Positions 1 through 64,000 of a stretch of DNA of 64,000 bases are shown here, piece after piece (position 1 is the first letter of the stretch; the number at the start of each line of letters is the position of its first letter). Origin of the DNA: Nonlabens marinus S1-08 (GTDB lineage Bacteria; Bacteroidota; Bacteroidia; Flavobacteriales; Flavobacteriaceae); contig NZ_AP014548.1 in assembly GCF_000831385.1 (NCBI RefSeq), positions 2,719,779 through 2,783,778 of the forward strand. Reading direction: 5' to 3'. The translations under genes and the position numbers were made by a program. The notes below the pieces were generated by a model. That model saw only the letters and a list, made by a program, of their open reading frames with translations, was not told where the DNA came from and ran no database searches.

Positions 1-163
1 TCAATTTTTAGGAATTGCAAATGGAAGCACTTCTGAGCTAATTATTCAAACTTTTTTATCAGAGCGTCTTGGTTTACTCGGCACGGAAACGATGAGAACA
101 CTTGTAGAACAATGCGTCGAAATATCAAACATGAATTACGGACTTCAAAAGAGCCTGAAATAA
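1..163 (+). CDS. Four helix bundle protein, C-terminal fragment
   Basis: The reading frame starting at base 2 is open from the window edge to a TAA at 161-163 and encodes 53 residues. It contains the pattern LGIANGSTSEL, followed by a second helix and an ending LQKSLK. This matches the C-terminal half of the four-helix-bundle family (TIGR02436, S23 intervening-sequence-like), small cytoplasmic helical proteins of unknown role. In Flavobacteriia these are often found between fatty-acid beta-oxidation genes, which fits the acyl-CoA dehydrogenase 85 bp downstream. The N-terminal half lies outside the window. Family assignment is from pattern recognition; function is unknown. Confidence 0.75.
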   Translation, partial: QFLGIANGSTSELIIQTFLSERLGLLGTETMRTLVEQCVEISNMNYGLQKSLK

Positions 164-248
164 TAAATAAATCCAACTTTTTAACCGAAGTCTTTGTACT
201 TAATACATAATACTTTGTACCAAGAGCGAAGCGAAATAAAATAAGATT

Positions 249-2057
249 ATGAGTAACGAAACAGCAGAAAAGAAAATGATCCGCGGTGGTCAATTTATCG
301 TAACAGAAACAGCCGCAGAAGATGTGTTCACACCAGAGGATTTCTCTGATGAACAGCAAATGATGAAGGAGTCTGTCCGCGAGTTTGTGGATAAGGAGAT
401 CGTCCCACATAAAGAACGTTTTGAGAAAAAGGACTATGCGCTTACTGAAGAAGTGATGCGCAAGGCTGGCGAAATGGGCTTTCTAGGAATTGCCGTACCT
501 GAAGAATATGACGGTCTGGGAATGGGGTTTGTATCCACGATGTTGGTTTGTGACTATATTTCTGGAGCTACTGGTTCTATCGCAACTGCTTTTGGTGCGC
601 ATACAGGAATCGGTACCATGCCTATTACTTTGTACGGTACTGAAGAGCAAAAGAAAAAATATGTTCCAAAACTTGCAACTGGTGAATGGTTTGGAGCTTA
701 CTGTTTGACAGAGCCAGGCGCAGGATCTGATGCCAACTCTGGAAAAACCAAAGCAGAGCTTACCGAAGATGGAAAACACTACAAGATCAACGGTCAAAAG
801 ATGTGGATCTCAAATGCTGGTTTTTGTAATGTATTTGTGGTTTTCGCAAGAATGGGCGATGATAAGAACATTACAGGGTTTATCGTAGAAAATGATCCTA
901 GTAATGGTATTTCTATGGGTGAAGAAGAGCACAAACTAGGTATTCACTCCTCTTCTACACGTCAGGTATTCTTCAATGACTGTCTGGTTCCTGTAGAGAA
1001 TATGCTAGCTGGTCAAGGTGAAGGATTCAAAATTGCAATGAACGCCTTGAACGTAGGTCGTATCAAGCTTGCTGCTGCCTGTCTGGACGCTCAACGACGC
1101 GTGATTTCACTAGCAACTCAATATGCTAACGACCGTGAGCAGTTCAATACGCCTATTGCTAAGTTTGGCGCCATACGCAAGAAGATTGCAGATATGGCAA
1201 CTAACGCTTATGTAGGTGAAAGTGCGTCTTACCGTGCAGCAAAAGGCATTGAAAATAGAATTCACGCAAGACAAGAGGCTGGAGAAACATTTGCCCAATC
1301 AGAACTGAAAGGTGTAGAAGAGTTTGCTATCGAATGTTCTATTCTTAAAGTGGCTGTTTCTGAAGATATGCAGGAATGTGCAGATGAAGGAATCCAAATT
1401 TATGGTGGTATGGGCTTCAGCGCTGATGCTCCTATGGAAGCTGCATGGAGAGATGCTCGTATTTCTCGTATTTATGAGGGAACTAACGAGATCAACCGCA
1501 TGCTAGCCGTTGGAATGTTAGTGAAGAAAGCAATGAAAGGTCATGTGAATTTATTGGAGCCAGCAATGGCTGTAGGTCAAGAATTGACTTCTATTCCTTC
1601 CTTTGACACACCAGATTATTCTCAACTTTTTGCTGAGGAAAAAGAGATGCTTGCCAAACTCAAGAAAGTATTCTTGATGGTTGCTGGTAGTGCCGTTCAA
1701 AAATTGGGAACTGAATTAGAAAAGCACCAGCAGTTATTGCTTGCCGCTTCTGATATCTTGATTGAGATCTATATGGCAGAAAGTGCAATTCTTAGAACTG
1801 AGAAGAATGTGAATCGCTCTAGTGAGGAAGCTCAAAAAGAGCAAATCGCCATGTCTAAGTTGTACTTATATAAAGCCTCTAAAGTCATTCAAGCAAAAGC
1901 TGAAGAAGGAATCGCTGGATTTGCTGAAGGTGACGAGCAACGTATGATGTTGATGGGCTTGAAGCGCTTTACCAAATATGCAAACCTACCTAACGTAATC
2001 GAATTGAGAAATACGATTGCAGACAAGGTAACTGAAGAAAACAAGTACCCTTTCTAG
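249..2057 (+). CDS. Acyl-CoA dehydrogenase
   Basis: This 602-residue FAD enzyme should introduce the trans-2 double bond into acyl-CoA, the first step of beta-oxidation, in the cytoplasm. The N-terminal helical domain is at about 30-145. The FAD/substrate segment with TEPGAGSDA is near 154-161 and KMWISNAGF near 184-192. The C-terminal domain carries IYEGTNE, whose Glu410 is the expected catalytic base. It is longer than classical 380-residue enzymes: an extra helical region of about 180 residues follows residue 425, as in the large VLCAD-like forms. ATG follows an AAGATT stretch; no better start is seen. The neighbouring helical-bundle fragment suggests it closes a beta-oxidation operon. A strong terminator follows. 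Confidence 0.93.
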   Translation: MSNETAEKKMIRGGQFIVTETAAEDVFTPEDFSDEQQMMKESVREFVDKEIVPHKERFEKKDYALTEEVMRKAGEMGFLGIAVPEEYDGLGMGFVSTMLVCDYISGATGSIATAFGAHTGIGTMPITLYGTEEQKKKYVPKLATGEWFGAYCLTEPGAGSDANSGKTKAELTEDGKHYKINGQKMWISNAGFCNVFVVFARMGDDKNITGFIVENDPSNGISMGEEEHKLGIHSSSTRQVFFNDCLVPVENMLAGQGEGFKIAMNALNVGRIKLAAACLDAQRRVISLATQYANDREQFNTPIAKFGAIRKKIADMATNAYVGESASYRAAKGIENRIHARQEAGETFAQSELKGVEEFAIECSILKVAVSEDMQECADEGIQIYGGMGFSADAPMEAAWRDARISRIYEGTNEINRMLAVGMLVKKAMKGHVNLLEPAMAVGQELTSIPSFDTPDYSQLFAEEKEMLAKLKKVFLMVAGSAVQKLGTELEKHQQLLLAASDILIEIYMAESAILRTEKNVNRSSEEAQKEQIAMSKLYLYKASKVIQAKAEEGIAGFAEGDEQRMMLMGLKRFTKYANLPNVIELRNTIADKVTEENKYPF

Positions 2058-2081
2058 AGTACATTAAAACGTAAATTGAAG

Positions 2082-2114
2082 AAATGCCTTGGAGAAATTC
2101 AAGGCATTTTTTTT
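2082..2114 (+). terminator. Rho-independent terminator after the acyl-CoA dehydrogenase
   Basis: A perfect 10-bp inverted repeat (AAATGCCTTG / CAAGGCATTT) with an 8-nt loop is followed by a T run. It begins 25 bp after the stop codon. Confidence 0.9.
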
Positions 2115-2221
2115 GTTTCTATCTATATAAATAAAATAATTCCTTTTTCGAGCTGCAGCGCTGCACTAAGGTTATCGAAGTGTCCAGAAAAGGAATTTGT
2201 TCTAATGCTTTTAAAACAGCT

Positions 2222-2237
2222 CGCTTTCGCGGAAGCG
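2222..2237. repeat. Iterated palindrome, variant copy
   Basis: CGCTTTCGCGGAAGCG has one mismatch to the 16-bp palindrome. It is intergenic, between the acyl-CoA dehydrogenase terminator and the mscS promoter. Confidence 0.8.
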
Positions 2238-2298
2238 AACTCCTACCCCATCAAGCTACACTTAACAATTTACTAAGGGGATTTGAGACTTAAGGCAA

Positions 2299-2306
2299 TA
2301 TATTTG
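2299..2306 (+). promoter_or_regulatory. Candidate -7 element for the MscS gene
   Basis: TATATTTG matches the Bacteroidota -7 consensus TAnnTTTG exactly, 20 bp before the ATG. The nearest TTTG upstream is only 13 bp away, so the -33 element is not convincing. Confidence 0.4.
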
Positions 2307-2325
2307 CCAAAAATTCAATCTATTT

Positions 2326-3135
2326 ATGGAAGAGTTTAAAATCGAGAATGTTCTAGAATTATTGTTGGAATATGGTATTCCCGTTCTAAAAGCTATTGTC
2401 TTATATATTATAGGTGCCTGGTTGATCAGTAGAGCTATAAAAATCACTGGTAAAATCATGACCAAGCGGGAATATGAGATGACGCTTCAAAAGTTTCTAC
2501 TCAATATTATTCGATGGGTACTTTGGATATTATTGATTGTTGCTATTGTTGGGACTCTAGGTATAGAAACCAGTGGTTTTGCCGCAGCCTTAGCAGCAAT
2601 GGGTCTAGCTATTGGTCTTGCTTTACAAGGATCTCTATCTAATTTTGCCGGTGGCGTTCTCTTATTACTCTTCAAACCTTTCAAGGTAGGTGATACGGTA
2701 GAAGCTCAAGGTATCTCTGGGACTATTCAAGAAATTGACATTTTACAAACTAAAGTGTTGATGTTTAACCGTAAAACAGCGATCATACCTAATGGTCCAT
2801 TACTTAATGGTAACATTATCAACTTCGATTCTTCTGGTATCCTGCGCGTGGAAACTGAAATAGGTGTAAGCTATGATGCAGATATTCCAAAAACCATTGA
2901 AGCTCTCAGGAAATTAGCGACAGATCATCCTCTAACCTTAGAAGATCCAGCACCCATCGTGGAGGTTGTCACTAATGCAGATAGTAGTATTAATATTTTA
3001 GTAAGACCGTATACGTTGACTGAAGATCACTGGACAGTTTATTTCTATCTACAGAAAAATTTCAAACCAACTCTCGATGCTATAGGAGTGGAAATTCCTT
3101 ATCCGCATCATGTGGAGATTCGCAAGCAGAGCTAG
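2326..3135 (+). CDS. Small-conductance mechanosensitive channel, MscS family
   Basis: This 269-residue inner-membrane protein should open under membrane tension to release solutes during osmotic downshock. Three transmembrane helices are visible at about 15-38, 58-80 and 84-116. The third is the Gly/Ala-rich pore helix, with GLALQGSLSNFAGG at about 97-110, the family signature. A cytoplasmic beta domain follows (KPFKVGDTVE, then an IPNGP loop). Length matches E. coli MscS (286). It is a single-gene unit with its own candidate promoter and terminator. Family assignment is secure; ion selectivity cannot be read from the sequence. Confidence 0.93.
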   Translation: MEEFKIENVLELLLEYGIPVLKAIVLYIIGAWLISRAIKITGKIMTKREYEMTLQKFLLNIIRWVLWILLIVAIVGTLGIETSGFAAALAAMGLAIGLALQGSLSNFAGGVLLLLFKPFKVGDTVEAQGISGTIQEIDILQTKVLMFNRKTAIIPNGPLLNGNIINFDSSGILRVETEIGVSYDADIPKTIEALRKLATDHPLTLEDPAPIVEVVTNADSSINILVRPYTLTEDHWTVYFYLQKNFKPTLDAIGVEIPYPHHVEIRKQS

Positions 3136-3151
3136 TTGAATCAAAATACCG

Positions 3152-3181
3152 AAAAGCCGTTCGACATAGAGCGGCTTTTTT
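3152..3181 (+). terminator. Terminator after mscS-like gene
   Basis: An 8-bp stem (AAAAGCCG / CGGCTTTT) is followed by a T run, 16 bp after the stop codon. Confidence 0.85.
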
Positions 3182-3301
3182 AATGGCATTAAATCTAAGC
3201 TTTGAATCTGCCTATCTTACTCATTTACTGCCTTCTTTAGGTTCATTTTAGCAAAAAAATGAATTCGTGGGCAGTACCTTGTAGCAGATAAATTGACTTT
3301 T

Positions 3302-3961
3302 ATGAAGTATCACATTAGTATTGAAGATATAGACTCCGTTTATCAGATAGAAGATAAATGGAAGCATGAGGATTATATCAATCTCTTAGAACTGGTTGAA
3401 TTTGGTGATCCTGGAGATGCGACAGATCAAGACTTAAAAGAGTTGCTCTATCTCGCGTTATCTGAGTATGAACCTCAAGAGGCCGCTGAAATTGTATTAA
3501 GATATACTTTCAATGATGAGCTTAATGATGGACAGTACGAGCAAGTCTCAAACGATATGCTCAAAGAAAATGTAGCGGAAAAACATTCTGATATTTCTTT
3601 ACACAGCAGATTATTTGACGTCAATGAGCTCCTCTATAAAGCCTATAACGGTAAATTCCCGCACGCTAAAGCCAGTGTGATTCAATTTACCGCAACCCCA
3701 TCTCACGAGACAGGGCATCAACTCGATAAAGCAGACGCGCTACGTTTGTTAAGTCCAGGAATTGAACCACATGCGATCTTGCAACGCTTGTTTAAAGATC
3801 AAATTGATGGTATAGAGGATTTTGAAGAAGCAAAGGATATTGCTTGGTACTTCCGTAAGACTGGAGATCACAGCTATGAATTAATAACCTCAGACTATTG
3901 GATCAACAGCGAGGACGTGATCAAAATAGAATTTGATGCTGCGCTGGAACTGGACGAGTAG
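3302..3961 (+). CDS. Uncharacterised acidic protein
   Basis: I do not recognise this 219-residue protein. The frame is open from a TTG at 3293, but the ATG at 3302 gives a natural start (MKYHISIEDI). The product is soluble and acidic, without signal peptide or membrane helix. The N-terminal half is mostly helical, with repeated Glu/Asp-Leu patterns and Gln/Glu-Ala-Ala segments like helical repeats. The C-terminal part contains paired aromatic residues (WYF, DYWIN). It stands alone between the mscS terminator and a gap containing an iterated palindrome. Codon use and base composition look like the neighbours, so it is probably a real resident gene; no function is proposed. Confidence 0.75.
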   Translation: MKYHISIEDIDSVYQIEDKWKHEDYINLLELVEFGDPGDATDQDLKELLYLALSEYEPQEAAEIVLRYTFNDELNDGQYEQVSNDMLKENVAEKHSDISLHSRLFDVNELLYKAYNGKFPHAKASVIQFTATPSHETGHQLDKADALRLLSPGIEPHAILQRLFKDQIDGIEDFEEAKDIAWYFRKTGDHSYELITSDYWINSEDVIKIEFDAALELDE

Positions 3962-4032
3962 TACAAGATCAGTATCCAGCAGTTCTATAATACGTTTCAT
4001 ATTTTTTTTGATGCAGAGTTTTATGAGGTTTC

Positions 4033-4048
4033 CGCTTTCGCGAAAGCG
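4033..4048. repeat. Iterated palindrome CGCTTTCGCGAAAGCG
   Basis: Exact copy, intergenic, 31 bp upstream of the M28 peptidase start codon. Confidence 0.95.
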
Positions 4049-4078
4049 CAACATCCAGTATCTTTAAAACAAAAACAC

Positions 4079-5416
4079 ATGCGCATAGCTATCTTATTAT
4101 TCCTTGCAGCTGGAATTGCCGCTGCTCAAGTACCTTCACAAAACCAACAGGACATTTACAACATCATCGACGATGTAAGTGCAGATCGCATTGAGTACGA
4201 TGTACGAAAATTGGCTGGGTTTGGGACAAGAAACACCTTCTCTGATACCATAAGCGATACCCGTGGTATAGGCGCGGCTCGCCGCTGGATCAAAGCAGAA
4301 TTTGATAAAATTAGTGCTGACTGTGGTGGTTGCCTAGAGGTATTCTATCAAAAAGACTACGTAACTAAAGATATGGGTAGCCGTATTCCTAAAGATACGT
4401 GGGTGGTCAATGTGATCGCTATTCAACGCGGTACTACAAATCCCAACGATTTTGTCATGATGAGTGGGGACATTGACTCGCGTAATAGCGATGGGTCTGA
4501 CTTTACTAAGGACGCACCTGGAGCTAACGATAATGCGAGCGGTATGGCAGGAACCATAGAAGCTGCAAGAGTATTGACAAAGCGTACTTTTAAAAACTCT
4601 ATTGTATATGTAGGGCTGAGTGGTGAGGAACAAGGATTGTTTGGAGGTAAAGGACTGGGAGAATATGCTAAAAAGAACAATTGGAACGTCATCGGTTTTT
4701 TGAACAATGACATGATAGGAAATATTGAAGGTGTGGACGGCGTGATCGACAATCGCGAGTTCCGCATTTTCTCTGAACCTACTGACCCGACTGAAACAGA
4801 AAGAGAACGAGGTGCCCGCCGTTTTTATGGTGGCGAGGTAGATGGAATTTCCCGACAACTAGCACGGTACATTCATAAAAGCGTCAACCACTACATGCCA
4901 GAAATGGACCCTATGATGGTATATCGACTGGACCGCTTTGGTCGTGGTGGTCATCACAGACCTTTTAATGATTTAGGGTATCCAGGAATTCGTATTATGG
5001 AAGCACATGAAAATTATACTCAACAACACCAGGACATACGAGTGGAAGATGGTATCGCTTACGGCGATGTAGTAGAACACGTGAATTTCCCTTATGCTAA
5101 AAAGCTGACTGCTGTAAATGCGATCAACCTAGCACAACTCGCTTGGGCTCCTACGCGACCACAAAATGTAAAAATTGGCGGTATTGTGGAAGCAGATGTG
5201 AAATTAGCCTGGGATGCAGTTAAAGGTGCAAAGGGTTACCGTATTTACTGGCGTGACACTACCAGTCCTACTTGGGATTATTCTCGATATGTAGGTGATG
5301 TTACTGAATTCACTCTGGACGGCATTGTAATCGACAATTATTTCTTTGGAGTAGCAGCCGTTGGCGAGGATGGTATTGAAAGTATCGTCTCATTCCCCAG
5401 CGGGACCATGAGATAA
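4079..5416 (+). CDS. Secreted M28-family metallopeptidase with fibronectin III domain
   Basis: The 445-residue product begins with a signal peptide ending AAAQ (cleavage near 16). An M28 zinc-peptidase domain follows (about 40-350), then a fibronectin type III domain (about 357-445), typical of exported peptidases in this group. Visible metal or catalytic positions are Asp151 in GANDNASG, Glu183/Glu184 in SGEEQG, Asp211 in NNDMIGN, and a C-terminal His (310 or 317). The first ligand, normally His in a GHxDS motif, is Asp131 here (SGDIDS). Likely substrates are peptides outside the cytoplasm. Either the first site is altered as a subfamily trait or activity is changed. It is monocistronic, with a terminator downstream. 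Confidence 0.88.
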   Translation: MRIAILLFLAAGIAAAQVPSQNQQDIYNIIDDVSADRIEYDVRKLAGFGTRNTFSDTISDTRGIGAARRWIKAEFDKISADCGGCLEVFYQKDYVTKDMGSRIPKDTWVVNVIAIQRGTTNPNDFVMMSGDIDSRNSDGSDFTKDAPGANDNASGMAGTIEAARVLTKRTFKNSIVYVGLSGEEQGLFGGKGLGEYAKKNNWNVIGFLNNDMIGNIEGVDGVIDNREFRIFSEPTDPTETERERGARRFYGGEVDGISRQLARYIHKSVNHYMPEMDPMMVYRLDRFGRGGHHRPFNDLGYPGIRIMEAHENYTQQHQDIRVEDGIAYGDVVEHVNFPYAKKLTAVNAINLAQLAWAPTRPQNVKIGGIVEADVKLAWDAVKGAKGYRIYWRDTTSPTWDYSRYVGDVTEFTLDGIVIDNYFFGVAAVGEDGIESIVSFPSGTMR

Positions 5417-5430
5417 TTGATTTCAAATTC

Positions 5431-5462
5431 AAAAAAATACCCAATAATGGGTATTTTTTTTT
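5431..5462 (+). terminator. Terminator after M28 peptidase gene
   Basis: The hairpin AAAATACCC / GGGTATTTT with an AATAAT-type loop is followed by nine T residues. An A run on the other side could allow function in both directions. Confidence 0.9.
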
Positions 5463-5519
5463 GCCTAATTTCAAGGCATATTTGAAACCATTCTTTACCA
5501 ACCCCAAAAACCTAATCAC

Positions 5520-5888
5520 ATGACCGATTCCAATCCTCTACAACCACTTATCGTGGTATCACAAGACACGTGCTATAAGCCCATATGCCTCCTTGACAAT
5601 AGCGGTTTGCAATTATGGGCATTCTTTGAATGGAGCGATAAAAAATCGTTGAGCAATGTTGTTTTTTGCCAGTTAGATGGTAACCAACAAGTAAGCTATG
5701 CTGATTTTCAAAAAGACGGAAGTTTTCTTATCAAATTGGATAAAAATGCAAAACCCTTAAAGGTGTTTTCTCTTAAAAACAAACTTTTAATAAAGGATCA
5801 AGAATATCCTGTGCTCATTCATTTGAACCAAGAGCTAGAAATGGATGACCCGACTGAAGGAGGAGTAATAATTAGGCATAAACCTTAA
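5520..5888 (+). CDS. Uncharacterised protein upstream of a two-component system
   Basis: This small soluble protein (122 residues) is not one I recognise. It has no signal peptide or membrane segment. The pattern of alternating hydrophobic residues suggests mostly beta structure. Its stop codon overlaps the start of the histidine kinase gene by one base (TAATG), so translation is coupled. That makes it the first gene of a three-gene operon with the kinase and response regulator, and a possible modulator of that system. The role is inference from position only. Confidence 0.7.
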   Translation: MTDSNPLQPLIVVSQDTCYKPICLLDNSGLQLWAFFEWSDKKSLSNVVFCQLDGNQQVSYADFQKDGSFLIKLDKNAKPLKVFSLKNKLLIKDQEYPVLIHLNQELEMDDPTEGGVIIRHKP

Positions 5889-7651
5889 TGAAGCTAATCA
5901 AAGTACTTTTATTTTTATTTTCTGTCACTAGTCTTGCTCAAGTAAATTTACTAGATCAAGTACGCCGCAAAAATGATGTAGGCAAATATCAAGAAGGAAA
6001 AGATATCCTAGTTAAGATTGATACCACTGGCTTCAACAGCCTTAACAAGGCAAAATATCTTTATGAAGTTGCCCTTGGTAAAATTAACCTAGAAGGTGAA
6101 ATAGTCAAGTCTTATCAGATCTTGTTGAATGCTAAAAAGCTTCTTAAAGATCAAAACGACAACTTATTATTCAAATTGAACGACGAGCTTATTTATGCCC
6201 AGCTTGCTTTTGATGACAGCGAGAACACGGCTAATGAGTTAATGGCAGAAAATTGCGCAATCGCAGAAAAAACTAAGGATCCTGAACACATTATTTATTG
6301 CAATGGATATTTATTTCATCAAATTGATAATGATGATCCATTAAAGTTTAAAAAGCAATTGGAACTATTACATAAGAATCGCGTGATTGCTGAAAAAGCG
6401 AATTTAAAAACGATTCATGGTAATGAAATTATAAATATCGCTACCATTCATGAAAGGGCAAAGCAGTTCGACTCTGCGATGTTTTACTATGAAAAGTCCA
6501 AGGAATATGTGGAGAATAAGGAATACGTACCCACAAAAATTGCTTATTACAATAACGTCGCAAATACCTTAAATAACCTCGGCCGTTACGAAGAAGCCAT
6601 TGACAATTTGAATAAGGCCTTGCAATTATCTAAAGATGAGACTGTAAATACGACAAAACTTAATATCCTTTTTAATCTGGCGCAAAATTATGACTTGAAT
6701 AAGGACTATGAAAAAGGTTTAGCAGCATATAAAGATTATATGTCCTATTACGACTCACTTAATAGGACTGAACGTTTTAGTGCGGTAAAAGAATTAGAAA
6801 CAAAATACCAAGTCCAAGAACGTAAACTTGAAAACGCAGAATTAACTGCGGCTAACGAACGACAAAAACTACTGATTATTTCCATTGCAGGAAGTGCGTT
6901 AGTTCTTCTGTTGATCGCGGGATTTGTCTACAACAACCAGCGCAAAAAACAACGCATTGCTAAACAAGAGGCAGAACTGGAAAAACAACGTGCCGACAAC
7001 TTGATGAAAAATCAAGAACTCGCCACGATTGATGCCATGATTCAAGGTCAAGAAAAAGAGCGCAAAAAACTAGCCGAGGATTTACATGATAATTTAGGGA
7101 GTTCGTTAACGACCATCAGATTGTATTTTGACAACCTCAAAAATCATTTCAAACCAGAAACCTCATCTGAGATTTATGAGCGTACAGACAAATTGCTAGA
7201 AGATACCTATGCTACCATACGCGGTATGTCGCACAGCCGCCATAATGGAGTTTTGGCTAGTAAAGGATTGATCCCATCACTACAAACTCTTGCAGAGAAT
7301 ATTACCCAAAGCGGTAAACTCAAGGTCGATATCTTTCACCATGGGATGGATCGCAAGTTGGAGAATTCACTAGAACTCAATTTGTTCCGCATGCTGCAGG
7401 AGTTGGTCAGTAATGTAGTGAAACACGCCGGAGCGACCGCTGCTAGTATCAGCATTATAGGGTCGGAGAATTCCATTAATATTATGGTAGAAGACAACGG
7501 AGTAGGCTTTGAGCCTAGTCTTTCAAAAAAAGCAGATGGGATGGGACTTTACAGTATTGAAACCCGTGTGGAAGAAATGGACGGTGTTTTTGAAATAGAT
7601 TCGAATACTGGCCATGGCACAACCATTTCCATAGAAATACCCACATTATGA
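5888..7651 (+). CDS. TPR sensor histidine kinase (HisKA_3 / NarL type)
   Basis: The 587-residue membrane kinase pairs with the next gene. A signal peptide (about 1-18) is followed by a periplasmic TPR-like helical region (about 40-300). A single membrane helix (about 328-350), a coiled coil and a HisKA_3 dimerisation domain come next. The phospho-acceptor is His400 in LAEDLHDNLGSS. The ATPase domain has the N box NVVKHAG (Asn509) and G1 box DNGVGFEP (near 536), then GMGLYSI. The signal sensed is unknown; TPRs suggest a peptide or protein ligand. It overlaps the response regulator gene by 4 bp (ATGA) and the upstream gene by 1 bp. Confidence 0.92.
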   Translation: MKLIKVLLFLFSVTSLAQVNLLDQVRRKNDVGKYQEGKDILVKIDTTGFNSLNKAKYLYEVALGKINLEGEIVKSYQILLNAKKLLKDQNDNLLFKLNDELIYAQLAFDDSENTANELMAENCAIAEKTKDPEHIIYCNGYLFHQIDNDDPLKFKKQLELLHKNRVIAEKANLKTIHGNEIINIATIHERAKQFDSAMFYYEKSKEYVENKEYVPTKIAYYNNVANTLNNLGRYEEAIDNLNKALQLSKDETVNTTKLNILFNLAQNYDLNKDYEKGLAAYKDYMSYYDSLNRTERFSAVKELETKYQVQERKLENAELTAANERQKLLIISIAGSALVLLLIAGFVYNNQRKKQRIAKQEAELEKQRADNLMKNQELATIDAMIQGQEKERKKLAEDLHDNLGSSLTTIRLYFDNLKNHFKPETSSEIYERTDKLLEDTYATIRGMSHSRHNGVLASKGLIPSLQTLAENITQSGKLKVDIFHHGMDRKLENSLELNLFRMLQELVSNVVKHAGATAASISIIGSENSINIMVEDNGVGFEPSLSKKADGMGLYSIETRVEEMDGVFEIDSNTGHGTTISIEIPTL

Positions 7652-8271
7652 TACAATTAATTATTGTTGAAGATCATGCTTCACTAATTGACGGCCTTCA
7701 ATTACTGTTTCAAAACGATGCTGAGATCAATGTGATAGGAACCGCCCCTGATGGCGTTGAACTGATCAAATTATTAGAGTATAAAAAAGCGCATGTCATA
7801 CTTACTGACATCAGCATGCCACGAATGAACGGCATCGAATTGTGCAAGAAAGTAAAAGAGATAAATCCGTTAACTAAGGTCGTTGCTTTTACCATGTTTG
7901 ACGATCAAGTAGCAGTACAAGATATGTTTGATGCTGGTGCTGATGGATACATTTTGAAAGTACGCCCGCTGTCAGTGGTTAGAGAAGCAATTATAACAGT
8001 GATGCGAGGGAATAAATATATTGACCCTTCTATAACGGTAACGGCAAAAAAATCAAAAAACAATCCTGACGATAATATTCTTTCTCCTAGCGAACAGGAG
8101 ATTCTCAAGTTAATTGCTGCGGGCCATCGCTCGTCTGAAATTGCAGAGATTCGGCACACCGCAGTGGGTACTGTCCATAAGCACCGCAAAAATATGATTC
8201 AGAAATTAGGTCTTGAAGGCAAAGGTGAATTGCTGCGTTATGCATTGCAAAAACATCCTTATTATAGTTGA
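7648..8271 (+). CDS. Response regulator, NarL/FixJ family
   Basis: This 207-residue cytoplasmic transcription factor has a receiver domain (1-120). The phosphorylation site is Asp54 in LTDISMP, and the acidic pocket residues are in VEDH at the N terminus. A LuxR-type helix-turn-helix (about 143-205) includes LSPSEQEILKLIAAG. It should be phosphorylated by the kinase encoded immediately upstream. The genes overlap by ATGA, so production is coupled. Target genes are unknown. An iterated palindrome lies 15 bp after the stop codon. Confidence 0.93.
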   Translation: MIQLIIVEDHASLIDGLQLLFQNDAEINVIGTAPDGVELIKLLEYKKAHVILTDISMPRMNGIELCKKVKEINPLTKVVAFTMFDDQVAVQDMFDAGADGYILKVRPLSVVREAIITVMRGNKYIDPSITVTAKKSKNNPDDNILSPSEQEILKLIAAGHRSSEIAEIRHTAVGTVHKHRKNMIQKLGLEGKGELLRYALQKHPYYS

Positions 8272-8286
8272 TAATGTAGCAGAGTT

Positions 8287-8302
8287 CGCTTTCGCGAAAG
8301 CG
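8287..8302. repeat. Iterated palindrome CGCTTTCGCGAAAGCG
   Basis: Exact copy with TT/AA flanks, giving a 20-bp perfect palindrome. Intergenic, 15 bp after the response regulator stop codon. Confidence 0.95.
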
Positions 8303-8418
8303 AAACACGTTTAAAGAACCTCCTTATTTTTCATAATATACCCATTAGTGGGTATTCCCTGCAGGCATCCTTACCTCTATTTTTATACTGGTTTAAACGT
8401 ATTAAAGAAAAGGGGAAA

Positions 8419-8436
8419 GGAAACGCCAGCGTTTCC
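8419..8436 (+). other. GC-rich hairpin in intergenic region
   Basis: GGAAACGC and GCGTTTCC are complementary and separated by two bases. The hairpin lies just upstream of a strong terminator. Together they could be the 3' end of a small RNA or of a long operon transcript. Confidence 0.45.
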
Positions 8437-8442
8437 TTATAG

Positions 8443-8472
8443 CTACCAGGTATCATGCCTGGTAGTTTTTTT
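8443..8472 (+). terminator. Strong terminator hairpin
   Basis: Stem CTACCAGG / CCTGGTAG with a 7-nt loop and seven T residues. It is 170 bp after the response regulator stop and 30 bp before the next promoter. Confidence 0.88.
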
Positions 8473-8502
8473 ATGTGGCAAAATACCGTTTTATAAAAAT
8501 GT

Positions 8503-8510
8503 TATCTTTG
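8503..8510 (+). promoter_or_regulatory. -7 promoter element
   Basis: TATCTTTG matches TAnnTTTG exactly, 20 bp before the ATG at 8531. This placement supports the downstream start over an in-frame extension beginning at 8348, which would run through the terminator. Confidence 0.55.
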
Positions 8511-8530
8511 AGCATCAACGCATACTCCCC

Positions 8531-9553
8531 ATGAAAGCTTTAAAGTACACCTTCATTTTATTATTGGTCGCCGTTGTAGCAGGCGCTGTTTATTTTTCAC
8601 TACAAGATGGTCATTATAAGGTAGAGCGATCTGCCACTATCGATGCACCGCCAAGTCTTGTGTATAAGCAATTAGAAGACTTTGATCAATGGGCCAATTG
8701 GAACGCCTACCACATGCAAAATGATGTGGACGTACAATTAGGGGAGCAAACGAATGGTGTAGATACTTCCTTCATATTTACTGACGAGGACGGCGAAGGT
8801 AAAATGACAATCACCCGCTTGGATCCTAATAAATTAATAAGCCTTAATATGGTGTATGAGCATGGCTTAGGAACTTCTAGAGCGCAGGTGGATTACATTC
8901 TTACCCAAGTTGAAAATGGGACATTAGTTACCATGAAGGTAGAAGGAGATAAGGATCTTGTGGATAAAGCCATCAGCACTATTATGGGTACCGACATGGA
9001 TGCAGAAATTGGAGCACTTTATGAAGCCAGCTTGACAAACCTCAATCGCTACTTACAGGACGAAATGAAAAAATACACGGTCAACGTGGACGGTTTAATT
9101 GATTATAGCGGTGGTTATTATCTGTACATGTCTTCAAGTTCCAGTCTTGAGAATTTACCACAATTACAATCACAAATGTTGAGAAGCATACATAGTTTTA
9201 TGGCAGATAACAATATAGACAGTTATGGTGCCGATATGGTGATCTATGAAAAATTTGATGAGTTGGGTGAAAATGTGATTTTCTCTGCTGCTGTCCCTGT
9301 GAGAGAGCGCGTTCTTACGGCTGCAAATTCTAGAGTCTTGGTAGGGCTTATGGATCCACAACGTGCAATAAAAGTGACATTAAAAGGAGACTATTCTAAC
9401 CTCGACGAGGCTTGGAAAAAAGGAATAGAATACATTCAAGTGAATGGATTGCAGCGATCAGAGCAACCGGTATTTGAAGTTTACAAAACGGATCCTTACA
9501 AAATTGACAATCCCGCAAATTATATAACTGAGATCTACTTACCTGTTTTATAA
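8531..9553 (+). CDS. SRPBCC / GyrI-like domain protein
   Basis: This 340-residue protein begins with a single membrane anchor (about 4-22). A SRPBCC (polyketide cyclase-like START fold) domain spans about 33-175, with ERSATIDAPPSLVYKQLEDF, and a GyrI-like/effector-binding fold about 180-340. Such proteins bind small hydrophobic ligands, but no ligand can be inferred. The start was placed at 8531 because the hydrophobic N terminus, promoter and terminator all agree; the frame is open further upstream. The stop overlaps the fluoride channel start by one base. Confidence 0.8.
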   Translation: MKALKYTFILLLVAVVAGAVYFSLQDGHYKVERSATIDAPPSLVYKQLEDFDQWANWNAYHMQNDVDVQLGEQTNGVDTSFIFTDEDGEGKMTITRLDPNKLISLNMVYEHGLGTSRAQVDYILTQVENGTLVTMKVEGDKDLVDKAISTIMGTDMDAEIGALYEASLTNLNRYLQDEMKKYTVNVDGLIDYSGGYYLYMSSSSSLENLPQLQSQMLRSIHSFMADNNIDSYGADMVIYEKFDELGENVIFSAAVPVRERVLTAANSRVLVGLMDPQRAIKVTLKGDYSNLDEAWKKGIEYIQVNGLQRSEQPVFEVYKTDPYKIDNPANYITEIYLPVL

Positions 9554-9924
9554 TGTGGAAACCCTTGCTGTTCGTTTTTTTAGGTGGTGGTCTGGGCAGC
9601 GCTCTGCGCTTTGCAGTATCCCTATGGATGAATACAGGTCAAATTAAGTGGATACCAACACTTGCTGTAAATGTCTTGGGGTGTCTTCTTCTAGGAAGTG
9701 TGCTAGCCTTAAATGATAAAAGCCAGCTACAAGAATCCATTTTCCTGTTACTGGCTGTTGGTTTTTGTGGTGGTTTGACCACATTCAGTACCTTTTCGGC
9801 AGAACTATATTTTTTGCTAAAACAAGCCGCCTACCTTCAGGCAGTAACCTATTTTATGTTAAGTAGTTTATTAGGCATTACTGCCGTGCTTATCTCTTAT
9901 CAAATGGTAAAGTCCATTTCATAG
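9553..9924 (+). CDS. crcB: Fluoride exporter FluC/CrcB
   Basis: This 123-residue protein has four transmembrane helices. It carries GGLGSALRF near the N terminus, a NVLGC helix break, and the signature GFCGGLTTFSTFS, which lines the pore in the Fluc family. It should dimerise in the inner membrane and let fluoride leave the cell. Length is typical. Its start overlaps the previous stop by one base. No fluoride riboswitch is apparent, because the gene is the second of an operon. Confidence 0.93.
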   Translation: MWKPLLFVFLGGGLGSALRFAVSLWMNTGQIKWIPTLAVNVLGCLLLGSVLALNDKSQLQESIFLLLAVGFCGGLTTFSTFSAELYFLLKQAAYLQAVTYFMLSSLLGITAVLISYQMVKSIS

Positions 9925-9925
9925 G

Positions 9926-10126
9926 TTATCGCACGCGCACCCTCTGGCGCAATTGCTTTCCTTTCTCTGTAAAAAACAAGTATTTTCCAAGCAATAGAAT
10001 CACAGCAATATCTGCAGTGATCAAACATAGTATTCTTAAAAAAGAAGAAGCTGCAAAATCAAAAGAGAATCCAATGATACCACTGACCAAAGCCAGTACA
10101 GAAAGTAAAAGTATAAATTTAGTCAT
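9926..10126 (-). CDS. Small two-helix membrane protein, DUF1328-like
   Basis: A 66-residue protein with two hydrophobic segments (about 3-24 and 30-52) and a basic tail. The spacing and small residues resemble the DUF1328/YtjA family of small membrane proteins, but the match is loose. It converges on crcB with one base between stop codons. Function unknown. Confidence 0.6.
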   Translation of the reverse strand: MTKFILLLSVLALVSGIIGFSFDFAASSFLRILCLITADIAVILLLGKYLFFTEKGKQLRQRVRVR

Positions 10127-10322
10127 GATGCCATTATTTGAAACAAATCTACCTTTATCTCACTACTGATCTAGTTAACACAAAATCAATTACCTAATAA
10201 TTAACTATAGGTGGATGGAATAATAAAAAATAAGAGCTCCCATTGTGGATGTGTGACGAAAACCCACTCTAGTGTTAATAGTGTTATTACTGATGCAACT
10301 TTTTAAGCTACTACAACTAAGT

Positions 10323-11435
10323 TTAATTAGAAATCAAATTTTTAAGTCCCGCAGGAATCTCCATAAAGCTTTCCAGTCCCTTAGTATTCATTTGATCTCT
10401 TGCTTGTTTCCAGTTTTCCTCAGTAGGCTCTACGGCAGCTTGCTCGCTGGCTAGCTCTGGTTCATAAGTAAGTGTAACGTATGCCGGAAAGTGATCGCTT
10501 CCAAACCCAACACCTGTCCCAGATTTTTCATGTCTAAAGTCTGAAGACACTAAAATATGATCTAGAGGCCATCTCATGACAGGGTTTTTAGCGCTGAAGG
10601 AATTGTAGAATCCACGCCCTACTCTATAGTCTAATAATTTTCCGATTCTCATGGTTAATTGAGTTCCATCAGACCAGGTGACATCATTGAAATCTCCCAT
10701 GACAATAACTGGCAATTCCGACTGATAACTCATAATAGCTGTTTTCATCAACTCAGTATCGCGGTCTGTACTTTTAGGGTTATGTTGAGGCATAGGCGGT
10801 GTTGGGTGGATCGCATAATACTGTAACCATTCGCCATTACGCATTTGAACCTGAGTGTGAATCGATGGGATTTCTGGATCTACCATGTATTCAATAGACG
10901 TGTTTCTTAAGGGTAACTTTGAGTACACCAGCATTCCATAGGTGTTGTCTAAAGGCTCTTCTACTTTATAAGGATAATCTGCGCCTATTGCACTGTTAAT
11001 CTCTGTACTCCAACGGTTGTTAGTTTCTGTAAACAGTATGATGTCAGGTTGCATCTCTTGTATTTCTTTATAAAGCTCTGCACCTTCTTCATTTTTTTGC
11101 AGCACGTTTGCTCCATACACGTTCAGTCTGTTATCATTAGAAATATTTTCAGAACTATCTGCTACTTGCAAAGAGTAGAATGGAGTAAACTCAATAATCT
11201 TTGAAATTTGGAAAGCAAAACAACCTAAAAGTATAGTGATGTACAAATAGTCATTCACCCATTTAGGCTTAAAAGTAAAAAAGTACAGGATGATCGCTAT
11301 AAGCGTAAATCCCGTCAATAGTAAATGTGGAAAATCAAAAACTCGAATCCACCAGTAGTCTGCAGCTACCAAAGGAAACAAAGATAAAATAGCGGCAATG
11401 ATGCCAATTACTTGAAACGTTACACGCCAGTTCAT
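10323..11435 (-). CDS. Membrane-anchored endonuclease/exonuclease/phosphatase family protein
   Basis: Three N-terminal membrane helices (about 8-24, 36-54, 62-80) precede an EEP catalytic domain (about 100-325). Catalytic-type residues are Glu137 in FTETNN, Asp248/Asn250 in MGDFND, Asp292/His293 in LDHIL, and Asp314/His315 in GSDHFP. EEP enzymes cleave phosphodiesters in nucleic acids or in lipid and sugar phosphates. The membrane anchor places the catalytic domain most likely in the periplasm. The full set of residues suggests an active enzyme; the substrate is not predictable. A short low-complexity tail follows the domain. Confidence 0.88.
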   Translation of the reverse strand: MNWRVTFQVIGIIAAILSLFPLVAADYWWIRVFDFPHLLLTGFTLIAIILYFFTFKPKWVNDYLYITILLGCFAFQISKIIEFTPFYSLQVADSSENISNDNRLNVYGANVLQKNEEGAELYKEIQEMQPDIILFTETNNRWSTEINSAIGADYPYKVEEPLDNTYGMLVYSKLPLRNTSIEYMVDPEIPSIHTQVQMRNGEWLQYYAIHPTPPMPQHNPKSTDRDTELMKTAIMSYQSELPVIVMGDFNDVTWSDGTQLTMRIGKLLDYRVGRGFYNSFSAKNPVMRWPLDHILVSSDFRHEKSGTGVGFGSDHFPAYVTLTYEPELASEQAAVEPTEENWKQARDQMNTKGLESFMEIPAGLKNLISN

Positions 11436-11511
11436 AAGAGTTGATTTTCATCAAATATAGCTTTATGAAAATTCCTATGTAGGCGTATTGGGTGAACTTT
11501 AATTCTTTTAG

Positions 11512-11991
11512 CTACCTAAAAGCATCCTCATCAAAATCTTCATTCCCAATTCCTTTAGGATTAGGACCCCATTGATTAGTACCAGGTTTGCTATCCTCTA
11601 CAAAAAATATAATCATGATGATACCACCTACTAAAGGAATAAAATTGATCAAATAAAACCATCCACTGCGTCCTGTATCGTGTAACCTACGAACAGCAAC
11701 CGCTAGGCTAGGAATTATAGTTGCCAGTAGATACAACACTAGTAAGATTGCTGGTCCAAATACTAGATTACTATCTGCTACTCCAAAGGCAATAATAGGA
11801 ACATAGATAACCATCACGGCTAGAACATTGAATAATTGGAAATACCAATATTCAGACCTGCGAGCACGACCACTAAAATCAGCGTATTTGTTAAAACAGG
11901 TTTTGACATAATCCATCATTCCGTCGGCTTTGACAGTATTGTCTTGAGGATAATCTATAGGCTTGTTGCGGTTCCCTACTGGCTCTTGCAT
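11512..11991 (-). CDS. DUF805 membrane protein
   Basis: A 159-residue inner-membrane protein. The DUF805 hallmark GRARRSEYW is followed by three to four membrane helices and VRRLHDTGRSGW. The frame stays open upstream into the tamL gene. The ATG at 11991 (MQEPVGNRNK) is chosen because it removes the overlap and leaves the palindrome at 12027-12042 in the intergenic gap. DUF805 proteins are widespread and uncharacterised; some sit near phage or secretion genes, which is not the case here. It lies just downstream of tamL on the same strand and could be cotranscribed. Confidence 0.85.
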   Translation of the reverse strand: MQEPVGNRNKPIDYPQDNTVKADGMMDYVKTCFNKYADFSGRARRSEYWYFQLFNVLAVMVIYVPIIAFGVADSNLVFGPAILLVLYLLATIIPSLAVAVRRLHDTGRSGWFYLINFIPLVGGIIMIIFFVEDSKPGTNQWGPNPKGIGNEDFDEDAFR

Positions 11992-12026
11992 AACATTTTT
12001 AGTCTTTAAATGTTTGATGGGTATTA

Positions 12027-12042
12027 CGCTTTCGCGAAAGCG
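12027..12042. repeat. Iterated palindrome CGCTTTCGCGAAAGCG
   Basis: Exact copy in the 82-bp gap between the tamL stop codon and the DUF805 start. Confidence 0.95.
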
Positions 12043-12073
12043 GGCAAAAAACATATTTACAATTATAAACCAT

Positions 12074-14374
12074 TTAAAACGGATAACCAATGGCAAAGTT
12101 GAACACTGGATTGCTAAAATCATTGACCCAGCGCGCACCTTCTTCTTCTGATGGATCGTGCAAGGGCGCCGCGAGATCAAATCGTATCACGAATCCCTGA
12201 ACGTCAACACGTATTCCAGCACCAGCACCTATTCCAAGTTCATTGATGAAGTTGCCTGAGAATTTGCCCCCTGGCAGTCCATCGTCACTAGTATTCCAAA
12301 CATTACCAGCATCAGCAAACACAGCCCCTTTTAAGTAGCTGTATATGGGGAATCGATATTCCACATTGGCCTCCAGTCTCAAGTTACCGGATTGATCAAA
12401 AAACGATCGATTATCACCCATGGGAGGATTATAAGTTCCCGGACCTAAGGATCGTGTTCTAAAGGCGCGAACGCTATAAGCACCTCCTGAAAAATATTGC
12501 TTGCTGAATGGCATCACATCACTATTTCCATATGGAACACCTAATCCTGCAAACAGTCGCGTAGCGATACGCTGCTCTTTACCGGTGATATAATGATACC
12601 TAAAATCAACATCTGCCTTTGCATATTGCGCATATTCCAGTCCTAAAAAATCACCTTTTGTATCACCAGTAACAGGGTCTGGATCACCTTGTTGACCTAA
12701 TAAACTAATAGAGTTTCCAGCAATGTCAACCGTACTATTCACAAAAAACAAGCTTTTTTTGTCCTGACGTATCATTCCATTATACGTAAATGAATAGATC
12801 AATCCAGAAATAAACTGTTGCTCAAAGCTGTTATTCAAAAAAGGGTTGTCATCCAAGATTTCCTGAAATTCATCCGACTTATATAGCAGGTTCACATAAT
12901 TAAGGGAAATAGGATCGAACTCATGGGTCACATATTTATTAGCCTGCCATACATAACCGAAGCTTCCTGAGAAGGTCAATAGGCCGTACAGCTTGCTCCT
13001 GTTTAATAAATCAGCCTCAGCACTGATGATTGTTTTAGGTATAGAATATTCGAAATAATCTGTGTCAATAGTGATGGGAAAAAGAACTCGCGGGAAAATC
13101 AAATCGGCACCCAGGCCAAACTCGGTACTCGTCAACCCTGCCTGAGTATTGCTTGCGATTTGAACTTCATACGCTGCTTTGGCATTAATATTTAAGGTTT
13201 CTCCACCTCTAAAAAGATTGCGATTGGAAAAAGTCAAACCAAGAGCAGGTCCTGCAAAATCATTCGATTTAGTAACCCCCTGCAATTCTGCTCTTATCGC
13301 CCGCTTATTAAGCGGCGATAGATAAATATTAGCTTCTAGGAAATTGAGCGTGTCGTTTTGTAAAGAATCGACCTCAGAATATTCAATATTTACAAATTTA
13401 TAAGCTCCTATAGAACCTAACCTGCGGCTGGTAGCTTTGGAAGTTTTTGGACTGTACAAATCACCTTCTTCAATCAGGACAAAGGGATCTAGACGGTCTG
13501 GTCTAAAAAACCGCTTATCCTGAATGTAGTTTTTGTCTGCAAATCTCGTGGTGTCTTTTTGAATAGTGTCCATTCCCGCAACGTTGTGGGGATAAATATT
13601 GACCTTATCGATTTTGTAAGGCTTTACCGCCTTACTAGGCACGTCCTTTTTGAGCTTTAGGAACAAGTCAAACTTGCGATTATCATATTGATTGGTGTCG
13701 GCTTGAAAGATTAAAAAGCCAGCATTGAAGTTGTAATATCCCTTTTCTTTTAGTCTCTGGTCAATGCGCTCTCGCTCCAGTTTCATAGCTGATAAATCAA
13801 ATCTGGAACCTTTTTGAATGGGCGAGTCTTCAATTTGATTTTCAAGAACGGCATAAAACGGGATCGAGTCTCTATCAATTTGATAGGTTTCTAAAGTGTA
13901 TGGAGAAGGTAACTGTACTCTATAGGAAACTGTTGCCTCCTTTATATCCTCATTACGCTCTACTTCAGAAAAGATATTGCTGAAGAAGAAACCTCTATTT
14001 TCCAATCGATTGCGGATGAGGTCTCGAGTTGCTTCCTCTTCTACATCTGATAAATATACCGGCTCCTCTCCTATTTTACGATTCAAGAACCTACTGATAA
14101 AACCGGCACTGTCCTGATTGACCTTATAGTAATAATGCAATCCAGGTCGCATGCCTAGGAATTGAGCATTAGGTTTAGGAGACAAGGTTTGCTCCAGCTC
14201 TGCCTTCAACAAATCCATATCTTTCACCACTGCGGCAGAGTCTAGTGAAACTTCAAGCTTATAACCATCCAGCAATAATTCATCCTCTGGGACATATTTC
14301 TTGACCGCACAAGAATACACCATACCTGCTAGTAGGATGATCCAAATATGCTTTATGAAATTTCTAGTTTTCAA
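12074..14374 (-). CDS. tamL: TamL, lipoprotein Omp85-family translocation and assembly protein
   Basis: This 766-residue outer-membrane protein is the Bacteroidota counterpart of TamA. It starts with a lipoprotein signal peptide whose lipobox ends at Cys22 (MVYSC). POTRA-like domains follow (about 25-400), then a 16-strand Omp85 beta-barrel ending in a terminal Phe. The barrel contains the YSVRAFRTRSLGPG loop typical of Omp85 lid motifs. With TamB, encoded 46 bp upstream in the same operon, it should form a complex spanning the periplasm that helps insert outer-membrane proteins or move phospholipids. Lipidation of the TamA homologue is a known feature of Bacteroidota. Assignment is strong. 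Confidence 0.9.
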   Translation of the reverse strand: MKTRNFIKHIWIILLAGMVYSCAVKKYVPEDELLLDGYKLEVSLDSAAVVKDMDLLKAELEQTLSPKPNAQFLGMRPGLHYYYKVNQDSAGFISRFLNRKIGEEPVYLSDVEEEATRDLIRNRLENRGFFFSNIFSEVERNEDIKEATVSYRVQLPSPYTLETYQIDRDSIPFYAVLENQIEDSPIQKGSRFDLSAMKLERERIDQRLKEKGYYNFNAGFLIFQADTNQYDNRKFDLFLKLKKDVPSKAVKPYKIDKVNIYPHNVAGMDTIQKDTTRFADKNYIQDKRFFRPDRLDPFVLIEEGDLYSPKTSKATSRRLGSIGAYKFVNIEYSEVDSLQNDTLNFLEANIYLSPLNKRAIRAELQGVTKSNDFAGPALGLTFSNRNLFRGGETLNINAKAAYEVQIASNTQAGLTSTEFGLGADLIFPRVLFPITIDTDYFEYSIPKTIISAEADLLNRSKLYGLLTFSGSFGYVWQANKYVTHEFDPISLNYVNLLYKSDEFQEILDDNPFLNNSFEQQFISGLIYSFTYNGMIRQDKKSLFFVNSTVDIAGNSISLLGQQGDPDPVTGDTKGDFLGLEYAQYAKADVDFRYHYITGKEQRIATRLFAGLGVPYGNSDVMPFSKQYFSGGAYSVRAFRTRSLGPGTYNPPMGDNRSFFDQSGNLRLEANVEYRFPIYSYLKGAVFADAGNVWNTSDDGLPGGKFSGNFINELGIGAGAGIRVDVQGFVIRFDLAAPLHDPSEEEGARWVNDFSNPVFNFAIGYPF

Positions 14375-14420
14375 TTGTATCGTTGTTTGTTGATGGTTCG
14401 ATCTGTTTGCAACAACTGAT

Positions 14421-17400
14421 TTAGTTGTTTTTATCCACTTCAGTTTCTTCTTCTTTCCTTGCGTTCTTTTCCTCTTCTTTTTTGGCTTTGTCTGCTTCCT
14501 CTTTCACTGTTTTAGCAAATAGATTTTTGAATTCATTGAACTCCTTAGTAAATATCAAGCTGATCCCGCTTATTATCAATTGCCCATCTATGACATTATC
14601 ATATTGATTTCTACGGAAACCTTTTAAACGCCATTGACCGCTTTCGGTTAACAGGTATTCAATACTAACATTACCTATAACTGGTGTGGGACCTTCTTCC
14701 TCTGAGGCGCTTCCTTGAAGATCCACCTCGCTACCCACACTTACAATCAATCGATCGTCTAAAAGTTTCTTACTTGCAGTGACATCTAGTTGCGTGCGTT
14801 CTTGTGGACTGTTCCCTTGATAATCCGTATAACTATCCAGGCCAAAATTTAAATCCACTCCAGTATTACCCAGTAATTGACCACCAAACTGATTTAATTG
14901 ATCACTCAAAGCCTGATTGATATTATCTCTTGCGATCGCTGCCGTACCTCCAGAACTACCGTCAGCACCGCTGGTCGGGAAAAATTTATTCAATACCAAT
15001 AGAGAAAATACTTGTTTATTCAACTCTTGATCCTGATTGTTCAATTGTTGTACCCGACCATAAACTTGGCCGCCTATAGCGCCTTGTTCATCTTCCGGCA
15101 TGTCTAATCTGAAACTAATGACAGGCTGCATCAATTCCCCATCTACATTTAAGTAAACTAAAAAAGGTAATTCTTGACGGAATCTGTTTTTAGTTGTCAC
15201 ATCAGCACCACTCGTTTGTGAGGCCATTAAAGCGCTTGCGCTAGTTTCTACTTTATAAATGGCTCGAACATCAAGGTTTGCATCAAATGGATCGCCTGAC
15301 CATGAAACACTGCCGCCTTTAGCCAACTCAAATCTTCTAGAAACAATGTCGTACAAGCTTAATTCGTAGAACCCATCGCTGATTTCATACCTACCAGCTA
15401 GTGTCATGCGACCATTAGGCGTCATGCGGAATTTCAAATCTCCATCTCCCGCAACTTGCAGATTATCACCTGTGCTAGGATCCACTATAACATTGATTTT
15501 GGCACCACTGGATATTTTTAAATCGGCTGTGATGTCGTAGCCGGTCAGCGTCGCGCTCTCTTCCTCTGTTTGAGTTAGGATGTCATCTGGGTTTTCTTTA
15601 TTCACAAACTGCACGATGCCTTCCCGCTGCACAATGTCCAACTCAGTGGGTGGAATTACATAAGTCACATTAGTAGAATCATCCACATCTAGTGTTAGAT
15701 CTACCACAGGAACATTTAAATCTCCAGTAATTGTAGCTCGAGCGTCAAATGTGGCTTTCCCGTAGTACAACTCGTTGTCTTTTGCGGTAGAATTAAGCGC
15801 AGTGAAGTTGTTAGCCGTCATGCGTAGATCGAAGGTGGGATTTAGTAGATTTTCAGTTCCAACCGTTCCATCCACGATAAAACTGTTATTATCCGCATCA
15901 GTAATTTCAAAGTTATTCATGGTGATGCCCTTGTTATCCACTTGCAAGATTTCATCTTTCACGGTAAACGGCGCATTAAGCATATTCACGGTGAACCCTG
16001 CATTATTGAAATTGAATTGACCCTCATAAACAGGATCTAGGGTAGTACCTGTAAGTTTCATAGAACCAGACACATTTCCTTTTCCTTCAGACAAAAATTC
16101 ACTGGCAATTCCAGTGACCGTAGACATGTTCAGTTTTTGCAAATCAAGACCTAGATTAAGCTCGGCTGCTACAGGATCTACTCGATAATCACCGGTCAAA
16201 TCCAGGTCAACATTTTCTCCTTTTACGGTCATGTTCATGGAATACAGATCGCCATTTCCAGAATTAGCATCGAGGCTCAACACTCCTAATGGTACTTGCA
16301 GTACATTAAAATCATCAATTCTCAAGTCAGCCGAAAAGCCCATTTTTTGAAACACATCTTCTAATACAAACTGTCCATTCAAGCGCCCGCTGGCAAGCTT
16401 TTCGTCTGGATTTAAAAAGCTTAAAAAAGCCTGCAATCGGAAGTTTTCCAAAAGCAATCCCACATGCTGTTTCTCTATGCCTGTAATATCGTTGCGCATT
16501 TCAATGCTTTGAGCATCATTTGACAATTTAAAATTATTGAAGAGTATTGTTTCATCTGTATAAACCACACTGTTTCCATCGGGAATACTCCAGCGTTGCT
16601 TGTTAAGAATTAGGTCTTCTAGTTTCAATTTGAATATGAGGTCTTCAGTTCCTTGTTGGTTACGCTTTCGCGAAAGCGTACTTCCAAACTGCATCAGTTT
16701 CTCATCGTCATCATAAGAAATGAAATCCAGATTCAATTCATTCTGTGCAATAACTCCAGTCAGCTTAGTACGTTTGATGCCCAAAGGGCCTGCTTCTAAG
16801 TCTTTAAACCCTACGGAAAACCTCAAGTCTGTAGCATCAGATCTAGATGTAATTAATAAACTGTCGATCTCGCTGCCCGCATACCTAAAGTAAGGAACAG
16901 TAATATCTGTATTCAATTTGCGATCCCGTTCATTGAAGTCCACTGAAATATTAACGGTATCTAGCGCTTCTAAACTAGGCAATATGACATCCCTCAATAT
17001 AGGGGAGGGACTTACGGTACCCTTAATTTTCATTACCACAGGCGGGATGGTATCCATGGCTGTACTGGTGGTTAAATACCGGTCGATGTGCCTTTGCAAT
17101 GCGCTGGCGAGGTTTGCGGGATCTGTATTAGAACGCAATTGCAAGTCGAGCATTTTATTTTTGACATCTACTGCAGTGCTGTCTGGCTGGACGTAGGCTC
17201 GCAAATTAACATTACCTAGCAAATAGGATTGCTGATCATAGACCGCAATACCGTCAGCAACGTTTGTGGTTACTTCATAATTCTCGAGATTGCCTTTAAA
17301 GTTTGCAGTAAGCTTACCTGCTGCCTTCACGTTTTGATTTGTGATCCCAAAAGCACGCAGATCCACTCCTTCAATGTCCAATTGAAGATTTGCCTGAGTA

Positions 17401-19499
17401 GCCACACTGTCTAAAACAATTTGGCTGTTCAAATCCAAATCAATATTGTCATCTCTATAAGTAGAAGTAACCGCTCCATTCCCATCCTTAAAATTACCCG
17501 TGATAGGTAAGTTTTGAATTTCATAGCCGCTATAGGTAAAACTATTGATCGTAGCGTCAACCATGGCATCCAGATCATTCAAGCTATTCCCAGAACCTCT
17601 AGCTTCTATATCTAAATTTAATTTGCCGTATTGCGGATTTTGCAACAATACTCCCAAATCAACCTCTTGAGCCTTGACAATCGCATTAAAAGATAGTACC
17701 TCTTGATTTTTGAAACCACCATTAAGTTCTATGGAACCATTTGAAGTGGTCAGTGTGGCTTTCGTTTCTATGTCATCCAGGCGCCCTTGAAGACTTCCTG
17801 CTAGAGAAAATCGTTCTGGCGGCTGTATGCCTAACTCTTTTTCACTAATGAACTTAGTCAAGTCCTTTCTTGTCGAGCGCATCTTGATGGATGGAAAATC
17901 CACATATAAATTTTCTACATCTGTAGCATTGCGCAGGGAGCCGCTGGCGATGATGGCTGTTTCATTACCCCAATTTGTAACTAAATTAGGTATGCCCAAA
18001 TTCTTTGTAGAACCTGAGGCTTTCAAACTTCCCGTTAACAGACGCTGGCTCAAGGTCGCTAGATATTTATTTGACCGCAACTCTGGAGCAAATAAGAAAA
18101 CGTCAGATAAATCAATTTTATAGCTAGGGATCTGTGCATCGACGCTTAGGTTCTCTGGATTAACCATGAATTGATTCATACTAGAAAAACCTAATTCAAC
18201 CTTTCCCTGAAGGCTGTTGTTATTGACTTGAGCATTCAAATCAGCAACCATAATTTTAGTATCACTCATGTAAGCTTGGGCACCCAGCTGATTCACTACA
18301 ATGCCAGAAGCTTCTGATCCTGAGAGTTCCTTAATGTCTACAGATGCTTCAGCATTTTGATAAACGAAATCCTCAGCGACCAGGTGTACCTTATCAAAAT
18401 CTAATGCATTAGGGTTAAAATAACCCTTTGTTACCGTTGCATCATCTAGAGTGTAGAGCAAATCGTTGTTGTTGAGATCGATATCTTTTACCGCAATATC
18501 TAACTCTGGCCATTCAAAAACGAAAGGCTCAGGAGCGCCCACCGTACGCATTCTCAAGGTGATTTCTGAATTGTTTAGCGTAATAAAATCTACTACATAG
18601 CTGCTGTTTTGGACATCAGCCTTAGAAATAGAGGTTTCTAAAAACCCAATAAAACTATTAAGATTGATTGCGTCAGGAACGGATTCATAAGCTAATTTGA
18701 CTTGATCCAATTTTAAATTTCCCACTGTGATTAGGGGTAATGGGGAGTCGCCAGCGTCATCAGTGATTGCTTCAGCAATGGTGGAATCCGTGTTGGGATC
18801 ACTGTCTTTTTCCGCTTTCGCGAAAGCGGCAACCGTATCCTTATCGTAACTCACAATGGCATTTTTAAGTGAAATCTGGTCGATATCTACAATCATCTTC
18901 TCTAAATCCAACTCATTCATGGAAAGCTGAAATTCATCAAATTTGATAACCGCATTTAGATTATCTACCTCATCCTTAAGAGTGATGTCAAAGTTTTTAA
19001 AGTCCAGATCGCCAATGGACAGCTGCAAGGGCTCTGTGGTAGTAGTCGTATCCTCCACCGCAAAAGCGTCGATTAAAAACTGGTAATTGAATCCTGAAAT
19101 AGTGTCCTTACGGGAAATGCGTGCTTTGAAACCATTCCAATTGGCATTTTCAATAGAGTAACCATTGCCTTGAATGATAGGCCAGAGCGGTACATCGGCT
19201 TCTAGATGTTTGGAATAGAACAAGGTATCACCCTGTTGATCTGCCAGATACAGACCGTCTAGTTGTATATCTCCATCAAAAGTTACAAACAGCTTCTCTA
19301 CAGAAACTTCTGTTCCTGTTTTTCCTTCTACATAGTTAACCACTTGATCCACTATAATTCCTTGACCCCACGGACTGCGAATAAAAAGCACTAGAGCAAC
19401 CAAAAAAATAAAAAACCCTAAAAAAATACGCCCCAGCCTGCGCAGCCAGCGGTATTTTCTAGGGGAATTTTCGGTTTTTTTATTCTCTTGATCACTCAA
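14421..19499 (-). CDS. tamB: TamB, translocation and assembly module / AsmA-like protein
   Basis: The 1692-residue product has one N-terminal membrane helix (about 20-43) after a basic cytoplasmic tail. A very long repetitive beta-rich region follows, with many segments alternating hydrophobic residues as in the AsmA-like beta-taco. The C-terminal DUF490/TamB domain (about 1330-1640) is followed by a Lys/Glu-rich tail. It should bridge inner and outer membranes with TamL, which follows in the operon. Two iterated palindromes are embedded in frame, encoding AFAKA near residue 225 and LSRKR near 942. Length is in the range for Bacteroidota TamB. Confidence 0.92.
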   Translation of the reverse strand: MSDQENKKTENSPRKYRWLRRLGRIFLGFFIFLVALVLFIRSPWGQGIIVDQVVNYVEGKTGTEVSVEKLFVTFDGDIQLDGLYLADQQGDTLFYSKHLEADVPLWPIIQGNGYSIENANWNGFKARISRKDTISGFNYQFLIDAFAVEDTTTTTEPLQLSIGDLDFKNFDITLKDEVDNLNAVIKFDEFQLSMNELDLEKMIVDIDQISLKNAIVSYDKDTVAAFAKAEKDSDPNTDSTIAEAITDDAGDSPLPLITVGNLKLDQVKLAYESVPDAINLNSFIGFLETSISKADVQNSSYVVDFITLNNSEITLRMRTVGAPEPFVFEWPELDIAVKDIDLNNNDLLYTLDDATVTKGYFNPNALDFDKVHLVAEDFVYQNAEASVDIKELSGSEASGIVVNQLGAQAYMSDTKIMVADLNAQVNNNSLQGKVELGFSSMNQFMVNPENLSVDAQIPSYKIDLSDVFLFAPELRSNKYLATLSQRLLTGSLKASGSTKNLGIPNLVTNWGNETAIIASGSLRNATDVENLYVDFPSIKMRSTRKDLTKFISEKELGIQPPERFSLAGSLQGRLDDIETKATLTTSNGSIELNGGFKNQEVLSFNAIVKAQEVDLGVLLQNPQYGKLNLDIEARGSGNSLNDLDAMVDATINSFTYSGYEIQNLPITGNFKDGNGAVTSTYRDDNIDLDLNSQIVLDSVATQANLQLDIEGVDLRAFGITNQNVKAAGKLTANFKGNLENYEVTTNVADGIAVYDQQSYLLGNVNLRAYVQPDSTAVDVKNKMLDLQLRSNTDPANLASALQRHIDRYLTTSTAMDTIPPVVMKIKGTVSPSPILRDVILPSLEALDTVNISVDFNERDRKLNTDITVPYFRYAGSEIDSLLITSRSDATDLRFSVGFKDLEAGPLGIKRTKLTGVIAQNELNLDFISYDDDEKLMQFGSTLSRKRNQQGTEDLIFKLKLEDLILNKQRWSIPDGNSVVYTDETILFNNFKLSNDAQSIEMRNDITGIEKQHVGLLLENFRLQAFLSFLNPDEKLASGRLNGQFVLEDVFQKMGFSADLRIDDFNVLQVPLGVLSLDANSGNGDLYSMNMTVKGENVDLDLTGDYRVDPVAAELNLGLDLQKLNMSTVTGIASEFLSEGKGNVSGSMKLTGTTLDPVYEGQFNFNNAGFTVNMLNAPFTVKDEILQVDNKGITMNNFEITDADNNSFIVDGTVGTENLLNPTFDLRMTANNFTALNSTAKDNELYYGKATFDARATITGDLNVPVVDLTLDVDDSTNVTYVIPPTELDIVQREGIVQFVNKENPDDILTQTEEESATLTGYDITADLKISSGAKINVIVDPSTGDNLQVAGDGDLKFRMTPNGRMTLAGRYEISDGFYELSLYDIVSRRFELAKGGSVSWSGDPFDANLDVRAIYKVETSASALMASQTSGADVTTKNRFRQELPFLVYLNVDGELMQPVISFRLDMPEDEQGAIGGQVYGRVQQLNNQDQELNKQVFSLLVLNKFFPTSGADGSSGGTAAIARDNINQALSDQLNQFGGQLLGNTGVDLNFGLDSYTDYQGNSPQERTQLDVTASKKLLDDRLIVSVGSEVDLQGSASEEEGPTPVIGNVSIEYLLTESGQWRLKGFRRNQYDNVIDGQLIISGISLIFTKEFNEFKNLFAKTVKEEADKAKKEEEKNARKEEETEVDKNN
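16663..16678. repeat. Iterated palindrome inside tamB
   Basis: Exact copy read in the frame that gives Leu-Ser-Arg-Lys-Arg near residue 942 of TamB. Confidence 0.95.
18813..18828. repeat. Iterated palindrome inside tamB
   Basis: Exact copy read in the frame that gives Ala-Phe-Ala-Lys-Ala near residue 225 of TamB, in an acidic, poorly ordered stretch. Confidence 0.95.
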
Positions 19500-19655
19500 A
19501 AAAGCACAGGTTTAATAGCAATGTATCTGGATTGTGCAAATTGCTAAATAACAAGGGTTTTCTTACGCTTAGTTAGAATAAAATTGTGTTAAGAATGCAT
19601 GATTTAAGGATGACGGAGATAGTTCTGAAACATTTTCAAAGAAGTTCGGTTTCAA

Positions 19656-20453
19656 TCAATTTCCTAAGTAAACAAAAATATTAGTTACGATACTGCTAGG
19701 AGTATTTATTATAGAGGTAGGATTGGCATTACCAATGGTCACTGTATGGCTATGACTTCCTGCATCAGAAGTGGTTCTAGCAACATCAGAATATCCGTTA
19801 AAGTTTTCTCCAGGGCCATTATTCCTAAGTTGATTATCTGAAAAAGTCGCTCGAGCGTCTGAGTAACCGTGATTATGGCTTCCACCACTTGAGGTGTTTG
19901 AAGTTAACTGCGGAATATTGTTTGGCGTTAAAGTAATTAAGTTACTACCTGCTTGAGATCCTATAGTTTCCGATCCATTTCTAGCTTTTAAAACTCTGTT
20001 AGTTGCATTAGGTAAGTTACTTGAAAAACCAAGGCTCTGTGCTGCACTTTGTGCAGTAGCAGGAAGTGTACTAATTGCTCTACCATTTAACAAGTACCAA
20101 CCTTGGTGATCAGTGGTTTGAAAGCCGTGTTTAATATCTCCTTCTGTATAAAATGAATTGTTTGATGAGGAGGTAACCTCTACATAGCTAGACCATTTTG
20201 CACCATCCCAAAAATATAATCCTTCCGCTGAAGAGTTAGTATTCCAAACTGTCAAACCTTTTTCTGGGTTTGAAACTGGGGCAGCATTATTTAAATCACC
20301 TAAATCCATTCTAGGAAAAAGGACTCCTTTATCATTGGAAGAGATGTCTAAAATCGACGACTCATTAGGACTAATCGTATTAATCCCTACTTGTGAAAAG
20401 GCTAGAGAACTAAAACAAAAAATTACTAAGAGGACGTAAAACTGCTTCATCAT
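19656..20453 (-). CDS. Secreted surface protein with tail-collar-like C terminus
   Basis: A 265-residue protein with a signal peptide ending FSQ. The N-terminal VGIN...ILDISSNDKGVLFPRM pattern is common at the start of flavobacterial cell-surface proteins. The middle has low-complexity Ser/Asn-rich stretches. The C-terminal part has repeated GSHNHG/GSHSHT motifs and ends in NIFVYLGN, resembling phage tail-collar or microcystin-dependent-protein domains. Role is probably adhesion or surface display, by inference. Two ATG codons at the start (MMK) give an uncertainty of one residue. It is a single gene with its own promoter, flanked by AT-rich DNA on the upstream side. Confidence 0.75.
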   Translation of the reverse strand: MMKQFYVLLVIFCFSSLAFSQVGINTISPNESSILDISSNDKGVLFPRMDLGDLNNAAPVSNPEKGLTVWNTNSSAEGLYFWDGAKWSSYVEVTSSSNNSFYTEGDIKHGFQTTDHQGWYLLNGRAISTLPATAQSAAQSLGFSSNLPNATNRVLKARNGSETIGSQAGSNLITLTPNNIPQLTSNTSSGGSHNHGYSDARATFSDNQLRNNGPGENFNGYSDVARTTSDAGSHSHTVTIGNANPTSIINTPSSIVTNIFVYLGN

Positions 20454-20466
20454 ATTGAATTTTATA

Positions 20467-20474
20467 CAAATTTA
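20467..20474 (-). promoter_or_regulatory. -7 element for the surface protein gene
   Basis: On the minus strand TAAATTTG matches TAnnTTTG exactly, 13 bp before the start codon. No clear TTTG is seen at the -33 position. Confidence 0.5.
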
Positions 20475-20584
20475 TATGTACATACGTGTAATTTAAAAGT
20501 GTAGTTGTTAAGATGAATGTTAAACACATCGCCCTTTTATGCTTATAGCCGATAAAAGCTAGGTTTAATTTGCTTGAAATTCAG

Positions 20585-20634
20585 TAAACTGCAATTCACT
20601 TGGAATCTTAAAAAGATATTAAACAGCAATTCAC
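20585..20634. repeat. Pair of 15-bp direct repeats
   Basis: TAAACTGCAATTCAC at 20585-20599 and TAAACAGCAATTCAC at 20620-20634 differ at one base and start 35 bp apart. They lie 110-160 bp upstream of the surface-protein promoter, so they could be operator sites; this is inference. Confidence 0.6.
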
Positions 20635-20831
20635 AGTAGATGAAATACTCTTTTACTAGATAAAAAAAAAGATTGAATTGTCCTCAAGTAGAAAACGTAT
20701 GAATAATATAATAAAACCTTTTTGTAAGATTTTTCTATTTTCAAAAAGAAAAAGGTTAAAATCAAAAATGTTGTTTTTATAAATATTTTCTTAGCAATAG
20801 GTACTTAGACTCATAACTCAACATCTTCAAT

Positions 20832-20863
20832 AAAAAAATCGCAACCCTAAGGATTGCGATTTT
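20832..20863 (-). terminator. Terminator after icmF
   Basis: A perfect 10-bp stem (AAAATCGCAA / TTGCGATTTT) with a 9-nt loop is followed on the minus strand by a T run. It starts about 70 bp past the icmF stop codon. Confidence 0.85.
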
Positions 20864-20933
20864 GCTGTATTTATACAGGTGTCTTGTTAAAACACATACT
20901 GCCTATGGTATGTAAGGAACTACTATAAGTTAA

Positions 20934-23900
20934 TTACATATTTCTCCTATACTGACCTCCTACTTCAAAAAGAGCCTCGGTAATTTGTCCTAGGGAGCAA
21001 ACTTTAGTGGCTTCCATCAAGTGTTCAAAAATGTTTTCTTGATGTACCGCTGCTTTCTGGATGGAGGAAAGCTGTTCTTGTTGCGCTTTCGCGAAAGCGG
21101 AATGTAAATTATCCTTTGTGGTAATTTGAGCTTTTTTCTCTTCTTCCGTCGCACGAATAACCTCAGCCGGCAAAACGGTTGGACTACCTTTTGAACTCAA
21201 GAAGGTATTCACTCCTATGATTGGGAACTCTCCTGTGTGTTTCAACATCTCATAATGCATGGATTCTTCCTGAATCTTACTGCGCTGGTACATGGTTTCC
21301 ATGGCACCCAACACACCGCCACGTTCTGTAATGCGGTCGAATTCTTCTAAAACTGCAGCTTCCACAAGATCTGTCAACTCTTCAATAATAAAAGCTCCTT
21401 GGATAGGATTCTCATTTTTGGCAAGTCCTAACTCCTTATTGATAATCAGCTGAATTGCCATCGCACGTCTCACAGATTCCTCAGTCGGCGTCGTGATAGC
21501 TTCGTCATAAGCGTTGGTATGTAACGAATTACAATTGTCGTTGATGGCATAAAGCGCCTGCAATGTCGTTCTTATATCGTTAAAGTCAATTTCTTGAGCG
21601 TGCAGTGATCTACCGCTGGTTTGAATGTGGTATTTCAACATTTGCGCCCGTTCATTAGCGCCATATTTAATCTTCATCGCTTTTGCCCAGATTTTCCTAG
21701 CCACACGACCGATTACAGAATATTCTGGATCGATACCATTAGAGAAAAAGAAACTTAGATTAGGACCAAACTTATTAATGTCCATCCCACGACTCAGATA
21801 ATATTCTACATAGGTGAAACCGTTTGCTAGTGTAAAAGCCAGTTGCGTGATCGGATTTGCTCCTGCCTCAGCAATGTGATAACCAGATATGGAAACACTA
21901 TAGAAGTTACGCACCTTTTCTTCAATAAAATATTGCTGCACATCACCCATCAATCGCAGGGCAAATTCGGTTGAGAAAATACAGGTGTTTTGAGCCTGAT
22001 CTTCTTTCAGGATATCCGCTTGTACCGTTCCTCTAACTTGTGCTAGCGTCTCTGCTTTTATTCTTGCATAGTCTGCTGGTTCAAGTATTTGATCACCAGT
22101 TAAACCTAACAACATCAATCCTAGCCCATCATTACCTTCTGGCAATTTATTGACGTCTACTTGGCCGTTTTTAGAATATACTTTATCGCCATCTGCATTG
22201 AGGTAGGAAGGGCGCTCTAGATTGTTGTCATCATAAACTTCTTTCAGCTTTTCTTCTACCTTGTCGCCCAGGTTATTTTCTGTAATGAATCGCTCGCAAT
22301 TTTGATCAATCGCAGCGTTCATGAAAAAACCTAACAACATAGGCGCTGGTCCATTGATCGTCATGGAAACCGATGTCATGGCATGTGACAAATCAAAACC
22401 AGAATACAATTTCTTAGCATCATCCAGACAGCAAATACTTACTCCAGCATTACCGATTTTTCCATAAATATCTGGACGCAATCCTGGATCATTACCGTAG
22501 AGCGTTACACTGTCAAATGCAGTACTCAAACGCTTAGCTGGCATTCCAAGACTTACGTAATGAAAACGTTTATTAGTACGTTCTGGTCCACCTTCACCTG
22601 CAAACATTCTGGTAGGATCCTCTCCAGTTCTCTTGAAAGGATATAATCCTGCCGTATAAGGAAACTCGCCAGGAACATTTTCTTGCAAACACCATTTTAA
22701 AATATCGCCCCAAGCACTGTATTTAGGCAAGGCAACTTTGGGAATCATTTTATGGGAAAGTGATTCCGTATGTGTTTCAATTTTTATGACTTTATCGCGT
22801 ACTTGAAATTCATAAATAGGTTGCTTATACTTATTTACTTTCTCATCCCACGTGAAGATAATTTCCCAATTGTAAGGGTCTAGATCTTTAAGTGTTTTGT
22901 TGAACTGGGCAATGAGCAATTCTGTGAAGTCTTTGTCATCCTGAACTTGTTTCAGGATCTCTTCTTCGTTTAATCCTTTATCTGTCAATAAACTGTTCTC
23001 GACTGTACTTCGACTGCGCTCAGCAACCGCGCTCGAACTAACATTCTCTTTTTGATCAATAACCGTTACGATCGTTTTATAAATTCCAAATAGTTTCTGA
23101 GCTACATGAGACTGTACCGCAGCAGTATTGTCATAGGCTCTATTACTTTCAGCAATCTCGCTCAAGTAGCGAGTTCTTGCTGGTGGAATCACAAATATCT
23201 TTTCGCTTTGCGTGGTATTTAGCTCGTTGGTAGAACTAAAATCTACTTTAGTCTTTTCTGTAATCTCGCCCATTAAAGCTTCATACAAGGCATTCATTCC
23301 TGGATCGTTGAATTGGCTCGCAATAGTGCCGTAAACAGGTAGCGTGTTAGGATCTGCTTCCCATAGATTATGATTGCGTTGGTATTGTTTTTTGACATCT
23401 CGCAAGGCATCCAGTGAACCACGCTTGTCAAATTTATTGATGGCAACTACATCAGCAAAATCAAGCATATCGATTTTTTCAAGCTGAGTCGCCGCACCAA
23501 ATTCTGGTGTCATTACATATAAAGACACATCGCTATGCTCTAAAATCTCGGTATCGCTTTGCCCTATTCCACTGGTTTCAAGAATAATCAGGTCATAGTT
23601 GGCTGCTTTCAAAATATCTACTGCTTCTTGCACGTGTTTAGACAAAGCTAGATTGGACTGTCGAGTGGCCAGCGATCGCATATAAACGCGGTCGTTATTA
23701 ATGGCATTCATGCGGATTCTATCTCCCAATAAAGCGCCTCCTGTTTTTCGCTTAGATGGATCAACAGAAATTACCCCTATATTTTTTTCTGGAAAATCGA
23801 TTAAAAATCTCCGAATCAATTCGTCAACCAAAGATGATTTCCCTGCCCCACCAGTTCCGGTAATTCCTAGTACTGGTGCTTGTTTTTCAGTTTTATCAGC

Positions 23901-24461
23901 TTCTGCAAAGTGTTTTTCAAAATCTTCGTGGCGGTTTTCTGCCAGCGATATCAATCGTGCGATAGTCGGCACATGGTTTTGCAGTAATTCTCCGTTTAAT
24001 TTCGCTTTCGCGAAAGCGGGAACTTCCACATCACAACGCTCCACTAGATCATTAATCATTCCTTGCAGACCCATTTCACGACCGTCGTCTGGACTGTAGA
24101 TGCGTGTAATTCCATAGTCCATCAATTCCTGAATCTCTGAAGGAAGGATCACACCACCACCGCCACCAAATATTTTGATGTGGCCAGCGCCCTTTTCTAC
24201 CAATAGATCTCTCATGTACTTAAAGTACTCCGTATGCCCACCTTGATAGGAAGTCATGGCAATACCACTAGCGTCTTCTTGAATCGCTGTATTTACTACT
24301 TCTTCCACACTGCGGTCGTGACCCAAATGGATCACCTCACAGCCAGTAGACTGTATGATGCGACGCATGATATTGATTGCGGCATCGTGACCGTCAAAAA
24401 GACTGGCGGCAGTAACGATTCTTACTTTATTTTTGGGAGTATATGGGGTTTGGTCTTGCAT
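20934..24461 (-). CDS. icmF: Fused isobutyryl-CoA mutase IcmF
   Basis: This 1175-residue adenosylcobalamin enzyme interconverts isobutyryl-CoA and n-butyryl-CoA. The domain order is diagnostic of IcmF: a B12-binding domain (about 10-150, FDGHDAA with the lower-ligand His), a MeaB-like GTPase chaperone (Walker [10 protein letters not shown] near 203, NKFDK), then the mutase barrel ([31 protein letters not shown]). The linker between GTPase and mutase carries an unusual 37-residue stretch (about 474-511) encoded by a repeat-like element. Iterated palindromes give AFAKA near 149 and 1122. The gene is monocistronic, with its own promoter and terminator, and links valine/branched-chain and fatty-acid metabolism. 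Confidence 0.93.
21084..21099. repeat. Iterated palindrome inside icmF
   Basis: Exact copy read as Ala-Phe-Ala-Lys-Ala near residue 1122, in a Gln/Glu-rich helix close to the C terminus. Confidence 0.95.
22931..23040. repeat. In-frame repeat-like insertion in the icmF linker
   Basis: The segment contains the inverted repeat ATCCTGAA-N5-TTCAGGAT (22938-22958) and, 50 bp away, a block with CGACTGTACTTCGACTGCGC and GCTCGAAC. From memory both resemble dispersed repeats common between genes in Bacteroidota genomes. Here they lie inside a coding region and stay in frame, encoding SRS...ILKQVQDD. Confidence 0.65.
24003..24018. repeat. Iterated palindrome inside icmF
   Basis: Exact copy read as Ala-Phe-Ala-Lys-Ala near residue 149, at the junction of the B12-binding and GTPase domains. 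Confidence 0.95.
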
Positions 24462-24486
24462 TGCGAATTCCTTATTTAATGTGCTG

Positions 24487-24494
24487 CAAAATTA
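24487..24494 (-). promoter_or_regulatory. -7 element for icmF
   Basis: TAATTTTG on the minus strand matches TAnnTTTG exactly, 25 bp before the icmF ATG, in the 102-bp divergent gap. Confidence 0.45.
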
Positions 24495-24563
24495 CGAAAA
24501 CCATAGGGTTACTTAGTGCCAATGCTATTTTAAACTTTCAAGATTCCTAAGAGTCGTAAAAAC

Positions 24564-25664
24564 ATGAAATCTACTGCGCTTTTATTACTTGCTTTTATCT
24601 GTCTTGCCTGCTCCAGTCAAAACGATGATGACGCAGCGGCTGAAGTAGACACCTTATACTTCCCGTCATTAGATCAATCTGCTTGGGAAACAATGACGCC
24701 CACACAGTTAAAGTGGGATGACTCTAAGTTGCAAGAGTTATATGGATTTCTAGAACAAAATGAGACTAGAGCATTTATCGTACTCAAAAATGGTAAGATG
24801 GTGGTAGAAAAATATTGGGGTAAAGAGTTGCAAGGTAGTAATAACTTTGACCAAAATTCCAATTGGTACTGGGCTAGTGCAGGCAAGTCCTTAACGGCTG
24901 TACTGATAGGCATTGCTCAGGAAAATGAAAATCTCAATATTGATAACCAGACATCAATATATCTAGGAACTAATTGGAGTTCCATGCCTATAGAAAAGGA
25001 AAACCTGATTACTGTGAGAAATCATTTAACCCTAACGACTGGTGCAGACTTCACGGTTCCAAATCTAGATTGTACCACACCGGGCTGTATTCTATATTTG
25101 AGTGATGCAGGTACGCAGTGGTACTATCACAATGCCACATATACTATACTGCACCAAGTATTAGAAAGTGCCACTAATCAGACCAATAATGAGTTTACTA
25201 CTGCCGCTTTGAAAAGTAAAACAGGAATGGATGGGTCGTGGGTCAGTACCAATGGTTTCAATGAAGTCTTTTTTAGCACTCCTAGAAGTGCAGCCCGATT
25301 TGGTTTATTGATTTTGAATAAGGGAACCTGGGCTGAAAATGAGGTTTTAGGGGATCAAAATTACTTCTCCTCCATGACTACCGCCTCGCAACCCTTTAAT
25401 GCATCTTATGGATACTTGTGGTGGTTGAATGGAAAAGAATCGGTTCAATTTCCATTGAGTACAAATGTGATCCCATCTTCTGTGACACCTTCAGCTCCTG
25501 AAGATATGATCAGTGCTTTAGGGAAAAACGGACAGTTTATAGACGTTGCCCCCAGCCAAGGTCTTGTGGTTGTCAGGATGGGGGATTCCTCAAATCAAGA
25601 GCCAGTTCCTATTCTTTTTCATGAGGAGCTATGGAAAAGATTGTATTCAATTACTGCAAACTAG
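24564..25664 (+). CDS. Serine hydrolase lipoprotein, class C beta-lactamase-like fold
   Basis: The 366-residue product has a lipoprotein signal with Cys16 (FICLAC). The beta-lactamase/transpeptidase-like domain (about 48-360) shows the SxxK motif Ser105-Ala-Gly-Lys108, the YxN motif Tyr188-His-Asn190, and a Gly-rich third region. Members of this family act as esterases, D-aminopeptidases or penicillin-interactive proteins, so beta-lactamase activity should not be assumed. It is probably anchored in the outer or inner membrane facing the periplasm or surface. It is divergent from icmF; no terminator is visible. Confidence 0.87.
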   Translation: MKSTALLLLAFICLACSSQNDDDAAAEVDTLYFPSLDQSAWETMTPTQLKWDDSKLQELYGFLEQNETRAFIVLKNGKMVVEKYWGKELQGSNNFDQNSNWYWASAGKSLTAVLIGIAQENENLNIDNQTSIYLGTNWSSMPIEKENLITVRNHLTLTTGADFTVPNLDCTTPGCILYLSDAGTQWYYHNATYTILHQVLESATNQTNNEFTTAALKSKTGMDGSWVSTNGFNEVFFSTPRSAARFGLLILNKGTWAENEVLGDQNYFSSMTTASQPFNASYGYLWWLNGKESVQFPLSTNVIPSSVTPSAPEDMISALGKNGQFIDVAPSQGLVVVRMGDSSNQEPVPILFHEELWKRLYSITAN

Positions 25665-25792
25665 CAAACGGGTCCATTGTTATTTAATTAACATTAAAGG
25701 CTAGCAGTACCTAAATTCATCTTAAACCTCTTGTAATATTTTCTCATTATTTAAAAGTGTTAATCTGAACTTGACTAGCTTTAAAATAAAAC

Positions 25793-26581
25793 ATGAGTTC
25801 TAGTAAGAAGGAAAAGTTTGCAAGAGTGGGTATCGCCACTAAAGGTTTAATATATGTGATCCTAGGTGGACTAACGGCGTTTGCCGCTTTCAGTTCACAA
25901 GAAAGCATCACGGCAAGTAACGGTGCATTAAAGTACATTGCTGGGCAAAGTTTTGGACAAATTCTTCTTATTATTACTACTATTGGTATCATCGCTTATG
26001 TTATGTGGAGGTTGTATTTAGCCTTCCAAAATCCAGAGAACAGATCTGATTCTGACACAAAATCAGCCGTGAAGCGCCTGGGTTATTTCTTCAGTGCAAT
26101 CTCATACGCGCTTCTAGCGTACACTGCCATAGAAATTTTATTGAATAATTCTACAGGCGGTTCTGGCAAGCAGAGTTGGATTTCTACCATTCTAGACCAA
26201 TCATGGGGGGTTTACCTTATTTATTTTATTGCTTTAGTACTATTAGGTAAAGCTTTATATGAATTATACCGTGCTTATTCAGGAAAATTCAAAAGCAAAA
26301 TTCAAAACGCAGAACTGGACAGAAAGGCACAGTCATTTCTTATTAAAGCCGGTAAAGTAGGGTTTACAGCACGCTCTATTGTATTTGCAATAATTGCCTA
26401 TACCTTTTTCAGAGCAGCATCAGCCACAAACGCGCAAATGGCTGGAGGTACTAAAATGGCTTTCGCATTTTTACAGGAGCAAGGTGGCCAAATATTACTC
26501 GCAGTAATTGCTTTTGGGTTAGCCTTATACGGTGTGTATCTTCTTGCCAGCTCCCGTTATCGTAATATACCTATTCGATAA
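25793..26581 (+). CDS. DUF1206 membrane protein, paralogue 1
   Basis: A 262-residue protein with six predicted membrane helices arranged as three helix pairs, each opening with an Arg-x-Gly-like start. Examples are FARVGIATKGLIYVILG near residue 9 and VGFTARSIVFAIIAYTFF near 189. This is the DUF1206 arrangement. It ends SRYRNIPIR. Function is unknown. The next gene is a paralogue with the same order of features and the ending ARHRNIPIE, so the pair arose by tandem duplication. Confidence 0.85.
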   Translation: MSSSKKEKFARVGIATKGLIYVILGGLTAFAAFSSQESITASNGALKYIAGQSFGQILLIITTIGIIAYVMWRLYLAFQNPENRSDSDTKSAVKRLGYFFSAISYALLAYTAIEILLNNSTGGSGKQSWISTILDQSWGVYLIYFIALVLLGKALYELYRAYSGKFKSKIQNAELDRKAQSFLIKAGKVGFTARSIVFAIIAYTFFRAASATNAQMAGGTKMAFAFLQEQGGQILLAVIAFGLALYGVYLLASSRYRNIPIR

Positions 26582-26687
26582 ACTGATTAATTTTTTGTAA
26601 CCAGAACTAAGCATTCACGACCGTATTATAGCTAGATAGCAAAGTTGAAACCTCTACTTTTGACTGAAATTAATTGAATGCCACTCA

Positions 26688-27461
26688 TTGAAGAATTACA
26701 GACGTTTTGCCAGATTTGGTATTGCTACTAAAGGATTGGTTTACTTTCTAATCGGGTTTATGGCATTCATCACTGCGTGCAATCTAACTGAGTCCGTTAA
26801 AAGTGAAAAAGACATATTACAATGGATTTATGATCAAGATTTTGGGTCCATTGCTTTACTAGTAATAATTGCTGGCCTTACTGGTTACATATTTTCTCGC
26901 ATTTACTTAACGTTTAATAAAAACGATTATGATGGGTCTGACCATAAACCTTATGTAAGACGTTTGGGTTATATTGTCAATGCTGTAGGTTATATCCTAT
27001 TATGGTACACCTGTTGGACTATTTTTATTGGGTATATAGATAATGATAATTCTGCCGTGAACGCATTTCTTACCGGATCCACATTTGGAACTGTAGTCAT
27101 TTATGGAGTGGCTGTTGGACTTGCCATAAGCGCTATCAATGAATGGTGGATTACATTTTCTAGTATGATGGATAAAATGGTTGTAGACAGCGTTTTAGAC
27201 CCTAAACAATATAAATACCTCTTACTTTTAGGGAAGTTCGGTAGGTTCAATCGTGGAATCGTATTTGCCGTTTTTGCATATATCTTGGCCCGGTCTGCTT
27301 ACTATAATCTAGATAGTTTTCCAAAAGGAGCGTTTGAAGCATTCGCATTTATAAATGCCGCCTCTGGCGCGTATGTGATGGGGTTCATCGCTTTTGGCGT
27401 CATATGCTATGGACTTTTTCTATTGTTGAGCGCAAGACATAGGAATATCCCAATAGAATAA
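26688..27461 (+). CDS. DUF1206 membrane protein, paralogue 2, TTG start
   Basis: This 257-residue protein is the tandem paralogue of the preceding gene, with six predicted helices, FARFGIATKGLVYFLIG near the N terminus and HRNIPIE at the C terminus. The only in-frame start after the upstream stop codon is TTG at 26688; the nearby ATG at 26678 is in another frame and soon stops. Alignment to paralogue 1 supports the TTG. The sequences have diverged a lot in the middle, so the copies are old and may differ in role. Function is unknown. Confidence 0.82.
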   Translation: MKNYRRFARFGIATKGLVYFLIGFMAFITACNLTESVKSEKDILQWIYDQDFGSIALLVIIAGLTGYIFSRIYLTFNKNDYDGSDHKPYVRRLGYIVNAVGYILLWYTCWTIFIGYIDNDNSAVNAFLTGSTFGTVVIYGVAVGLAISAINEWWITFSSMMDKMVVDSVLDPKQYKYLLLLGKFGRFNRGIVFAVFAYILARSAYYNLDSFPKGAFEAFAFINAASGAYVMGFIAFGVICYGLFLLLSARHRNIPIE

Positions 27462-27545
27462 TGACTCCGACTCTTCAATATCTGTCTGATATTCAAGGTG
27501 TGCCTGTAGATTAATTATCCTCTCTATTTTCTATCTTCACGCGGT

Positions 27546-30089
27546 ATGAAAAATAAAATCTTACTAACATGTCTTTGTGGGCTACTCATCTCCTCGATCT
27601 ATGGACAAGAGAACAGATTAGGTGACACACCTACCAGCAGTTCAGAAATCTTCCATAAGATTGAAAAATTAGGTTTCCTAGGGTCTGCTCTATTCATTGC
27701 CGCACACCCAGATGATGAAAATACCCGTTTGATAGCATGGTTAGACAATAAAAAAATGGCTCGAACGGCCTATCTTTCTTTAACTCGCGGCGATGGCGGA
27801 CAAAATTTAATAGGGCCTGAATTGCGTGAACAACTGGGAATGATACGTACTCAAGAGCTTTTAGAGGCTAGAAATATTGATGGCGGCGAGCAATTTTTCA
27901 CGAGGGCAAATGATTTTGGATACTCTAAAGATCCAGAAGAAACTTTAGAGATTTGGAATAGAAATGAGGTGTTATCTGATGTTGTTCAAGTCATCCGTAA
28001 ATTTCAGCCAGACATTATCATTAACCGTTTTGATCACAGGACGGCTGGGACTACACATGGTCACCATACTAGCAGTGCGATTCTGGCAGTTGAAGCATTT
28101 GATTTGGTAAATGACCCTACCGCTTTTCCAGCGCAATTGAAATATGGAGATGTTTGGAAACCAGAACGACAGTTCTTCAATACCAGCTGGTGGTTTTATG
28201 GTAGTGAGGACGCTTTCGCGAAAGCGGACAAAACAAATCTTCTGGAAATAGAAGATGGAGATTTCCTAGACAACAGCGGCTATTCCATAGGCGAAATTGC
28301 AGCGTTGAGCCGAAGCAGACATCAGTCCCAAGGTTTTGGGTCATCAGGATCTCGCGGATCCTCTATTGAGTACTTAGAATTTCTCAAGGGTACTTTTCCA
28401 ACCGATAAGTCAGATCCATTTTCAGGCATCAACACTACATGGACCAGAGTTGAAGGAGGCAAAAAAGTCATGTCAAAACTGGAACAGGTTACATCCAATT
28501 ATGACTTTAAAAATCCAGCAGCAAGTCTTGATGGGCTGCTCGATCTACGCAAAGAAATCAATGCCTTGCCAGAAGGTTATTGGAAAAATATTAAGCTAGA
28601 TGAAGTTGATGGAATCATAGCAGATGTTATAGGACTGTATGCTAAAGCCTATGTAAATCAACCCTACGCTACCGCTGGGGAGTCTATAAAACTCAATCTA
28701 GAAATCGCCAACCGTGCGCTGGATCAATTAAATTATCAGGTCAATGAAAAACAAACGATTTCATTTGACAAATCAGTTGGATCCTTATCACGAAATACGT
28801 CGGTTACCCTGGCAGGAACACTTAAGGTTCTAAATGACGCGCAACCATCGAACCCCTATTATTTAGAAAAAGAAGGAAGTTTAGGTATGTACGTCGTGGA
28901 TAATCCCAACATGATTGGAATGCCAGAGGCAGCGGCTGCTTTCCAAGTTCCTTTGATTCTAAATTTTGGCGATCAAAAGATTGAAATGTCGTTGCCGGTG
29001 ATCTTTAAAACTACAGACCGCGTGCGAGGGGAGATCTATGAGCCGTTTTTTGTGGTTCCAGATGTCTCGATATCAGTAGAGAATCCTGTTTATGTTTTTG
29101 GAAATAATGAGATGAAAAATGTTTCAGTCAATATAAAGGCTTACAAAGATGTGTCAGGAGTTGAGGTTTTTTCTGATATTCCTAAAGACTGGATTCAACC
29201 TAAGGTGAAACAAAAACCTTTTTCCTTATCCAAAGGCGAATCAAAAGTTTACACATTTATGATCTCAGCACCTGAAGGTTTTTCCGAAGGGGCCATGGAA
29301 ATTTATGCCCTTACTAATGAGCGGAAATTTGACCGAGAAGTCATCAATATTGAATACAACCACATTCCAGACCAGCAGTTAGTGCGCAGCGCGACAGCAA
29401 AACTTGTGAATCCAGGTTTACAGAACCTAGCCCAAAGCGTTGCTTACATCAACGGTGCTGGTGACGATGTTGCCCAAGCCATTGAGGCATTAGGCAGCAA
29501 AGTATTCAAATTTGAGCCTAACGAAGTTCCTGCTGATTTAACTAAATATGATGCTGTGGTTGTAGGAATCAGAGCTTTTAATGTGGCTCCAGAAGCCATG
29601 GCTAATCTGCAAACCAGACTGGACCAATTTGTAAATAATGGAGGTACCTTGGTAATGCAGTACAATACGGACCGCGGGATTCCAAATGATGCACTGGGAC
29701 CTTTACCTATTTCGCTTTCGCGAAAGCGAGTAACTGATGAACATGCAGCAGTAACTTTCCTTAATCCAGAAAATAAAGTTCTCAATATTCCCAATAAAAT
29801 TACACAAAAGGATTTTGAAGGTTGGGTTCAGGAACGTGGATTGTACTTCCCTGAAAAATGGGATCTCGCATTCCAACCTATTTTAGGAATGAACGATAAA
29901 GGAGAAGCCCAAACCAGTGGCAGTTTGCTCGTCGCAGAATACGGTAAAGGACATATCGTTTATACAGGATTGAGTCTATTTAGAGAATTACCTGCTGGAG
30001 TTTCTGGAGCTTATAAACTTCTAGCTAATATGATAAGCTTGAGTAAAAACAAACCAAATCTTGAAACAGAAGAAGATCAAAAGTTCTAG
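27546..30089 (+). CDS. PIG-L (LmbE) family deacetylase with GATase-like C terminus
   Basis: The 847-residue exported protein (signal peptide ending IYGQ) has an N-terminal PIG-L zinc deacetylase domain (about 40-270). The ligand motif is AHPDDE (His54, Asp56, Asp57), with HGHH at 171-174. A central beta-rich domain and a C-terminal class-I-glutamine-amidotransferase-like/ThuA-like fold (about 625-835) follow. PIG-L enzymes remove N-acetyl groups from amino sugars. Export plus the downstream symporter suggests a role in using N-acetylated glycoconjugates, by inference. Two in-frame palindromes encode AFAKA near 223 and LSRKR near 723. Its 3' end overlaps a tiny membrane ORF. Confidence 0.88.
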   Translation: MKNKILLTCLCGLLISSIYGQENRLGDTPTSSSEIFHKIEKLGFLGSALFIAAHPDDENTRLIAWLDNKKMARTAYLSLTRGDGGQNLIGPELREQLGMIRTQELLEARNIDGGEQFFTRANDFGYSKDPEETLEIWNRNEVLSDVVQVIRKFQPDIIINRFDHRTAGTTHGHHTSSAILAVEAFDLVNDPTAFPAQLKYGDVWKPERQFFNTSWWFYGSEDAFAKADKTNLLEIEDGDFLDNSGYSIGEIAALSRSRHQSQGFGSSGSRGSSIEYLEFLKGTFPTDKSDPFSGINTTWTRVEGGKKVMSKLEQVTSNYDFKNPAASLDGLLDLRKEINALPEGYWKNIKLDEVDGIIADVIGLYAKAYVNQPYATAGESIKLNLEIANRALDQLNYQVNEKQTISFDKSVGSLSRNTSVTLAGTLKVLNDAQPSNPYYLEKEGSLGMYVVDNPNMIGMPEAAAAFQVPLILNFGDQKIEMSLPVIFKTTDRVRGEIYEPFFVVPDVSISVENPVYVFGNNEMKNVSVNIKAYKDVSGVEVFSDIPKDWIQPKVKQKPFSLSKGESKVYTFMISAPEGFSEGAMEIYALTNERKFDREVINIEYNHIPDQQLVRSATAKLVNPGLQNLAQSVAYINGAGDDVAQAIEALGSKVFKFEPNEVPADLTKYDAVVVGIRAFNVAPEAMANLQTRLDQFVNNGGTLVMQYNTDRGIPNDALGPLPISLSRKRVTDEHAAVTFLNPENKVLNIPNKITQKDFEGWVQERGLYFPEKWDLAFQPILGMNDKGEAQTSGSLLVAEYGKGHIVYTGLSLFRELPAGVSGAYKLLANMISLSKNKPNLETEEDQKF
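28211..28226. repeat. Iterated palindrome inside the PIG-L gene
   Basis: Exact copy read as Ala-Phe-Ala-Lys-Ala near residue 223. Confidence 0.95.
29713..29728. repeat. Iterated palindrome inside the PIG-L gene
   Basis: Exact copy read as Leu-Ser-Arg-Lys-Arg near residue 723, in a loop of the GATase-like domain. Confidence 0.95.
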
Positions 30090-30183
30090 AAAGTGGAACT
30101 ACATTTATGCCATCGTGATTGTTGCTAACCTGTTGTTTGCTGTGGCATTCTACGTTCTAAGCTCGGTTTATGGGAATAGTTAA
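30061..30183 (+). CDS. 40-residue membrane protein between deacetylase and symporter
   Basis: A TTG start at 30061 (TTG AAA CAG AAG AAG) opens a 40-codon frame ending at TAA 30181-30183. The product has a Lys/Arg-rich N terminus (KQKKIKSSRKW), one clear membrane helix (IYAIVIVANLLFAVAFYVL) and a short tail. It overlaps the last 29 bases of the deacetylase gene and the first 14 of the symporter gene, so all three would be translationally coupled. The positive-inside charge pattern places the tail outside. Similar tiny ORFs seem familiar to me from PIG-L/symporter operons in this family, but I cannot verify that here. It may be a symporter subunit or regulator. Confidence 0.65.
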   Translation: MKQKKIKSSRKWNYIYAIVIVANLLFAVAFYVLSSVYGNS

Positions 30184-31951
30184 TTGGATCACGGGCAGTT
30201 TAGGAGAATTATCTATCATAGATTGGTTCATTCTGGCTTCCACATTAGCATTTATAGTACTCTACGGCGTGTATAAAACGCGAGGTAAACAAACCAGCGA
30301 GGAATATATTAAAGGTGGAGATGCGAGGTGGTGGACGGTTGGCTTATCTGTGATGGCAACGCAGGCGAGCGCGATTACATTTTTGAGCACTCCTGGCCAG
30401 GCGTATACCGATGGGATGGAGTTTGTTCAATTTTACTTTGGGTTGCCTATTGCAGTCATCATTATCTGTGTTACGTTCATTCCTATCTATCATAAACTCA
30501 AGGTATATACAGCTTATGAGTTTTTAGAAAAGCGATTTGATGTAAAAACCAGGTCGCTTGCTTCGATTTTGTTTTTAATACAGCGAGGTCTGGCAGCCGG
30601 AATTACCATTTATGCGCCGGCCATTATTTTGAGTGCCGTATTAAATTGGGAACTGAAATACCTCAACATAGTTATAGGAATTTTGGTAATTATCTACACC
30701 GTTTCTGGTGGTACCAAAGCTGTAAATGTTACCCAAAAGCAGCAAATGATCGTGATCATGGCTGGAATGGTTACCGCATTTGTATTAATTGTTACCCAAC
30801 TACCAGATAGCGTTTCATTTGACAATGCGCTAACTATGGCAGGAAACGCAGATAAGATGAAAATCTTGGATTTTAATTTCTCACTTGATGATCGTTATAA
30901 TGTCTGGACTGCTTTATTTGGTGCAAGTTTTTTGATGTTAAGTTATTTTGGAACTGATCAATCTCAGGTACAGCGTTACTTATCTGGTAAATCTGTAAAG
31001 CAAATGCGTATTGGTCTTCTTTTTAATGGATTGCTAAAAGTGCCCATGCAGTTCTTTATCCTGATGGTAGGTGTGATGGTTTTTGTTTTTTACCAGTTCA
31101 ACTCTACCCCATTGAATTTTAATCCAGCAGCAGAGAAAGCGGTACTGGATAGTGAGTACGCCGGCGATTACCAGGACTTACAACAAGCACACGCCGCTAT
31201 TCTCGAAGAAAAGCAGGAGAAGCAAATTGCCTACGGCAAGCTATTGGAAAAAGGCACTTCAACCGAATCCAACCTACTGAGTAACGAGCTCAAATCACTA
31301 AGAAATACAGAAGAACTCAATCGCGAAAAAGCCCGTGAACTCATTACGAAAGCAGATCCAAGCGCCGAGACCAACGATAAAGATTTTGTATTCATCAACT
31401 TTATTTTGAATCACTTGCCTAAAGGATTGATCGGATTATTGCTTGCCGTGATCATAAGCGCTGCCATGTCTTCTACGGCATCAGAATTAAATGCACTGTC
31501 TTCCACTACTACCATTGATATCTATAAACGATTTCGTGGTGCAGGAAAAGACGATGATCATTTTGTAGTGGCTAGTAAATGGTTCACGCTGTTGTGGGGA
31601 ATTATTGCTATCACATTCGCAAGTATCGTTTCTCTATTTGATAATTTGATTCAGCTCGTGAATATTATTGGATCTCTGTTTTATGGAACTATACTGGGAA
31701 TTTTCTTAGTGGCTTTTTACTTCAAAAAAATCAAGGGTCATGCTATTTTCATCGCTGCATTAATCTCTGAAGCTGTTGTGGTCGCCTGCTATCTTATCGA
31801 TCTCGCAGATAATGGCATTGATATATTACCGTTCCTTTGGTTGAATCCGCTGGGGGCTTTGTTGACCATTGGCCTCGCCTTGTTAATACAGTCGGGAAAA
31901 GGATCAAACACAGTAGAAACTCAGCCTATATTAAATGATTCACTCACCTAG
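30170..31951 (+). CDS. Sodium:solute symporter family transporter
   Basis: The 593-residue protein has about 13-14 membrane helices and the sodium:solute symporter fold. Visible signs are the early GGDARWWTVGLSVMATQASAITFLSTPG segment (broken here by helix boundaries), KLKVYTAYEFLEKRF, and the conserved helix with TVSGGTKAVNVTQ. A soluble insertion of about 100 residues (about 320-410) between helices 8 and 9 is rich in Glu and Lys. Coupling with an exported PIG-L deacetylase suggests uptake of a sugar or amino sugar; the substrate is not certain. The start ATG lies inside the preceding small ORF. Confidence 0.9.
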   Translation: MGIVNWITGSLGELSIIDWFILASTLAFIVLYGVYKTRGKQTSEEYIKGGDARWWTVGLSVMATQASAITFLSTPGQAYTDGMEFVQFYFGLPIAVIIICVTFIPIYHKLKVYTAYEFLEKRFDVKTRSLASILFLIQRGLAAGITIYAPAIILSAVLNWELKYLNIVIGILVIIYTVSGGTKAVNVTQKQQMIVIMAGMVTAFVLIVTQLPDSVSFDNALTMAGNADKMKILDFNFSLDDRYNVWTALFGASFLMLSYFGTDQSQVQRYLSGKSVKQMRIGLLFNGLLKVPMQFFILMVGVMVFVFYQFNSTPLNFNPAAEKAVLDSEYAGDYQDLQQAHAAILEEKQEKQIAYGKLLEKGTSTESNLLSNELKSLRNTEELNREKARELITKADPSAETNDKDFVFINFILNHLPKGLIGLLLAVIISAAMSSTASELNALSSTTTIDIYKRFRGAGKDDDHFVVASKWFTLLWGIIAITFASIVSLFDNLIQLVNIIGSLFYGTILGIFLVAFYFKKIKGHAIFIAALISEAVVVACYLIDLADNGIDILPFLWLNPLGALLTIGLALLIQSGKGSNTVETQPILNDSLT

Positions 31952-31975
31952 AGAATCGCTCTATTTATCAAAAAG

Positions 31976-31999
31976 CCCGCTACAATTACTTGTGGCGGG
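31976..31999. terminator. Convergent terminator between symporter and osmC
   Basis: A 9-bp stem (CCCGCTACA / TGTGGCGGG, one G-U) with a 6-nt loop. The T run is on the minus-strand side, so it serves osmC best and may also stop the symporter transcript. Confidence 0.8.
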
Positions 32000-32024
32000 T
32001 TCTTAATGTTATTTGAATACTAGC

Positions 32025-32444
32025 CTATTTCAAAGTGGCATCTAGATTGACTTTTGCTTTGAACAGTTTAGAAACTGGACAAACCTCTTTAGCCTTGTTA
32101 GCGATCTCTTTGAACTTATCAGCACTTATTTCTGGCACTTCACCAGTTAAAGTTAAATTGATTGTAGTGATCTCTCCGTCTTCAAAAAGAACTTTAGCAT
32201 CCGTATGTAAGTGTGTCGCAGTAAAGCCATCCTCGTTCAATAAGAAGCTCAATTGCATGGTATAGCAACCTGCGTGTGCTGCTCCTAACAATTCTTCAGG
32301 ATTAGTCCCTTTTTCTTCACCCTCAAATCTGGTTCCAAAGGAATAAGGTACATCGACCATCACTTTGCTATCAGTACTTATATGACCTTTTCCTTCTTTT
32401 CCAGTTCCTTTCCACTGTGCGGCTGCTTTTCTCGTAAATTTCAT
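32025..32444 (-). CDS. osmC: OsmC family peroxidase
   Basis: A 139-residue cytoplasmic protein that reduces organic hydroperoxides with thiols. The two catalytic cysteines are visible as Cys60 (AHAGCYTM) and Cys122 (EVCPVSK), and the N-terminal KGTNPEELLGAAHA motif is typical. Length matches OsmC (about 140) rather than Ohr in motif detail. It is monocistronic, with a terminator that also faces the symporter gene. Confidence 0.92.
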   Translation of the reverse strand: MKFTRKAAAQWKGTGKEGKGHISTDSKVMVDVPYSFGTRFEGEEKGTNPEELLGAAHAGCYTMQLSFLLNEDGFTATHLHTDAKVLFEDGEITTINLTLTGEVPEISADKFKEIANKAKEVCPVSKLFKAKVNLDATLK

Positions 32445-32513
32445 AGTTTTTGTTTTTATTAAAAATAATAATCGTGCACGGCTTGACCATGGCTTTTAAC
32501 TAAGGTTTAAATC

Positions 32514-32538
32514 AAAAAACCACCCTGTTTAAGGATGG
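32514..32538 (-). terminator. Terminator after the anti-sigma-like barrel gene
   Basis: On the minus strand CCATCC pairs with GGGTGG (one G-U) and is followed by six T residues. The wobble pair exists only in the minus-strand RNA, which supports this direction. Confidence 0.75.
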
Positions 32539-32553
32539 CTCTTATGATAAGTT

Positions 32554-32569
32554 CGCTTTCGCGAAAGCG
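32554..32569. repeat. Iterated palindrome CGCTTTCGCGAAAGCG
   Basis: Exact copy between the stop codon of the barrel gene (32579) and its terminator. It shares the flanks GATAAG(T/C)T and AAATAAAC with the copy at 35441. Confidence 0.95.
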
Positions 32570-32578
32570 AAATAAACC

Positions 32579-33856
32579 TCAAAAACTATATTCCAATCCC
32601 AATTGTGCATTGAACGTAAAGGGTGAGTCGATTGCCGAAATGCGATAAACACGCAATTGTTTCTTGATCATGGGCTCAAGATTGACGTTTATCCTGCGAG
32701 CAAGGTGATATCTAAACTGTACTCCAGCGCCTATGGCAAAAATATTATCATAATAGATACTTGATCTACCCAGGTCAGTGCGATCTGTATTTGAGATGGC
32801 ACTTACCCTGTCCTCTAAAAGTACCATATAGCTCACATTCCCCATAATAGCTAGATCTACCTTACCTCGAATTAATCTATACCCAAGATCTAAAGGAATA
32901 TTGAAATATCGCGCCTCTACCTCAACCAGTTGTGTGCCAGTTAGACTGGAAACATCCAGGTTGTTGCGGTATTTTACGTATTGAAGATTTGCCGCATCTA
33001 TATTTTGAGGTAAAGGAATCTCGCGATTCAAGGTGACGCGTCCTGCTCCCAGACGGATAAACGCCGTGTTATCACCACCATAAACCAGGTAAGCCACCGG
33101 ATCGAATTTTATAGTATTGGTACCCTTTACACCGTCCAATCGGTTATCCAATTGTGATTTTTTAAAGCCGCCCATATAGCTGTTTACAGATCCATATAAT
33201 GCAACTCCCCAATCTGCCTTAAATTTATTCTGCTCTATGCTGACTGGTTTAGTTTCCTTAGGCAATTTGGATGACTTTGCGTTTTCAAATGAGAGCGAAT
33301 CAGCTGTTGATGGTTCAGAAATTATATCCATTGTCATGCTGTTTAAATCCTTTAATTTCTCTTCAGCTGACGGATTTGCATATTCGTAATTTGTAATAGC
33401 GCCGTAGCGTGCATAAGTGGTGTCTGCAATAGTTAATAACATTTCCCTATGAGCAGATGATTGCTTGTTGTTTGCATTGGTTAATGATTTTGAGAATGAC
33501 ACAACACTTTTATTAATGGGCTTTGATGCTTCCTGTATCGTGTTATTCTGGTTGATTTTATCTATACTATCTGTGTTAACAGATGATGCTGGAGTCTTTT
33601 GATCGCTACCTTTAGAGTCTATGATAGTAGATTCTGGCATCCATTCTACCGCTGCTAAATTATTAGTAAATGAGGCGAATAATAGAGCCAACAAGAGAAA
33701 AAGCCCGAGAGCAAAAAGTATCCAAAATAGAAATCTACGTCTACGTTTTTTCTCTAAGTCTGATCTTATCCTTTCCCAAACCCTATCATGCGGAGTCTTA
33801 TCCAATTGTCCCAATCGCTGCGAGGTAACCTCTACTATGTTCTTGCGATTCTCCAT
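32579..33856 (-). CDS. Anti-sigma-like membrane protein with C-terminal beta-barrel
   Basis: The 425-residue protein starts with a cytoplasmic segment (1-38, with TPHDRVWERI) that resembles anti-sigma N termini. A Lys/Arg cluster (KKRRRR) and one membrane helix (about 42-62) follow. A disordered Ser/Asn-rich stretch (about 70-190) leads to a beta-rich domain (about 205-425) with alternating patterns of an outer-membrane barrel and a final Phe. It is encoded 2 bp after the sigma factor, so the pair is probably sigma and regulator. How one chain could contain both an inner-membrane helix and an outer-membrane-like barrel is unclear. Confidence 0.75.
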   Translation of the reverse strand: MENRKNIVEVTSQRLGQLDKTPHDRVWERIRSDLEKKRRRRFLFWILFALGLFLLLALLFASFTNNLAAVEWMPESTIIDSKGSDQKTPASSVNTDSIDKINQNNTIQEASKPINKSVVSFSKSLTNANNKQSSAHREMLLTIADTTYARYGAITNYEYANPSAEEKLKDLNSMTMDIISEPSTADSLSFENAKSSKLPKETKPVSIEQNKFKADWGVALYGSVNSYMGGFKKSQLDNRLDGVKGTNTIKFDPVAYLVYGGDNTAFIRLGAGRVTLNREIPLPQNIDAANLQYVKYRNNLDVSSLTGTQLVEVEARYFNIPLDLGYRLIRGKVDLAIMGNVSYMVLLEDRVSAISNTDRTDLGRSSIYYDNIFAIGAGVQFRYHLARRINVNLEPMIKKQLRVYRISAIDSPFTFNAQLGLEYSF

Positions 33857-33858
33857 GA

Positions 33859-34410
33859 TTAATACTGTTTATTATTTCGTAAATCAGTCAATTTTTGACT
33901 TAATATTTTCTTTGACCGTGATAAATTGCTCTTGGATGTGCCTACCGTAATACCAAGAGAGTCCGCTATCTCTTTATGTGAAAAACCATCCATCTGGTAG
34001 AGGTTAAAAACCAGACGGTACTGGTCTGGTAATTCTTGAACTACCTGTAGTATCTCATCAATTGTAAAAAGGTTACCTGTATCAAATTCTTCCTCATCCA
34101 CTTGAGCCTGCTGATCTGTGATCTGATGTTTAGATTTTCCAAGTTTGTATCTATCTATCGCTTTAAAAATGACGATCCTTTTCATCCAACCTTCAAAGGA
34201 GCCAGTTTCTTTGTATTTACGTATAGTTTTAAATATCACGATGAATGCATCGTGGAGAATATCCTCAGCGTCTTCCGTATTTCGGCTGTATTTTAGGGCA
34301 AGGTTGTAGAGGTCTTTCTTATATGTATGATATAGCTTCTCCTGATCACCCAGCTTTTGCTTACGGCAACCTATTATGATTTGAGATAATGAAGAGTTAT
34401 TTTGATTCAC
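33859..34410 (-). CDS. ECF-type RNA polymerase sigma factor, GTG start
   Basis: A 183-residue protein with sigma region 2 (about 25-95, DAEDILHDAFIVIFK and GWMKRIVIFKAIDRYK) and region 4 (about 125-178, LPDQYRLVFNLYQMDGFSHKEIADSLGIT). No other sigma regions are present, as in ECF factors. The start is GTG at 34410, sharing its first base with the stop codon of the lipoprotein gene (TAGTG), so translation is coupled. The following gene is the likely anti-sigma partner. Target promoters are unknown. Confidence 0.9.
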   Translation of the reverse strand: MNQNNSSLSQIIIGCRKQKLGDQEKLYHTYKKDLYNLALKYSRNTEDAEDILHDAFIVIFKTIRKYKETGSFEGWMKRIVIFKAIDRYKLGKSKHQITDQQAQVDEEEFDTGNLFTIDEILQVVQELPDQYRLVFNLYQMDGFSHKEIADSLGITVGTSKSNLSRSKKILSQKLTDLRNNKQY

Positions 34411-35348
34411 TAGTTGTATTGCGCTATGTGCTTGAACAAGGTAAATAGATTGCCATCATTTGTGGAAGTTGAATAAGAAATCTCCACAGATCTATTGTCA
34501 CTTCCTTCTTCAATATCTATCTCATAAATAAAATTTTCGAACGCAGAAGGGGCAAATGTTTCCATGATATAAGGAGAAACAGCTTTAGGTCTAAAGGTAT
34601 TGACAGCTGTTGAGATTTGATCCTGGCGTAATAGGAACATAACCTTGCGTCCATACACCTTTTCATAGATTTCATAAAAGATATTACGCTGAGAAGTATA
34701 GGTCATTACTTCACGGTAAAGATTGCCACTGGCAGTGTTTGCATCGCTTGACCTATCTGTATGTTGTATAACATTTCCTAGACTATCAAACTGTATATCA
34801 ACCTCCTGAGAATCCATGCCTGAGTTATCTACCAGCGATCGATTTAGGGATAACCTGTTTTCGTCATCGTCAAAACGCATAGTTCCCGTCGCTAGCCGCG
34901 CTAGTTGGGCGTTGCCGTCAAGTCTGAACTCGTCAAAGGTCACGGTATTATTTTGATGAGAGTAAGTATAGTTCAAGTATTCAGTCCCAGAGCCATCTTT
35001 AAAATTTGTATTGACAAGATTGTCGTTTTCGTAAATGAATTCTTGAGTATATTGAATAGCTGATCCCAAAGAGTAGGTGATTTTTGAAATACGATCATCT
35101 TCATAGGCATATCCCTTAGTTCCCTGAAGTAAGTCATCACGATCGTAATAATTGATCTGTGAGAGTTTACCTGCGTCAAATACGTACTCTTGAATGGAGT
35201 TGGGAAGTGGTGGGGTCTGGGTCGTGTTGTAGATGATGGTTTTAAAACTAGCAATACTTGGCTCTTCGTTTTCTTCGTTTAAAATGGGTTCAACACTACA
35301 ACTGTTAAGAGTCAGTAAAAATAACAGGGAAAATGAATGATGTTTCAT
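34410..35348 (-). CDS. Putative lipoprotein, first gene of sigma operon
   Basis: A 312-residue protein with a lipoprotein signal (LLTLNSCS, Cys17). The remaining sequence is beta-rich with repeated short segments of the type Y-D-x-D-x-L and Y-x-Y-x-x-D, similar to YD-repeat-like outer-membrane lipoproteins of Bacteroidota. I cannot name the family with confidence. The gene is followed directly by an ECF sigma factor, so its product may be the signal receiver or a target of that system. The start ATG follows an upstream AT-rich gap. Confidence 0.7.
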   Translation of the reverse strand: MKHHSFSLLFLLTLNSCSVEPILNEENEEPSIASFKTIIYNTTQTPPLPNSIQEYVFDAGKLSQINYYDRDDLLQGTKGYAYEDDRISKITYSLGSAIQYTQEFIYENDNLVNTNFKDGSGTEYLNYTYSHQNNTVTFDEFRLDGNAQLARLATGTMRFDDDENRLSLNRSLVDNSGMDSQEVDIQFDSLGNVIQHTDRSSDANTASGNLYREVMTYTSQRNIFYEIYEKVYGRKVMFLLRQDQISTAVNTFRPKAVSPYIMETFAPSAFENFIYEIDIEEGSDNRSVEISYSTSTNDGNLFTLFKHIAQYN

Positions 35349-35401
35349 GGATGCCTTTTATTAATAGTATATCAAACTCCAAAAGGTTGCGTCTAAAAGT
35401 C

Positions 35402-35430
35402 AAAAAACCGCTCTGGTGTAGAACGGTTTT
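35402..35430 (-). terminator. Terminator after the DUF2911 gene
   Basis: AAAACCG / CGGTTTT stem around a 13-nt loop, with six T residues on the minus strand. Confidence 0.8.
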
Positions 35431-35440
35431 GAGATAAGCT

Positions 35441-35456
35441 CGCTTTCGCGAAAGCG
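35441..35456. repeat. Iterated palindrome CGCTTTCGCGAAAGCG
   Basis: Exact copy between the DUF2911 stop codon (35474) and its terminator, with the same flanks as the copy at 32554. Confidence 0.95.
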
Positions 35457-35473
35457 AAATAAACAAGGTTGCA

Positions 35474-36319
35474 TTACATTTTAACGCCCCACTCTTCTAA
35501 TGAAATTTTATTCAATCTCACATAATCAGGGTTAGGTGCCGCGGCAGCAAGTGCCATAGATTTCTTTGCACTCTCGATAGCAGCATTTTTGTCTCCCATT
35601 TTAGCCTCGATCAAAGATTTAGTTCTCCACATCCAGTAGGCATTAGGGCTTTTAGCTGCAGCCATATCTATCCATTCTTTTGCTTGCTTGATGTCTTTTC
35701 CAGTTTCCAGATAAAAACTTGCGGCACTGAAATAGTCTGCAGCAGTAGGACCAGAAATGATGCGGTTGATGCTTGCCAGCATCTTCTCATCAGTAGGTAC
35801 ATTGAATGGAACTGAAACCATGGTCTTATCCCACATCATGTCTAGACTTGCACCATCCGTTTTCAAATTGTTGATGGCAATGGTAAAGTTTTCTGAAGCA
35901 TTCGCCATTTTTACTGGCGTTGCCATTACTCGGGCTGCTACTAGACTATCGTCCCAATCTGCTGGTGTACCCCAGTTGTCTGTATTGCTGTAAAAGATAA
36001 CTTCCCACTGATCTTTACCTGGCTTTGTATATAGCGCGTAATCACCAGCTTTTAGTTTCTGACCTCCTAGCGTTATGCTGTCTGTAAATGTGACTATGGT
36101 ATTAGCATTAGCACCTGTTCTCCATACTTGATTAAAAGGAACTAATTCTCCAAAAATTTCACGACCGCGCATCGCTGGTCTTGAATAGGCGACACTAACA
36201 TCAGTCAGTCCAACCGTTTGCATCAGTTTTGCACTAGGACTAGGCTGTACTGGAGTAATTTGAGCGTATGCTCCTAAGCTAATAAGGCAAAGGGCAGCTA
36301 GTAAAATTCTGTTTTTCAT
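35474..36319 (-). CDS. DUF2911 exported protein with TPR-like tail
   Basis: The 281-residue protein has a signal peptide ending AYAQ. The DUF2911 domain (about 22-165) includes VAYSRPAMRGREIFGELVP and VWRTGANANT, very typical of this Bacteroidota family. A TPR-like helical tail (about 180-265) contains SPNAYWMWRTKSLIEAKMGD. DUF2911 proteins are periplasmic or secreted and of unknown role. The gene is probably the last of the envelope operon that begins with the lytic transglycosylase gene or further upstream. Confidence 0.88.
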   Translation of the reverse strand: MKNRILLAALCLISLGAYAQITPVQPSPSAKLMQTVGLTDVSVAYSRPAMRGREIFGELVPFNQVWRTGANANTIVTFTDSITLGGQKLKAGDYALYTKPGKDQWEVIFYSNTDNWGTPADWDDSLVAARVMATPVKMANASENFTIAINNLKTDGASLDMMWDKTMVSVPFNVPTDEKMLASINRIISGPTAADYFSAASFYLETGKDIKQAKEWIDMAAAKSPNAYWMWRTKSLIEAKMGDKNAAIESAKKSMALAAAAPNPDYVRLNKISLEEWGVKM

Positions 36320-36346
36320 AGGTATTATTTAAGTGAATAAAATATC

Positions 36347-36745
36347 TTATGCTTTAGCGCCTGAAAAGAATATCATCTTTATAGCGACGATAAGCAATAT
36401 AGCACCGAAAATCTTTTTAAGCATCTGTTGATTTAAATCTACGGCTATTTTAGATCCTAAATAACCTCCTACCACAAATGCTACGGCAATGACTAGCGCA
36501 TAACGCCAGTCTAGTTGATGGCCACTGGTGTGATATGTATAAGCAGCAATAAATGTAACTGGCACAGCTAGCACGGCAAGGCTTAACCCTTGAGCTTGAT
36601 GCTGGGTATAACCTAGAAACCAGATAGCCAGCGGCACCATGACTACTCCACCACCTACTCCTACACTCCCACTTAAAAAGCCTGCAATCAGGCCTAAAAG
36701 CAAGAGCAGCAATACAATTTCTACAGTCATAGCTCCTTTTTTCAT
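36347..36745 (-). CDS. Half-size TauE/SafE-like membrane protein
   Basis: A 132-residue protein with four hydrophobic helices. The first (GFLSGSVGVGGGVVMVPLAIW) is the diagnostic Gly-rich motif of the TauE/SafE family of anion exporters. Full members have about 250 residues and two such repeats, so this gene encodes a single repeat and probably acts as a dimer. MKKGAMTVE leaves a choice between Met1 and Met6. It starts one base after the cardiolipin synthase stop codon. The transported anion is unknown. Confidence 0.82.
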   Translation of the reverse strand: MKKGAMTVEIVLLLLLLGLIAGFLSGSVGVGGGVVMVPLAIWFLGYTQHQAQGLSLAVLAVPVTFIAAYTYHTSGHQLDWRYALVIAVAFVVGGYLGSKIAVDLNQQMLKKIFGAILLIVAIKMIFFSGAKA

Positions 36746-36746
36746 A

Positions 36747-38228
36747 TTATAATAATGGTGCCCACAACTTACAAAAAGACTCTTTAAATTTGTAGGTTAA
36801 GGATCGTTCTTTCCATTCTTCAAGATCTATTTGTTCGCACTCTTTTTTATCCTCATCAAACTTATCGTTGAGCTCCTGAGCAAATTCTTTGTCAAAAACG
36901 AGGGCATTGATCTCAAAGTTAATATCAAAACTGCGATAATCAATATTACAAGTCCCTATAGTCGCAAACATGCCATCGACTACCATTGTTTTGGAATGCA
37001 GCATTCCCTTGCAATACCAGAATATCTTGATCCCACATTCCATAATTTCCTCAAAATACGACCTGGAAGCGTATCGAGCCGCCCAGCTATCCCCTATTCT
37101 AGGCACCATAAGCTCTACCTCTACACCTGATCTTGCGGCACTTTTGATAGCTGTCAGAATAGCCTCGTTAGGAATAAAATAAGGTGTAGTGATGCGTATA
37201 CGGGTATCAGCACTATTGATTCCTGTAAAAATAGCTTCCATGATATTGGACCAATCGGTATCAGGACCACTAGCTGCAATTTGTACAGGCTTGTTTTTTT
37301 TCTCGTCAATTTCAGGGAAAAAACTTCCTTCTATTTCTTCATCAGCGTCTTTAGAATACTGATCGTCACAAACAAAAAACCAATTGAGGAGCCATTGGGC
37401 TTGAAGACTTTTTACTGCATGACCTTCAATTCGCAGGTGGGTATCTCTCCAATAATCTTTAGGGTCACGGTCTGGCGTGTTCACATAATCATCACTCACG
37501 TTTATTCCTCCTAGAAAACCTATGTGACCATCTACAATAACAATCTTTCTATGATCTCGATAATTGGCTTTTCTAGTAAACCTTGAAAAGAGCACTGGCA
37601 TGAATGGATAATGCAGGATACCAGCATCTGTCATTCTCCGCTTTGCAGCGTTGGACAGGTCGCTCCCAACGGAATCATAGATCAATTTCACGTTCACATC
37701 GCGTTTCCTTGCTGCTATCAAATGGTCAATAAATTTATTGCCGATGTTGTCATCATTGAAAATGAAGTATTCTAGATGAATATGATCCTTAGCTTGATCC
37801 AGCGCTTCAAAAATGGCTTCAAACGCATTTTCTCCGTTGTAAAGAAGCTTGAGGTCGTTACGCAGGGTCAATGGTGCTCGCTCATTATGCCTTAAAAGTT
37901 TCACCATTTTAAGACGATCTTCTAGAAATGTGGTCTCGTATTTTCCCAGTTCTTCTTCATCGTTCATCAGGCGCTTGTTCCACTTTGTTACATGCTCATG
38001 TGAATTGAGATCTTTACGTTTAAATATCTTTTGTTTGCGGTACTCCAGCCCAAAAAAGTAATAGATCGCTAGGCCTACAAATGGCAAAGCGACGAGAAAA
38101 AGTAAGGAGGATAAGGTTTTGTGAGGGTTCTGATTATTGCGTATTAAGAAAAATGCAGCACCAGTGGCTACCAGATAATTGCCGATCAATGATGCCAAAA
38201 ACCAATTTTCTTGAACCCAATTAATCAT
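36747..38228 (-). CDS. cls: Cardiolipin synthase
   Basis: The 493-residue inner-membrane enzyme joins two phosphatidylglycerol molecules to make cardiolipin. Two N-terminal helices (about 10-28 and 38-58) are followed by two phospholipase-D domains. The HKD motifs are His226-Arg-Lys228 with IVIVDG and His411-Ser-Lys413 with TMVVDG, followed by NIDYRSFDINFE. Length and layout match bacterial ClsA. The start is 2 bp downstream of the transglycosylase stop, so these envelope genes form an operon. Confidence 0.93.
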   Translation of the reverse strand: MINWVQENWFLASLIGNYLVATGAAFFLIRNNQNPHKTLSSLLFLVALPFVGLAIYYFFGLEYRKQKIFKRKDLNSHEHVTKWNKRLMNDEEELGKYETTFLEDRLKMVKLLRHNERAPLTLRNDLKLLYNGENAFEAIFEALDQAKDHIHLEYFIFNDDNIGNKFIDHLIAARKRDVNVKLIYDSVGSDLSNAAKRRMTDAGILHYPFMPVLFSRFTRKANYRDHRKIVIVDGHIGFLGGINVSDDYVNTPDRDPKDYWRDTHLRIEGHAVKSLQAQWLLNWFFVCDDQYSKDADEEIEGSFFPEIDEKKNKPVQIAASGPDTDWSNIMEAIFTGINSADTRIRITTPYFIPNEAILTAIKSAARSGVEVELMVPRIGDSWAARYASRSYFEEIMECGIKIFWYCKGMLHSKTMVVDGMFATIGTCNIDYRSFDINFEINALVFDKEFAQELNDKFDEDKKECEQIDLEEWKERSLTYKFKESFCKLWAPLL

Positions 38229-38230
38229 GC

Positions 38231-39157
38231 TTATTTGTAATATCCAGCTTCAGGAATAGAAAGGTAGTATGTTTTTCTAGATTTATTGTTGAGTTTTGCC
38301 TCTCTCAACCATGGATTGTGAAGCTTGAGCACTTTGTAGGTGATTTTGTTCGCTTTCGCGAAAGCGACTAAATCATCCACCTCATAGTCCACTTTAATTT
38401 TAGTCACAGGTACATTTTGATATAAATGCTCTGGTGCCACGTGAAATCCATAGGATTCTGGCTTCTCAAGAATTTCTTTCAATGCCAAAATACGGAAGAC
38501 ATATCGCGCCGTCTCACTGTTCAACAATAAATCATAGTATTCGTCCTCCTCTTGACGGTCTTGCTGACGGTTCACACCTGCATTACCAGCATTATATGCA
38601 GCAGCAGCAAGCGTCCATGAACCGAAGTTTTTCTTGCTCTCTTTTAAATATTTGCAAGCGGCACGAGTGGACATTTCCATATCATAACGCTCGTCAACAT
38701 TATCGTTTACTTCCATTCCCAACTCCCTTGCTGTGGCAGGCATCAATTGCCAAAACCCCTTTGCTCCCGCAGGAGATACGGCGTTTGACAAAGCACTTTC
38801 TGCAACTGCTAAATATTTAAAGTCATCTGGAATACCTTCTTCCTTGAGGATAGGTTCAATGATTGGAAAATATTTATTTGCCTTTTTGATCAACTTGATT
38901 GCGTTGGATTGAAAATATACATTAGAAAGCAATTCGTTATCAAAGCGCTCTTCAATATCAGGATCTGTCAACGGGACGTCTTCCCCTGCAAAGGAGAGAC
39001 CTTCAGGCATGGGTAAGGAGTATACCTTGTAATCATTTACCAGCGAGTCTAACTGACCTCCAGTAGAACTACCAGCATTTTTTTCTGACAATTTCACCGC
39101 ACCTAGGGCGATGAGAGAAACAACGGCTATAGAAAAGCCTAAGACAATCTTTTTCAT
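38231..39157 (-). CDS. Lytic murein transglycosylase, SLT family
   Basis: A 308-residue exported enzyme (hydrophobic N terminus 5-20) that cleaves peptidoglycan with formation of 1,6-anhydro ends. The catalytic Glu120 is in AVAESALSNAVSP, followed by GAKGFWQLMPATAR and AYNAGNAG, all SLT/MltD signatures. The C-terminal tail (about 245-305) resembles a degenerate LysM-like binding segment and contains an in-frame palindrome (AFAKA near residue 265). It precedes cls by 2 bp. Confidence 0.9.
   Translation of the reverse strand: MKKIVLGFSIAVVSLIALGAVKLSEKNAGSSTGGQLDSLVNDYKVYSLPMPEGLSFAGEDVPLTDPDIEERFDNELLSNVYFQSNAIKLIKKANKYFPIIEPILKEEGIPDDFKYLAVAESALSNAVSPAGAKGFWQLMPATARELGMEVNDNVDERYDMEMSTRAACKYLKESKKNFGSWTLAAAAYNAGNAGVNRQQDRQEEDEYYDLLLNSETARYVFRILALKEILEKPESYGFHVAPEHLYQNVPVTKIKVDYEVDDLVAFAKANKITYKVLKLHNPWLREAKLNNKSRKTYYLSIPEAGYYK
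38351..38366. repeat. Iterated palindrome inside the transglycosylase gene
   Basis: Exact copy read as Ala-Phe-Ala-Lys-Ala near residue 265. Confidence 0.95.
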
Positions 39158-39202
39158 CAGGAATTTTTTTTTAAATATATGAAGAATCCCAGCACAAGAA
39201 GT

Positions 39203-39853
39203 CTATTTACCTGCAATGATTTCAGGCAAATTTTCATTGAACCAGCGGTATCGATTTATAATCATAACGTGGGTTCCTCCCTTAACTGTAATGCAGTCTT
39301 TAATGTACTTAATAGGGAAAATGTGATCTTGATCTCCATGAATATGCACAATGCCTTTTAATGGTGTTGTTTGATCCCATTTGATCATTGTATCTAGTGC
39401 CCAGTCCAGGTAGCGCTGATTATTCATGTTCAAGTACCTTTTGTACAGCTCCATTTTTTTAGGGGCTATGCCGCGGCCAAACTTGCTCCACCAATCAAAA
39501 TTTGCGATCAAACTTGTAGGTAATAGTTTATGTAATCCCGTTTTTTTTGACACTCTCATACGCCTGGGAAATTCTTGGGTAGATTTCACACTAGAAATGA
39601 TAATCAATTTTTCCACCTCTATCAGCTTAGCCAATTCTTGCACGATCACACCACCAAAAGAAACACCTACCAAGACCGGTCGCTCATGATGAATTCCCTT
39701 CATCAACCTGCGGCAATAATGATCAAGTGGCTCTTTAGATTCTGGTAGAAGCCAGTCTAAATGATGTACCTCAAACTGACCCACGGGCAACGCAATATTT
39801 TCATAAATAAGCGGTGAAGCAGCCATTCCTGGCATAAAATACACGTGCGTCAT
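39203..39853 (-). CDS. Alpha/beta hydrolase
   Basis: A 216-residue cytoplasmic protein with an alpha/beta hydrolase fold. The nucleophile elbow GVSFGG places Ser65 as nucleophile, with Asp176 in HGDQDHIFP and His195 in GGTHVMI as the other triad residues. There is no signal peptide. The substrate is unknown. It may begin the transglycosylase/cls operon, since only 45 bp separate it from the transglycosylase start. Confidence 0.85.
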   Translation of the reverse strand: MTHVYFMPGMAASPLIYENIALPVGQFEVHHLDWLLPESKEPLDHYCRRLMKGIHHERPVLVGVSFGGVIVQELAKLIEVEKLIIISSVKSTQEFPRRMRVSKKTGLHKLLPTSLIANFDWWSKFGRGIAPKKMELYKRYLNMNNQRYLDWALDTMIKWDQTTPLKGIVHIHGDQDHIFPIKYIKDCITVKGGTHVMIINRYRWFNENLPEIIAGK

Positions 39854-40028
39854 GGGTTTGAGATTTTGTCAATCAAGGTTTTAACTTTAAGATACGAGCA
39901 TTTCTAAGCGTATTGAGGTATCTTTACAAAGTTAAACAAGCAATTTTTACTCTTCTGCTAACCAGCTACATCTTTGCTTGAATGGTATAATAATTCTCAA
40001 AAAAGTAGAATGAGTCAAAAAGAATGAT

Positions 40029-40337
40029 ATGGATACGACTATGATTGAAATTACTGATAATGAATTTTTAAGACAATATCAGTGTAAATTTGATGGCACC
40101 CTAGCTAAAATCGAATACGCGCAGCAGGAACGCAAAATATTCCTGACTAAATTGATAATTCCAGAACCTCTAGACGATAATCCTACTTTTAAGGAAGATT
40201 TTTTGAAAGCGGTATTTGCGGACATTAGAGATAACAAGAAGCTCAAAGTAGTTCCTACACACCCTACCATAGCAGGATTTGTGCGCAAGCACCGCAATGA
40301 GTATAAGGAAATGTTACCTGTAGGAATCAGCATTTAA
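40029..40337 (+). CDS. Small GNAT-like (acetyltransf_CG type) protein
   Basis: The 102-residue protein follows the pattern of the short GNAT-related family PF14542: a strand with AKIEYAQQERKIFLTKL, then a helix and KLKVVPTHPTIAGFVRKH. The acetyl-CoA-binding loop (R/QxxGxG) is missing and replaced by PLDDNPTFKED. The protein may therefore bind a different cofactor or be inactive. An internal ATG at 40041 gives an alternative start (MIEITDNEF). It stands alone, convergent with kdsB. Confidence 0.7.
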   Translation: MDTTMIEITDNEFLRQYQCKFDGTLAKIEYAQQERKIFLTKLIIPEPLDDNPTFKEDFLKAVFADIRDNKKLKVVPTHPTIAGFVRKHRNEYKEMLPVGISI

Positions 40338-40349
40338 AAAGTAACTCTT

Positions 40350-41084
40350 CTAAGATTTCCATAGCAGTCGCGCCTCCTCAAGATCAGTAGGCGTATCAAT
40401 GCCTATCGTGTGATTTGAAGTCTCGACCATTCTTATTTTTTTGCCGTACTCTAAGTAACGAATGCATTCGATCTTTTCTGCCAATTCAAGCGGTGTAGGG
40501 TCTGCTTTATAAAACTCCATCAAGGCTTTTTTACGGAACGCATAAATCCCTACATGCTTATAGGTTTTCACCTCAATATTCTTATCACGATGGAAAGGCA
40601 AAGGCGATCTTGAAAAATACAGGGCATTGCTCTTATTGTCTACAATCACTTTTACATTGTTAGGATTTTGAATGTCCTCCTCATCCTTTATGGTATGCAT
40701 TAAAGATGCTAGGTCAATTTCAGCATCAGGATCATTTTCAAAAATCTCAAGCAAACGCTCAAGATCACCACGATTGGTGAACGGCTCATCACCTTGAACG
40801 TTAATCACGATATCTACCTCCATATCCTCCACTGCTTCTGCAATTCTATTGCTGCCGCAATCGTGATCTTTAATGCTCATGACAGCTCTACCATCGTATT
40901 GCCTTACCGTTTGATAAATATCCTTACTATCTGTCACTACGATAACTTCATCAAATAAACCAGTTCTTAAAACCGCCTCATAGGTTCGCACAATCACTGG
41001 CGCACCACCCAGATCTTGTAACAATTTTTTAGGGAAGCGTTGAGCCTCTAACCTAGCGGGTATTACAGCTATTTTTTTAAGCAT
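40350..41084 (-). CDS. kdsB: 3-deoxy-manno-octulosonate cytidylyltransferase
   Basis: The 244-residue enzyme activates KDO with CTP to give CMP-KDO for lipopolysaccharide inner-core synthesis. Diagnostic segments are IPARLEAQRFPKKLL near the N terminus (nucleotide loop), DHDCGSNRIAEA near 73-84, and VNVQGDEPF near 93-101. Length matches KdsB (about 248). It is the last gene of an operon with a helicase, a DUF4126 protein and an unknown membrane protein. Confidence 0.94.
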   Translation of the reverse strand: MLKKIAVIPARLEAQRFPKKLLQDLGGAPVIVRTYEAVLRTGLFDEVIVVTDSKDIYQTVRQYDGRAVMSIKDHDCGSNRIAEAVEDMEVDIVINVQGDEPFTNRGDLERLLEIFENDPDAEIDLASLMHTIKDEEDIQNPNNVKVIVDNKSNALYFSRSPLPFHRDKNIEVKTYKHVGIYAFRKKALMEFYKADPTPLELAEKIECIRYLEYGKKIRMVETSNHTIGIDTPTDLEEARLLWKS

Positions 41085-41085
41085 A

Positions 41086-41547
41086 TTAATAATTTACAGG
41101 CAGCGCCCAATAGAGTGATCTTTCCTCTTTAATAATGTTATGGCTATTCAAGAAATTTAGGAACTCCTGATACTGAGATTCCGTTTTAAAATACAGCTGG
41201 CGGTAACGGCCGTTAGAAAGCTTGAGACTTATGGTTTGATGCGATTCTTTTCCTTTGGCCACTGCATTTTTAATATCCGAAAAGCAGATGTTCGAACGAA
41301 ATGAAATGGTGAAAATACCTAATGCAGTCAACGACAAAACGGAAATTGACTTCATACTATAAAAAGCTATCAATGTCAACTTTAACCAACCATCTAATGG
41401 TGTAAAGTATTGAGGCAAAAGAAATATTCCAGGTACAAATATTATCAGTTGAATAAACGCAATAGACTTTGCATTATCATTCAGTTCCAACTGCTGATCT
41501 TCTTCAGTCCAGCTCCATTGCGTTGCTTTGCGTTCTAGAAAACTCAT
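41086..41547 (-). CDS. Uncharacterised two-helix membrane protein
   Basis: I do not recognise this 153-residue protein. Two hydrophobic helices (about 28-47 and 55-80) are followed by a C-terminal cytoplasmic segment with KGKESHQTISLKLSNGRY, resembling a small PH-like or DUF-type beta domain. It overlaps the DUF4126 gene by 4 bp and precedes kdsB by one base, so it is tightly coupled to both. Confidence 0.75.
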   Translation of the reverse strand: MSFLERKATQWSWTEEDQQLELNDNAKSIAFIQLIIFVPGIFLLPQYFTPLDGWLKLTLIAFYSMKSISVLSLTALGIFTISFRSNICFSDIKNAVAKGKESHQTISLKLSNGRYRQLYFKTESQYQEFLNFLNSHNIIKEERSLYWALPVNY

Positions 41548-42149
41548 GATTGTTCTTCTACTGCTGGGTTATTTCGCTTTCGCGAAAGCGAACTTCTCTT
41601 AAACATCTTGCGATACAGTTTACGGATGCCAAAAAACGTAAGAATTACCAGAATAACTGCAACAAAAGGGGCTAAAAGAGATACAATGCTTAAAACGGTT
41701 GAAAACAAGCCTTCTAGTGCGCTAATTACTGGATTTCCAACTCCAGCAGTCATAGTGGTACTCGCAGCTCGTGCTGCACTTGTGGTTGTCGCGATAGCTG
41801 CCGCAGTGCCACCACCAGCAATAATCGCTAGCGTCCAGCTATACAAAGGATCTAAATCACCTACAACGGTGACCATTGCTAAAGTTCCCGCAACTGTTGC
41901 TAATGGGATAGAAATCGTATCTAAAGCATTGTCCACGTAAGGGATAAAATAGGCGATTAACTCAAAAATTGAAGCTGCAGTCAACACTAAAATTGCGGTT
42001 AAGCTTCCCGCCCACTGCCAATTCTCACTCAGCGGAATCCAATCCATGTATCCCGCAAAACTAAGAAGTAACAAGGGTATAAATACCCTGAAACCTGCGC
42101 TGGCGGCAAGTCCCACGCCTAGACATATGCTTATAACTAACTCTAACAT
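41544..42149 (-). CDS. DUF4126 membrane protein
   Basis: A 201-residue protein with about five membrane helices, rich in Ala and Thr (TSAARAASTTMTAGVGNP), matching the DUF4126 family. The start segment GVGLAASAGFRVFIPLLLLS is highly typical. Function is unknown. The last 15 residues include LSRKR encoded by an iterated palindrome, close to the stop codon, where a coding insertion would be easily tolerated. Confidence 0.86.
   Translation of the reverse strand: MLELVISICLGVGLAASAGFRVFIPLLLLSFAGYMDWIPLSENWQWAGSLTAILVLTAASIFELIAYFIPYVDNALDTISIPLATVAGTLAMVTVVGDLDPLYSWTLAIIAGGGTAAAIATTTSAARAASTTMTAGVGNPVISALEGLFSTVLSIVSLLAPFVAVILVILTFFGIRKLYRKMFKRSSLSRKRNNPAVEEQS
41575..41590. repeat. Iterated palindrome near the 3' end of the DUF4126 gene
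   Basis: Exact copy read as Leu-Ser-Arg-Lys-Arg near residue 188 of 201. Confidence 0.95.
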
Positions 42150-42153
42150 TGTT

Positions 42154-43575
42154 CTACTCTATAAAATTTTCATTTTTGAAGCCTATAAGGTACAAATTTG
42201 TTTTGGCTCTTGTTACTGCTGTATACAACCACCTCAAATACTCTTTACTAGGCCCTTCTGGCAAATAGGGTTGTTCTATAATGACATTTTCCCACTGACC
42301 TCCCTGCGATTTATGACAAGTGATCGCATAAGAAAACTTGACTTGAAGCGCATTAAAATATTGGTTTGCCTTGATTTCTTTGTATTGCTTCCATTTAGGT
42401 AACTTCAAGTAATCCATCCGTACCTCTTGATACAGTTTATTGCTTTGCTCATAAGTCAGCGATGGGGATTCTGAAGTCAAGGTGTCTAATAAAAGAGTGG
42501 TTTCAAAAGGTCTCGCATTTGGATAATCTACCATGCGCACCTTAACGTTAGCAAACTTAAAATCATAGATCTCTTTAAAATCAAATATTTCTAGTACCTC
42601 AATGATATCACCGTTTGCTATAAAACCAGCGTCACTGCTAGATTCCAACCAGTGGTAATTATTCTTCACTACCATCAGATAATCGCCTGTGGCCAGTTCG
42701 CTTTCGCGAAAGAGAATACGCGACCGTATTTGTTGGTTATAAAGATTTGCGCGTTTGTTAGAACGTACAATAATCGCTGTTTCCTCATGGCCCTGATTGT
42801 CATACGCACTCATGACCGTTTCCATGATCTCGTGACCATCAATCAACCGATGAATGTCAGGAAAAGGCATCACATTAAATTTAAAACTGGGGTCATCTTG
42901 CTCAATATGCTCTCTTATTTGAGTCGCGTTGTACAGAATACCAGATTCTACACTTTGCCTTTTAACCTCGTCAAGCTCAATATCTGTAACTTCTTTCAAA
43001 TACCGTTGGCCTATTAAACCAGCATCCAGCGCTGGAGAGATATCCAGTTTGACTGGAGGTAACTGTGCCGTATCCCCTATAATGATAAGTTTACACTTAT
43101 AACCGTTATAAACGTATTCAATCAAATCATCTAGAAGCGATCCATTACCGCCGAACATTTTATTATCTGCCGCAACATCAGGAATCATGGAGGCTTCATC
43201 CACTATGAACAAAGAGTTTCTATGCTTATTTACCTTGAGGCTGAATTGGACATTTCCTGATCCCTGACCTTTAGGAAAATAGATCTCGCGATGAATGGTA
43301 GCTGCCTGTTGATTGGAATAATTACTAATGACCTTAGCGGCTCTTCCAGTAGGTGCTAGAAGCACTGCACTTTTTTTTATTTTCCAAATACTCTTAACCA
43401 GGCTACTAATTATTGTAGTCTTTCCCGTACCTGCATACCCACGCAACATAAAAATACGGTCCTTTTCTGGATCGAGAATAAAGTCTGCAAGCTCCTCTAG
43501 GGCACGTTCTTGCTGGAAAGTAGGTTCAAATGGAAAGTCAAGTTTGAGAATCTTAAAGAAATCTTGTGGAGTCAT
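42154..43575 (-). CDS. RecD2/Dda-like DNA helicase, UvrD_C_2 type
   Basis: The 473-residue SF1 helicase has the Walker A GYAGTGKTT (46-54), Walker B FIVDEASM, and the C-terminal motif VI region with WLYTAVTRAKTNLYLIGF preceded by SYAITCHKSQG. This layout matches the short RecD-like/Dda helicases widespread in Bacteroidota, which unwind DNA 5' to 3'; the polarity is from family knowledge. A degenerate iterated palindrome encodes FRES near residue 290 in an exposed-looking loop. It begins the kdsB operon. Confidence 0.9.
   Translation of the reverse strand: MTPQDFFKILKLDFPFEPTFQQERALEELADFILDPEKDRIFMLRGYAGTGKTTIISSLVKSIWKIKKSAVLLAPTGRAAKVISNYSNQQAATIHREIYFPKGQGSGNVQFSLKVNKHRNSLFIVDEASMIPDVAADNKMFGGNGSLLDDLIEYVYNGYKCKLIIIGDTAQLPPVKLDISPALDAGLIGQRYLKEVTDIELDEVKRQSVESGILYNATQIREHIEQDDPSFKFNVMPFPDIHRLIDGHEIMETVMSAYDNQGHEETAIIVRSNKRANLYNQQIRSRILFRESELATGDYLMVVKNNYHWLESSSDAGFIANGDIIEVLEIFDFKEIYDFKFANVKVRMVDYPNARPFETTLLLDTLTSESPSLTYEQSNKLYQEVRMDYLKLPKWKQYKEIKANQYFNALQVKFSYAITCHKSQGGQWENVIIEQPYLPEGPSKEYLRWLYTAVTRAKTNLYLIGFKNENFIE
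42699..42714. repeat. Iterated palindrome, variant copy inside helicase gene
   Basis: CGCTTTCGCGAAAGAG, one mismatch to the consensus. It is the only copy read in the third frame, as Leu-Phe-Arg-Glu-Ser. Confidence 0.8.
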
Positions 43576-43652
43576 GAACTTGTTCTGGAAAACTTGAGGA
43601 TAAACTTAGTTCAAAAAAAACGGTGCTCACTAGGACGAGTGAAAAAAAATTG

Positions 43653-43660
43653 TAGATTTG
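43653..43660 (+). promoter_or_regulatory. -7 element for the DUF3822/rsmD operon
   Basis: TAGATTTG matches TAnnTTTG exactly, 36 bp before the first ATG of the operon. The -33 element is unclear. Confidence 0.45.
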
Positions 43661-43696
43661 TTTCCTTTGAAATTAAGCTAATAAACAATTCTTCTT

Positions 43697-44443
43697 ATGT
43701 TCAATTTGATCTTATCGGTAGTCTTAGGTATTATAGTGCTGGTACTACTTGCGATATTCATCAATAAAATCCCTCGTAAACTACATATCATTATCATATT
43801 GGTATTGTTAGCACTCATCGGATTTTTCGGTTACAAACTTTATCAATCCATCGCAGAGCCTGTCAAATTTGAAGAGGTAAAAGAGGAGCGCTACAAACAA
43901 GTAGTGGAGCAATTGATCCAACTTAGAGATGCAGAAGTTGCTCATAAGTTAATCACTGGTAAATACACAGACGATATCGAGGCTCTAGCTCGATTTATAG
44001 ATACTGCGCAGTTTGCGTTGATCTCTAAACGTGATAGTAGTATTGTTGATGTTGAGAAAAACAAACGTTACGGTCTGACTGGAACTGGTGGATATTATAA
44101 GGAAATTACCATTATTGATACCTTAGGATTCAAATCAGTAAAGGATTCTCTTTTCAGCAATGTAGATGTACGTAACTTGTTGAAATATAAAATTGAGGGA
44201 GCTCCTGGGCAAATTTCTCTAGAAACTGGAACAGTAGCCGATGCGGATAACCAAATAGGTGTATTTGCTGCCAAAGCTTCTAAAAAAGACATTCTATTTG
44301 ACCAACCGGAGCGTCTGGTACAAAGAGAACTAGAGATAAAAGCTGTAGAAGCCATCGATGGACCTGAAATCACTGTGGGGAGCTTAGAAGAAGTTTCTAC
44401 TAGCGGTAACTGGCCTAGACAATATGCAATCAATCGCAACTAG
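43697..44443 (+). CDS. Conserved membrane protein upstream of DUF3822
   Basis: A 248-residue protein with two membrane helices near the N terminus (about 3-22 and 28-48) and a long periplasmic or cytoplasmic tail. It overlaps the next gene (DUF3822) by 20 bp, and this three-gene arrangement with rsmD looks conserved in the family from memory. No enzymatic motif is visible. Segments such as IDTAQFALISKRDSS suggest a mixed alpha/beta fold. Role unknown. Confidence 0.75.
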   Translation: MFNLILSVVLGIIVLVLLAIFINKIPRKLHIIIILVLLALIGFFGYKLYQSIAEPVKFEEVKEERYKQVVEQLIQLRDAEVAHKLITGKYTDDIEALARFIDTAQFALISKRDSSIVDVEKNKRYGLTGTGGYYKEITIIDTLGFKSVKDSLFSNVDVRNLLKYKIEGAPGQISLETGTVADADNQIGVFAAKASKKDILFDQPERLVQRELEIKAVEAIDGPEITVGSLEEVSTSGNWPRQYAINRN

Positions 44444-45188
44444 TACTAAATCTCACAACCACAAAAGTCTGTCCGTCTTGATTCATCAAGATGGACTTTC
44501 TTTTTATATACATACGACAGACCAGATCCTATCTGCCATTAATAAGCAGTTCAAGCATTCTTCCAACCCCATCGAGATCTTGAAAAGCGTCGAAGATTGT
44601 TTTGCAAAAGAGTCAGAATTGAACCAAGATTTTGATCAAGTAAAACTGATTTACCATCACGATATTTTCACGCTGGTACCCAAAGAGTTGTTTAAAGAAT
44701 CTCATGCAGCAGACTATTTGAAATACAATACCAGGCTCTTGCAAACTGACACACTGAGTGTGGATGAAGAACTCTCTGATACTGGAGCAAATTTGGTCTA
44801 CGTGGCCTATTCTAATATCAACAACTATTTCTATGAAAAGTATGGTAGCTATTCTTACTTCCACTATTCTGCCTTGGTATTACAACAACTCGGTAAGTTG
44901 GGCGATGGTTTGTTTATAGAAGTAATGCCATCTCATTTTTATTTGACCATTTATAAAGAGGGAAAACTGATCGCACATAATTTGTTCCAGCATGAGCAAA
45001 TAGAAGATATATTATTTTATACACTCTATGCAGCGGAGCAGAATCAGTTGGATCCAGAACTGTTTCGTTTGACTATTATTCAAGAGGTACAAGATCAAGA
45101 GTTATTTGATTTGCTTTATACCTATGTGAGAGAAGTTTCCTTTATACCCAACTACTCAGATTACCTAAACCATCTCGTATGCGCATAA
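44424..45188 (+). CDS. DUF3822 family protein
   Basis: The 254-residue soluble protein belongs to DUF3822, an uncharacterised Bacteroidota family with an actin-like or ribonuclease-H-like fold (family description from memory). It shows the pattern LSVLIHQDGLSFYIHTT near residue 15, and FTLVPKELF near 75. It overlaps the previous gene by 20 bp and rsmD by 10 bp, so translation is coupled. Function is unknown. Confidence 0.82.
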   Translation: MQSIATSTKSHNHKSLSVLIHQDGLSFYIHTTDQILSAINKQFKHSSNPIEILKSVEDCFAKESELNQDFDQVKLIYHHDIFTLVPKELFKESHAADYLKYNTRLLQTDTLSVDEELSDTGANLVYVAYSNINNYFYEKYGSYSYFHYSALVLQQLGKLGDGLFIEVMPSHFYLTIYKEGKLIAHNLFQHEQIEDILFYTLYAAEQNQLDPELFRLTIIQEVQDQELFDLLYTYVREVSFIPNYSDYLNHLVCA

Positions 45189-45736
45189 TCTCTGGCATTC
45201 ATAAGGGCCGTAGAATTCAAGCTCCTAAGAAACTACCCGTTAGACCTACCACAGACATGTCTAAGGAAGCTCTTTTTAATATTCTGCGTAACCAAATACA
45301 TATTAGTGGCATCAAGGTTTTAGAGCTTTTTGCGGGCAGCGGTAACATGTCCTATGAATTTGGTAGTCGCGGCGCAGGGTCGATCCTTGCGGTAGACGAG
45401 CATATGCCATGTATTGCATTTATCAAGAAAACAGCAGAGTTGCTTGATCTGCCTATTGACACGGTAAAAGCAGATGTTTTTACTTTTCTCAAAAATCATA
45501 AAGGCAGCTACGATATCATATTTGCTGATCCACCCTATGCGCTAGAAGAATCTCAATTTCTAGAAATAGTCGATTCGATCATGGAGGGCAACCTGGTCGC
45601 TGAGGACGGCCTGGTAATTATAGAACATTCTAAGCATACAGACCTGAGCAGTCACCCGACCTTTGATAATGCTCGCAAATATGGCGGAACTGTATTCAGT
45701 TTTTTCAAAGCTCCTGATTCTCCAAACGAGGGATAA
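45179..45736 (+). CDS. rsmD: 16S rRNA (guanine966-N2)-methyltransferase RsmD
   Basis: The 185-residue enzyme methylates G966 in the 30S subunit using S-adenosylmethionine. MRIISGIHKGRRI at the N terminus and VRPTTDMSKEALFNIL are RsmD signatures. The SAM-binding loop is LELFAGSGNMSYE (48-60), and the catalytic motif DPPY is at 117-120. Length is typical. It is the last gene in the DUF3822 operon; a heptanucleotide microsatellite begins 22 bp after the stop. Confidence 0.92.
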   Translation: MRIISGIHKGRRIQAPKKLPVRPTTDMSKEALFNILRNQIHISGIKVLELFAGSGNMSYEFGSRGAGSILAVDEHMPCIAFIKKTAELLDLPIDTVKADVFTFLKNHKGSYDIIFADPPYALEESQFLEIVDSIMEGNLVAEDGLVIIEHSKHTDLSSHPTFDNARKYGGTVFSFFKAPDSPNEG

Positions 45737-45757
45737 TGGACCGAATTAGAAGGTAGT

Positions 45758-45847
45758 GAGGCATGAGGCATGAGGCATGAGGCATGAGGCATGAGGCATG
45801 AGGCATGAGGCATGAGGCATGAGGCATGAGGCATGAGGCATGAGGCA
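45758..45847. repeat. Heptanucleotide microsatellite (GAGGCAT)12.9
   Basis: Twelve perfect copies of GAGGCAT plus six bases of a thirteenth. The unit length of 7 is not a multiple of 3 and the tract is not within a credible gene. It lies between rsmD and the 3' end of rnpB. Confidence 0.97.
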
Positions 45848-45955
45848 AAATTAAAAATTCGCAATCACAATGTTTGCATCAAATTGAAAATTGACAACCG
45901 GAAATTGAGATTTGGAACGTTAGACCTGAAACTTGGAACTTAAAATCAATAATTA
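45848..45955. other. Low-complexity intergenic DNA
   Basis: Short degenerate segments of the GAAA(C/T)TTGGAACTT and GAAATTGA type repeat several times. No gene is seen. Together with the microsatellite this fills the space between rsmD and rnpB. Confidence 0.5.
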
Positions 45956-45960
45956 AAAAA

Positions 45961-46282
45961 AGCAGGCCTATAAGCCGGATCCTGTAGCCTCGCACAAACG
46001 AGACTCTCTATCATTTATCTAGGATCGCAATTACTCACGACCTCAAACTGCCTACCCTTCAGAATCGCGCGGATCGCGCTCAAACTCTAATTTACGCGAC
46101 ATTTCACCACATAGAGTTTACCTGGTTTCACTACAGCATTACCTGTACATTCTTTCTGTTGCACTGGTCCTAATTCGTTCTCGCTTTCGCGAAAGCGAAC
46201 CGACGGCCGTTAGCCGCTATGTTATCCTATGGTGTCCGGACTTTCCTCCCCAACTTGCGTTGCGACGATAGAGCGGCCTGCT
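45961..46282 (-). ncRNA. rnpB: RNase P RNA
   Basis: The minus strand contains the P4 motif GAGGAAAGTCCGGACAC (plus 46232-46248), ACCAGTGCAACAGA of the specificity domain, GGTAAACTC and GGGTAGGC, and ends with ACAGGATCCGGCTTATAGGCC. Helix P1 forms from AGCAGGCC at the 5' end and GGCCTGCT at the 3' end, followed by a T run (terminator). Length (322 nt) is short for an A-type RNA. It cleaves the 5' leader from tRNA precursors. The hairpin between P8 and the ACCAGTGCAACAGA segment, in the position of P9, is made from an exact copy of the iterated palindrome (46182-46197). Confidence 0.95.
46182..46197. repeat. Iterated palindrome inside rnpB
   Basis: Exact copy located at the P9 hairpin position. 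Flanking GTT and AAC extend the stem with one bulged G. Confidence 0.95.
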
Positions 46283-46286
46283 GTGG

Positions 46287-46294
46287 CAAAATTA
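46287..46294 (-). promoter_or_regulatory. -7 element of rnpB
   Basis: TAATTTTG on the minus strand matches TAnnTTTG exactly and lies 5 bp before the mature RNA 5' end, as expected for direct initiation. A -33 TTTG is not clear. Confidence 0.6.
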
Positions 46295-46370
46295 GAAGAA
46301 TAATCGGCTAACTGTTGATAATTTTAAGAAAAAGAAACACAACTTACCATGTGTTACCGATGGTTGATTT

Positions 46371-46378
46371 TATCTTTG
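46371..46378 (+). promoter_or_regulatory. -7 element immediately before dnaX
   Basis: TATCTTTG matches TAnnTTTG exactly, and its last base is 7 bp before the ATG at 46385. Transcription would start at or next to the start codon, giving a leaderless or nearly leaderless message. Confidence 0.4.
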
Positions 46379-46384
46379 GCGCGC

Positions 46385-48193
46385 ATGGAACCCTTTATAG
46401 TATCAGCCCGTAAATACAGACCAGAGACCTTTGAAGATGTCGTGGGACAATCTGCTATTACTAAAACGCTGGAAAATGCTATTGAAAGCAATCACTTAGC
46501 ACAAGCTTTGCTATTCACTGGGCCTCGTGGCGTAGGTAAAACTACCTGTGCTCGTATCCTTGCTAAAAAGATCAATCAACACAATGTTGCCTATGATCCA
46601 GATGAGGATTTTGCGTTCAATATTTTTGAGCTGGATGCTGCGTCTAACAACAGTGTTGATGGCATACGTGAGTTGATCTCCCAAGTGCGTATTCCTCCAC
46701 AAGTAGGTAAGTACAAGATCTATATTATTGATGAGGTTCACATGTTGTCCACACAGGCATTTAATGCCTTTTTAAAGACTCTTGAAGAGCCGCCAGCGCA
46801 TGCTATTTTCATACTCGCAACTACTGAAAAGCACAAGATCATCCCTACGATTCTTTCTCGTTGTCAGATATTTGATTTCAAGCGCATCACAGTCAGCGAT
46901 ATGCGCGAGCATTTGAAACGCATTGCGATCAAAGAAAATATTGATGCTGAGGAAGAGGCACTCCAGATCATAGCCCAGAAAGCAGACGGAGCCTTAAGGG
47001 ATTCCCTGTCTATTTTTGACCGTGTCGTTAGTTTCTCTGGTAAAGATTTAACCGTCCAAGCAGTGACGGAAAATTTGAACGTACTGGATCGAGATACGTA
47101 TTTCAGCATGACGTCGCTGATTTTAGAAAATAATATCCCTCAACTATTGATTGACTATGACCAGATCATGGTCAAAGGATTTGATGGGCAGCACTTTTTA
47201 AATGGTTTAGCATCTCACTTTAGAGACCTTATGGTTTGTAAAGATGAGCGCACCCTTGTATTGCTAGAATTAGGGGAAACTACTAAGCTAAAATATCAAG
47301 ATCAATCTCGTGTGACCGGTATGGAGTTTCTCAAAACTGCCATCGAAATCACAAATGATGCAGATCTAAAATACCGCAACAGCCGCAATCAGCGTTTGCT
47401 TGTGGAGTTATGCTTGATGCAATTGGCCTCCATCCTACTTTCAGAGGATGGTCAAAAAAAAAAGCCTCTAAAGTACATACTTCCAGCTAGCACCTTTGCT
47501 GATATGCAAGTGGCTGAGCCTGCCACCGATAAAATACCCAATCCCATAAAAGCAGAGGTTCAAGAGAATACTACCAATACTCCAAGTCCCTCGCTAGATG
47601 TAGCTTCCCATTCCACAGAAGGAACTCAAACAGTTTCAGTCAAGGAAGAGAAAGCACAACCATCTCCTTCAGAAAACCCTGATCCTGAACAATCATTGAT
47701 GGAGAGAAGGAAAGCATTATTAGAAAAAAGCAAAAATAAGGTCAGTTCACTATCGCTGCAAGGAATTGAACGCAAGAAAGAACATTTAGAGAACAAAAAA
47801 GAAGCCACTGTTGTCCATGATAGCTTGCCTGAACGTCCTTTTACGGAGGAAGAGCTGGTATTAGTCTGGGACAAATATGTAGAACACCTAAAGGAACGCG
47901 GCTCACTCATACTCGCTAGTATTTTAAATGTTGATAGCCCTAAACTTAAAGGCACAAAGGCACACTTAAGGTTTCCTAACGCTTCTATGAAGGAAGATTT
48001 GGATAAAAATATGGGCCAAATTCTTGAGTTTTTAAAACGAGAATTGCAGAACTATCAATTAACAATAGAAATTGCTGTAGACAAATCTGTACAGAAGAGA
48101 TATGTGTATACAGATCAGGAGAAATTTCAAAAGCTGGTAGACAAAAACCCTTCGATAGATAAATTGCGACAAGCTTTCGATTTAGAATTTTAA
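46385..48193 (+). CDS. dnaX: DNA polymerase III subunit gamma/tau
   Basis: The 602-residue clamp-loader ATPase loads the sliding clamp and ties the polymerases to the helicase. The start at 46385 gives MEPFIVSARKYRPETF, the family start; the frame is open upstream to 46349. Walker A GPRGVGKT is at 46-53, Walker B DEVHM near 117-121, and sensor TTEKH follows. The zinc-binding four-cysteine module normally between Walker A and LDAASN is absent here. A long disordered Pro/Glu/Ser-rich linker (about 385-500) precedes a C-terminal tau domain (about 500-602). It is divergent from rnpB. Confidence 0.93.
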   Translation: MEPFIVSARKYRPETFEDVVGQSAITKTLENAIESNHLAQALLFTGPRGVGKTTCARILAKKINQHNVAYDPDEDFAFNIFELDAASNNSVDGIRELISQVRIPPQVGKYKIYIIDEVHMLSTQAFNAFLKTLEEPPAHAIFILATTEKHKIIPTILSRCQIFDFKRITVSDMREHLKRIAIKENIDAEEEALQIIAQKADGALRDSLSIFDRVVSFSGKDLTVQAVTENLNVLDRDTYFSMTSLILENNIPQLLIDYDQIMVKGFDGQHFLNGLASHFRDLMVCKDERTLVLLELGETTKLKYQDQSRVTGMEFLKTAIEITNDADLKYRNSRNQRLLVELCLMQLASILLSEDGQKKKPLKYILPASTFADMQVAEPATDKIPNPIKAEVQENTTNTPSPSLDVASHSTEGTQTVSVKEEKAQPSPSENPDPEQSLMERRKALLEKSKNKVSSLSLQGIERKKEHLENKKEATVVHDSLPERPFTEEELVLVWDKYVEHLKERGSLILASILNVDSPKLKGTKAHLRFPNASMKEDLDKNMGQILEFLKRELQNYQLTIEIAVDKSVQKRYVYTDQEKFQKLVDKNPSIDKLRQAFDLEF

Positions 48194-48195
48194 AC

Positions 48196-48230
48196 AAAAA
48201 AAACTGCACCTGTTGGATGCAGTTTTTTTT
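48196..48230. terminator. Bidirectional terminator after dnaX and the barrel gene
   Basis: AAAACTGCA / TGCAGTTTT stem with a 9-nt loop, an A run on one side and eight T residues on the other. It serves dnaX on plus and the 48252 gene on minus. Confidence 0.88.
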
Positions 48231-48234
48231 GTTC

Positions 48235-48250
48235 CGCTTTCGCGAAAGCG
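48235..48250. repeat. Iterated palindrome CGCTTTCGCGAAAGCG
   Basis: Exact copy between the stop codon of the barrel gene (one base away) and the terminator. Confidence 0.95.
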
Positions 48251-48251
48251 A

Positions 48252-48827
48252 TTACAATTTATAAGTTACTGTAAGTTGGTAAAATCTGTTTTCAGCTTCA
48301 AACCCTTGATCTCCTAATGCGGTACCTTCAAAAATGTTAGTAAAGCCATAGCCATATCTAGCATCGATGCTAAAGCTGTTCGTCAATTGAAAACCTACAC
48401 CACCAACGCCTAACAAATCACTAGCATAATAATCCCCATCGTCATTGTCAGAAACATTCAGTGCAAATTTAGGCCCTGCATTAAGGTACAAAAGGTCAGT
48501 AAGGTGAAATTGCGCTAGAAAACCAGCAGTCAACCAGTTTGTTTTGAAATCAATGTAGTCTCCATCAGCAGCTTCAAATGAATCTTCTTTTGCTCCTAAA
48601 GCACTAAATCCCAGCTCTGGAACTAATGAAAATGTATTTCCTAGAGGGATTTCTGCAAAAAATAAAACTTCAGGAGCGATTCTAGAATCGGAATCTGAGA
48701 AATAATCCGTTTCTAAATTAGAGTAATTAAGTCCCAAGCGAATGCCATAAGTGGTTTCACTGCGCACTTGAGCGGCACTGAAATTAAATACTCCTAAGGC
48801 AATACATATAAGTAGTAGTTTTTTCAT
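48252..48827 (-). CDS. Outer-membrane beta-barrel (porin family) protein
   Basis: A 191-residue protein with a signal peptide ending SAAQ. The rest is a small eight-strand-like barrel with strands alternating polar and aromatic residues and a C terminus FYQLTVTYKL. This matches the porin/OMP_b-brl families of Bacteroidota. Acidic loops (DSDSR, DDGDYYAS) suggest surface exposure. Specific function is unknown. It is a single gene upstream of the polyphosphate operon terminus. Confidence 0.83.
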   Translation of the reverse strand: MKKLLLICIALGVFNFSAAQVRSETTYGIRLGLNYSNLETDYFSDSDSRIAPEVLFFAEIPLGNTFSLVPELGFSALGAKEDSFEAADGDYIDFKTNWLTAGFLAQFHLTDLLYLNAGPKFALNVSDNDDGDYYASDLLGVGGVGFQLTNSFSIDARYGYGFTNIFEGTALGDQGFEAENRFYQLTVTYKL

Positions 48828-48864
48828 GTTCTGTTTTTAAAGATTTAAATGTAGCTAAAAAAGT

Positions 48865-49776
48865 CTAATGACTGGACTTCTGTATTTTGGAATTGTAAAT
48901 TGATTTGATAATTCCATCGGTCAAACCGATTTTCGGTACGTGAATATTCTTAGCCTCACTCCATTTCATAGCTCTCAAATAGATGCGACATGCAGGGATA
49001 ATAACATCTGCCCGGTCTTGATTAAGGGCAAGGTGGTACACACGTTCTTCATAAGTAAAACTTTGCAGTTTTTCATAGTAGCTTGCTAGATAGAAATAGG
49101 ACAATGGCTTACCGTACAACTTCCCGCTATTCTTAAATATGTTATTGATATTCCCTCCAGATCCTATCAGTTCAATTCGATCGTAAGGTTCGCAAACTTT
49201 TTTCACCCATTGCTCTGCCTCTGTCCACAGATTGCTTTTCACCATGTCATTTAACAAACGAACGGTTCCTATTTTAAAAGATTTGGATTCAACTGCATTA
49301 CCATTAGCAAAAAGTGTAAACTCTGTACTACCACCACCTACATCAACGTACAGATACACCTTGTTTTCATCAATAATATCATGTAAGTCAGTCATCGCAA
49401 TCATTGCAGCTTCATGTGAACCATCAATAATTTCAATATTAATTCCTGAGAGCTTTTTGATAACTTTAGTTACCTCCTTACCATTATCAGCATCACGCAT
49501 GGCACTAGTGGCGTAGGCTTTATAATCTGCCACCTCGTGAACATCCATCAAATTTTGGTAGGATTTCATGGTTTTCACCATGCGTTCTACATTATGATCA
49601 GATATGTGCCCTTTAGTGAAAACGTCCTGTCCTAATCGTATGGGAACACGAACAAGACTCGTCTTTTTAAAAACTGGTGCTAGATCATCAAAGGTATTTA
49701 CAGTCGCAACTAATAATCTAATCGCGTTTGATCCTATATCTATTGCTCCATATTTTACTGTTTTGAATCCCATCAA
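48865..49776 (-). CDS. ppx: Exopolyphosphatase, Ppx/GppA family
   Basis: The 303-residue enzyme hydrolyses polyphosphate from its ends or pppGpp to ppGpp. The fold-defining motifs are DIGSNAIRLLV near the N terminus and YVDVGGGSTEFTLF near 142-155. Residues around IELIGSGGNINNIFKN also fit. Length is shorter than E. coli Ppx (513) and matches the single-domain Bacteroidota form. Its start overlaps the ppk1 stop by 4 bp, so synthesis and breakdown of polyphosphate are coupled. Confidence 0.9.
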   Translation of the reverse strand: MMGFKTVKYGAIDIGSNAIRLLVATVNTFDDLAPVFKKTSLVRVPIRLGQDVFTKGHISDHNVERMVKTMKSYQNLMDVHEVADYKAYATSAMRDADNGKEVTKVIKKLSGINIEIIDGSHEAAMIAMTDLHDIIDENKVYLYVDVGGGSTEFTLFANGNAVESKSFKIGTVRLLNDMVKSNLWTEAEQWVKKVCEPYDRIELIGSGGNINNIFKNSGKLYGKPLSYFYLASYYEKLQSFTYEERVYHLALNQDRADVIIPACRIYLRAMKWSEAKNIHVPKIGLTDGIIKSIYNSKIQKSSH

Positions 49777-51821
49777 GCGTCATTTTTATTTTCGTAATAC
49801 TGGTAGGTGGCATATTGTGACCTGATCTTAGTTTTACCATTTGAAACGTAAGAATTGGATTGCTCTTTATCAATAACTCGAGCTTTCACATTGTCATTCC
49901 AGCATATATCAAAAGTTTCCAAAATTTCTCTTTTCACATCTTCATCATAGATAGGACAAGCAATTTCCACACGACTGTCAAGGTTGCGCTGCATAAAATC
50001 TGCACTTGAAATATAAACCGAACTATTGCCGTCATTATGGAAGTAATAGACTCTAGGATGTTCTAAGTATCGATCGACAACACTGATAGCTTTGATATTC
50101 TCACTCATTCCCGTTACCCCAGGAACCAGACAGCAAATACCACGCACAATGAGCTCTATCTTTACACCGGCCTGCGAGGCTTGGTAGAATAAGTCAATCA
50201 TTTTGAAGTCAGAGAACGAATTTAATTTTAAGCGAATGAGTGCATGTTTTCCTGCTTTCGCGAAAGCGATCTCTCGACGAACCAATTGCTCAATTCTAGA
50301 TCTTAAAAAGTTAGGACTTACTAGCAGGTGCTCGTATTTATGCTGTTTGTAGTTGACCTGGAAGAATTCAAAAACGCGTTCTACCTCCTTTAAAATTCTC
50401 TTATCTGCAGTAAACAAAGTATAATCTGTGTATACACCCGCAGTAGATTCATTGAAGTTACCGGTGGAAACAAAACCATAGCGCTTCAACTTGCCCTCTT
50501 CTCGCCTTGTGATCATACAAGCTTTGCAATGCACCTTCAGACCAGGTACTCCAAATATCATCTGGATGCCTTCTTCTTGCATCAATTCGGCATAATTGAT
50601 ATTTGCCTGCTCGTCAAATCGGGCTTGTAATTCTATGGAAACAGTAACCTGCTTTCCGTTTTTTGCAGCATTGATAAGAGAACCCGCAATTTGTGAGACT
50701 TCAGCAAGTCTGTATATGGTAATCTTCACCTCTTCTACATGAGGATCTAATGCAGCTTCTCTTAAGAATTTAGTAGTATTTGCAAAGGTGTGATATGGAG
50801 CGTATTGTAATATATCTTTCTCTGCAATACGCTTTAAGAGCGACCCTTTAATGTCAATACCTTTTATAGGTAATGGGGCTTGCTGTTCATAGAGCAAGTC
50901 TTTACGTCCCAAACTAGGAAATTTGAGATAATCACGGCGGTTATGATACCTACCACTAGGAATGATGGAATCCATATCATCAATCTCCAGCTTACTCATG
51001 ATTAAATCAATGGTGTCTTTACTTATTTCTCTGTCAAATACAAATCGAACAGGATCACCGTCTTTACGATCATAGACACTGTCCCTTATCTTCTCAAGTA
51101 GACTCTTCTTTAAGTCCAGATCTATATCTAGTTGAGCATCCAGGGTCACCTTAATCATATGCGCCTCAATTTCTTGATACTCAAAGATGCTGAACAAGTA
51201 ATGCATCCTGTGGCGTATCAAATCATCAATCAATATAACATACTGCTTCCCATCTTCTAGATCTGGTAGTACTACAAATCGATTGAGATGTTTAGGTTTT
51301 TCAATAAGAGCGTGTCGTATTTCACCATTTTTGAAAGTCATACGTACTGCTAAGTACCCCATTCCATCCTGTAAAGGTGGGAACGGTGCTTTGCCATCAA
51401 TCATGATGACCCCTAAAGCTGGACTTACTTTCTCATTGAAATATTTACGGATGTACATCTCGTGTTCTTTCAACACTTCCTTCTCATCAACGATGATGAT
51501 ATGTTCTTTAGCCAGTTCATTTTCCAAATCATTCAAAATTTGAAAACTCAGCGTTTGATCTTCTATTACCGTTTGATTGATCTCGTTCAACAAATCCCCA
51601 GCAGATATACCTCCTAGAGACTTAGTAGCATTCTTACCTGCACGGTAAATGCGTTGAATCGTGGCATACCTGACCTTAAAAAATTCATCTAGGTTATTCG
51701 AAAAAATACCTAAGAATCGCAAACGTTCGATAAGTGGTACTGTAGGATCATTAGCTTCCTGAAGGACACGAGCATTAAACTTGAGCCAGGATAATTCCCG
51801 GTTGAAATAGCGTGGGGTCAT
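49773..51821 (-). CDS. ppk1: Polyphosphate kinase 1
   Basis: The 682-residue enzyme makes polyphosphate from ATP. The autophosphorylated His is most likely His431 in KVHCKACMITRR. The N-terminal FNRELSWLKFNARVL and the C-terminal PLD-like repeats with STGNFNESTAGVYTDYTLFT are typical. An in-frame variant palindrome encodes AFAKA near residue 519 in the C-terminal part. It overlaps ppx by 4 bp and the sixA-like gene by 1 bp. Confidence 0.94.
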   Translation of the reverse strand: MTPRYFNRELSWLKFNARVLQEANDPTVPLIERLRFLGIFSNNLDEFFKVRYATIQRIYRAGKNATKSLGGISAGDLLNEINQTVIEDQTLSFQILNDLENELAKEHIIIVDEKEVLKEHEMYIRKYFNEKVSPALGVIMIDGKAPFPPLQDGMGYLAVRMTFKNGEIRHALIEKPKHLNRFVVLPDLEDGKQYVILIDDLIRHRMHYLFSIFEYQEIEAHMIKVTLDAQLDIDLDLKKSLLEKIRDSVYDRKDGDPVRFVFDREISKDTIDLIMSKLEIDDMDSIIPSGRYHNRRDYLKFPSLGRKDLLYEQQAPLPIKGIDIKGSLLKRIAEKDILQYAPYHTFANTTKFLREAALDPHVEEVKITIYRLAEVSQIAGSLINAAKNGKQVTVSIELQARFDEQANINYAELMQEEGIQMIFGVPGLKVHCKACMITRREEGKLKRYGFVSTGNFNESTAGVYTDYTLFTADKRILKEVERVFEFFQVNYKQHKYEHLLVSPNFLRSRIEQLVRREIAFAKAGKHALIRLKLNSFSDFKMIDLFYQASQAGVKIELIVRGICCLVPGVTGMSENIKAISVVDRYLEHPRVYYFHNDGNSSVYISSADFMQRNLDSRVEIACPIYDEDVKREILETFDICWNDNVKARVIDKEQSNSYVSNGKTKIRSQYATYQYYENKNDA
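50253..50268. repeat. Iterated palindrome, variant copy inside ppk1
   Basis: TGCTTTCGCGAAAGCG, one mismatch at the outer base. Read as Ala-Phe-Ala-Lys-Ala near residue 519. Confidence 0.85.
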
Positions 51822-52306
51822 TATAAGTTTTTAGGGAATAAATGGAATGTTGTTTTTCCATTTGTAATCGTTTTCCAAGTATTAGATTCAAACTCGATCA
51901 TTACCGTTCCCGTAGTGGGCACATTGACAAAGCGTTCACTGCCTAATAAATTGGCAAGGTCTGTCAAACCATGATTATGGGAAACTAACATGGCACAATT
52001 GATATTCTCATCAATGGTCTTTACTATTTCTAGTAAATCTTGAGAATCAAAAGTATAGAGCGCTCTCTTTAATTGAAGCTTTTTAAGATCATAATCTATA
52101 TATTCTGTAAGTATGGTAGCCGTTTGCAAGGCTCGAGCCGCAGTGCTAGACCATATCACATCTGGTCTACTAGGGAATTCTCTTAGTGATTTTCCTATGG
52201 CATGCGCATCATCAATACCTTTTTGAATCAATGGGCGGTCATGATCTCTAACATCAAATTCCCAGCTGGACTTCCCGTGACGAACTAAAATTAACTGCTT
52301 TCTCAT
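51821..52306 (-). CDS. SixA-like histidine phosphatase
   Basis: A 161-residue phosphatase of the histidine phosphatase superfamily. The RHGKSSW motif at 9-15 contains His10 as the phosphorylated residue, and the second His is in VSHNHGL. SixA dephosphorylates histidine-phosphotransfer proteins in E. coli, but here the position within a polyphosphate operon suggests another phosphorylated substrate. It overlaps ppk1 and pdxH by one base each. Confidence 0.88.
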   Translation of the reverse strand: MRKQLILVRHGKSSWEFDVRDHDRPLIQKGIDDAHAIGKSLREFPSRPDVIWSSTAARALQTATILTEYIDYDLKKLQLKRALYTFDSQDLLEIVKTIDENINCAMLVSHNHGLTDLANLLGSERFVNVPTTGTVMIEFESNTWKTITNGKTTFHLFPKNL

Positions 52307-52950
52307 TAAGGTTGTAATCTTTTAAAACTCCAGGCATCCTCTTCCTGAGTATACAAAATTCGATCGTGAAGTCGATTGGGACGCCCTTGCCAAAATTCAA
52401 AACATACAGGGGTGCATTTATATCCACCCCAAAATTCAGGAATAGGAACTTCTTGATTTTCAAAACGCTTCTCTACTGCAGCTAATTGTGCCTCGAGAGC
52501 CTCCCTAGAAATAATAGTTTCACTTTGATCACTCGCCCAGGCTCCCAACTGGCTGCCACGAGGTCTGCTGTTGAAGTAAGCAAGAGATTTTTCCCGGCCC
52601 ACTCTCTCCACATGGCACTTCATCATTATTTGCCTTTCCAATGCTGGCCAAAAAAAGTGAACGCCTATTTTAGGGTGAGAATCTATAGCTTCCGCTTTTT
52701 CAGAAGTATAGTTGGTATAAAACAGAAAACTCCCTTCTTCAATTTCTTTTAAGAGAACCACTCGGGACTTAGGAAAACCATCTTTACTTATAGTACTTAC
52801 GATCATTGCGTTGGCCTCTTCGACACCTGGACTATTTTCAGCATCTCGAAACCACTGTTCAAACGTCTTGAATGGATCCTGGCTCAGATTCGATTCTAGT
52901 AATGCATCCTTTTCATAGGATTTTCGGGAATCGTGGAGGTCTTTTTGCAT
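52306..52950 (-). CDS. pdxH: Pyridoxamine 5'-phosphate oxidase
   Basis: The 214-residue FMN enzyme makes pyridoxal 5'-phosphate. The start is placed at 52950 (MQKDLHDSRKSYEKDALLES), because residues further upstream are low-complexity and hydrophobic. Conserved segments are KDGFPKSRVVLLKEI, FYTNYTSEKAEAI, RPRGSQLGAWAS and the C-terminal RPNRLHDRI...WSFKRLQP. Length matches PdxH. It is the first gene of the pdxH-sixA-ppk1-ppx operon. Confidence 0.94.
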   Translation of the reverse strand: MQKDLHDSRKSYEKDALLESNLSQDPFKTFEQWFRDAENSPGVEEANAMIVSTISKDGFPKSRVVLLKEIEEGSFLFYTNYTSEKAEAIDSHPKIGVHFFWPALERQIMMKCHVERVGREKSLAYFNSRPRGSQLGAWASDQSETIISREALEAQLAAVEKRFENQEVPIPEFWGGYKCTPVCFEFWQGRPNRLHDRILYTQEEDAWSFKRLQP

Positions 52951-53067
52951 GAACTTTATTTCTATGCAATTTAAGGATTTGGCTATAGAAGTCATAACCA
53001 TAAACAAAGCTTTCACATTCCAATTAAGGAATTTAGTTAAGAAGTAAAAGTAAGAGAGCAATGTGTT

Positions 53068-53083
53068 CGCTTACGCGAAAGCG
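53068..53083. repeat. Iterated palindrome, variant copy
   Basis: CGCTTACGCGAAAGCG, one mismatch, with TT/AA flanks. Intergenic, between the pdxH operon start and the tRNA terminator. Confidence 0.85.
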
Positions 53084-53156
53084 AACATATCTTAATCTCA
53101 ATTGCTATAAGGATGAGAGCAATCAGTACATTGTGCATTTCTGAAAATAGGGCGAT

Positions 53157-53190
53157 AAAAAAAGTCCATCAAGCAAAGCTTGATGGACTC
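53157..53190 (-). terminator. Terminator of the tRNA-Ser/tRNA-Pro transcript
   Basis: A 12-bp perfect stem (AGTCCATCAAGC / GCTTGATGGACT) with a 3-nt loop, followed on the minus strand by seven T residues. It lies 26 bp after tRNA-Pro. Confidence 0.9.
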
Positions 53191-53215
53191 ATGACTACAT
53201 CCTTGCGGATCGTCG

Positions 53216-53290
53216 TCGGGGTGGCAGGATTCGAACCTGCGACCTCCTGCTCCCAAAGCAGGCGCGATGACCGGGCTACGCTACACCCCG
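53216..53290 (-). tRNA. tRNA-Pro (TGG)
   Basis: On the minus strand the 75-nt RNA has a 7-bp acceptor stem (CGGGGTG / CACCCCG), a TTCGAAT T-loop, and an anticodon arm CCTGC-TTTGGGA-GCAGG with anticodon TGG. No CCA is encoded. It is cotranscribed with tRNA-Ser. Confidence 0.97.
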
Positions 53291-53332
53291 ATTTTAATTT
53301 GTGTCAGTATCGGTTCTGACATTATTTTTTTG

Positions 53333-53416
53333 CGGAGAGACAGGGATTCGAACCCTGGCGACGGTTACCCGTCGACAGATTAGCAATCTGCTCCATTACC
53401 ACTCTGGCACCTCTCC
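53333..53416 (-). tRNA. tRNA-Ser (GCT)
   Basis: An 84-nt RNA on the minus strand with a long variable arm (GTCGACGGGTAACCGTCG region), as expected for serine. The anticodon arm CAGATT-GCT-AATCTG gives anticodon GCT. The acceptor stem is GGAGAGG / TCTCTCC with discriminator G. No CCA is encoded. Confidence 0.97.
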
Positions 53417-53453
53417 AATTTTAAAGAACGGCTACCATTTCTGAAAGCGGATG

Positions 53454-53484
53454 CAAATGTAAACTTTGTTTGCATTTGTCCAAA
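53454..53484 (-). promoter_or_regulatory. Consensus Bacteroidota promoter of the tRNA pair
   Basis: On the minus strand TTTG (53481-53484), a 19-bp spacer, then TACATTTG (53454-53461) gives the full TTTG-N19-TAnnTTTG consensus, about 37 bp before tRNA-Ser. Confidence 0.8.
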
Positions 53485-53509
53485 GGATATTATTGAATTT
53501 TTTGAGATT

Positions 53510-55552
53510 TTACTCTGGATATTCTATTCGCAAATGGTACATGCTGGCTAACTTCTTTTTTATCACAGTTTTAATGGATTCAATTTGTTTAAAAGTAATA
53601 TCAGCATTGAGAAATTGTCCTGCTGCCATTTGAGAATTGATAATACTTTCTACTAATTTATCTATGGCAACACTGCTAGGTGCTTTTAAACTTTTAGAGG
53701 CAGCTTCTACGCTATCAGCTATCATAAGGATGGCGGTCTCCAGACTGTAAGGTCTAGGTCCTGGATATCTAAATAAGGATTCGTCTACGTCAGGATTTTC
53801 TTCTTTGGCTTTTTTATAGAAATAGTACACTAGACTATCGCCATGATGGGTTCTTATAAAATCGATGATGCGATCTGGGAGATTGGATTTTTTAGCAATT
53901 TCAACCCCATTTATGATATGATCGATAATGATTTGAGCACTTTCTTCTGGATCAAGGTCGTCATGAGGGTTGATTCCATTTCCTTGGTTTTCTGTAAAGT
54001 ATGTAGGATTTGCCATTTTCCCTACATCATGATACAAGGCTCCAACTCGTACAAGCATGGAGTTTGCCCCTATTTCATTAGCAGCAGTTTCTGCAATATT
54101 GGCTACATTAAGAGAGTGATGAAAGGTTCCAGGTGCTTTGTTGGAAAGTTCTTTGAGTAGTTTAGAGTTGGTATCTGATAATTCTAGCAAGGAGACATCA
54201 CTAACCAGGTTGAATATTTTTTCAAACACATAAATCAACGGCCACACAAATAACATGGCCAAACCACAGAGCACAAAATAGATGATGCGACTCCATTCCC
54301 AGCCTATAACTCCACCTTGGTAAACCGCATAAAAGGCAAAGTAGGAGATAAAATAGACGGTAACTATCTGACCTACTGTAATAAATAGATTCGCACGTTT
54401 ATAAATTTCTTTACCTGATAGGATCGTAACAATTCCTGCCATCATCTGTAAGAATAAGTATTCACCACTTGATGGTACCACAAAACTCAAAATGAAAATG
54501 ATGATAACGTGACTGAAAAGTCCCAATCGTGCGTCAAAAAATGCCTTGATAATTAAAGGCAACATGCACACGGGTACGATATAAACAAAGTCTGCATCTA
54601 TTTTAACCACAGAGGCGGTCAAGACAACAAATAAGCAAAGGTTAAAGTATATAAAGAGTAACTTCTTGTTGCTATTATAGACCTCATACCTGTATTTATG
54701 AATGAATAGCATGAGCATAGTCAACGCCATACCTATAAGTACTAAATACCCTAGTAATTTCCAATTGTACTGAGAGTCAGACCAAGTCTGAGACTCATAG
54801 GTGTTATTAAGCGTATTAAGTATCTGGAGTTTGTCACCCTCTACAATTTCGCCTTGAGCGATAATCCTAGCATTCTGAGCGATAAGACCTCTGGTGGGAA
54901 GGATCTTTTCTACCTCGCTTTGAATATTGAGATCCGTAAGCTCTTTATCATAAAAAACATTAGGCTGTACTAGCACTAAAAGCCGTCTAGTAAGTATGCC
55001 TTGAAGATCGTTTGAAAAGCTAGCGTAAACCGCACTCAAATTTTTCTGCAATTCGCCAGGCAATATCAGATCACCATAAGTCAACTGGGTCAACTCGTTA
55101 TCTCTTTTTAGCACAATAGGGTGGATGTCTTTTAGGTCCTGTAGATCCTCTAGATAGCCTACTTTATAAAGGTCTTGCAAGAAACTGCGAGTAACTCTTT
55201 GATACCGTCTGGAGGTTGCTTTATACAAACTATCACTGATGGCTGACTTGACACTTTCATCAAATCGATCTAGAAGTTCATTTGTATTTACAGGTTTACT
55301 GTAAAAATGCCTGGGCGTCTGTTCAATCGCCTGCTGCTTTTCCTCTTCTAAAACCTCTTTGTCTTTGAGAATGGCAAATGAAAAAGGTGCGTATAAGGTT
55401 TCATACTCCCAGGGCTCCCCTTGAGCGTAATCATACTTAAATCGATCACTTTTAGGGAAAAAATAGACAATAACTGCAGTACAAGCTGCGATTAAGAATA
55501 TTTTGACGATCAAATCTTGATGCCTGTACAATCGATTCTTTGATGTATTCAT
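53510..55552 (-). CDS. 7TM-HD phosphohydrolase, PgpH-like
   Basis: This 680-residue membrane protein has an N-terminal helix (near 13-33), an extracytoplasmic 7TMR-HDED domain (about 50-260), seven transmembrane helices (about 270-450), and a cytoplasmic HD domain with HSLNVANIAE and ALYHDVGKM near 490-525. PgpH proteins hydrolyse cyclic di-AMP to pApA; activity here is by homology. The start is placed at 55552 (MNTSKNRLYR); nine further upstream codons are open but have no support. No partner gene is adjacent. Confidence 0.9.
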   Translation of the reverse strand: MNTSKNRLYRHQDLIVKIFLIAACTAVIVYFFPKSDRFKYDYAQGEPWEYETLYAPFSFAILKDKEVLEEEKQQAIEQTPRHFYSKPVNTNELLDRFDESVKSAISDSLYKATSRRYQRVTRSFLQDLYKVGYLEDLQDLKDIHPIVLKRDNELTQLTYGDLILPGELQKNLSAVYASFSNDLQGILTRRLLVLVQPNVFYDKELTDLNIQSEVEKILPTRGLIAQNARIIAQGEIVEGDKLQILNTLNNTYESQTWSDSQYNWKLLGYLVLIGMALTMLMLFIHKYRYEVYNSNKKLLFIYFNLCLFVVLTASVVKIDADFVYIVPVCMLPLIIKAFFDARLGLFSHVIIIFILSFVVPSSGEYLFLQMMAGIVTILSGKEIYKRANLFITVGQIVTVYFISYFAFYAVYQGGVIGWEWSRIIYFVLCGLAMLFVWPLIYVFEKIFNLVSDVSLLELSDTNSKLLKELSNKAPGTFHHSLNVANIAETAANEIGANSMLVRVGALYHDVGKMANPTYFTENQGNGINPHDDLDPEESAQIIIDHIINGVEIAKKSNLPDRIIDFIRTHHGDSLVYYFYKKAKEENPDVDESLFRYPGPRPYSLETAILMIADSVEAASKSLKAPSSVAIDKLVESIINSQMAAGQFLNADITFKQIESIKTVIKKKLASMYHLRIEYPE

Positions 55553-55671
55553 GTTGCAAAATAACGACTTAGCTAGCAATTTACGGGAGGAATCTCTTAC
55601 GGTATAGCTTTTCCTTGATTATTGATAAAAAATAGGAGCTTAAATTGTTATTTTCGCATAAAAAGTAAGAA

Positions 55672-56850
55672 ATGAAAAAGGTTGTTATTGTATCCTATGC
55701 GAGAACCCCAATAGGAAGTTTTATGGGTGCTTTGAGCACCGTACCAGCTACAGAGTTGGGTTCCATTGCAATTAAAGGTGCCTTAGAAAAGATTCAATTA
55801 GACCCTAAAGAAGTTCAAGAAGTTTACATGGGTCATGTAGTTCAATCCAACTGTGGTCAAGCTCCAGCAAGACAAGCCGCAATAGGCGCTGGTCTCAATA
55901 TTGAAACTCCAGCTACCACCATCAATAAAGTTTGTGCTAGCGGGATGAAGAGTATAGCTATGGCAGCACAAGCGATCGCTTTAGGCGATCAAGATGTTGT
56001 AGTCGCAGGTGGAATGGAAAATATGAGCATGATACCACATTATGTGCACATGAGAACTCCACAAAAATTTGGTCCTTCCACAATGGTGGATGGAATGCAA
56101 AAAGATGGTCTCGTTGATGCCTATGACAAAAATGCCATGGGAACATGTGCAGATTTATGTGCCCAAGAAAATGGATTTTCTCGAGAAGACCAAGATGCCT
56201 ATGCCATACAGTCTTATAAGAGGTCTGCTGCTGCGTGGGAGTCAGGAAAGTTCAAAGACGAAATAGTTCCTGTAGCCGTAAAACAAAGACGTGGTGACGA
56301 CATCATAGTCGATCGCGACGAGGAATATACCAATGTCAAACTGGATAAGATTCCTACATTAAGAGCTGCCTTTAGTAAGGACGGTACAGTAACCGCAGCA
56401 AACGCGAGTACAATTAATGATGGTGCGGCTGCTTTAATTCTTATGAGTGAGGAAAAAGCCAAGGAATTAGGAGTTACACCACTAGCAACAATACTAAGTT
56501 ATGCCGATGCAGCAGGGGAACCGGTAAGATTTACTACAGCACCATCTAAAGCAGTCCCTAAAGCTCTTGAAAAGGCAGGACTCTCCTATAATGATGTCGA
56601 TTATTTTGAATTAAATGAAGCTTTTGCTGTGGTTGGTTTGGCTAATATGAAAATCATGGGCTTGACAGATAAAAATGTGAATGTCTATGGTGGTGCAGTT
56701 TCATTAGGACATCCATTAGGTTGCAGTGGAGCACGTATTGTGGCAACTCTTCTAAGCACGCTCAAAAATGAAGGTGGTAAAATAGGTGCTGCAGGTATTT
56801 GTAATGGTGGCGGTGGAGCTACGGCTCTAGTAATCGAGGCATATAAATAA
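55672..56850 (+). CDS. Acetyl-CoA C-acetyltransferase / thiolase
   Basis: The 392-residue thiolase has nucleophile Cys88 in NKVCASGMKS, catalytic His347 in GHPLGCSGAR and Cys377 in ICNGGGGA. The NEAFAVV motif is near 307-313. The enzyme condenses or cleaves acyl-CoA units, as in acetoacetyl-CoA metabolism or the last step of beta-oxidation. Length matches bacterial thiolases. The next gene begins immediately after its stop codon. Confidence 0.94.
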   Translation: MKKVVIVSYARTPIGSFMGALSTVPATELGSIAIKGALEKIQLDPKEVQEVYMGHVVQSNCGQAPARQAAIGAGLNIETPATTINKVCASGMKSIAMAAQAIALGDQDVVVAGGMENMSMIPHYVHMRTPQKFGPSTMVDGMQKDGLVDAYDKNAMGTCADLCAQENGFSREDQDAYAIQSYKRSAAAWESGKFKDEIVPVAVKQRRGDDIIVDRDEEYTNVKLDKIPTLRAAFSKDGTVTAANASTINDGAAALILMSEEKAKELGVTPLATILSYADAAGEPVRFTTAPSKAVPKALEKAGLSYNDVDYFELNEAFAVVGLANMKIMGLTDKNVNVYGGAVSLGHPLGCSGARIVATLLSTLKNEGGKIGAAGICNGGGGATALVIEAYK

Positions 56851-57612
56851 ATGAAATACGGGATCTGCCCCATTTCTATTGTTCCATTACGATTGGAAGC
56901 AAGAGATCAAAGCGAAATGATCTCTCAGGTGTTGTATGGTGAAGTTTTTAAAATCATAGAGTATCGTAAAAAATGGTCCAAAATCAGGCTGCATAATGAT
57001 CAATACGAAGGTTGGTTAGACAATAAGCAACTACTAGAAATTTCTAGCGAGGAATATCATGAATTAGCTGATGGCCTTGATATCGCTTTCGCGAAAGAAC
57101 CACTGAGCATCGTAACTCACAAAGACAGCACATTGAGTACTCTAGTTTTAGGATCTCAAGTGTCCTCAGCTAGTTTTTTGGGAGATAAATTCCAAAGTGA
57201 CACAGTTCGGGAGCAGGCCCAGGCTAGTAACAAAGAACAAATAATTGACCATGCACTTTTAATGTTGAACGCTCCTTATCTATGGGGTGGCAGGAGCTGT
57301 TTAGGTATAGATTGTAGTGGGTTTACCCAGCTTATGTACCGATTGAATGGATATCGTCTTTCAAGAGACGCTAGCCAACAAGCCACACATGGTCAGGTAT
57401 TGAGTTTTATAGAAGAATCAGACCCTGGAGATCTCGCCTTTTTTGATAATACTGAAGGAGCTATCACTCACGTAGGGATCATCATGAAGGATAACCATAT
57501 CATACATGCCCACGGAAAAGTACGAATTGATAGGCTTGATCAAAGCGGTATCTTCAATTTAGATTCTGGTAGTCATACTCATAAATTGAGAATGATTAAA
57601 AAAATATTGTAA
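56851..57612 (+). CDS. NlpC/P60 peptidoglycan hydrolase with SH3-like domain
   Basis: A 253-residue protein with an SH3b-like N-terminal domain (about 5-70) and an NlpC/P60 domain (about 130-250). The catalytic Cys155 is in GIDCSGFTQLM, His207 in THVGI, and a third polar residue near His219 (IIHAHG). It should cleave D-Glu-DAP bonds in peptidoglycan. No signal peptide is evident, so it may act on recycled muropeptides in the cytoplasm. A variant palindrome is read in frame as IAFAKE near residue 79. It follows the thiolase stop directly. Confidence 0.9.
   Translation: MKYGICPISIVPLRLEARDQSEMISQVLYGEVFKIIEYRKKWSKIRLHNDQYEGWLDNKQLLEISSEEYHELADGLDIAFAKEPLSIVTHKDSTLSTLVLGSQVSSASFLGDKFQSDTVREQAQASNKEQIIDHALLMLNAPYLWGGRSCLGIDCSGFTQLMYRLNGYRLSRDASQQATHGQVLSFIEESDPGDLAFFDNTEGAITHVGIIMKDNHIIHAHGKVRIDRLDQSGIFNLDSGSHTHKLRMIKKIL
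57084..57099. repeat. Iterated palindrome, variant copy inside NlpC/P60 gene
   Basis: CGCTTTCGCGAAAGAA, two mismatches at the 3' end. Read in frame as Ala-Phe-Ala-Lys-Glu near residue 80. Confidence 0.75.
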
Positions 57613-57636
57613 ACTCTATTGGTATTGTCAAACAAT

Positions 57637-57664
57637 AAAAAATCCCGCTTAAAGCGGGATTTTT
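57637..57664. terminator. Bidirectional terminator
   Basis: AAAAATCCCGCT / AGCGGGATTTTT with a 3-nt loop. It serves the NlpC/P60 gene on plus and the TPR gene on minus. Confidence 0.9.
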
Positions 57665-57688
57665 CATCCAATATATTTCAAGTGATCT

Positions 57689-58876
57689 TTACATCTTTGT
57701 TTCCAATGCCGCAGCCTTATCATTCATTTCTAGAAATTTGTAAAGGCCTAGTAATGTCTGTTTTGCACTGGCTTGCTCTGGTTTGATTTCAACCACTTTT
57801 TCAAGATGCTTTGTTGCCATAGTGTAAAGTTTAATTTGATCTTCAGCACTAGTTTCATCCAAATTTCCTTTATTGATATAGGCAACTGCTATGTTGTTTT
57901 GAGTTACAAAGTTGTCTGCTTTCAACTCAATGCTCTTATTGTAATAATCAATCGCCTGATCCCAATTTTCCTTCTCACCAGCTGCAATACCTAGATTCTC
58001 AAATACTCTAGGATCTTTAATTTCAGTGTTTAATTCTTTGATCGCCTTCTCATACTCGTCTTTCATACCTAATAAAAGATAAATGTCTGCGGAAGCGGTT
58101 GAAAGACTAGCATCATTTGGATTGTTTTTCATAGCATCCATAGCCAATTTTCTTGCTTTGTCCACTTCACCATCATTCTTATAAATCCACGCAAGATTCG
58201 TGATCAAAGACCCTAGTTGAGAATCTGATTTCTCGATTCGTACATCTTTAAAATCACCTGACATCACTGCATATTCAGCCGCTTTTTTATTGGGGAATGT
58301 TGAAACCACTCCATCCTTAACGCCTGTAGCAACTACAGTTTCCTCTTCACCAGTATAACCTTCTTTTACCAACTGCTCGTAATTAGCCTTTGCAGAGGAA
58401 AACTCACCAATCCTATAAGCTAAATTCGCGGCATTTTCTCTCATTTTCTGATTGTCTGGATTAAGCTCTAGCAGATAAATTACATTATCCAATGCTGCCT
58501 TTTGATCTCCAGACTTTAGCTTTTTTTGAGCATCTGAAAAAATAGCATCTGCTGTAGTTTGCTCGTAATAAAGAATCTGATCCTCATCACTATAACCTAA
58601 GGATTCCGCTTCTTCAAGCAAATCGATGACCTGTCTTAATTGCATACCATCTGCTGCAATTCTTGTAGGGTTTCCTAAAATAGTAACCGCTTTATAAAAT
58701 TTGTAATCAGCTAAATATTTAGACTCAACTTCAGATTCATTGATTTTTTCAAATTCTGAAGTTGCCTCGCTATAATTTTTATCCTCAATGGCCTTCTCAA
58801 CCTTTCTTAGCTCTCTTTTCTGAGCAAACCCAATGGTCGTAACGGCTAGAGCTGCAACAATTAGTATTTTTTTCAT
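57689..58876 (-). CDS. Periplasmic TPR-repeat protein
   Basis: The 395-residue protein has a signal peptide ending GFAQ. Tandem TPR helix pairs run from about 25 to 390, with typical W/L-G-Y-A-F-P patterning (DQAIDYYNKSIELKADN, AKQTLLGLYKFLEM). TPRs bind peptides or other proteins, so it is a likely periplasmic scaffold. The gene follows gyrA by 17 bp and is probably cotranscribed. No partner is identified. Confidence 0.88.
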   Translation of the reverse strand: MKKILIVAALAVTTIGFAQKRELRKVEKAIEDKNYSEATSEFEKINESEVESKYLADYKFYKAVTILGNPTRIAADGMQLRQVIDLLEEAESLGYSDEDQILYYEQTTADAIFSDAQKKLKSGDQKAALDNVIYLLELNPDNQKMRENAANLAYRIGEFSSAKANYEQLVKEGYTGEEETVVATGVKDGVVSTFPNKKAAEYAVMSGDFKDVRIEKSDSQLGSLITNLAWIYKNDGEVDKARKLAMDAMKNNPNDASLSTASADIYLLLGMKDEYEKAIKELNTEIKDPRVFENLGIAAGEKENWDQAIDYYNKSIELKADNFVTQNNIAVAYINKGNLDETSAEDQIKLYTMATKHLEKVVEIKPEQASAKQTLLGLYKFLEMNDKAAALETKM

Positions 58877-58893
58877 TGTATATGTTTTAATTA

Positions 58894-61431
58894 TTATTCT
58901 TCACTATCGTCTTCTGCAAGGGTTGTGCCATCTTCAGGTGCTGATTCTGCAGTAGCTTCAGCTTCAGAAATTTCTGCTCCTTCCTCCTCATCTTCTTCTT
59001 TAGCAACTTTCGCGACAGCGGCAATGCTATCGTTACCTTTAAGATTGATTAATCGAACACCTTGAGTTGCGCGTCCCATAACTCTAAGATCGGAAACATC
59101 GATACGAATTGCAACTCCTGATTTGTTGATGATCATTAAACCGTCATCATCTTGGACGTTTTTAAGCGCTACAAGGCCGCCAGTTTTATCAGTAACAGAT
59201 ATGGTCTTAACACCTTTACCTCCACGGTTGGTCTCACGATAATCTTCAAGGCTGGAACGTTTTCCATATCCTTTCTCAGAAACCACAAGAATCTCAGAAT
59301 CCATTTCATTTACTGCAACCATTCCGATCACCTCGTCATTATCGTCTGCTAGACGTATTCCTCTAACCCCACTGGCATTTCTACCCATAGGGCGGGTTTT
59401 AGACTCGTCAAATCGGATGGCTTTACCACTTTTAAGACCTAGTAGCACGTGACTGTCACCTGTCGTTAATTTTGCTTCTAACAACATATCCCCATCACGA
59501 ACGGTAATCGCATTAATACCATTAGATCGCGGTCTAGAATATTGTTCTAAGGATGTTTTCTTAACGATTCCTTTCTTAGTACACATGATGACGTAATGGC
59601 TATTGATGTACTCTTCATCCTTAATATCTTGAGTACAAATGACTGCTTTGACATTGTCATCTTGCTCGATATTGATCAAGTTTTGAATAGCTCTTCCTTT
59701 TGAAGTACGGCTGCCTTCTGGGATTTCAAAGACTCTCATCCAGAAACATTTTCCTTTCTCTGTAAAGAACAACATGTACTGGTGGTTTGTCCCAACGAAA
59801 ATATCTTCTAAGAAATCTTCATCCCTAGTGGTGCTGGCTTTTTGCCCTACTCCACCTCTATTCTGAGTTTTGTATTCGTTAAGGCTTGTCCTTTTAATAT
59901 AACCTGCATGTGATATGGTAATGACTACTTGCTCATCAGGAATCATATCTTCCATGCTCAAGTCGCCACCTGCATACTCAATTTTTGAACGACGCTCATC
60001 ACCATACTTGTCACGCACCATTGCCAATTCCTCTTTGATAATCTCCATTCTGCGCTCTACTTTCTCCAGAATTTCCTTTAAGTCTGCGATAGTGAGCAAC
60101 AATTCATCATACTCAGTACGTAGCTTGTCTTGCTCTAATCCTGTCAATTGACGTAGACGCATTTCTACAATGGCACGAGCCTGTATTTCAGACAATTCGA
60201 ATCGTTGGATCAAATTCTCACGAGCTTCCTCTCCATTTTGACTGGCACGAATAATTTTGATGACCTCATCAATATTATCGCTGGCAATGATCAATCCTTC
60301 TAAAATATGCGCTCGCTCTTCAGCCTTGCGTAAATCATAGGTAGTTCTGCGTACAATTACATCTAGACGGTGTTCCACAAAATAGTGGATCATATCCTTG
60401 ACGTTTAGCATTTGTGGCCTTCCTTTCACAAGCGCGATGTTATTCACGCTAAATGAGGATTGTAATGCCGTGTGCTTATACAATGTATTTACAACGATGT
60501 TAGGAATCGCATCACGCTTCAATATGTAGACAATACGCATCCCGTTTCTATCCGATTCATCACGGATGGAAGAAATACCTTCTAGCTTCTTATCATTAAT
60601 AAGGTCTGCCGTTTTCTTGATCATATCGGCTTTATTGACCTGATATGGCAATTCGTCCACAATGATACACTCACGACCTTTCACCTCTTCAATTCTTACA
60701 CGACCACGTATTTTCACACGTCCACGACCGGTATGCATGGCTTCCTTTACACCGTCATAACCATAAATAATTCCTCCTGTTGGGAAATCTGGCGCTTTGA
60801 TGTGTTGTATAAGCTCGTCGATCTCTATGTCTGGATTATCCATGTAAGCAACGATTCCATCCACAACCTCAGTTAAGTTGTGTGGAGGCATATTTGTCGC
60901 CATACCTACAGCAATACCACTCGCCCCATTTACTAAAAGGTTAGGTATCTTAGTAGGAAGTACCGTAGGCTCTGACAAGGTGTCGTCAAAATTGAGCTGT
61001 GTATCTACCGTCTCTTTATCTATATCTGCAAGAAGTTCTTCAGAAATTTTGCGCATACGAGCCTCTGTATAACGCATTGCTGCTGGCGGGTCGCCGTCAA
61101 CAGATCCAAAGTTACCTTGACCATCAACAAGCATGTATCTTAATGACCATTCTTGAGCCATACGAACCATAGTGTCGTAAACTGAAGTATCCCCATGTGG
61201 GTGATACTTACCTAATACCTCTCCTACGATCCTGGCACTCTTTTTATATCCACGGTTGGAAAGAACCCCCAGTTCATACATCCCAAAAAGCACGCGCCTG
61301 TGTACTGGCTTCAAACCATCTCGTACATCTGGCAGTGCCCGTGACACTATGACTGACATCGAATAATCGATGTAAGCTGACTTCATCTCATCCTCAATGT
61401 TGATTGGGATTAACTTTTCTCCATCTGCCAT
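58894..61431 (-). CDS. gyrA: DNA gyrase subunit A
   Basis: The 845-residue enzyme introduces negative supercoils. The catalytic Tyr is Tyr121 in AMRYTEARM, and the quinolone region reads [10 protein letters not shown] (78-87) with Thr at the position usually Ser83. The C-terminal beta-pinwheel repeats (about 510-810) contain the GyrA-box-like VGQKAST. The acidic tail is Glu/Asp/Ala-rich. Length matches the family. A palindrome-like degenerate segment at 59000 is too diverged to count. Confidence 0.97.
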
Positions 61432-61549
61432 TTAAATCTCTTTTATTTACTTATAATTTTAACAAAGAGCAATTTAAGTAAAAAGTCAGTAAGGCTAAGG
61501 CTCTAGACTCGTTCTAAGCTTGTTTTTATTAACAGATTAGGCCGCACCA

Positions 61550-61558
61550 TGTGGATAA
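61550..61558. other. Single DnaA-box sequence
   Basis: TGTGGATAA is the complement of the consensus DnaA box TTATCCACA. Only one copy is visible, so it is not evidence for an origin. Confidence 0.4.
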
Positions 61559-61602
61559 GTTGTAAAATGCTTTAAATGACGTGACAATAACTGTAAATAG
61601 CC

Positions 61603-61618
61603 CGCTTTCGCGAAAGCG
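61603..61618. repeat. Iterated palindrome CGCTTTCGCGAAAGCG
   Basis: Exact copy in the divergent gap between gyrA and clpC, 81 bp before the clpC start. Confidence 0.95.
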
Positions 61619-61698
61619 TAACTCCTCTTTAACCCTTTATTATACCTTGGAATGCTTTTTGAAACATATCTTTAATTACATTTAGACAAAGAAGCGAA

Positions 61699-64000
61699 AT
61701 GGACGATAATTTTTCACCAAGAGTTAAGGACGTGATCGCCTACAGTAAGGAAGAAGCACTGAGGTTGGGTCATGATTTTATAGGAACTGAACATTTAATG
61801 CTGGGATTACTGCGCGATGGCGATGGCAAGGCGATAGAGATTTTAAACAATTTATCTGTTGATCTAGATCATTTAAGACGTAAAGTAGAAATCCTAAGCC
61901 CTCCCAACCCTGGGACTGGCGCAGCTATTAATGAAAAAAAGAATTTGCACTTAACCCGTCAGGCAGAGCGTGCACTTAAAACAACTTTTTTAGAAGCCAA
62001 ACTTTTTCAAAGCACTTCCATCAATACCGCTCACTTATTGCTATGCATATTGCGTAACGAGAATGACCCTACAACTAAGTTGTTGAATAAGCTGCGGGTA
62101 GATTATGATAGTGTTAAGGAGGAATTCAAGTTGATGTTATCGCAAGATGATGGCTCATTTGAGGACCCATTAGCAGAGTCATTCAGCGATGATGCAGATG
62201 ATATGAAAGACGATGATGGAAAAGAAAATCTTTTCTCTCAGTCTGGCGACAAGAAAGTGAACAAAAAATCTAAGACACCCGTTTTAGATAATTTTGGTCG
62301 GGACCTAACTCGCATGGCCGAAGAAGATAAACTGGATCCTGTTGTAGGTAGAACTGAAGAAATACAGCGTGTTTCTCAAATCTTAAGCCGTCGTAAAAAG
62401 AATAACCCTTTATTAATAGGAGAACCTGGAGTTGGTAAAAGCGCCATTGCTGAAGGTTTAGCATTGCGCATTGTCCAGCGTAAAGTTTCTAGAATTCTAT
62501 ACGACAAGCGAGTGATTACACTTGATCTTGCTAGTCTTGTAGCCGGTACTAAGTATCGTGGCCAGTTTGAAGAGCGTATGAAAGCCGTGATGAATGAGCT
62601 GGAGAAAAATGAAGATATCATTCTGTTCATTGATGAGATTCATACTATAGTAGGCGCAGGTGGTGCCGCTGGATCTTTAGATGCCAGCAATATGTTCAAA
62701 CCGGCATTAGCACGCGGAGAAATTCAATGTGTTGGGGCTACTACGCTAGATGAGTATCGCAACAGTATTGAAAAAGATGGTGCATTAGAGCGACGTTTCC
62801 AGAAGGTAATGGTAGAACCTACCACTGTTGAGGAAACCATTGAAATACTAAACAATATTAAGGACAAGTACGAAGACCACCATAATGTGGCTTATACTCA
62901 AGGAGCTATTGAAGCTTGTGTAAAATTGACAAGTCGTTATATGACGGATCGCTTTTTACCAGATAAAGCCATCGATGCGCTAGATGAAGCAGGTTCTCGA
63001 ATTCATATTGCAAACATTGAAGTTCCACAACAAATTCTAGATTTAGAAAAACAGTTGGAAGATGTGAAGCAAGAGAAAAATAACGTGGTCAAAAAGCAGA
63101 AGTATGAGCAAGCTGCAAAATTACGGGACGACGAGAAAAAACTTGAAAAAGCATTAACTGAAGCTCAAGAAGAGTGGCATGAAGCCTCAAAATTGCAGCG
63201 CGATACAGTTACTGAAGAAAATGTAGCTGAAGTTGTAAGTATGATGACAGGAATTCCTGTGAATCGTATTGCTACCAAAGAGATGAAAAAGCTTAAAGAT
63301 TTAGATCACAGCATTACTGACTTAGTGATAGGTCAAGATAAAGCGGTGAAACAAGTGGTTAAAGCTATACAGCGTAATCGCGCAGGATTGAAAGATCCTA
63401 ATAAGCCTATCGGTTCTTTCATCTTTTTAGGACAAACTGGAGTTGGTAAAACCCAACTTGCAAAAGTCCTTGCTAAAGAATTATTTGATTCTGAAAACTC
63501 ATTGATACGAGTGGACATGAGTGAATATATGGAGAAATTTGCCATATCAAGATTGATAGGCGCACCTCCAGGATATGTAGGGTATGAAGAAGGAGGGCAG
63601 TTAACTGAAAAAGTACGCCGCAAGCCTTATTCTGTGATCTTGCTGGATGAGATTGAGAAAGCTCACCCAGATGTATTCAATATGTTATTGCAAGTACTGG
63701 ATGATGGGTATTTGACAGATAGTTTAGGTCGTAAAATTGATTTTAGAAATTCAATCATCATCATGACTTCTAACATAGGAGCCCGTAAGCTGAAAGACTT
63801 TGGCTCTGGAGTAGGATTTGGTACGGCAGCTCGTAAAGAGGCAGAAATGGATAATGCTCGTAGCGTTATTGAAGGTGCTTTGAAAAAGACTTTCGCTCCT
63901 GAATTCTTAAATAGAATTGATGATGTGATTGTATTTAATGCGCTAGAACGCGAGGACATTCATAAAATCATTGATATTGAACTAGCGAAATTATATGCTC
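61699..64000 (+). CDS. clpC: ClpC-type Clp protease ATPase (partial, runs off the window)
   Basis: The frame is open from ATG at 61699 to the window end (767 codons). It begins with an N domain ([20 protein letters not shown]), then two AAA+ modules with Walker A GEPGVGKS (near 238) and GQTGVGKT (near 584), a middle domain and the second-module segment [15 protein letters not shown]. The layout matches ClpC/ClpA, which unfold proteins for ClpP. The C-terminal end is missing. A TATCTTTA element upstream may be the -7 box (one mismatch). Confidence 0.95.

Follow-up and report, generated by a model that had tools for sequence, protein, structure and literature searches.

The DUS of Neisseria and the USS of the Pasteurellaceae are oriented, non-palindromic words that raise the uptake or transformation of DNA bearing them, and DUS dialects exist. 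E. coli Chi, which modulates the recombination nuclease, is oriented as well, is not known to be evenly spaced, and sits in GT-rich islands, while parS and Noc sites are 14- to 16-bp palindromes with TTTC...GAAA halves. Published work describes permissive placement, high conservation, and a spacing like that of conversion fragments for neisserial DUSs (PMC2397512), 230 USS pairs within 100 bp in Haemophilus (PMC7811141), and a link between the cyanobacterial palindrome HIP1 and orphan methyltransferases (PMC4390886). Here, we compared these systems with a 16-bp palindrome found throughout a 64-kb stretch of Nonlabens marinus S1-08 DNA (the window), for which an earlier note had proposed either a mobile palindromic element or a genome-wide binding site, with HIP1 and DNA uptake sequences as possible parallels.

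Count, unit, and range of the palindrome

Allowing up to three mismatches, we found 22 sites in the window (16 exact, four with one mismatch, one with two, and one with three), compared to 100 dinucleotide shuffles, which averaged 0.14 sites and never held more than one. This recount bore out the 16 exact copies, the outer coordinates of 2222 and 61618, and the excess far above chance given in the earlier note, whose five near copies became six. That the word is a perfect palindrome and stop-free in all frames was seen directly, and the copy placed inside rnpB does lie there. The sites are listed below; genes were called by a simple longest-ORF heuristic, and G numbers denote genomes.

2222..2237, near copy (one mismatch) whose counterpart in G299 and G306 is exact
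4033..4048, exact copy, intergenic
8287..8302, exact copy, intergenic, 15 bp past an ORF end
12027..12042, exact copy, outside genes as called by the ORF heuristic
16663..16678, exact copy in a TamB-domain gene (14421-19499, minus strand)
18813..18828, exact copy in the AFAKA frame of the TamB-domain gene (14421-19499, minus strand)
21084..21099, exact copy in the AFAKA frame of the fused methylmalonyl-CoA mutase gene; common to six of eight Nonlabens
24003..24018, exact copy in a short indel region of the fused methylmalonyl-CoA mutase gene; common to eight of eight Nonlabens
28211..28226, exact copy in a PIG-L domain gene; G302 lacks the motif and aligns there without a gap
29713..29728, exact copy in a PIG-L domain gene, second reading frame
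32554..32569, exact copy, intergenic
35441..35456, exact copy, intergenic
38351..38366, exact copy in an SLT transglycosylase gene
41575..41590, exact copy close to the end of a DUF4126 gene
42699..42714, near copy (one mismatch); G299 and G306 have the same mismatch
45955..46284, minus strand, rnpB (RNase P RNA, class A), host gene of the 46182 copy
46182..46197, exact copy, placed in a variable rnpB hairpin where the other aligned species have different sequence
48235..48250, exact copy, intergenic; G304 has no copy and a length change
50253..50268, near copy (one mismatch) in a polyphosphate kinase gene; G299 and G306 have exact copies
53068..53083, near copy (one mismatch), lying between an ORF and tRNA genes, with an exact counterpart in G306
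57084..57099, degenerate copy (two mismatches) in an NlpC/P60 gene
59005..59020, degenerate match (three mismatches) in a gyrA-family gene, which may be chance
61603..61618, exact copy, intergenic

The whole S1-08 genome (2,915,920 bp) carries 653 exact copies, about one per 4.5 kb, and none of the reversed pattern used as a control. The palindrome is therefore neither confined to the window nor at chance level, and the observation is confirmed in a stronger form than first stated. Across 264 kb of sampled stretches (including 9,874 masked bases in L090, where masking can only lengthen gaps), copies with zero, one, two, and three mismatches numbered 58, 8, 3, and 1, and 60 of 61 TTTCGCGAAA fell within the 12-base core. 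Outside the motif, no inner palindrome was in excess and the inner 6- to 12-mers were near expectation; the innermost word, CGCG, was observed 257 times against a Markov expectation of 366 (0.7). These data show that the palindrome is a long all-or-none unit; the proposed recognition sequence is 16 bp long, probably with a 14-bp core. A short methylation or restriction word was rejected, as no inner word was enriched outside the motif and only CGCG was somewhat rare. The 12-base core was not found in print in the literature searched.

High counts were restricted to three genera within our samples: 180 to 737 copies in 23 of 23 Nonlabens genomes, 138 to 711 in 18 of 18 Dokdonia genomes, and 153 in the single genome of a third genus (g190), these cross-species counts not being independent. 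Every remaining genome of the family sample (299) and the class sample (395) had at most 13. The earlier note, which had pointed to flavobacteria as the relatives, was right on this. We examined ten stretches from eight genomes, picked for recurring spacings from the 33 low-copy genomes of the 299-genome family sample, and all 23 copies sat in DNA homologous between genera, which rejects an independent system there; from its sequence, we read this DNA as a heavy-metal efflux cluster. No other iterated palindrome was found in 20 to 40 kb from each of four other genera, and a plasmid search with rnpB returned nothing.

In the similarity comparison, the window matched only loci of the “Nonlabens” list (8,095 bp, 71.9%), while one other G000 stretch aligned with Dokdonia over 1,588 bp (70.7%) and with Nonlabens over 828 bp (66.8%). 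This list, which also served for copy sharing with Dokdonia, includes three loci titled Flavobacteria bacterium BBFL7. Seven of 17 tested copies were common to Dokdonia and Nonlabens, a biased sample from which we drew no rate, since one shared motif-plus-flank pattern had been used to retrieve many of the loci. With its open backbone, the mutase tree is compatible with one origin or several. The edges of the motif differ by species, forming “dialects.”

Placement, conservation, and gain of copies

Copies of the palindrome repel one another. Among 390 gaps (the first 100 or so copies listed per genome, four genomes), none was shorter than 500 bp against 33 expected, and six were shorter than 1,000 bp against 61.7 expected; the distribution had a gamma shape of 3.6. 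Coverage along the chromosome was even (KS P = 0.84, 89 places). A pair of copies 996 to 997 bp apart recurred in G000, G299, and G319; the G000 and G319 stretches carry different genes. Permissive places are favored, with 27 of 58 copies in the roughly 10% of DNA called intergenic, often shortly 3' of stop codons, and others in the variable rnpB hairpin and in linkers. The remaining 31 lie inside coding ORFs.

Constraint on the copies acts at the DNA level. Third codon positions were conserved at 136 of 143 sites inside copies (95%) but at 1,161 of 2,314 beside them (50%), and identity was 94% inside copies compared to 67 to 77% in flanking bins. Protein-level selection for AFAKA was rejected, given these third positions and the existence of three reading frames and intergenic copies. 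In the sampled stretches, on which both flank and mismatch statistics were computed, about 25 nt on each side were on average GT-rich before the palindrome and AC-rich after it. This skew was dyad-symmetric and held for both genera and for coding as well as intergenic copies (a third flank set pools loci of all genera), while the flanks were not conserved as sequence. We rejected a longer hairpin, since past the first flanking pair there was no clear covariation of flank bases. The earlier note had contained neither the regular spacing and the all-or-none unit nor the skewed flanks, DNA-level constraint, three-genus restriction, and phage copies.

Relatives lacking the motif gave fully or largely gapless alignments at four of the five host coding places, and at the three phage places, that we examined. 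The Dokdonia mutase copy was gapless in 25 of 25 such relatives, the comEC copy in 9 of 9, and the second Nonlabens mutase copy in 17 of 24. One mutase copy coincided with an indel for 21 of 22 relatives lacking it, and length changes were seen at two noncoding places, rnpB and 48235. Because motif-free relatives are mostly gapless, base substitution is, as far as alignments show, the common route of difference from relatives, with indels at some places. The phage places lie in structural genes of a phage that has a transposase-bearing relative. Two isolated Nonlabens phages had no copy at up to three mismatches, but their host strain may itself be without the motif.

Possible roles of the palindrome

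Our best explanation is that the palindrome is a lineage-specific, all-or-none DNA recognition sequence that marks the bacteria's own DNA every few kilobases. Tentatively, and a little short of an even call, we suggest a function closest to that of a DNA uptake sequence. A DNA-import or exchange machinery would prefer palindrome-bearing fragments; alleles gaining the palindrome, for the most part through base substitutions where the location is permissive, would then spread, and lost copies would be restored. If an imported or recombining fragment needs just one copy, nearby extra copies would gain nothing, which would yield the even spacing. The copy excess, three-genus restriction, all-or-none unit, spacing, DNA-level conservation, permissive places, gapless differences, and dialects all fit this model, from which we infer that the recognizer is an uptake machine and that drive, not other selection, maintains the copies. 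Published work reports that Riemerella columbina favors its own DNA (PMC7965970) and that transformation of Riemerella anatipestifer uses proteins of unknown function widespread in Flavobacteriaceae (PMC8459023). A literature search on uptake sequences in Dokdonia, and the titles among the matches listed in a wider competence search, gave no report of competence in Nonlabens or Dokdonia. All 14 genomes searched for ComEC, motif-bearing or not, had it; being equally present in motif-free genera, it explains nothing by itself. Against an uptake role, the motif occurs in phage structural genes, where homologous transformation should act weakly, and its symmetry points to a symmetric dimer. We know of no uptake sequence that is palindromic.

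Such a dimer could instead be a chromosome-organizing or segregation protein, each site being kept by selection and serving a domain of a few kilobases, hence the even spacing. We regard this as possible, though well below an even chance. The perfect dyad, the dyad-symmetric flank skew of about 25 nt in both genera and both kinds of location, the uniform chromosome coverage, and the gain of copies by a phage whose relative bears transposases all argue for it. Protein sites, however, are usually degenerate, whereas here 58 exact copies stand against 12 with one to three mismatches. Motif genera also have no extra ParB-like paralog as a rule: a single ParB_N match turned up in 8 of the 9 motif genomes and 9 of the 10 others, while G000 and motif-free G021 had two each. 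With a single match in 17 of 19 genomes, we set aside an extra ParB/Noc-like paralog as the likely recognizer. The protein search covered the ParB_N and ComEC families and identified no recognizer.

It is unlikely that the palindrome is a Chi-like recombination or repair signal, bidirectional by virtue of its symmetry, whose GT-rich lead-up favors recombinase loading. The density of about one exact site per 4.5 kb and the GT-rich 5' context on either strand would suit such a signal, but 16 bp far exceeds the known Chi sites, and repulsion between copies is unexpected for it. We consider it quite improbable that the palindrome is a self mark, methylated or not, that shields DNA from a host defense nuclease, a role HIP1 may also have. 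In G299, a 35-kb stretch that includes a Wadjet system lacks exact copies except at its edges, and the scarcity of CGCG outside the motif and the orphan-methyltransferase link of HIP1 point the same way; the near-expected inner words and the two copy-free phages (subject to the caveat on their host) do not. Finally, we give hardly any credence to a mobile or REP-like palindromic element copied around the genome: the motif is hairpin-forming, repeated, and often follows stop codons, and the indel at one mutase copy and the length changes at rnpB and 48235 would fit, but the lack of clusters (0 of 390 gaps below 500 bp), the location of about half of the copies within genes, the unconserved flanks, and the gapless relatives at the Dokdonia mutase, comEC, 28211 (G302), second Nonlabens mutase, and three phage places speak against it, and on these alignments we rejected insertion as the main process. 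Of the earlier interpretations, the genome-wide binding site and the HIP1 and uptake-sequence parallels thus fit, while the mobile element does not.

A bolder proposal, to which we would also give somewhat less than even weight, is a new element class. Its unit would be a symmetric 66 bp or so (a 25-nt GT-rich flank, the invariant 16-bp palindrome, and a 25-nt AC-rich flank) serving as a regularly spaced landmark for some new symmetric protein, gained by substitution even in host phages, and distinct from uptake sequences, Chi, and HIP1.

As an uptake sequence, the palindrome would to our knowledge be the first in Bacteroidota and the first palindromic one, and it would offer a handle on a transformation machinery whose key components have yet to be found. 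As an architectural site, it would be a chromosome landmark of unusual regularity. In both cases, the three-genus range, the edge dialects, and the pairing of phages with and without the motif make the accumulation of such sequences testable.

Comparison with known systems

REPs and REPINs share short hairpin-forming repeats and intergenic enrichment with the palindrome. They are extragenic, go with a RAYT transposase in the genome, and spread by copying, whereas here 31 of 58 copies are in coding ORFs, differences from relatives are mostly substitutions, and copies are single with no clusters seen. HIP1 (GCGATCGC, an octamer of cyanobacteria) is likewise a highly iterated, genome-wide, lineage-restricted palindrome of unknown function. 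The present motif has another sequence in another phylum, is twice as long, has no inner word in excess, and is evenly spaced with an exclusion zone; we know of no methyltransferase linked to it. It resembles Chi in having a density close to that of the E. coli sites and a GT-rich 5' context but is palindromic, 16 bp long, and unoriented. It resembles parS and Noc sites in its length, symmetry, and TTTC...GAAA halves but differs in its hundreds of copies, its half-spacing, and the lack of an extra ParB paralog as a rule. DUS and USS also occur hundreds to thousands of times in a genome, with near-invariant sequence, genic and intergenic, in permissive places yet conserved, rare in foreign DNA, and with spacing tied to a length scale. 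The palindrome matches them in its great excess (653 copies against 0, and all sampled genomes of two genera), its placement (27 of 58 intergenic), its conservation (94% against 67 to 77% identity), and its edge dialects. It is unlike the Haemophilus USS in having no close pairs, and unlike both DUS and USS in being a perfect palindrome.

Abundance, unit, and range of the motif

The earlier note had described 16 exact copies of the palindrome CGCTTTCGCGAAAGCG in the 64-kb window, in great excess over chance. We recovered the same 16 and, allowing up to three mismatches, 22 places in all, compared to 0.14 in dinucleotide shuffles. The genome-wide count against chance that it had proposed bore this out, with 653 exact copies on one contig (2,915,920 bp) and none of the pattern reversed. 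Across 264 kb sampled from this genome, copies with 0, 1, 2, and 3 mismatches numbered 58, 8, 3, and 1, compared to 0, 0, 0.02, and 0.82 for half-site-shuffled palindromes. In a 244-kb sample, 60 of 61 occurrences of TTTCGCGAAA lay inside the 12-base core, and inner palindromes were not in excess outside the motif: CGCG occurred 257 times (366 expected), TCGCGA 25 times (28.8 expected), and TTCGCGAA and TTTCGCGAAA once each (0.7 and 1.0 expected). Thus, the unit is long and all-or-none.

In Nonlabens genome G304 (255 exact copies), 70 kb held 11 copies that deviate at one or two bases, 10 of them only at the outermost bases. G190, from a third genus, held 445 cores versus 153 full words. The window's genome prefers TTT before the word and AAA after it; Dokdonia genome G319 prefers TTA and TAA (13 cores). 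On average, the roughly 25 nt before the motif are GT-rich and C-poor and the 25 nt after it AC-rich and G-poor, at coding and intergenic copies of both genera. Since the flank pairs examined lacked clear co-variation past the first flanking base pair, and flanks were not conserved as sequence among Nonlabens, this skew is one of composition and does not amount to a longer palindrome.

At least one exact copy was present in 38 of 299 family genomes (236 genera). The word was iterated only in Nonlabens (three genomes, 495 to 653), Dokdonia genome G206 (630), and G190 (153), its genus being represented by this one genome; the next-highest counts were 13, 12, and 11. All 23 Nonlabens genomes had 180 to 737 copies and all 18 Dokdonia genomes 138 to 711. 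The core, counted in 397 family genomes, put the same three genera at the top (586 to 759, 917, and 445), followed by at most 21. Seven of 395 genomes in a class sample had a match, none above 2 except the window's own. In a named collection, a 21-mer containing the motif matched at least 113 stretches; among the 80 listed, 37 were titled Dokdonia, 34 Nonlabens, and 3 Flavobacteria bacterium BBFL7, with one each from Leeuwenhoekiella palythoae, Kordia, Algibacter, Acidobacteria, Cytophagaceae, and Flavobacteriaceae assemblies. The window's own DNA matched loci grouped as Nonlabens, BBFL7 included. All 23 copies examined in low-copy genomes (ten stretches, eight genomes) fell within DNA homologous between genera, and hence in transferred DNA. 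One gene cluster common to several flavobacterial genera (stretches L072 to L081, 67 to 99.9% identity), whose palindromes mark it as transferred, looks like heavy-metal efflux and includes a signal peptide, ...SAFAKAQ.

Constraint on the DNA and origin of copies

Though an ORF heuristic called about 90% of the DNA coding, 27 of 58 copies were intergenic. The 31 coding copies used all three frames (18, 9, and 4), the main one reading C GCT TTC GCG AAA GCG (AFAKA). With five further genomes (three Nonlabens and two Dokdonia) included, 62 of 122 copies were intergenic and 60 coding (39, 16, and 5). Conservation was compared against four other Nonlabens at about 72 to 74% nucleotide identity. At window places alignable across all 16 bases, copies were identical at 15 of 16 in G299, 14 of 15 in G306, 5 of 8 in G302, and 4 of 11 in G304. 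Identity was 94% in the motif interior and 67 to 77% in flanking bins. For seven copies in four genes, third codon positions were identical at 136 of 143 sites within the motif and at 1161 of 2314 up to 150 nt outside it, a comparison whose p-value is nominal because the species are related. The constraint plainly acts on the DNA.

We aligned relatives with and without copies, including those of a mutase gene.

Window 20934-24461 (-): a single 1,175-aa protein in which domains for B12 binding, a MeaB-like GTPase, and methylmalonyl-CoA mutase are fused; 30 of the 32 genomes searched hold near full-length relatives

Among 30 genomes, the first mutase copy was common to all eight Nonlabens, and 21 of the 22 others had an indel there. 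The second was present in six of eight Nonlabens; among the 24 that lack it, 17 aligned gapless and 7 with a two-codon gap, and one compared genome, G010, carried two synonymous changes in the motif's stead. The third was present in five of five Dokdonia, and all 25 genomes without it aligned gapless. In comEC, a copy occupied the same codons in both Dokdonia and in G190, read in another frame; alignment to nine genomes lacking it was gapless. At window 28211, G302 reads GCTTTTGAAAAGGCA (AFEKA where the motif gives AFAKA), again gapless. The rnpB copy lies within a variable hairpin whose length changes, and at window 48235, G304 has a length change and no copy. Taken together, these alignments show that copies in coding DNA commonly arise by substitution, and that changes in length occur as well.

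Spacing and phages

None of 390 gaps between exact copies was under 500 bp (random expectation, 32.6), and six were under 1000 bp (61.7 expected); these gaps come from four genomes (two Nonlabens, one Dokdonia, and G190), with roughly the first 100 listed copies of each. For 99 gaps in the window's genome, a gamma distribution (shape 3.6) fit far better than an exponential one (log-likelihood, −890.8 versus −923.0), and 89 places there showed a uniform distribution over the chromosome (KS p = 0.84). Pairs 996 to 997 bp apart occurred in three genomes (G000, the window's own, C1:258321/259317; G299:C4:134509/135505; G319:C1:345750/346747); the equal distance may be chance, because the G000 and G319 pairs sit among different genes. 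The contents of two long stretches without exact copies were as follows.

L281:6426-19721 (G319): 13 kb of a 38-kb gap, a giant TSP3-repeat protein of 4,431 aa in which the TSP3 repeat matches 27 times, along with Big_9 and a CHU_C signal for type IX secretion (T9SS)
L283:3744-9796 (G299): a Wadjet system in a gap of about 34-35 kb between edges, JetABCD by type I models (the JetA reading begins late versus the profile), adjoining STAND/Mrr-like ATPase genes

The word was found in 41 stretches of viral contigs. One 37-kb contig carries terminase, portal, major head, sheath, and baseplate hub genes, and the 28 kb fetched held six exact copies. Within the annotated collection, the terminase most similar to that of the contig (54.5% identity) comes from Winogradskyella phage Peternella_1, which encodes transposases and, by annotation, a Mu-like protein; this phage lacks the word even when four mismatches are allowed. 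The contig has seven core places, of which three were alignable to Peternella_1, in three different frames and gapless in the span shown. At one of the other four the match ended before reaching the place, and the remaining three gave no match. We infer that this metagenomic phage lives in a motif-bearing host. P12024S and P12024L, two isolated Nonlabens phages, had zero copies at up to three mismatches.

Candidate functions and known systems

Neither the 16-mer nor its 12-base core was found in print in the literature searched, which was largely open-access. Two other 12-base pieces appeared once each, in papers on an unrelated receptor and Taq polymerase, and among the matches listed nothing apparently relevant turned up on palindromes in Nonlabens, uptake sequences in Dokdonia, or DNA motifs in the two genera. 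A term search of a paper on HIP, the iterated cyanobacterial palindrome (PMC4390886), returned no “Flavobacter,” “Bacteroidetes,” or TTTCGCGAAA.

By analogy with known systems, the palindrome could plausibly, if tentatively, work as a DNA uptake sequence. Riemerella columbina, of the Flavobacteria, is reported to prefer its own DNA (PMC7965970), and transformation of R. anatipestifer involves functionally uncharacterised proteins that occur widely across the family (PMC8459023). ComEC, present in 14 of 14 genomes with or without the motif, is necessary for uptake and uninformative here. Against uptake stand the motif's presence in phage, the near absence of close copy pairs, and its perfect symmetry. 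Such symmetry suggests a dimeric protein, and a site for a symmetric chromosome-organising protein is a possible, slightly less likely alternative. A second ParB-like protein makes a poor candidate for the recogniser: 17 of 19 genomes had a single ParB_N match and motif-free G021, like the window's genome, had two. The second matches, in only these two of 19, lie inside an open frame of about 600 aa (G000:C1:1269093-1269371 and G021:C1:781633-781911).

Returning to uptake, the motif is unlike the Haemophilus USS, for which 230 pairs within 100 bp are reported (PMC7811141), in that its copies are almost never closely paired. In Neisseria, DUSs are reported to be conserved, to sit in permissive places, and to have a spacing like that of conversion fragments (PMC2397512). 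In length and sharpness the motif matches uptake sequences, as it does in being permissively placed and conserved, in having dialects, and in being restricted by lineage and scarce in foreign DNA.
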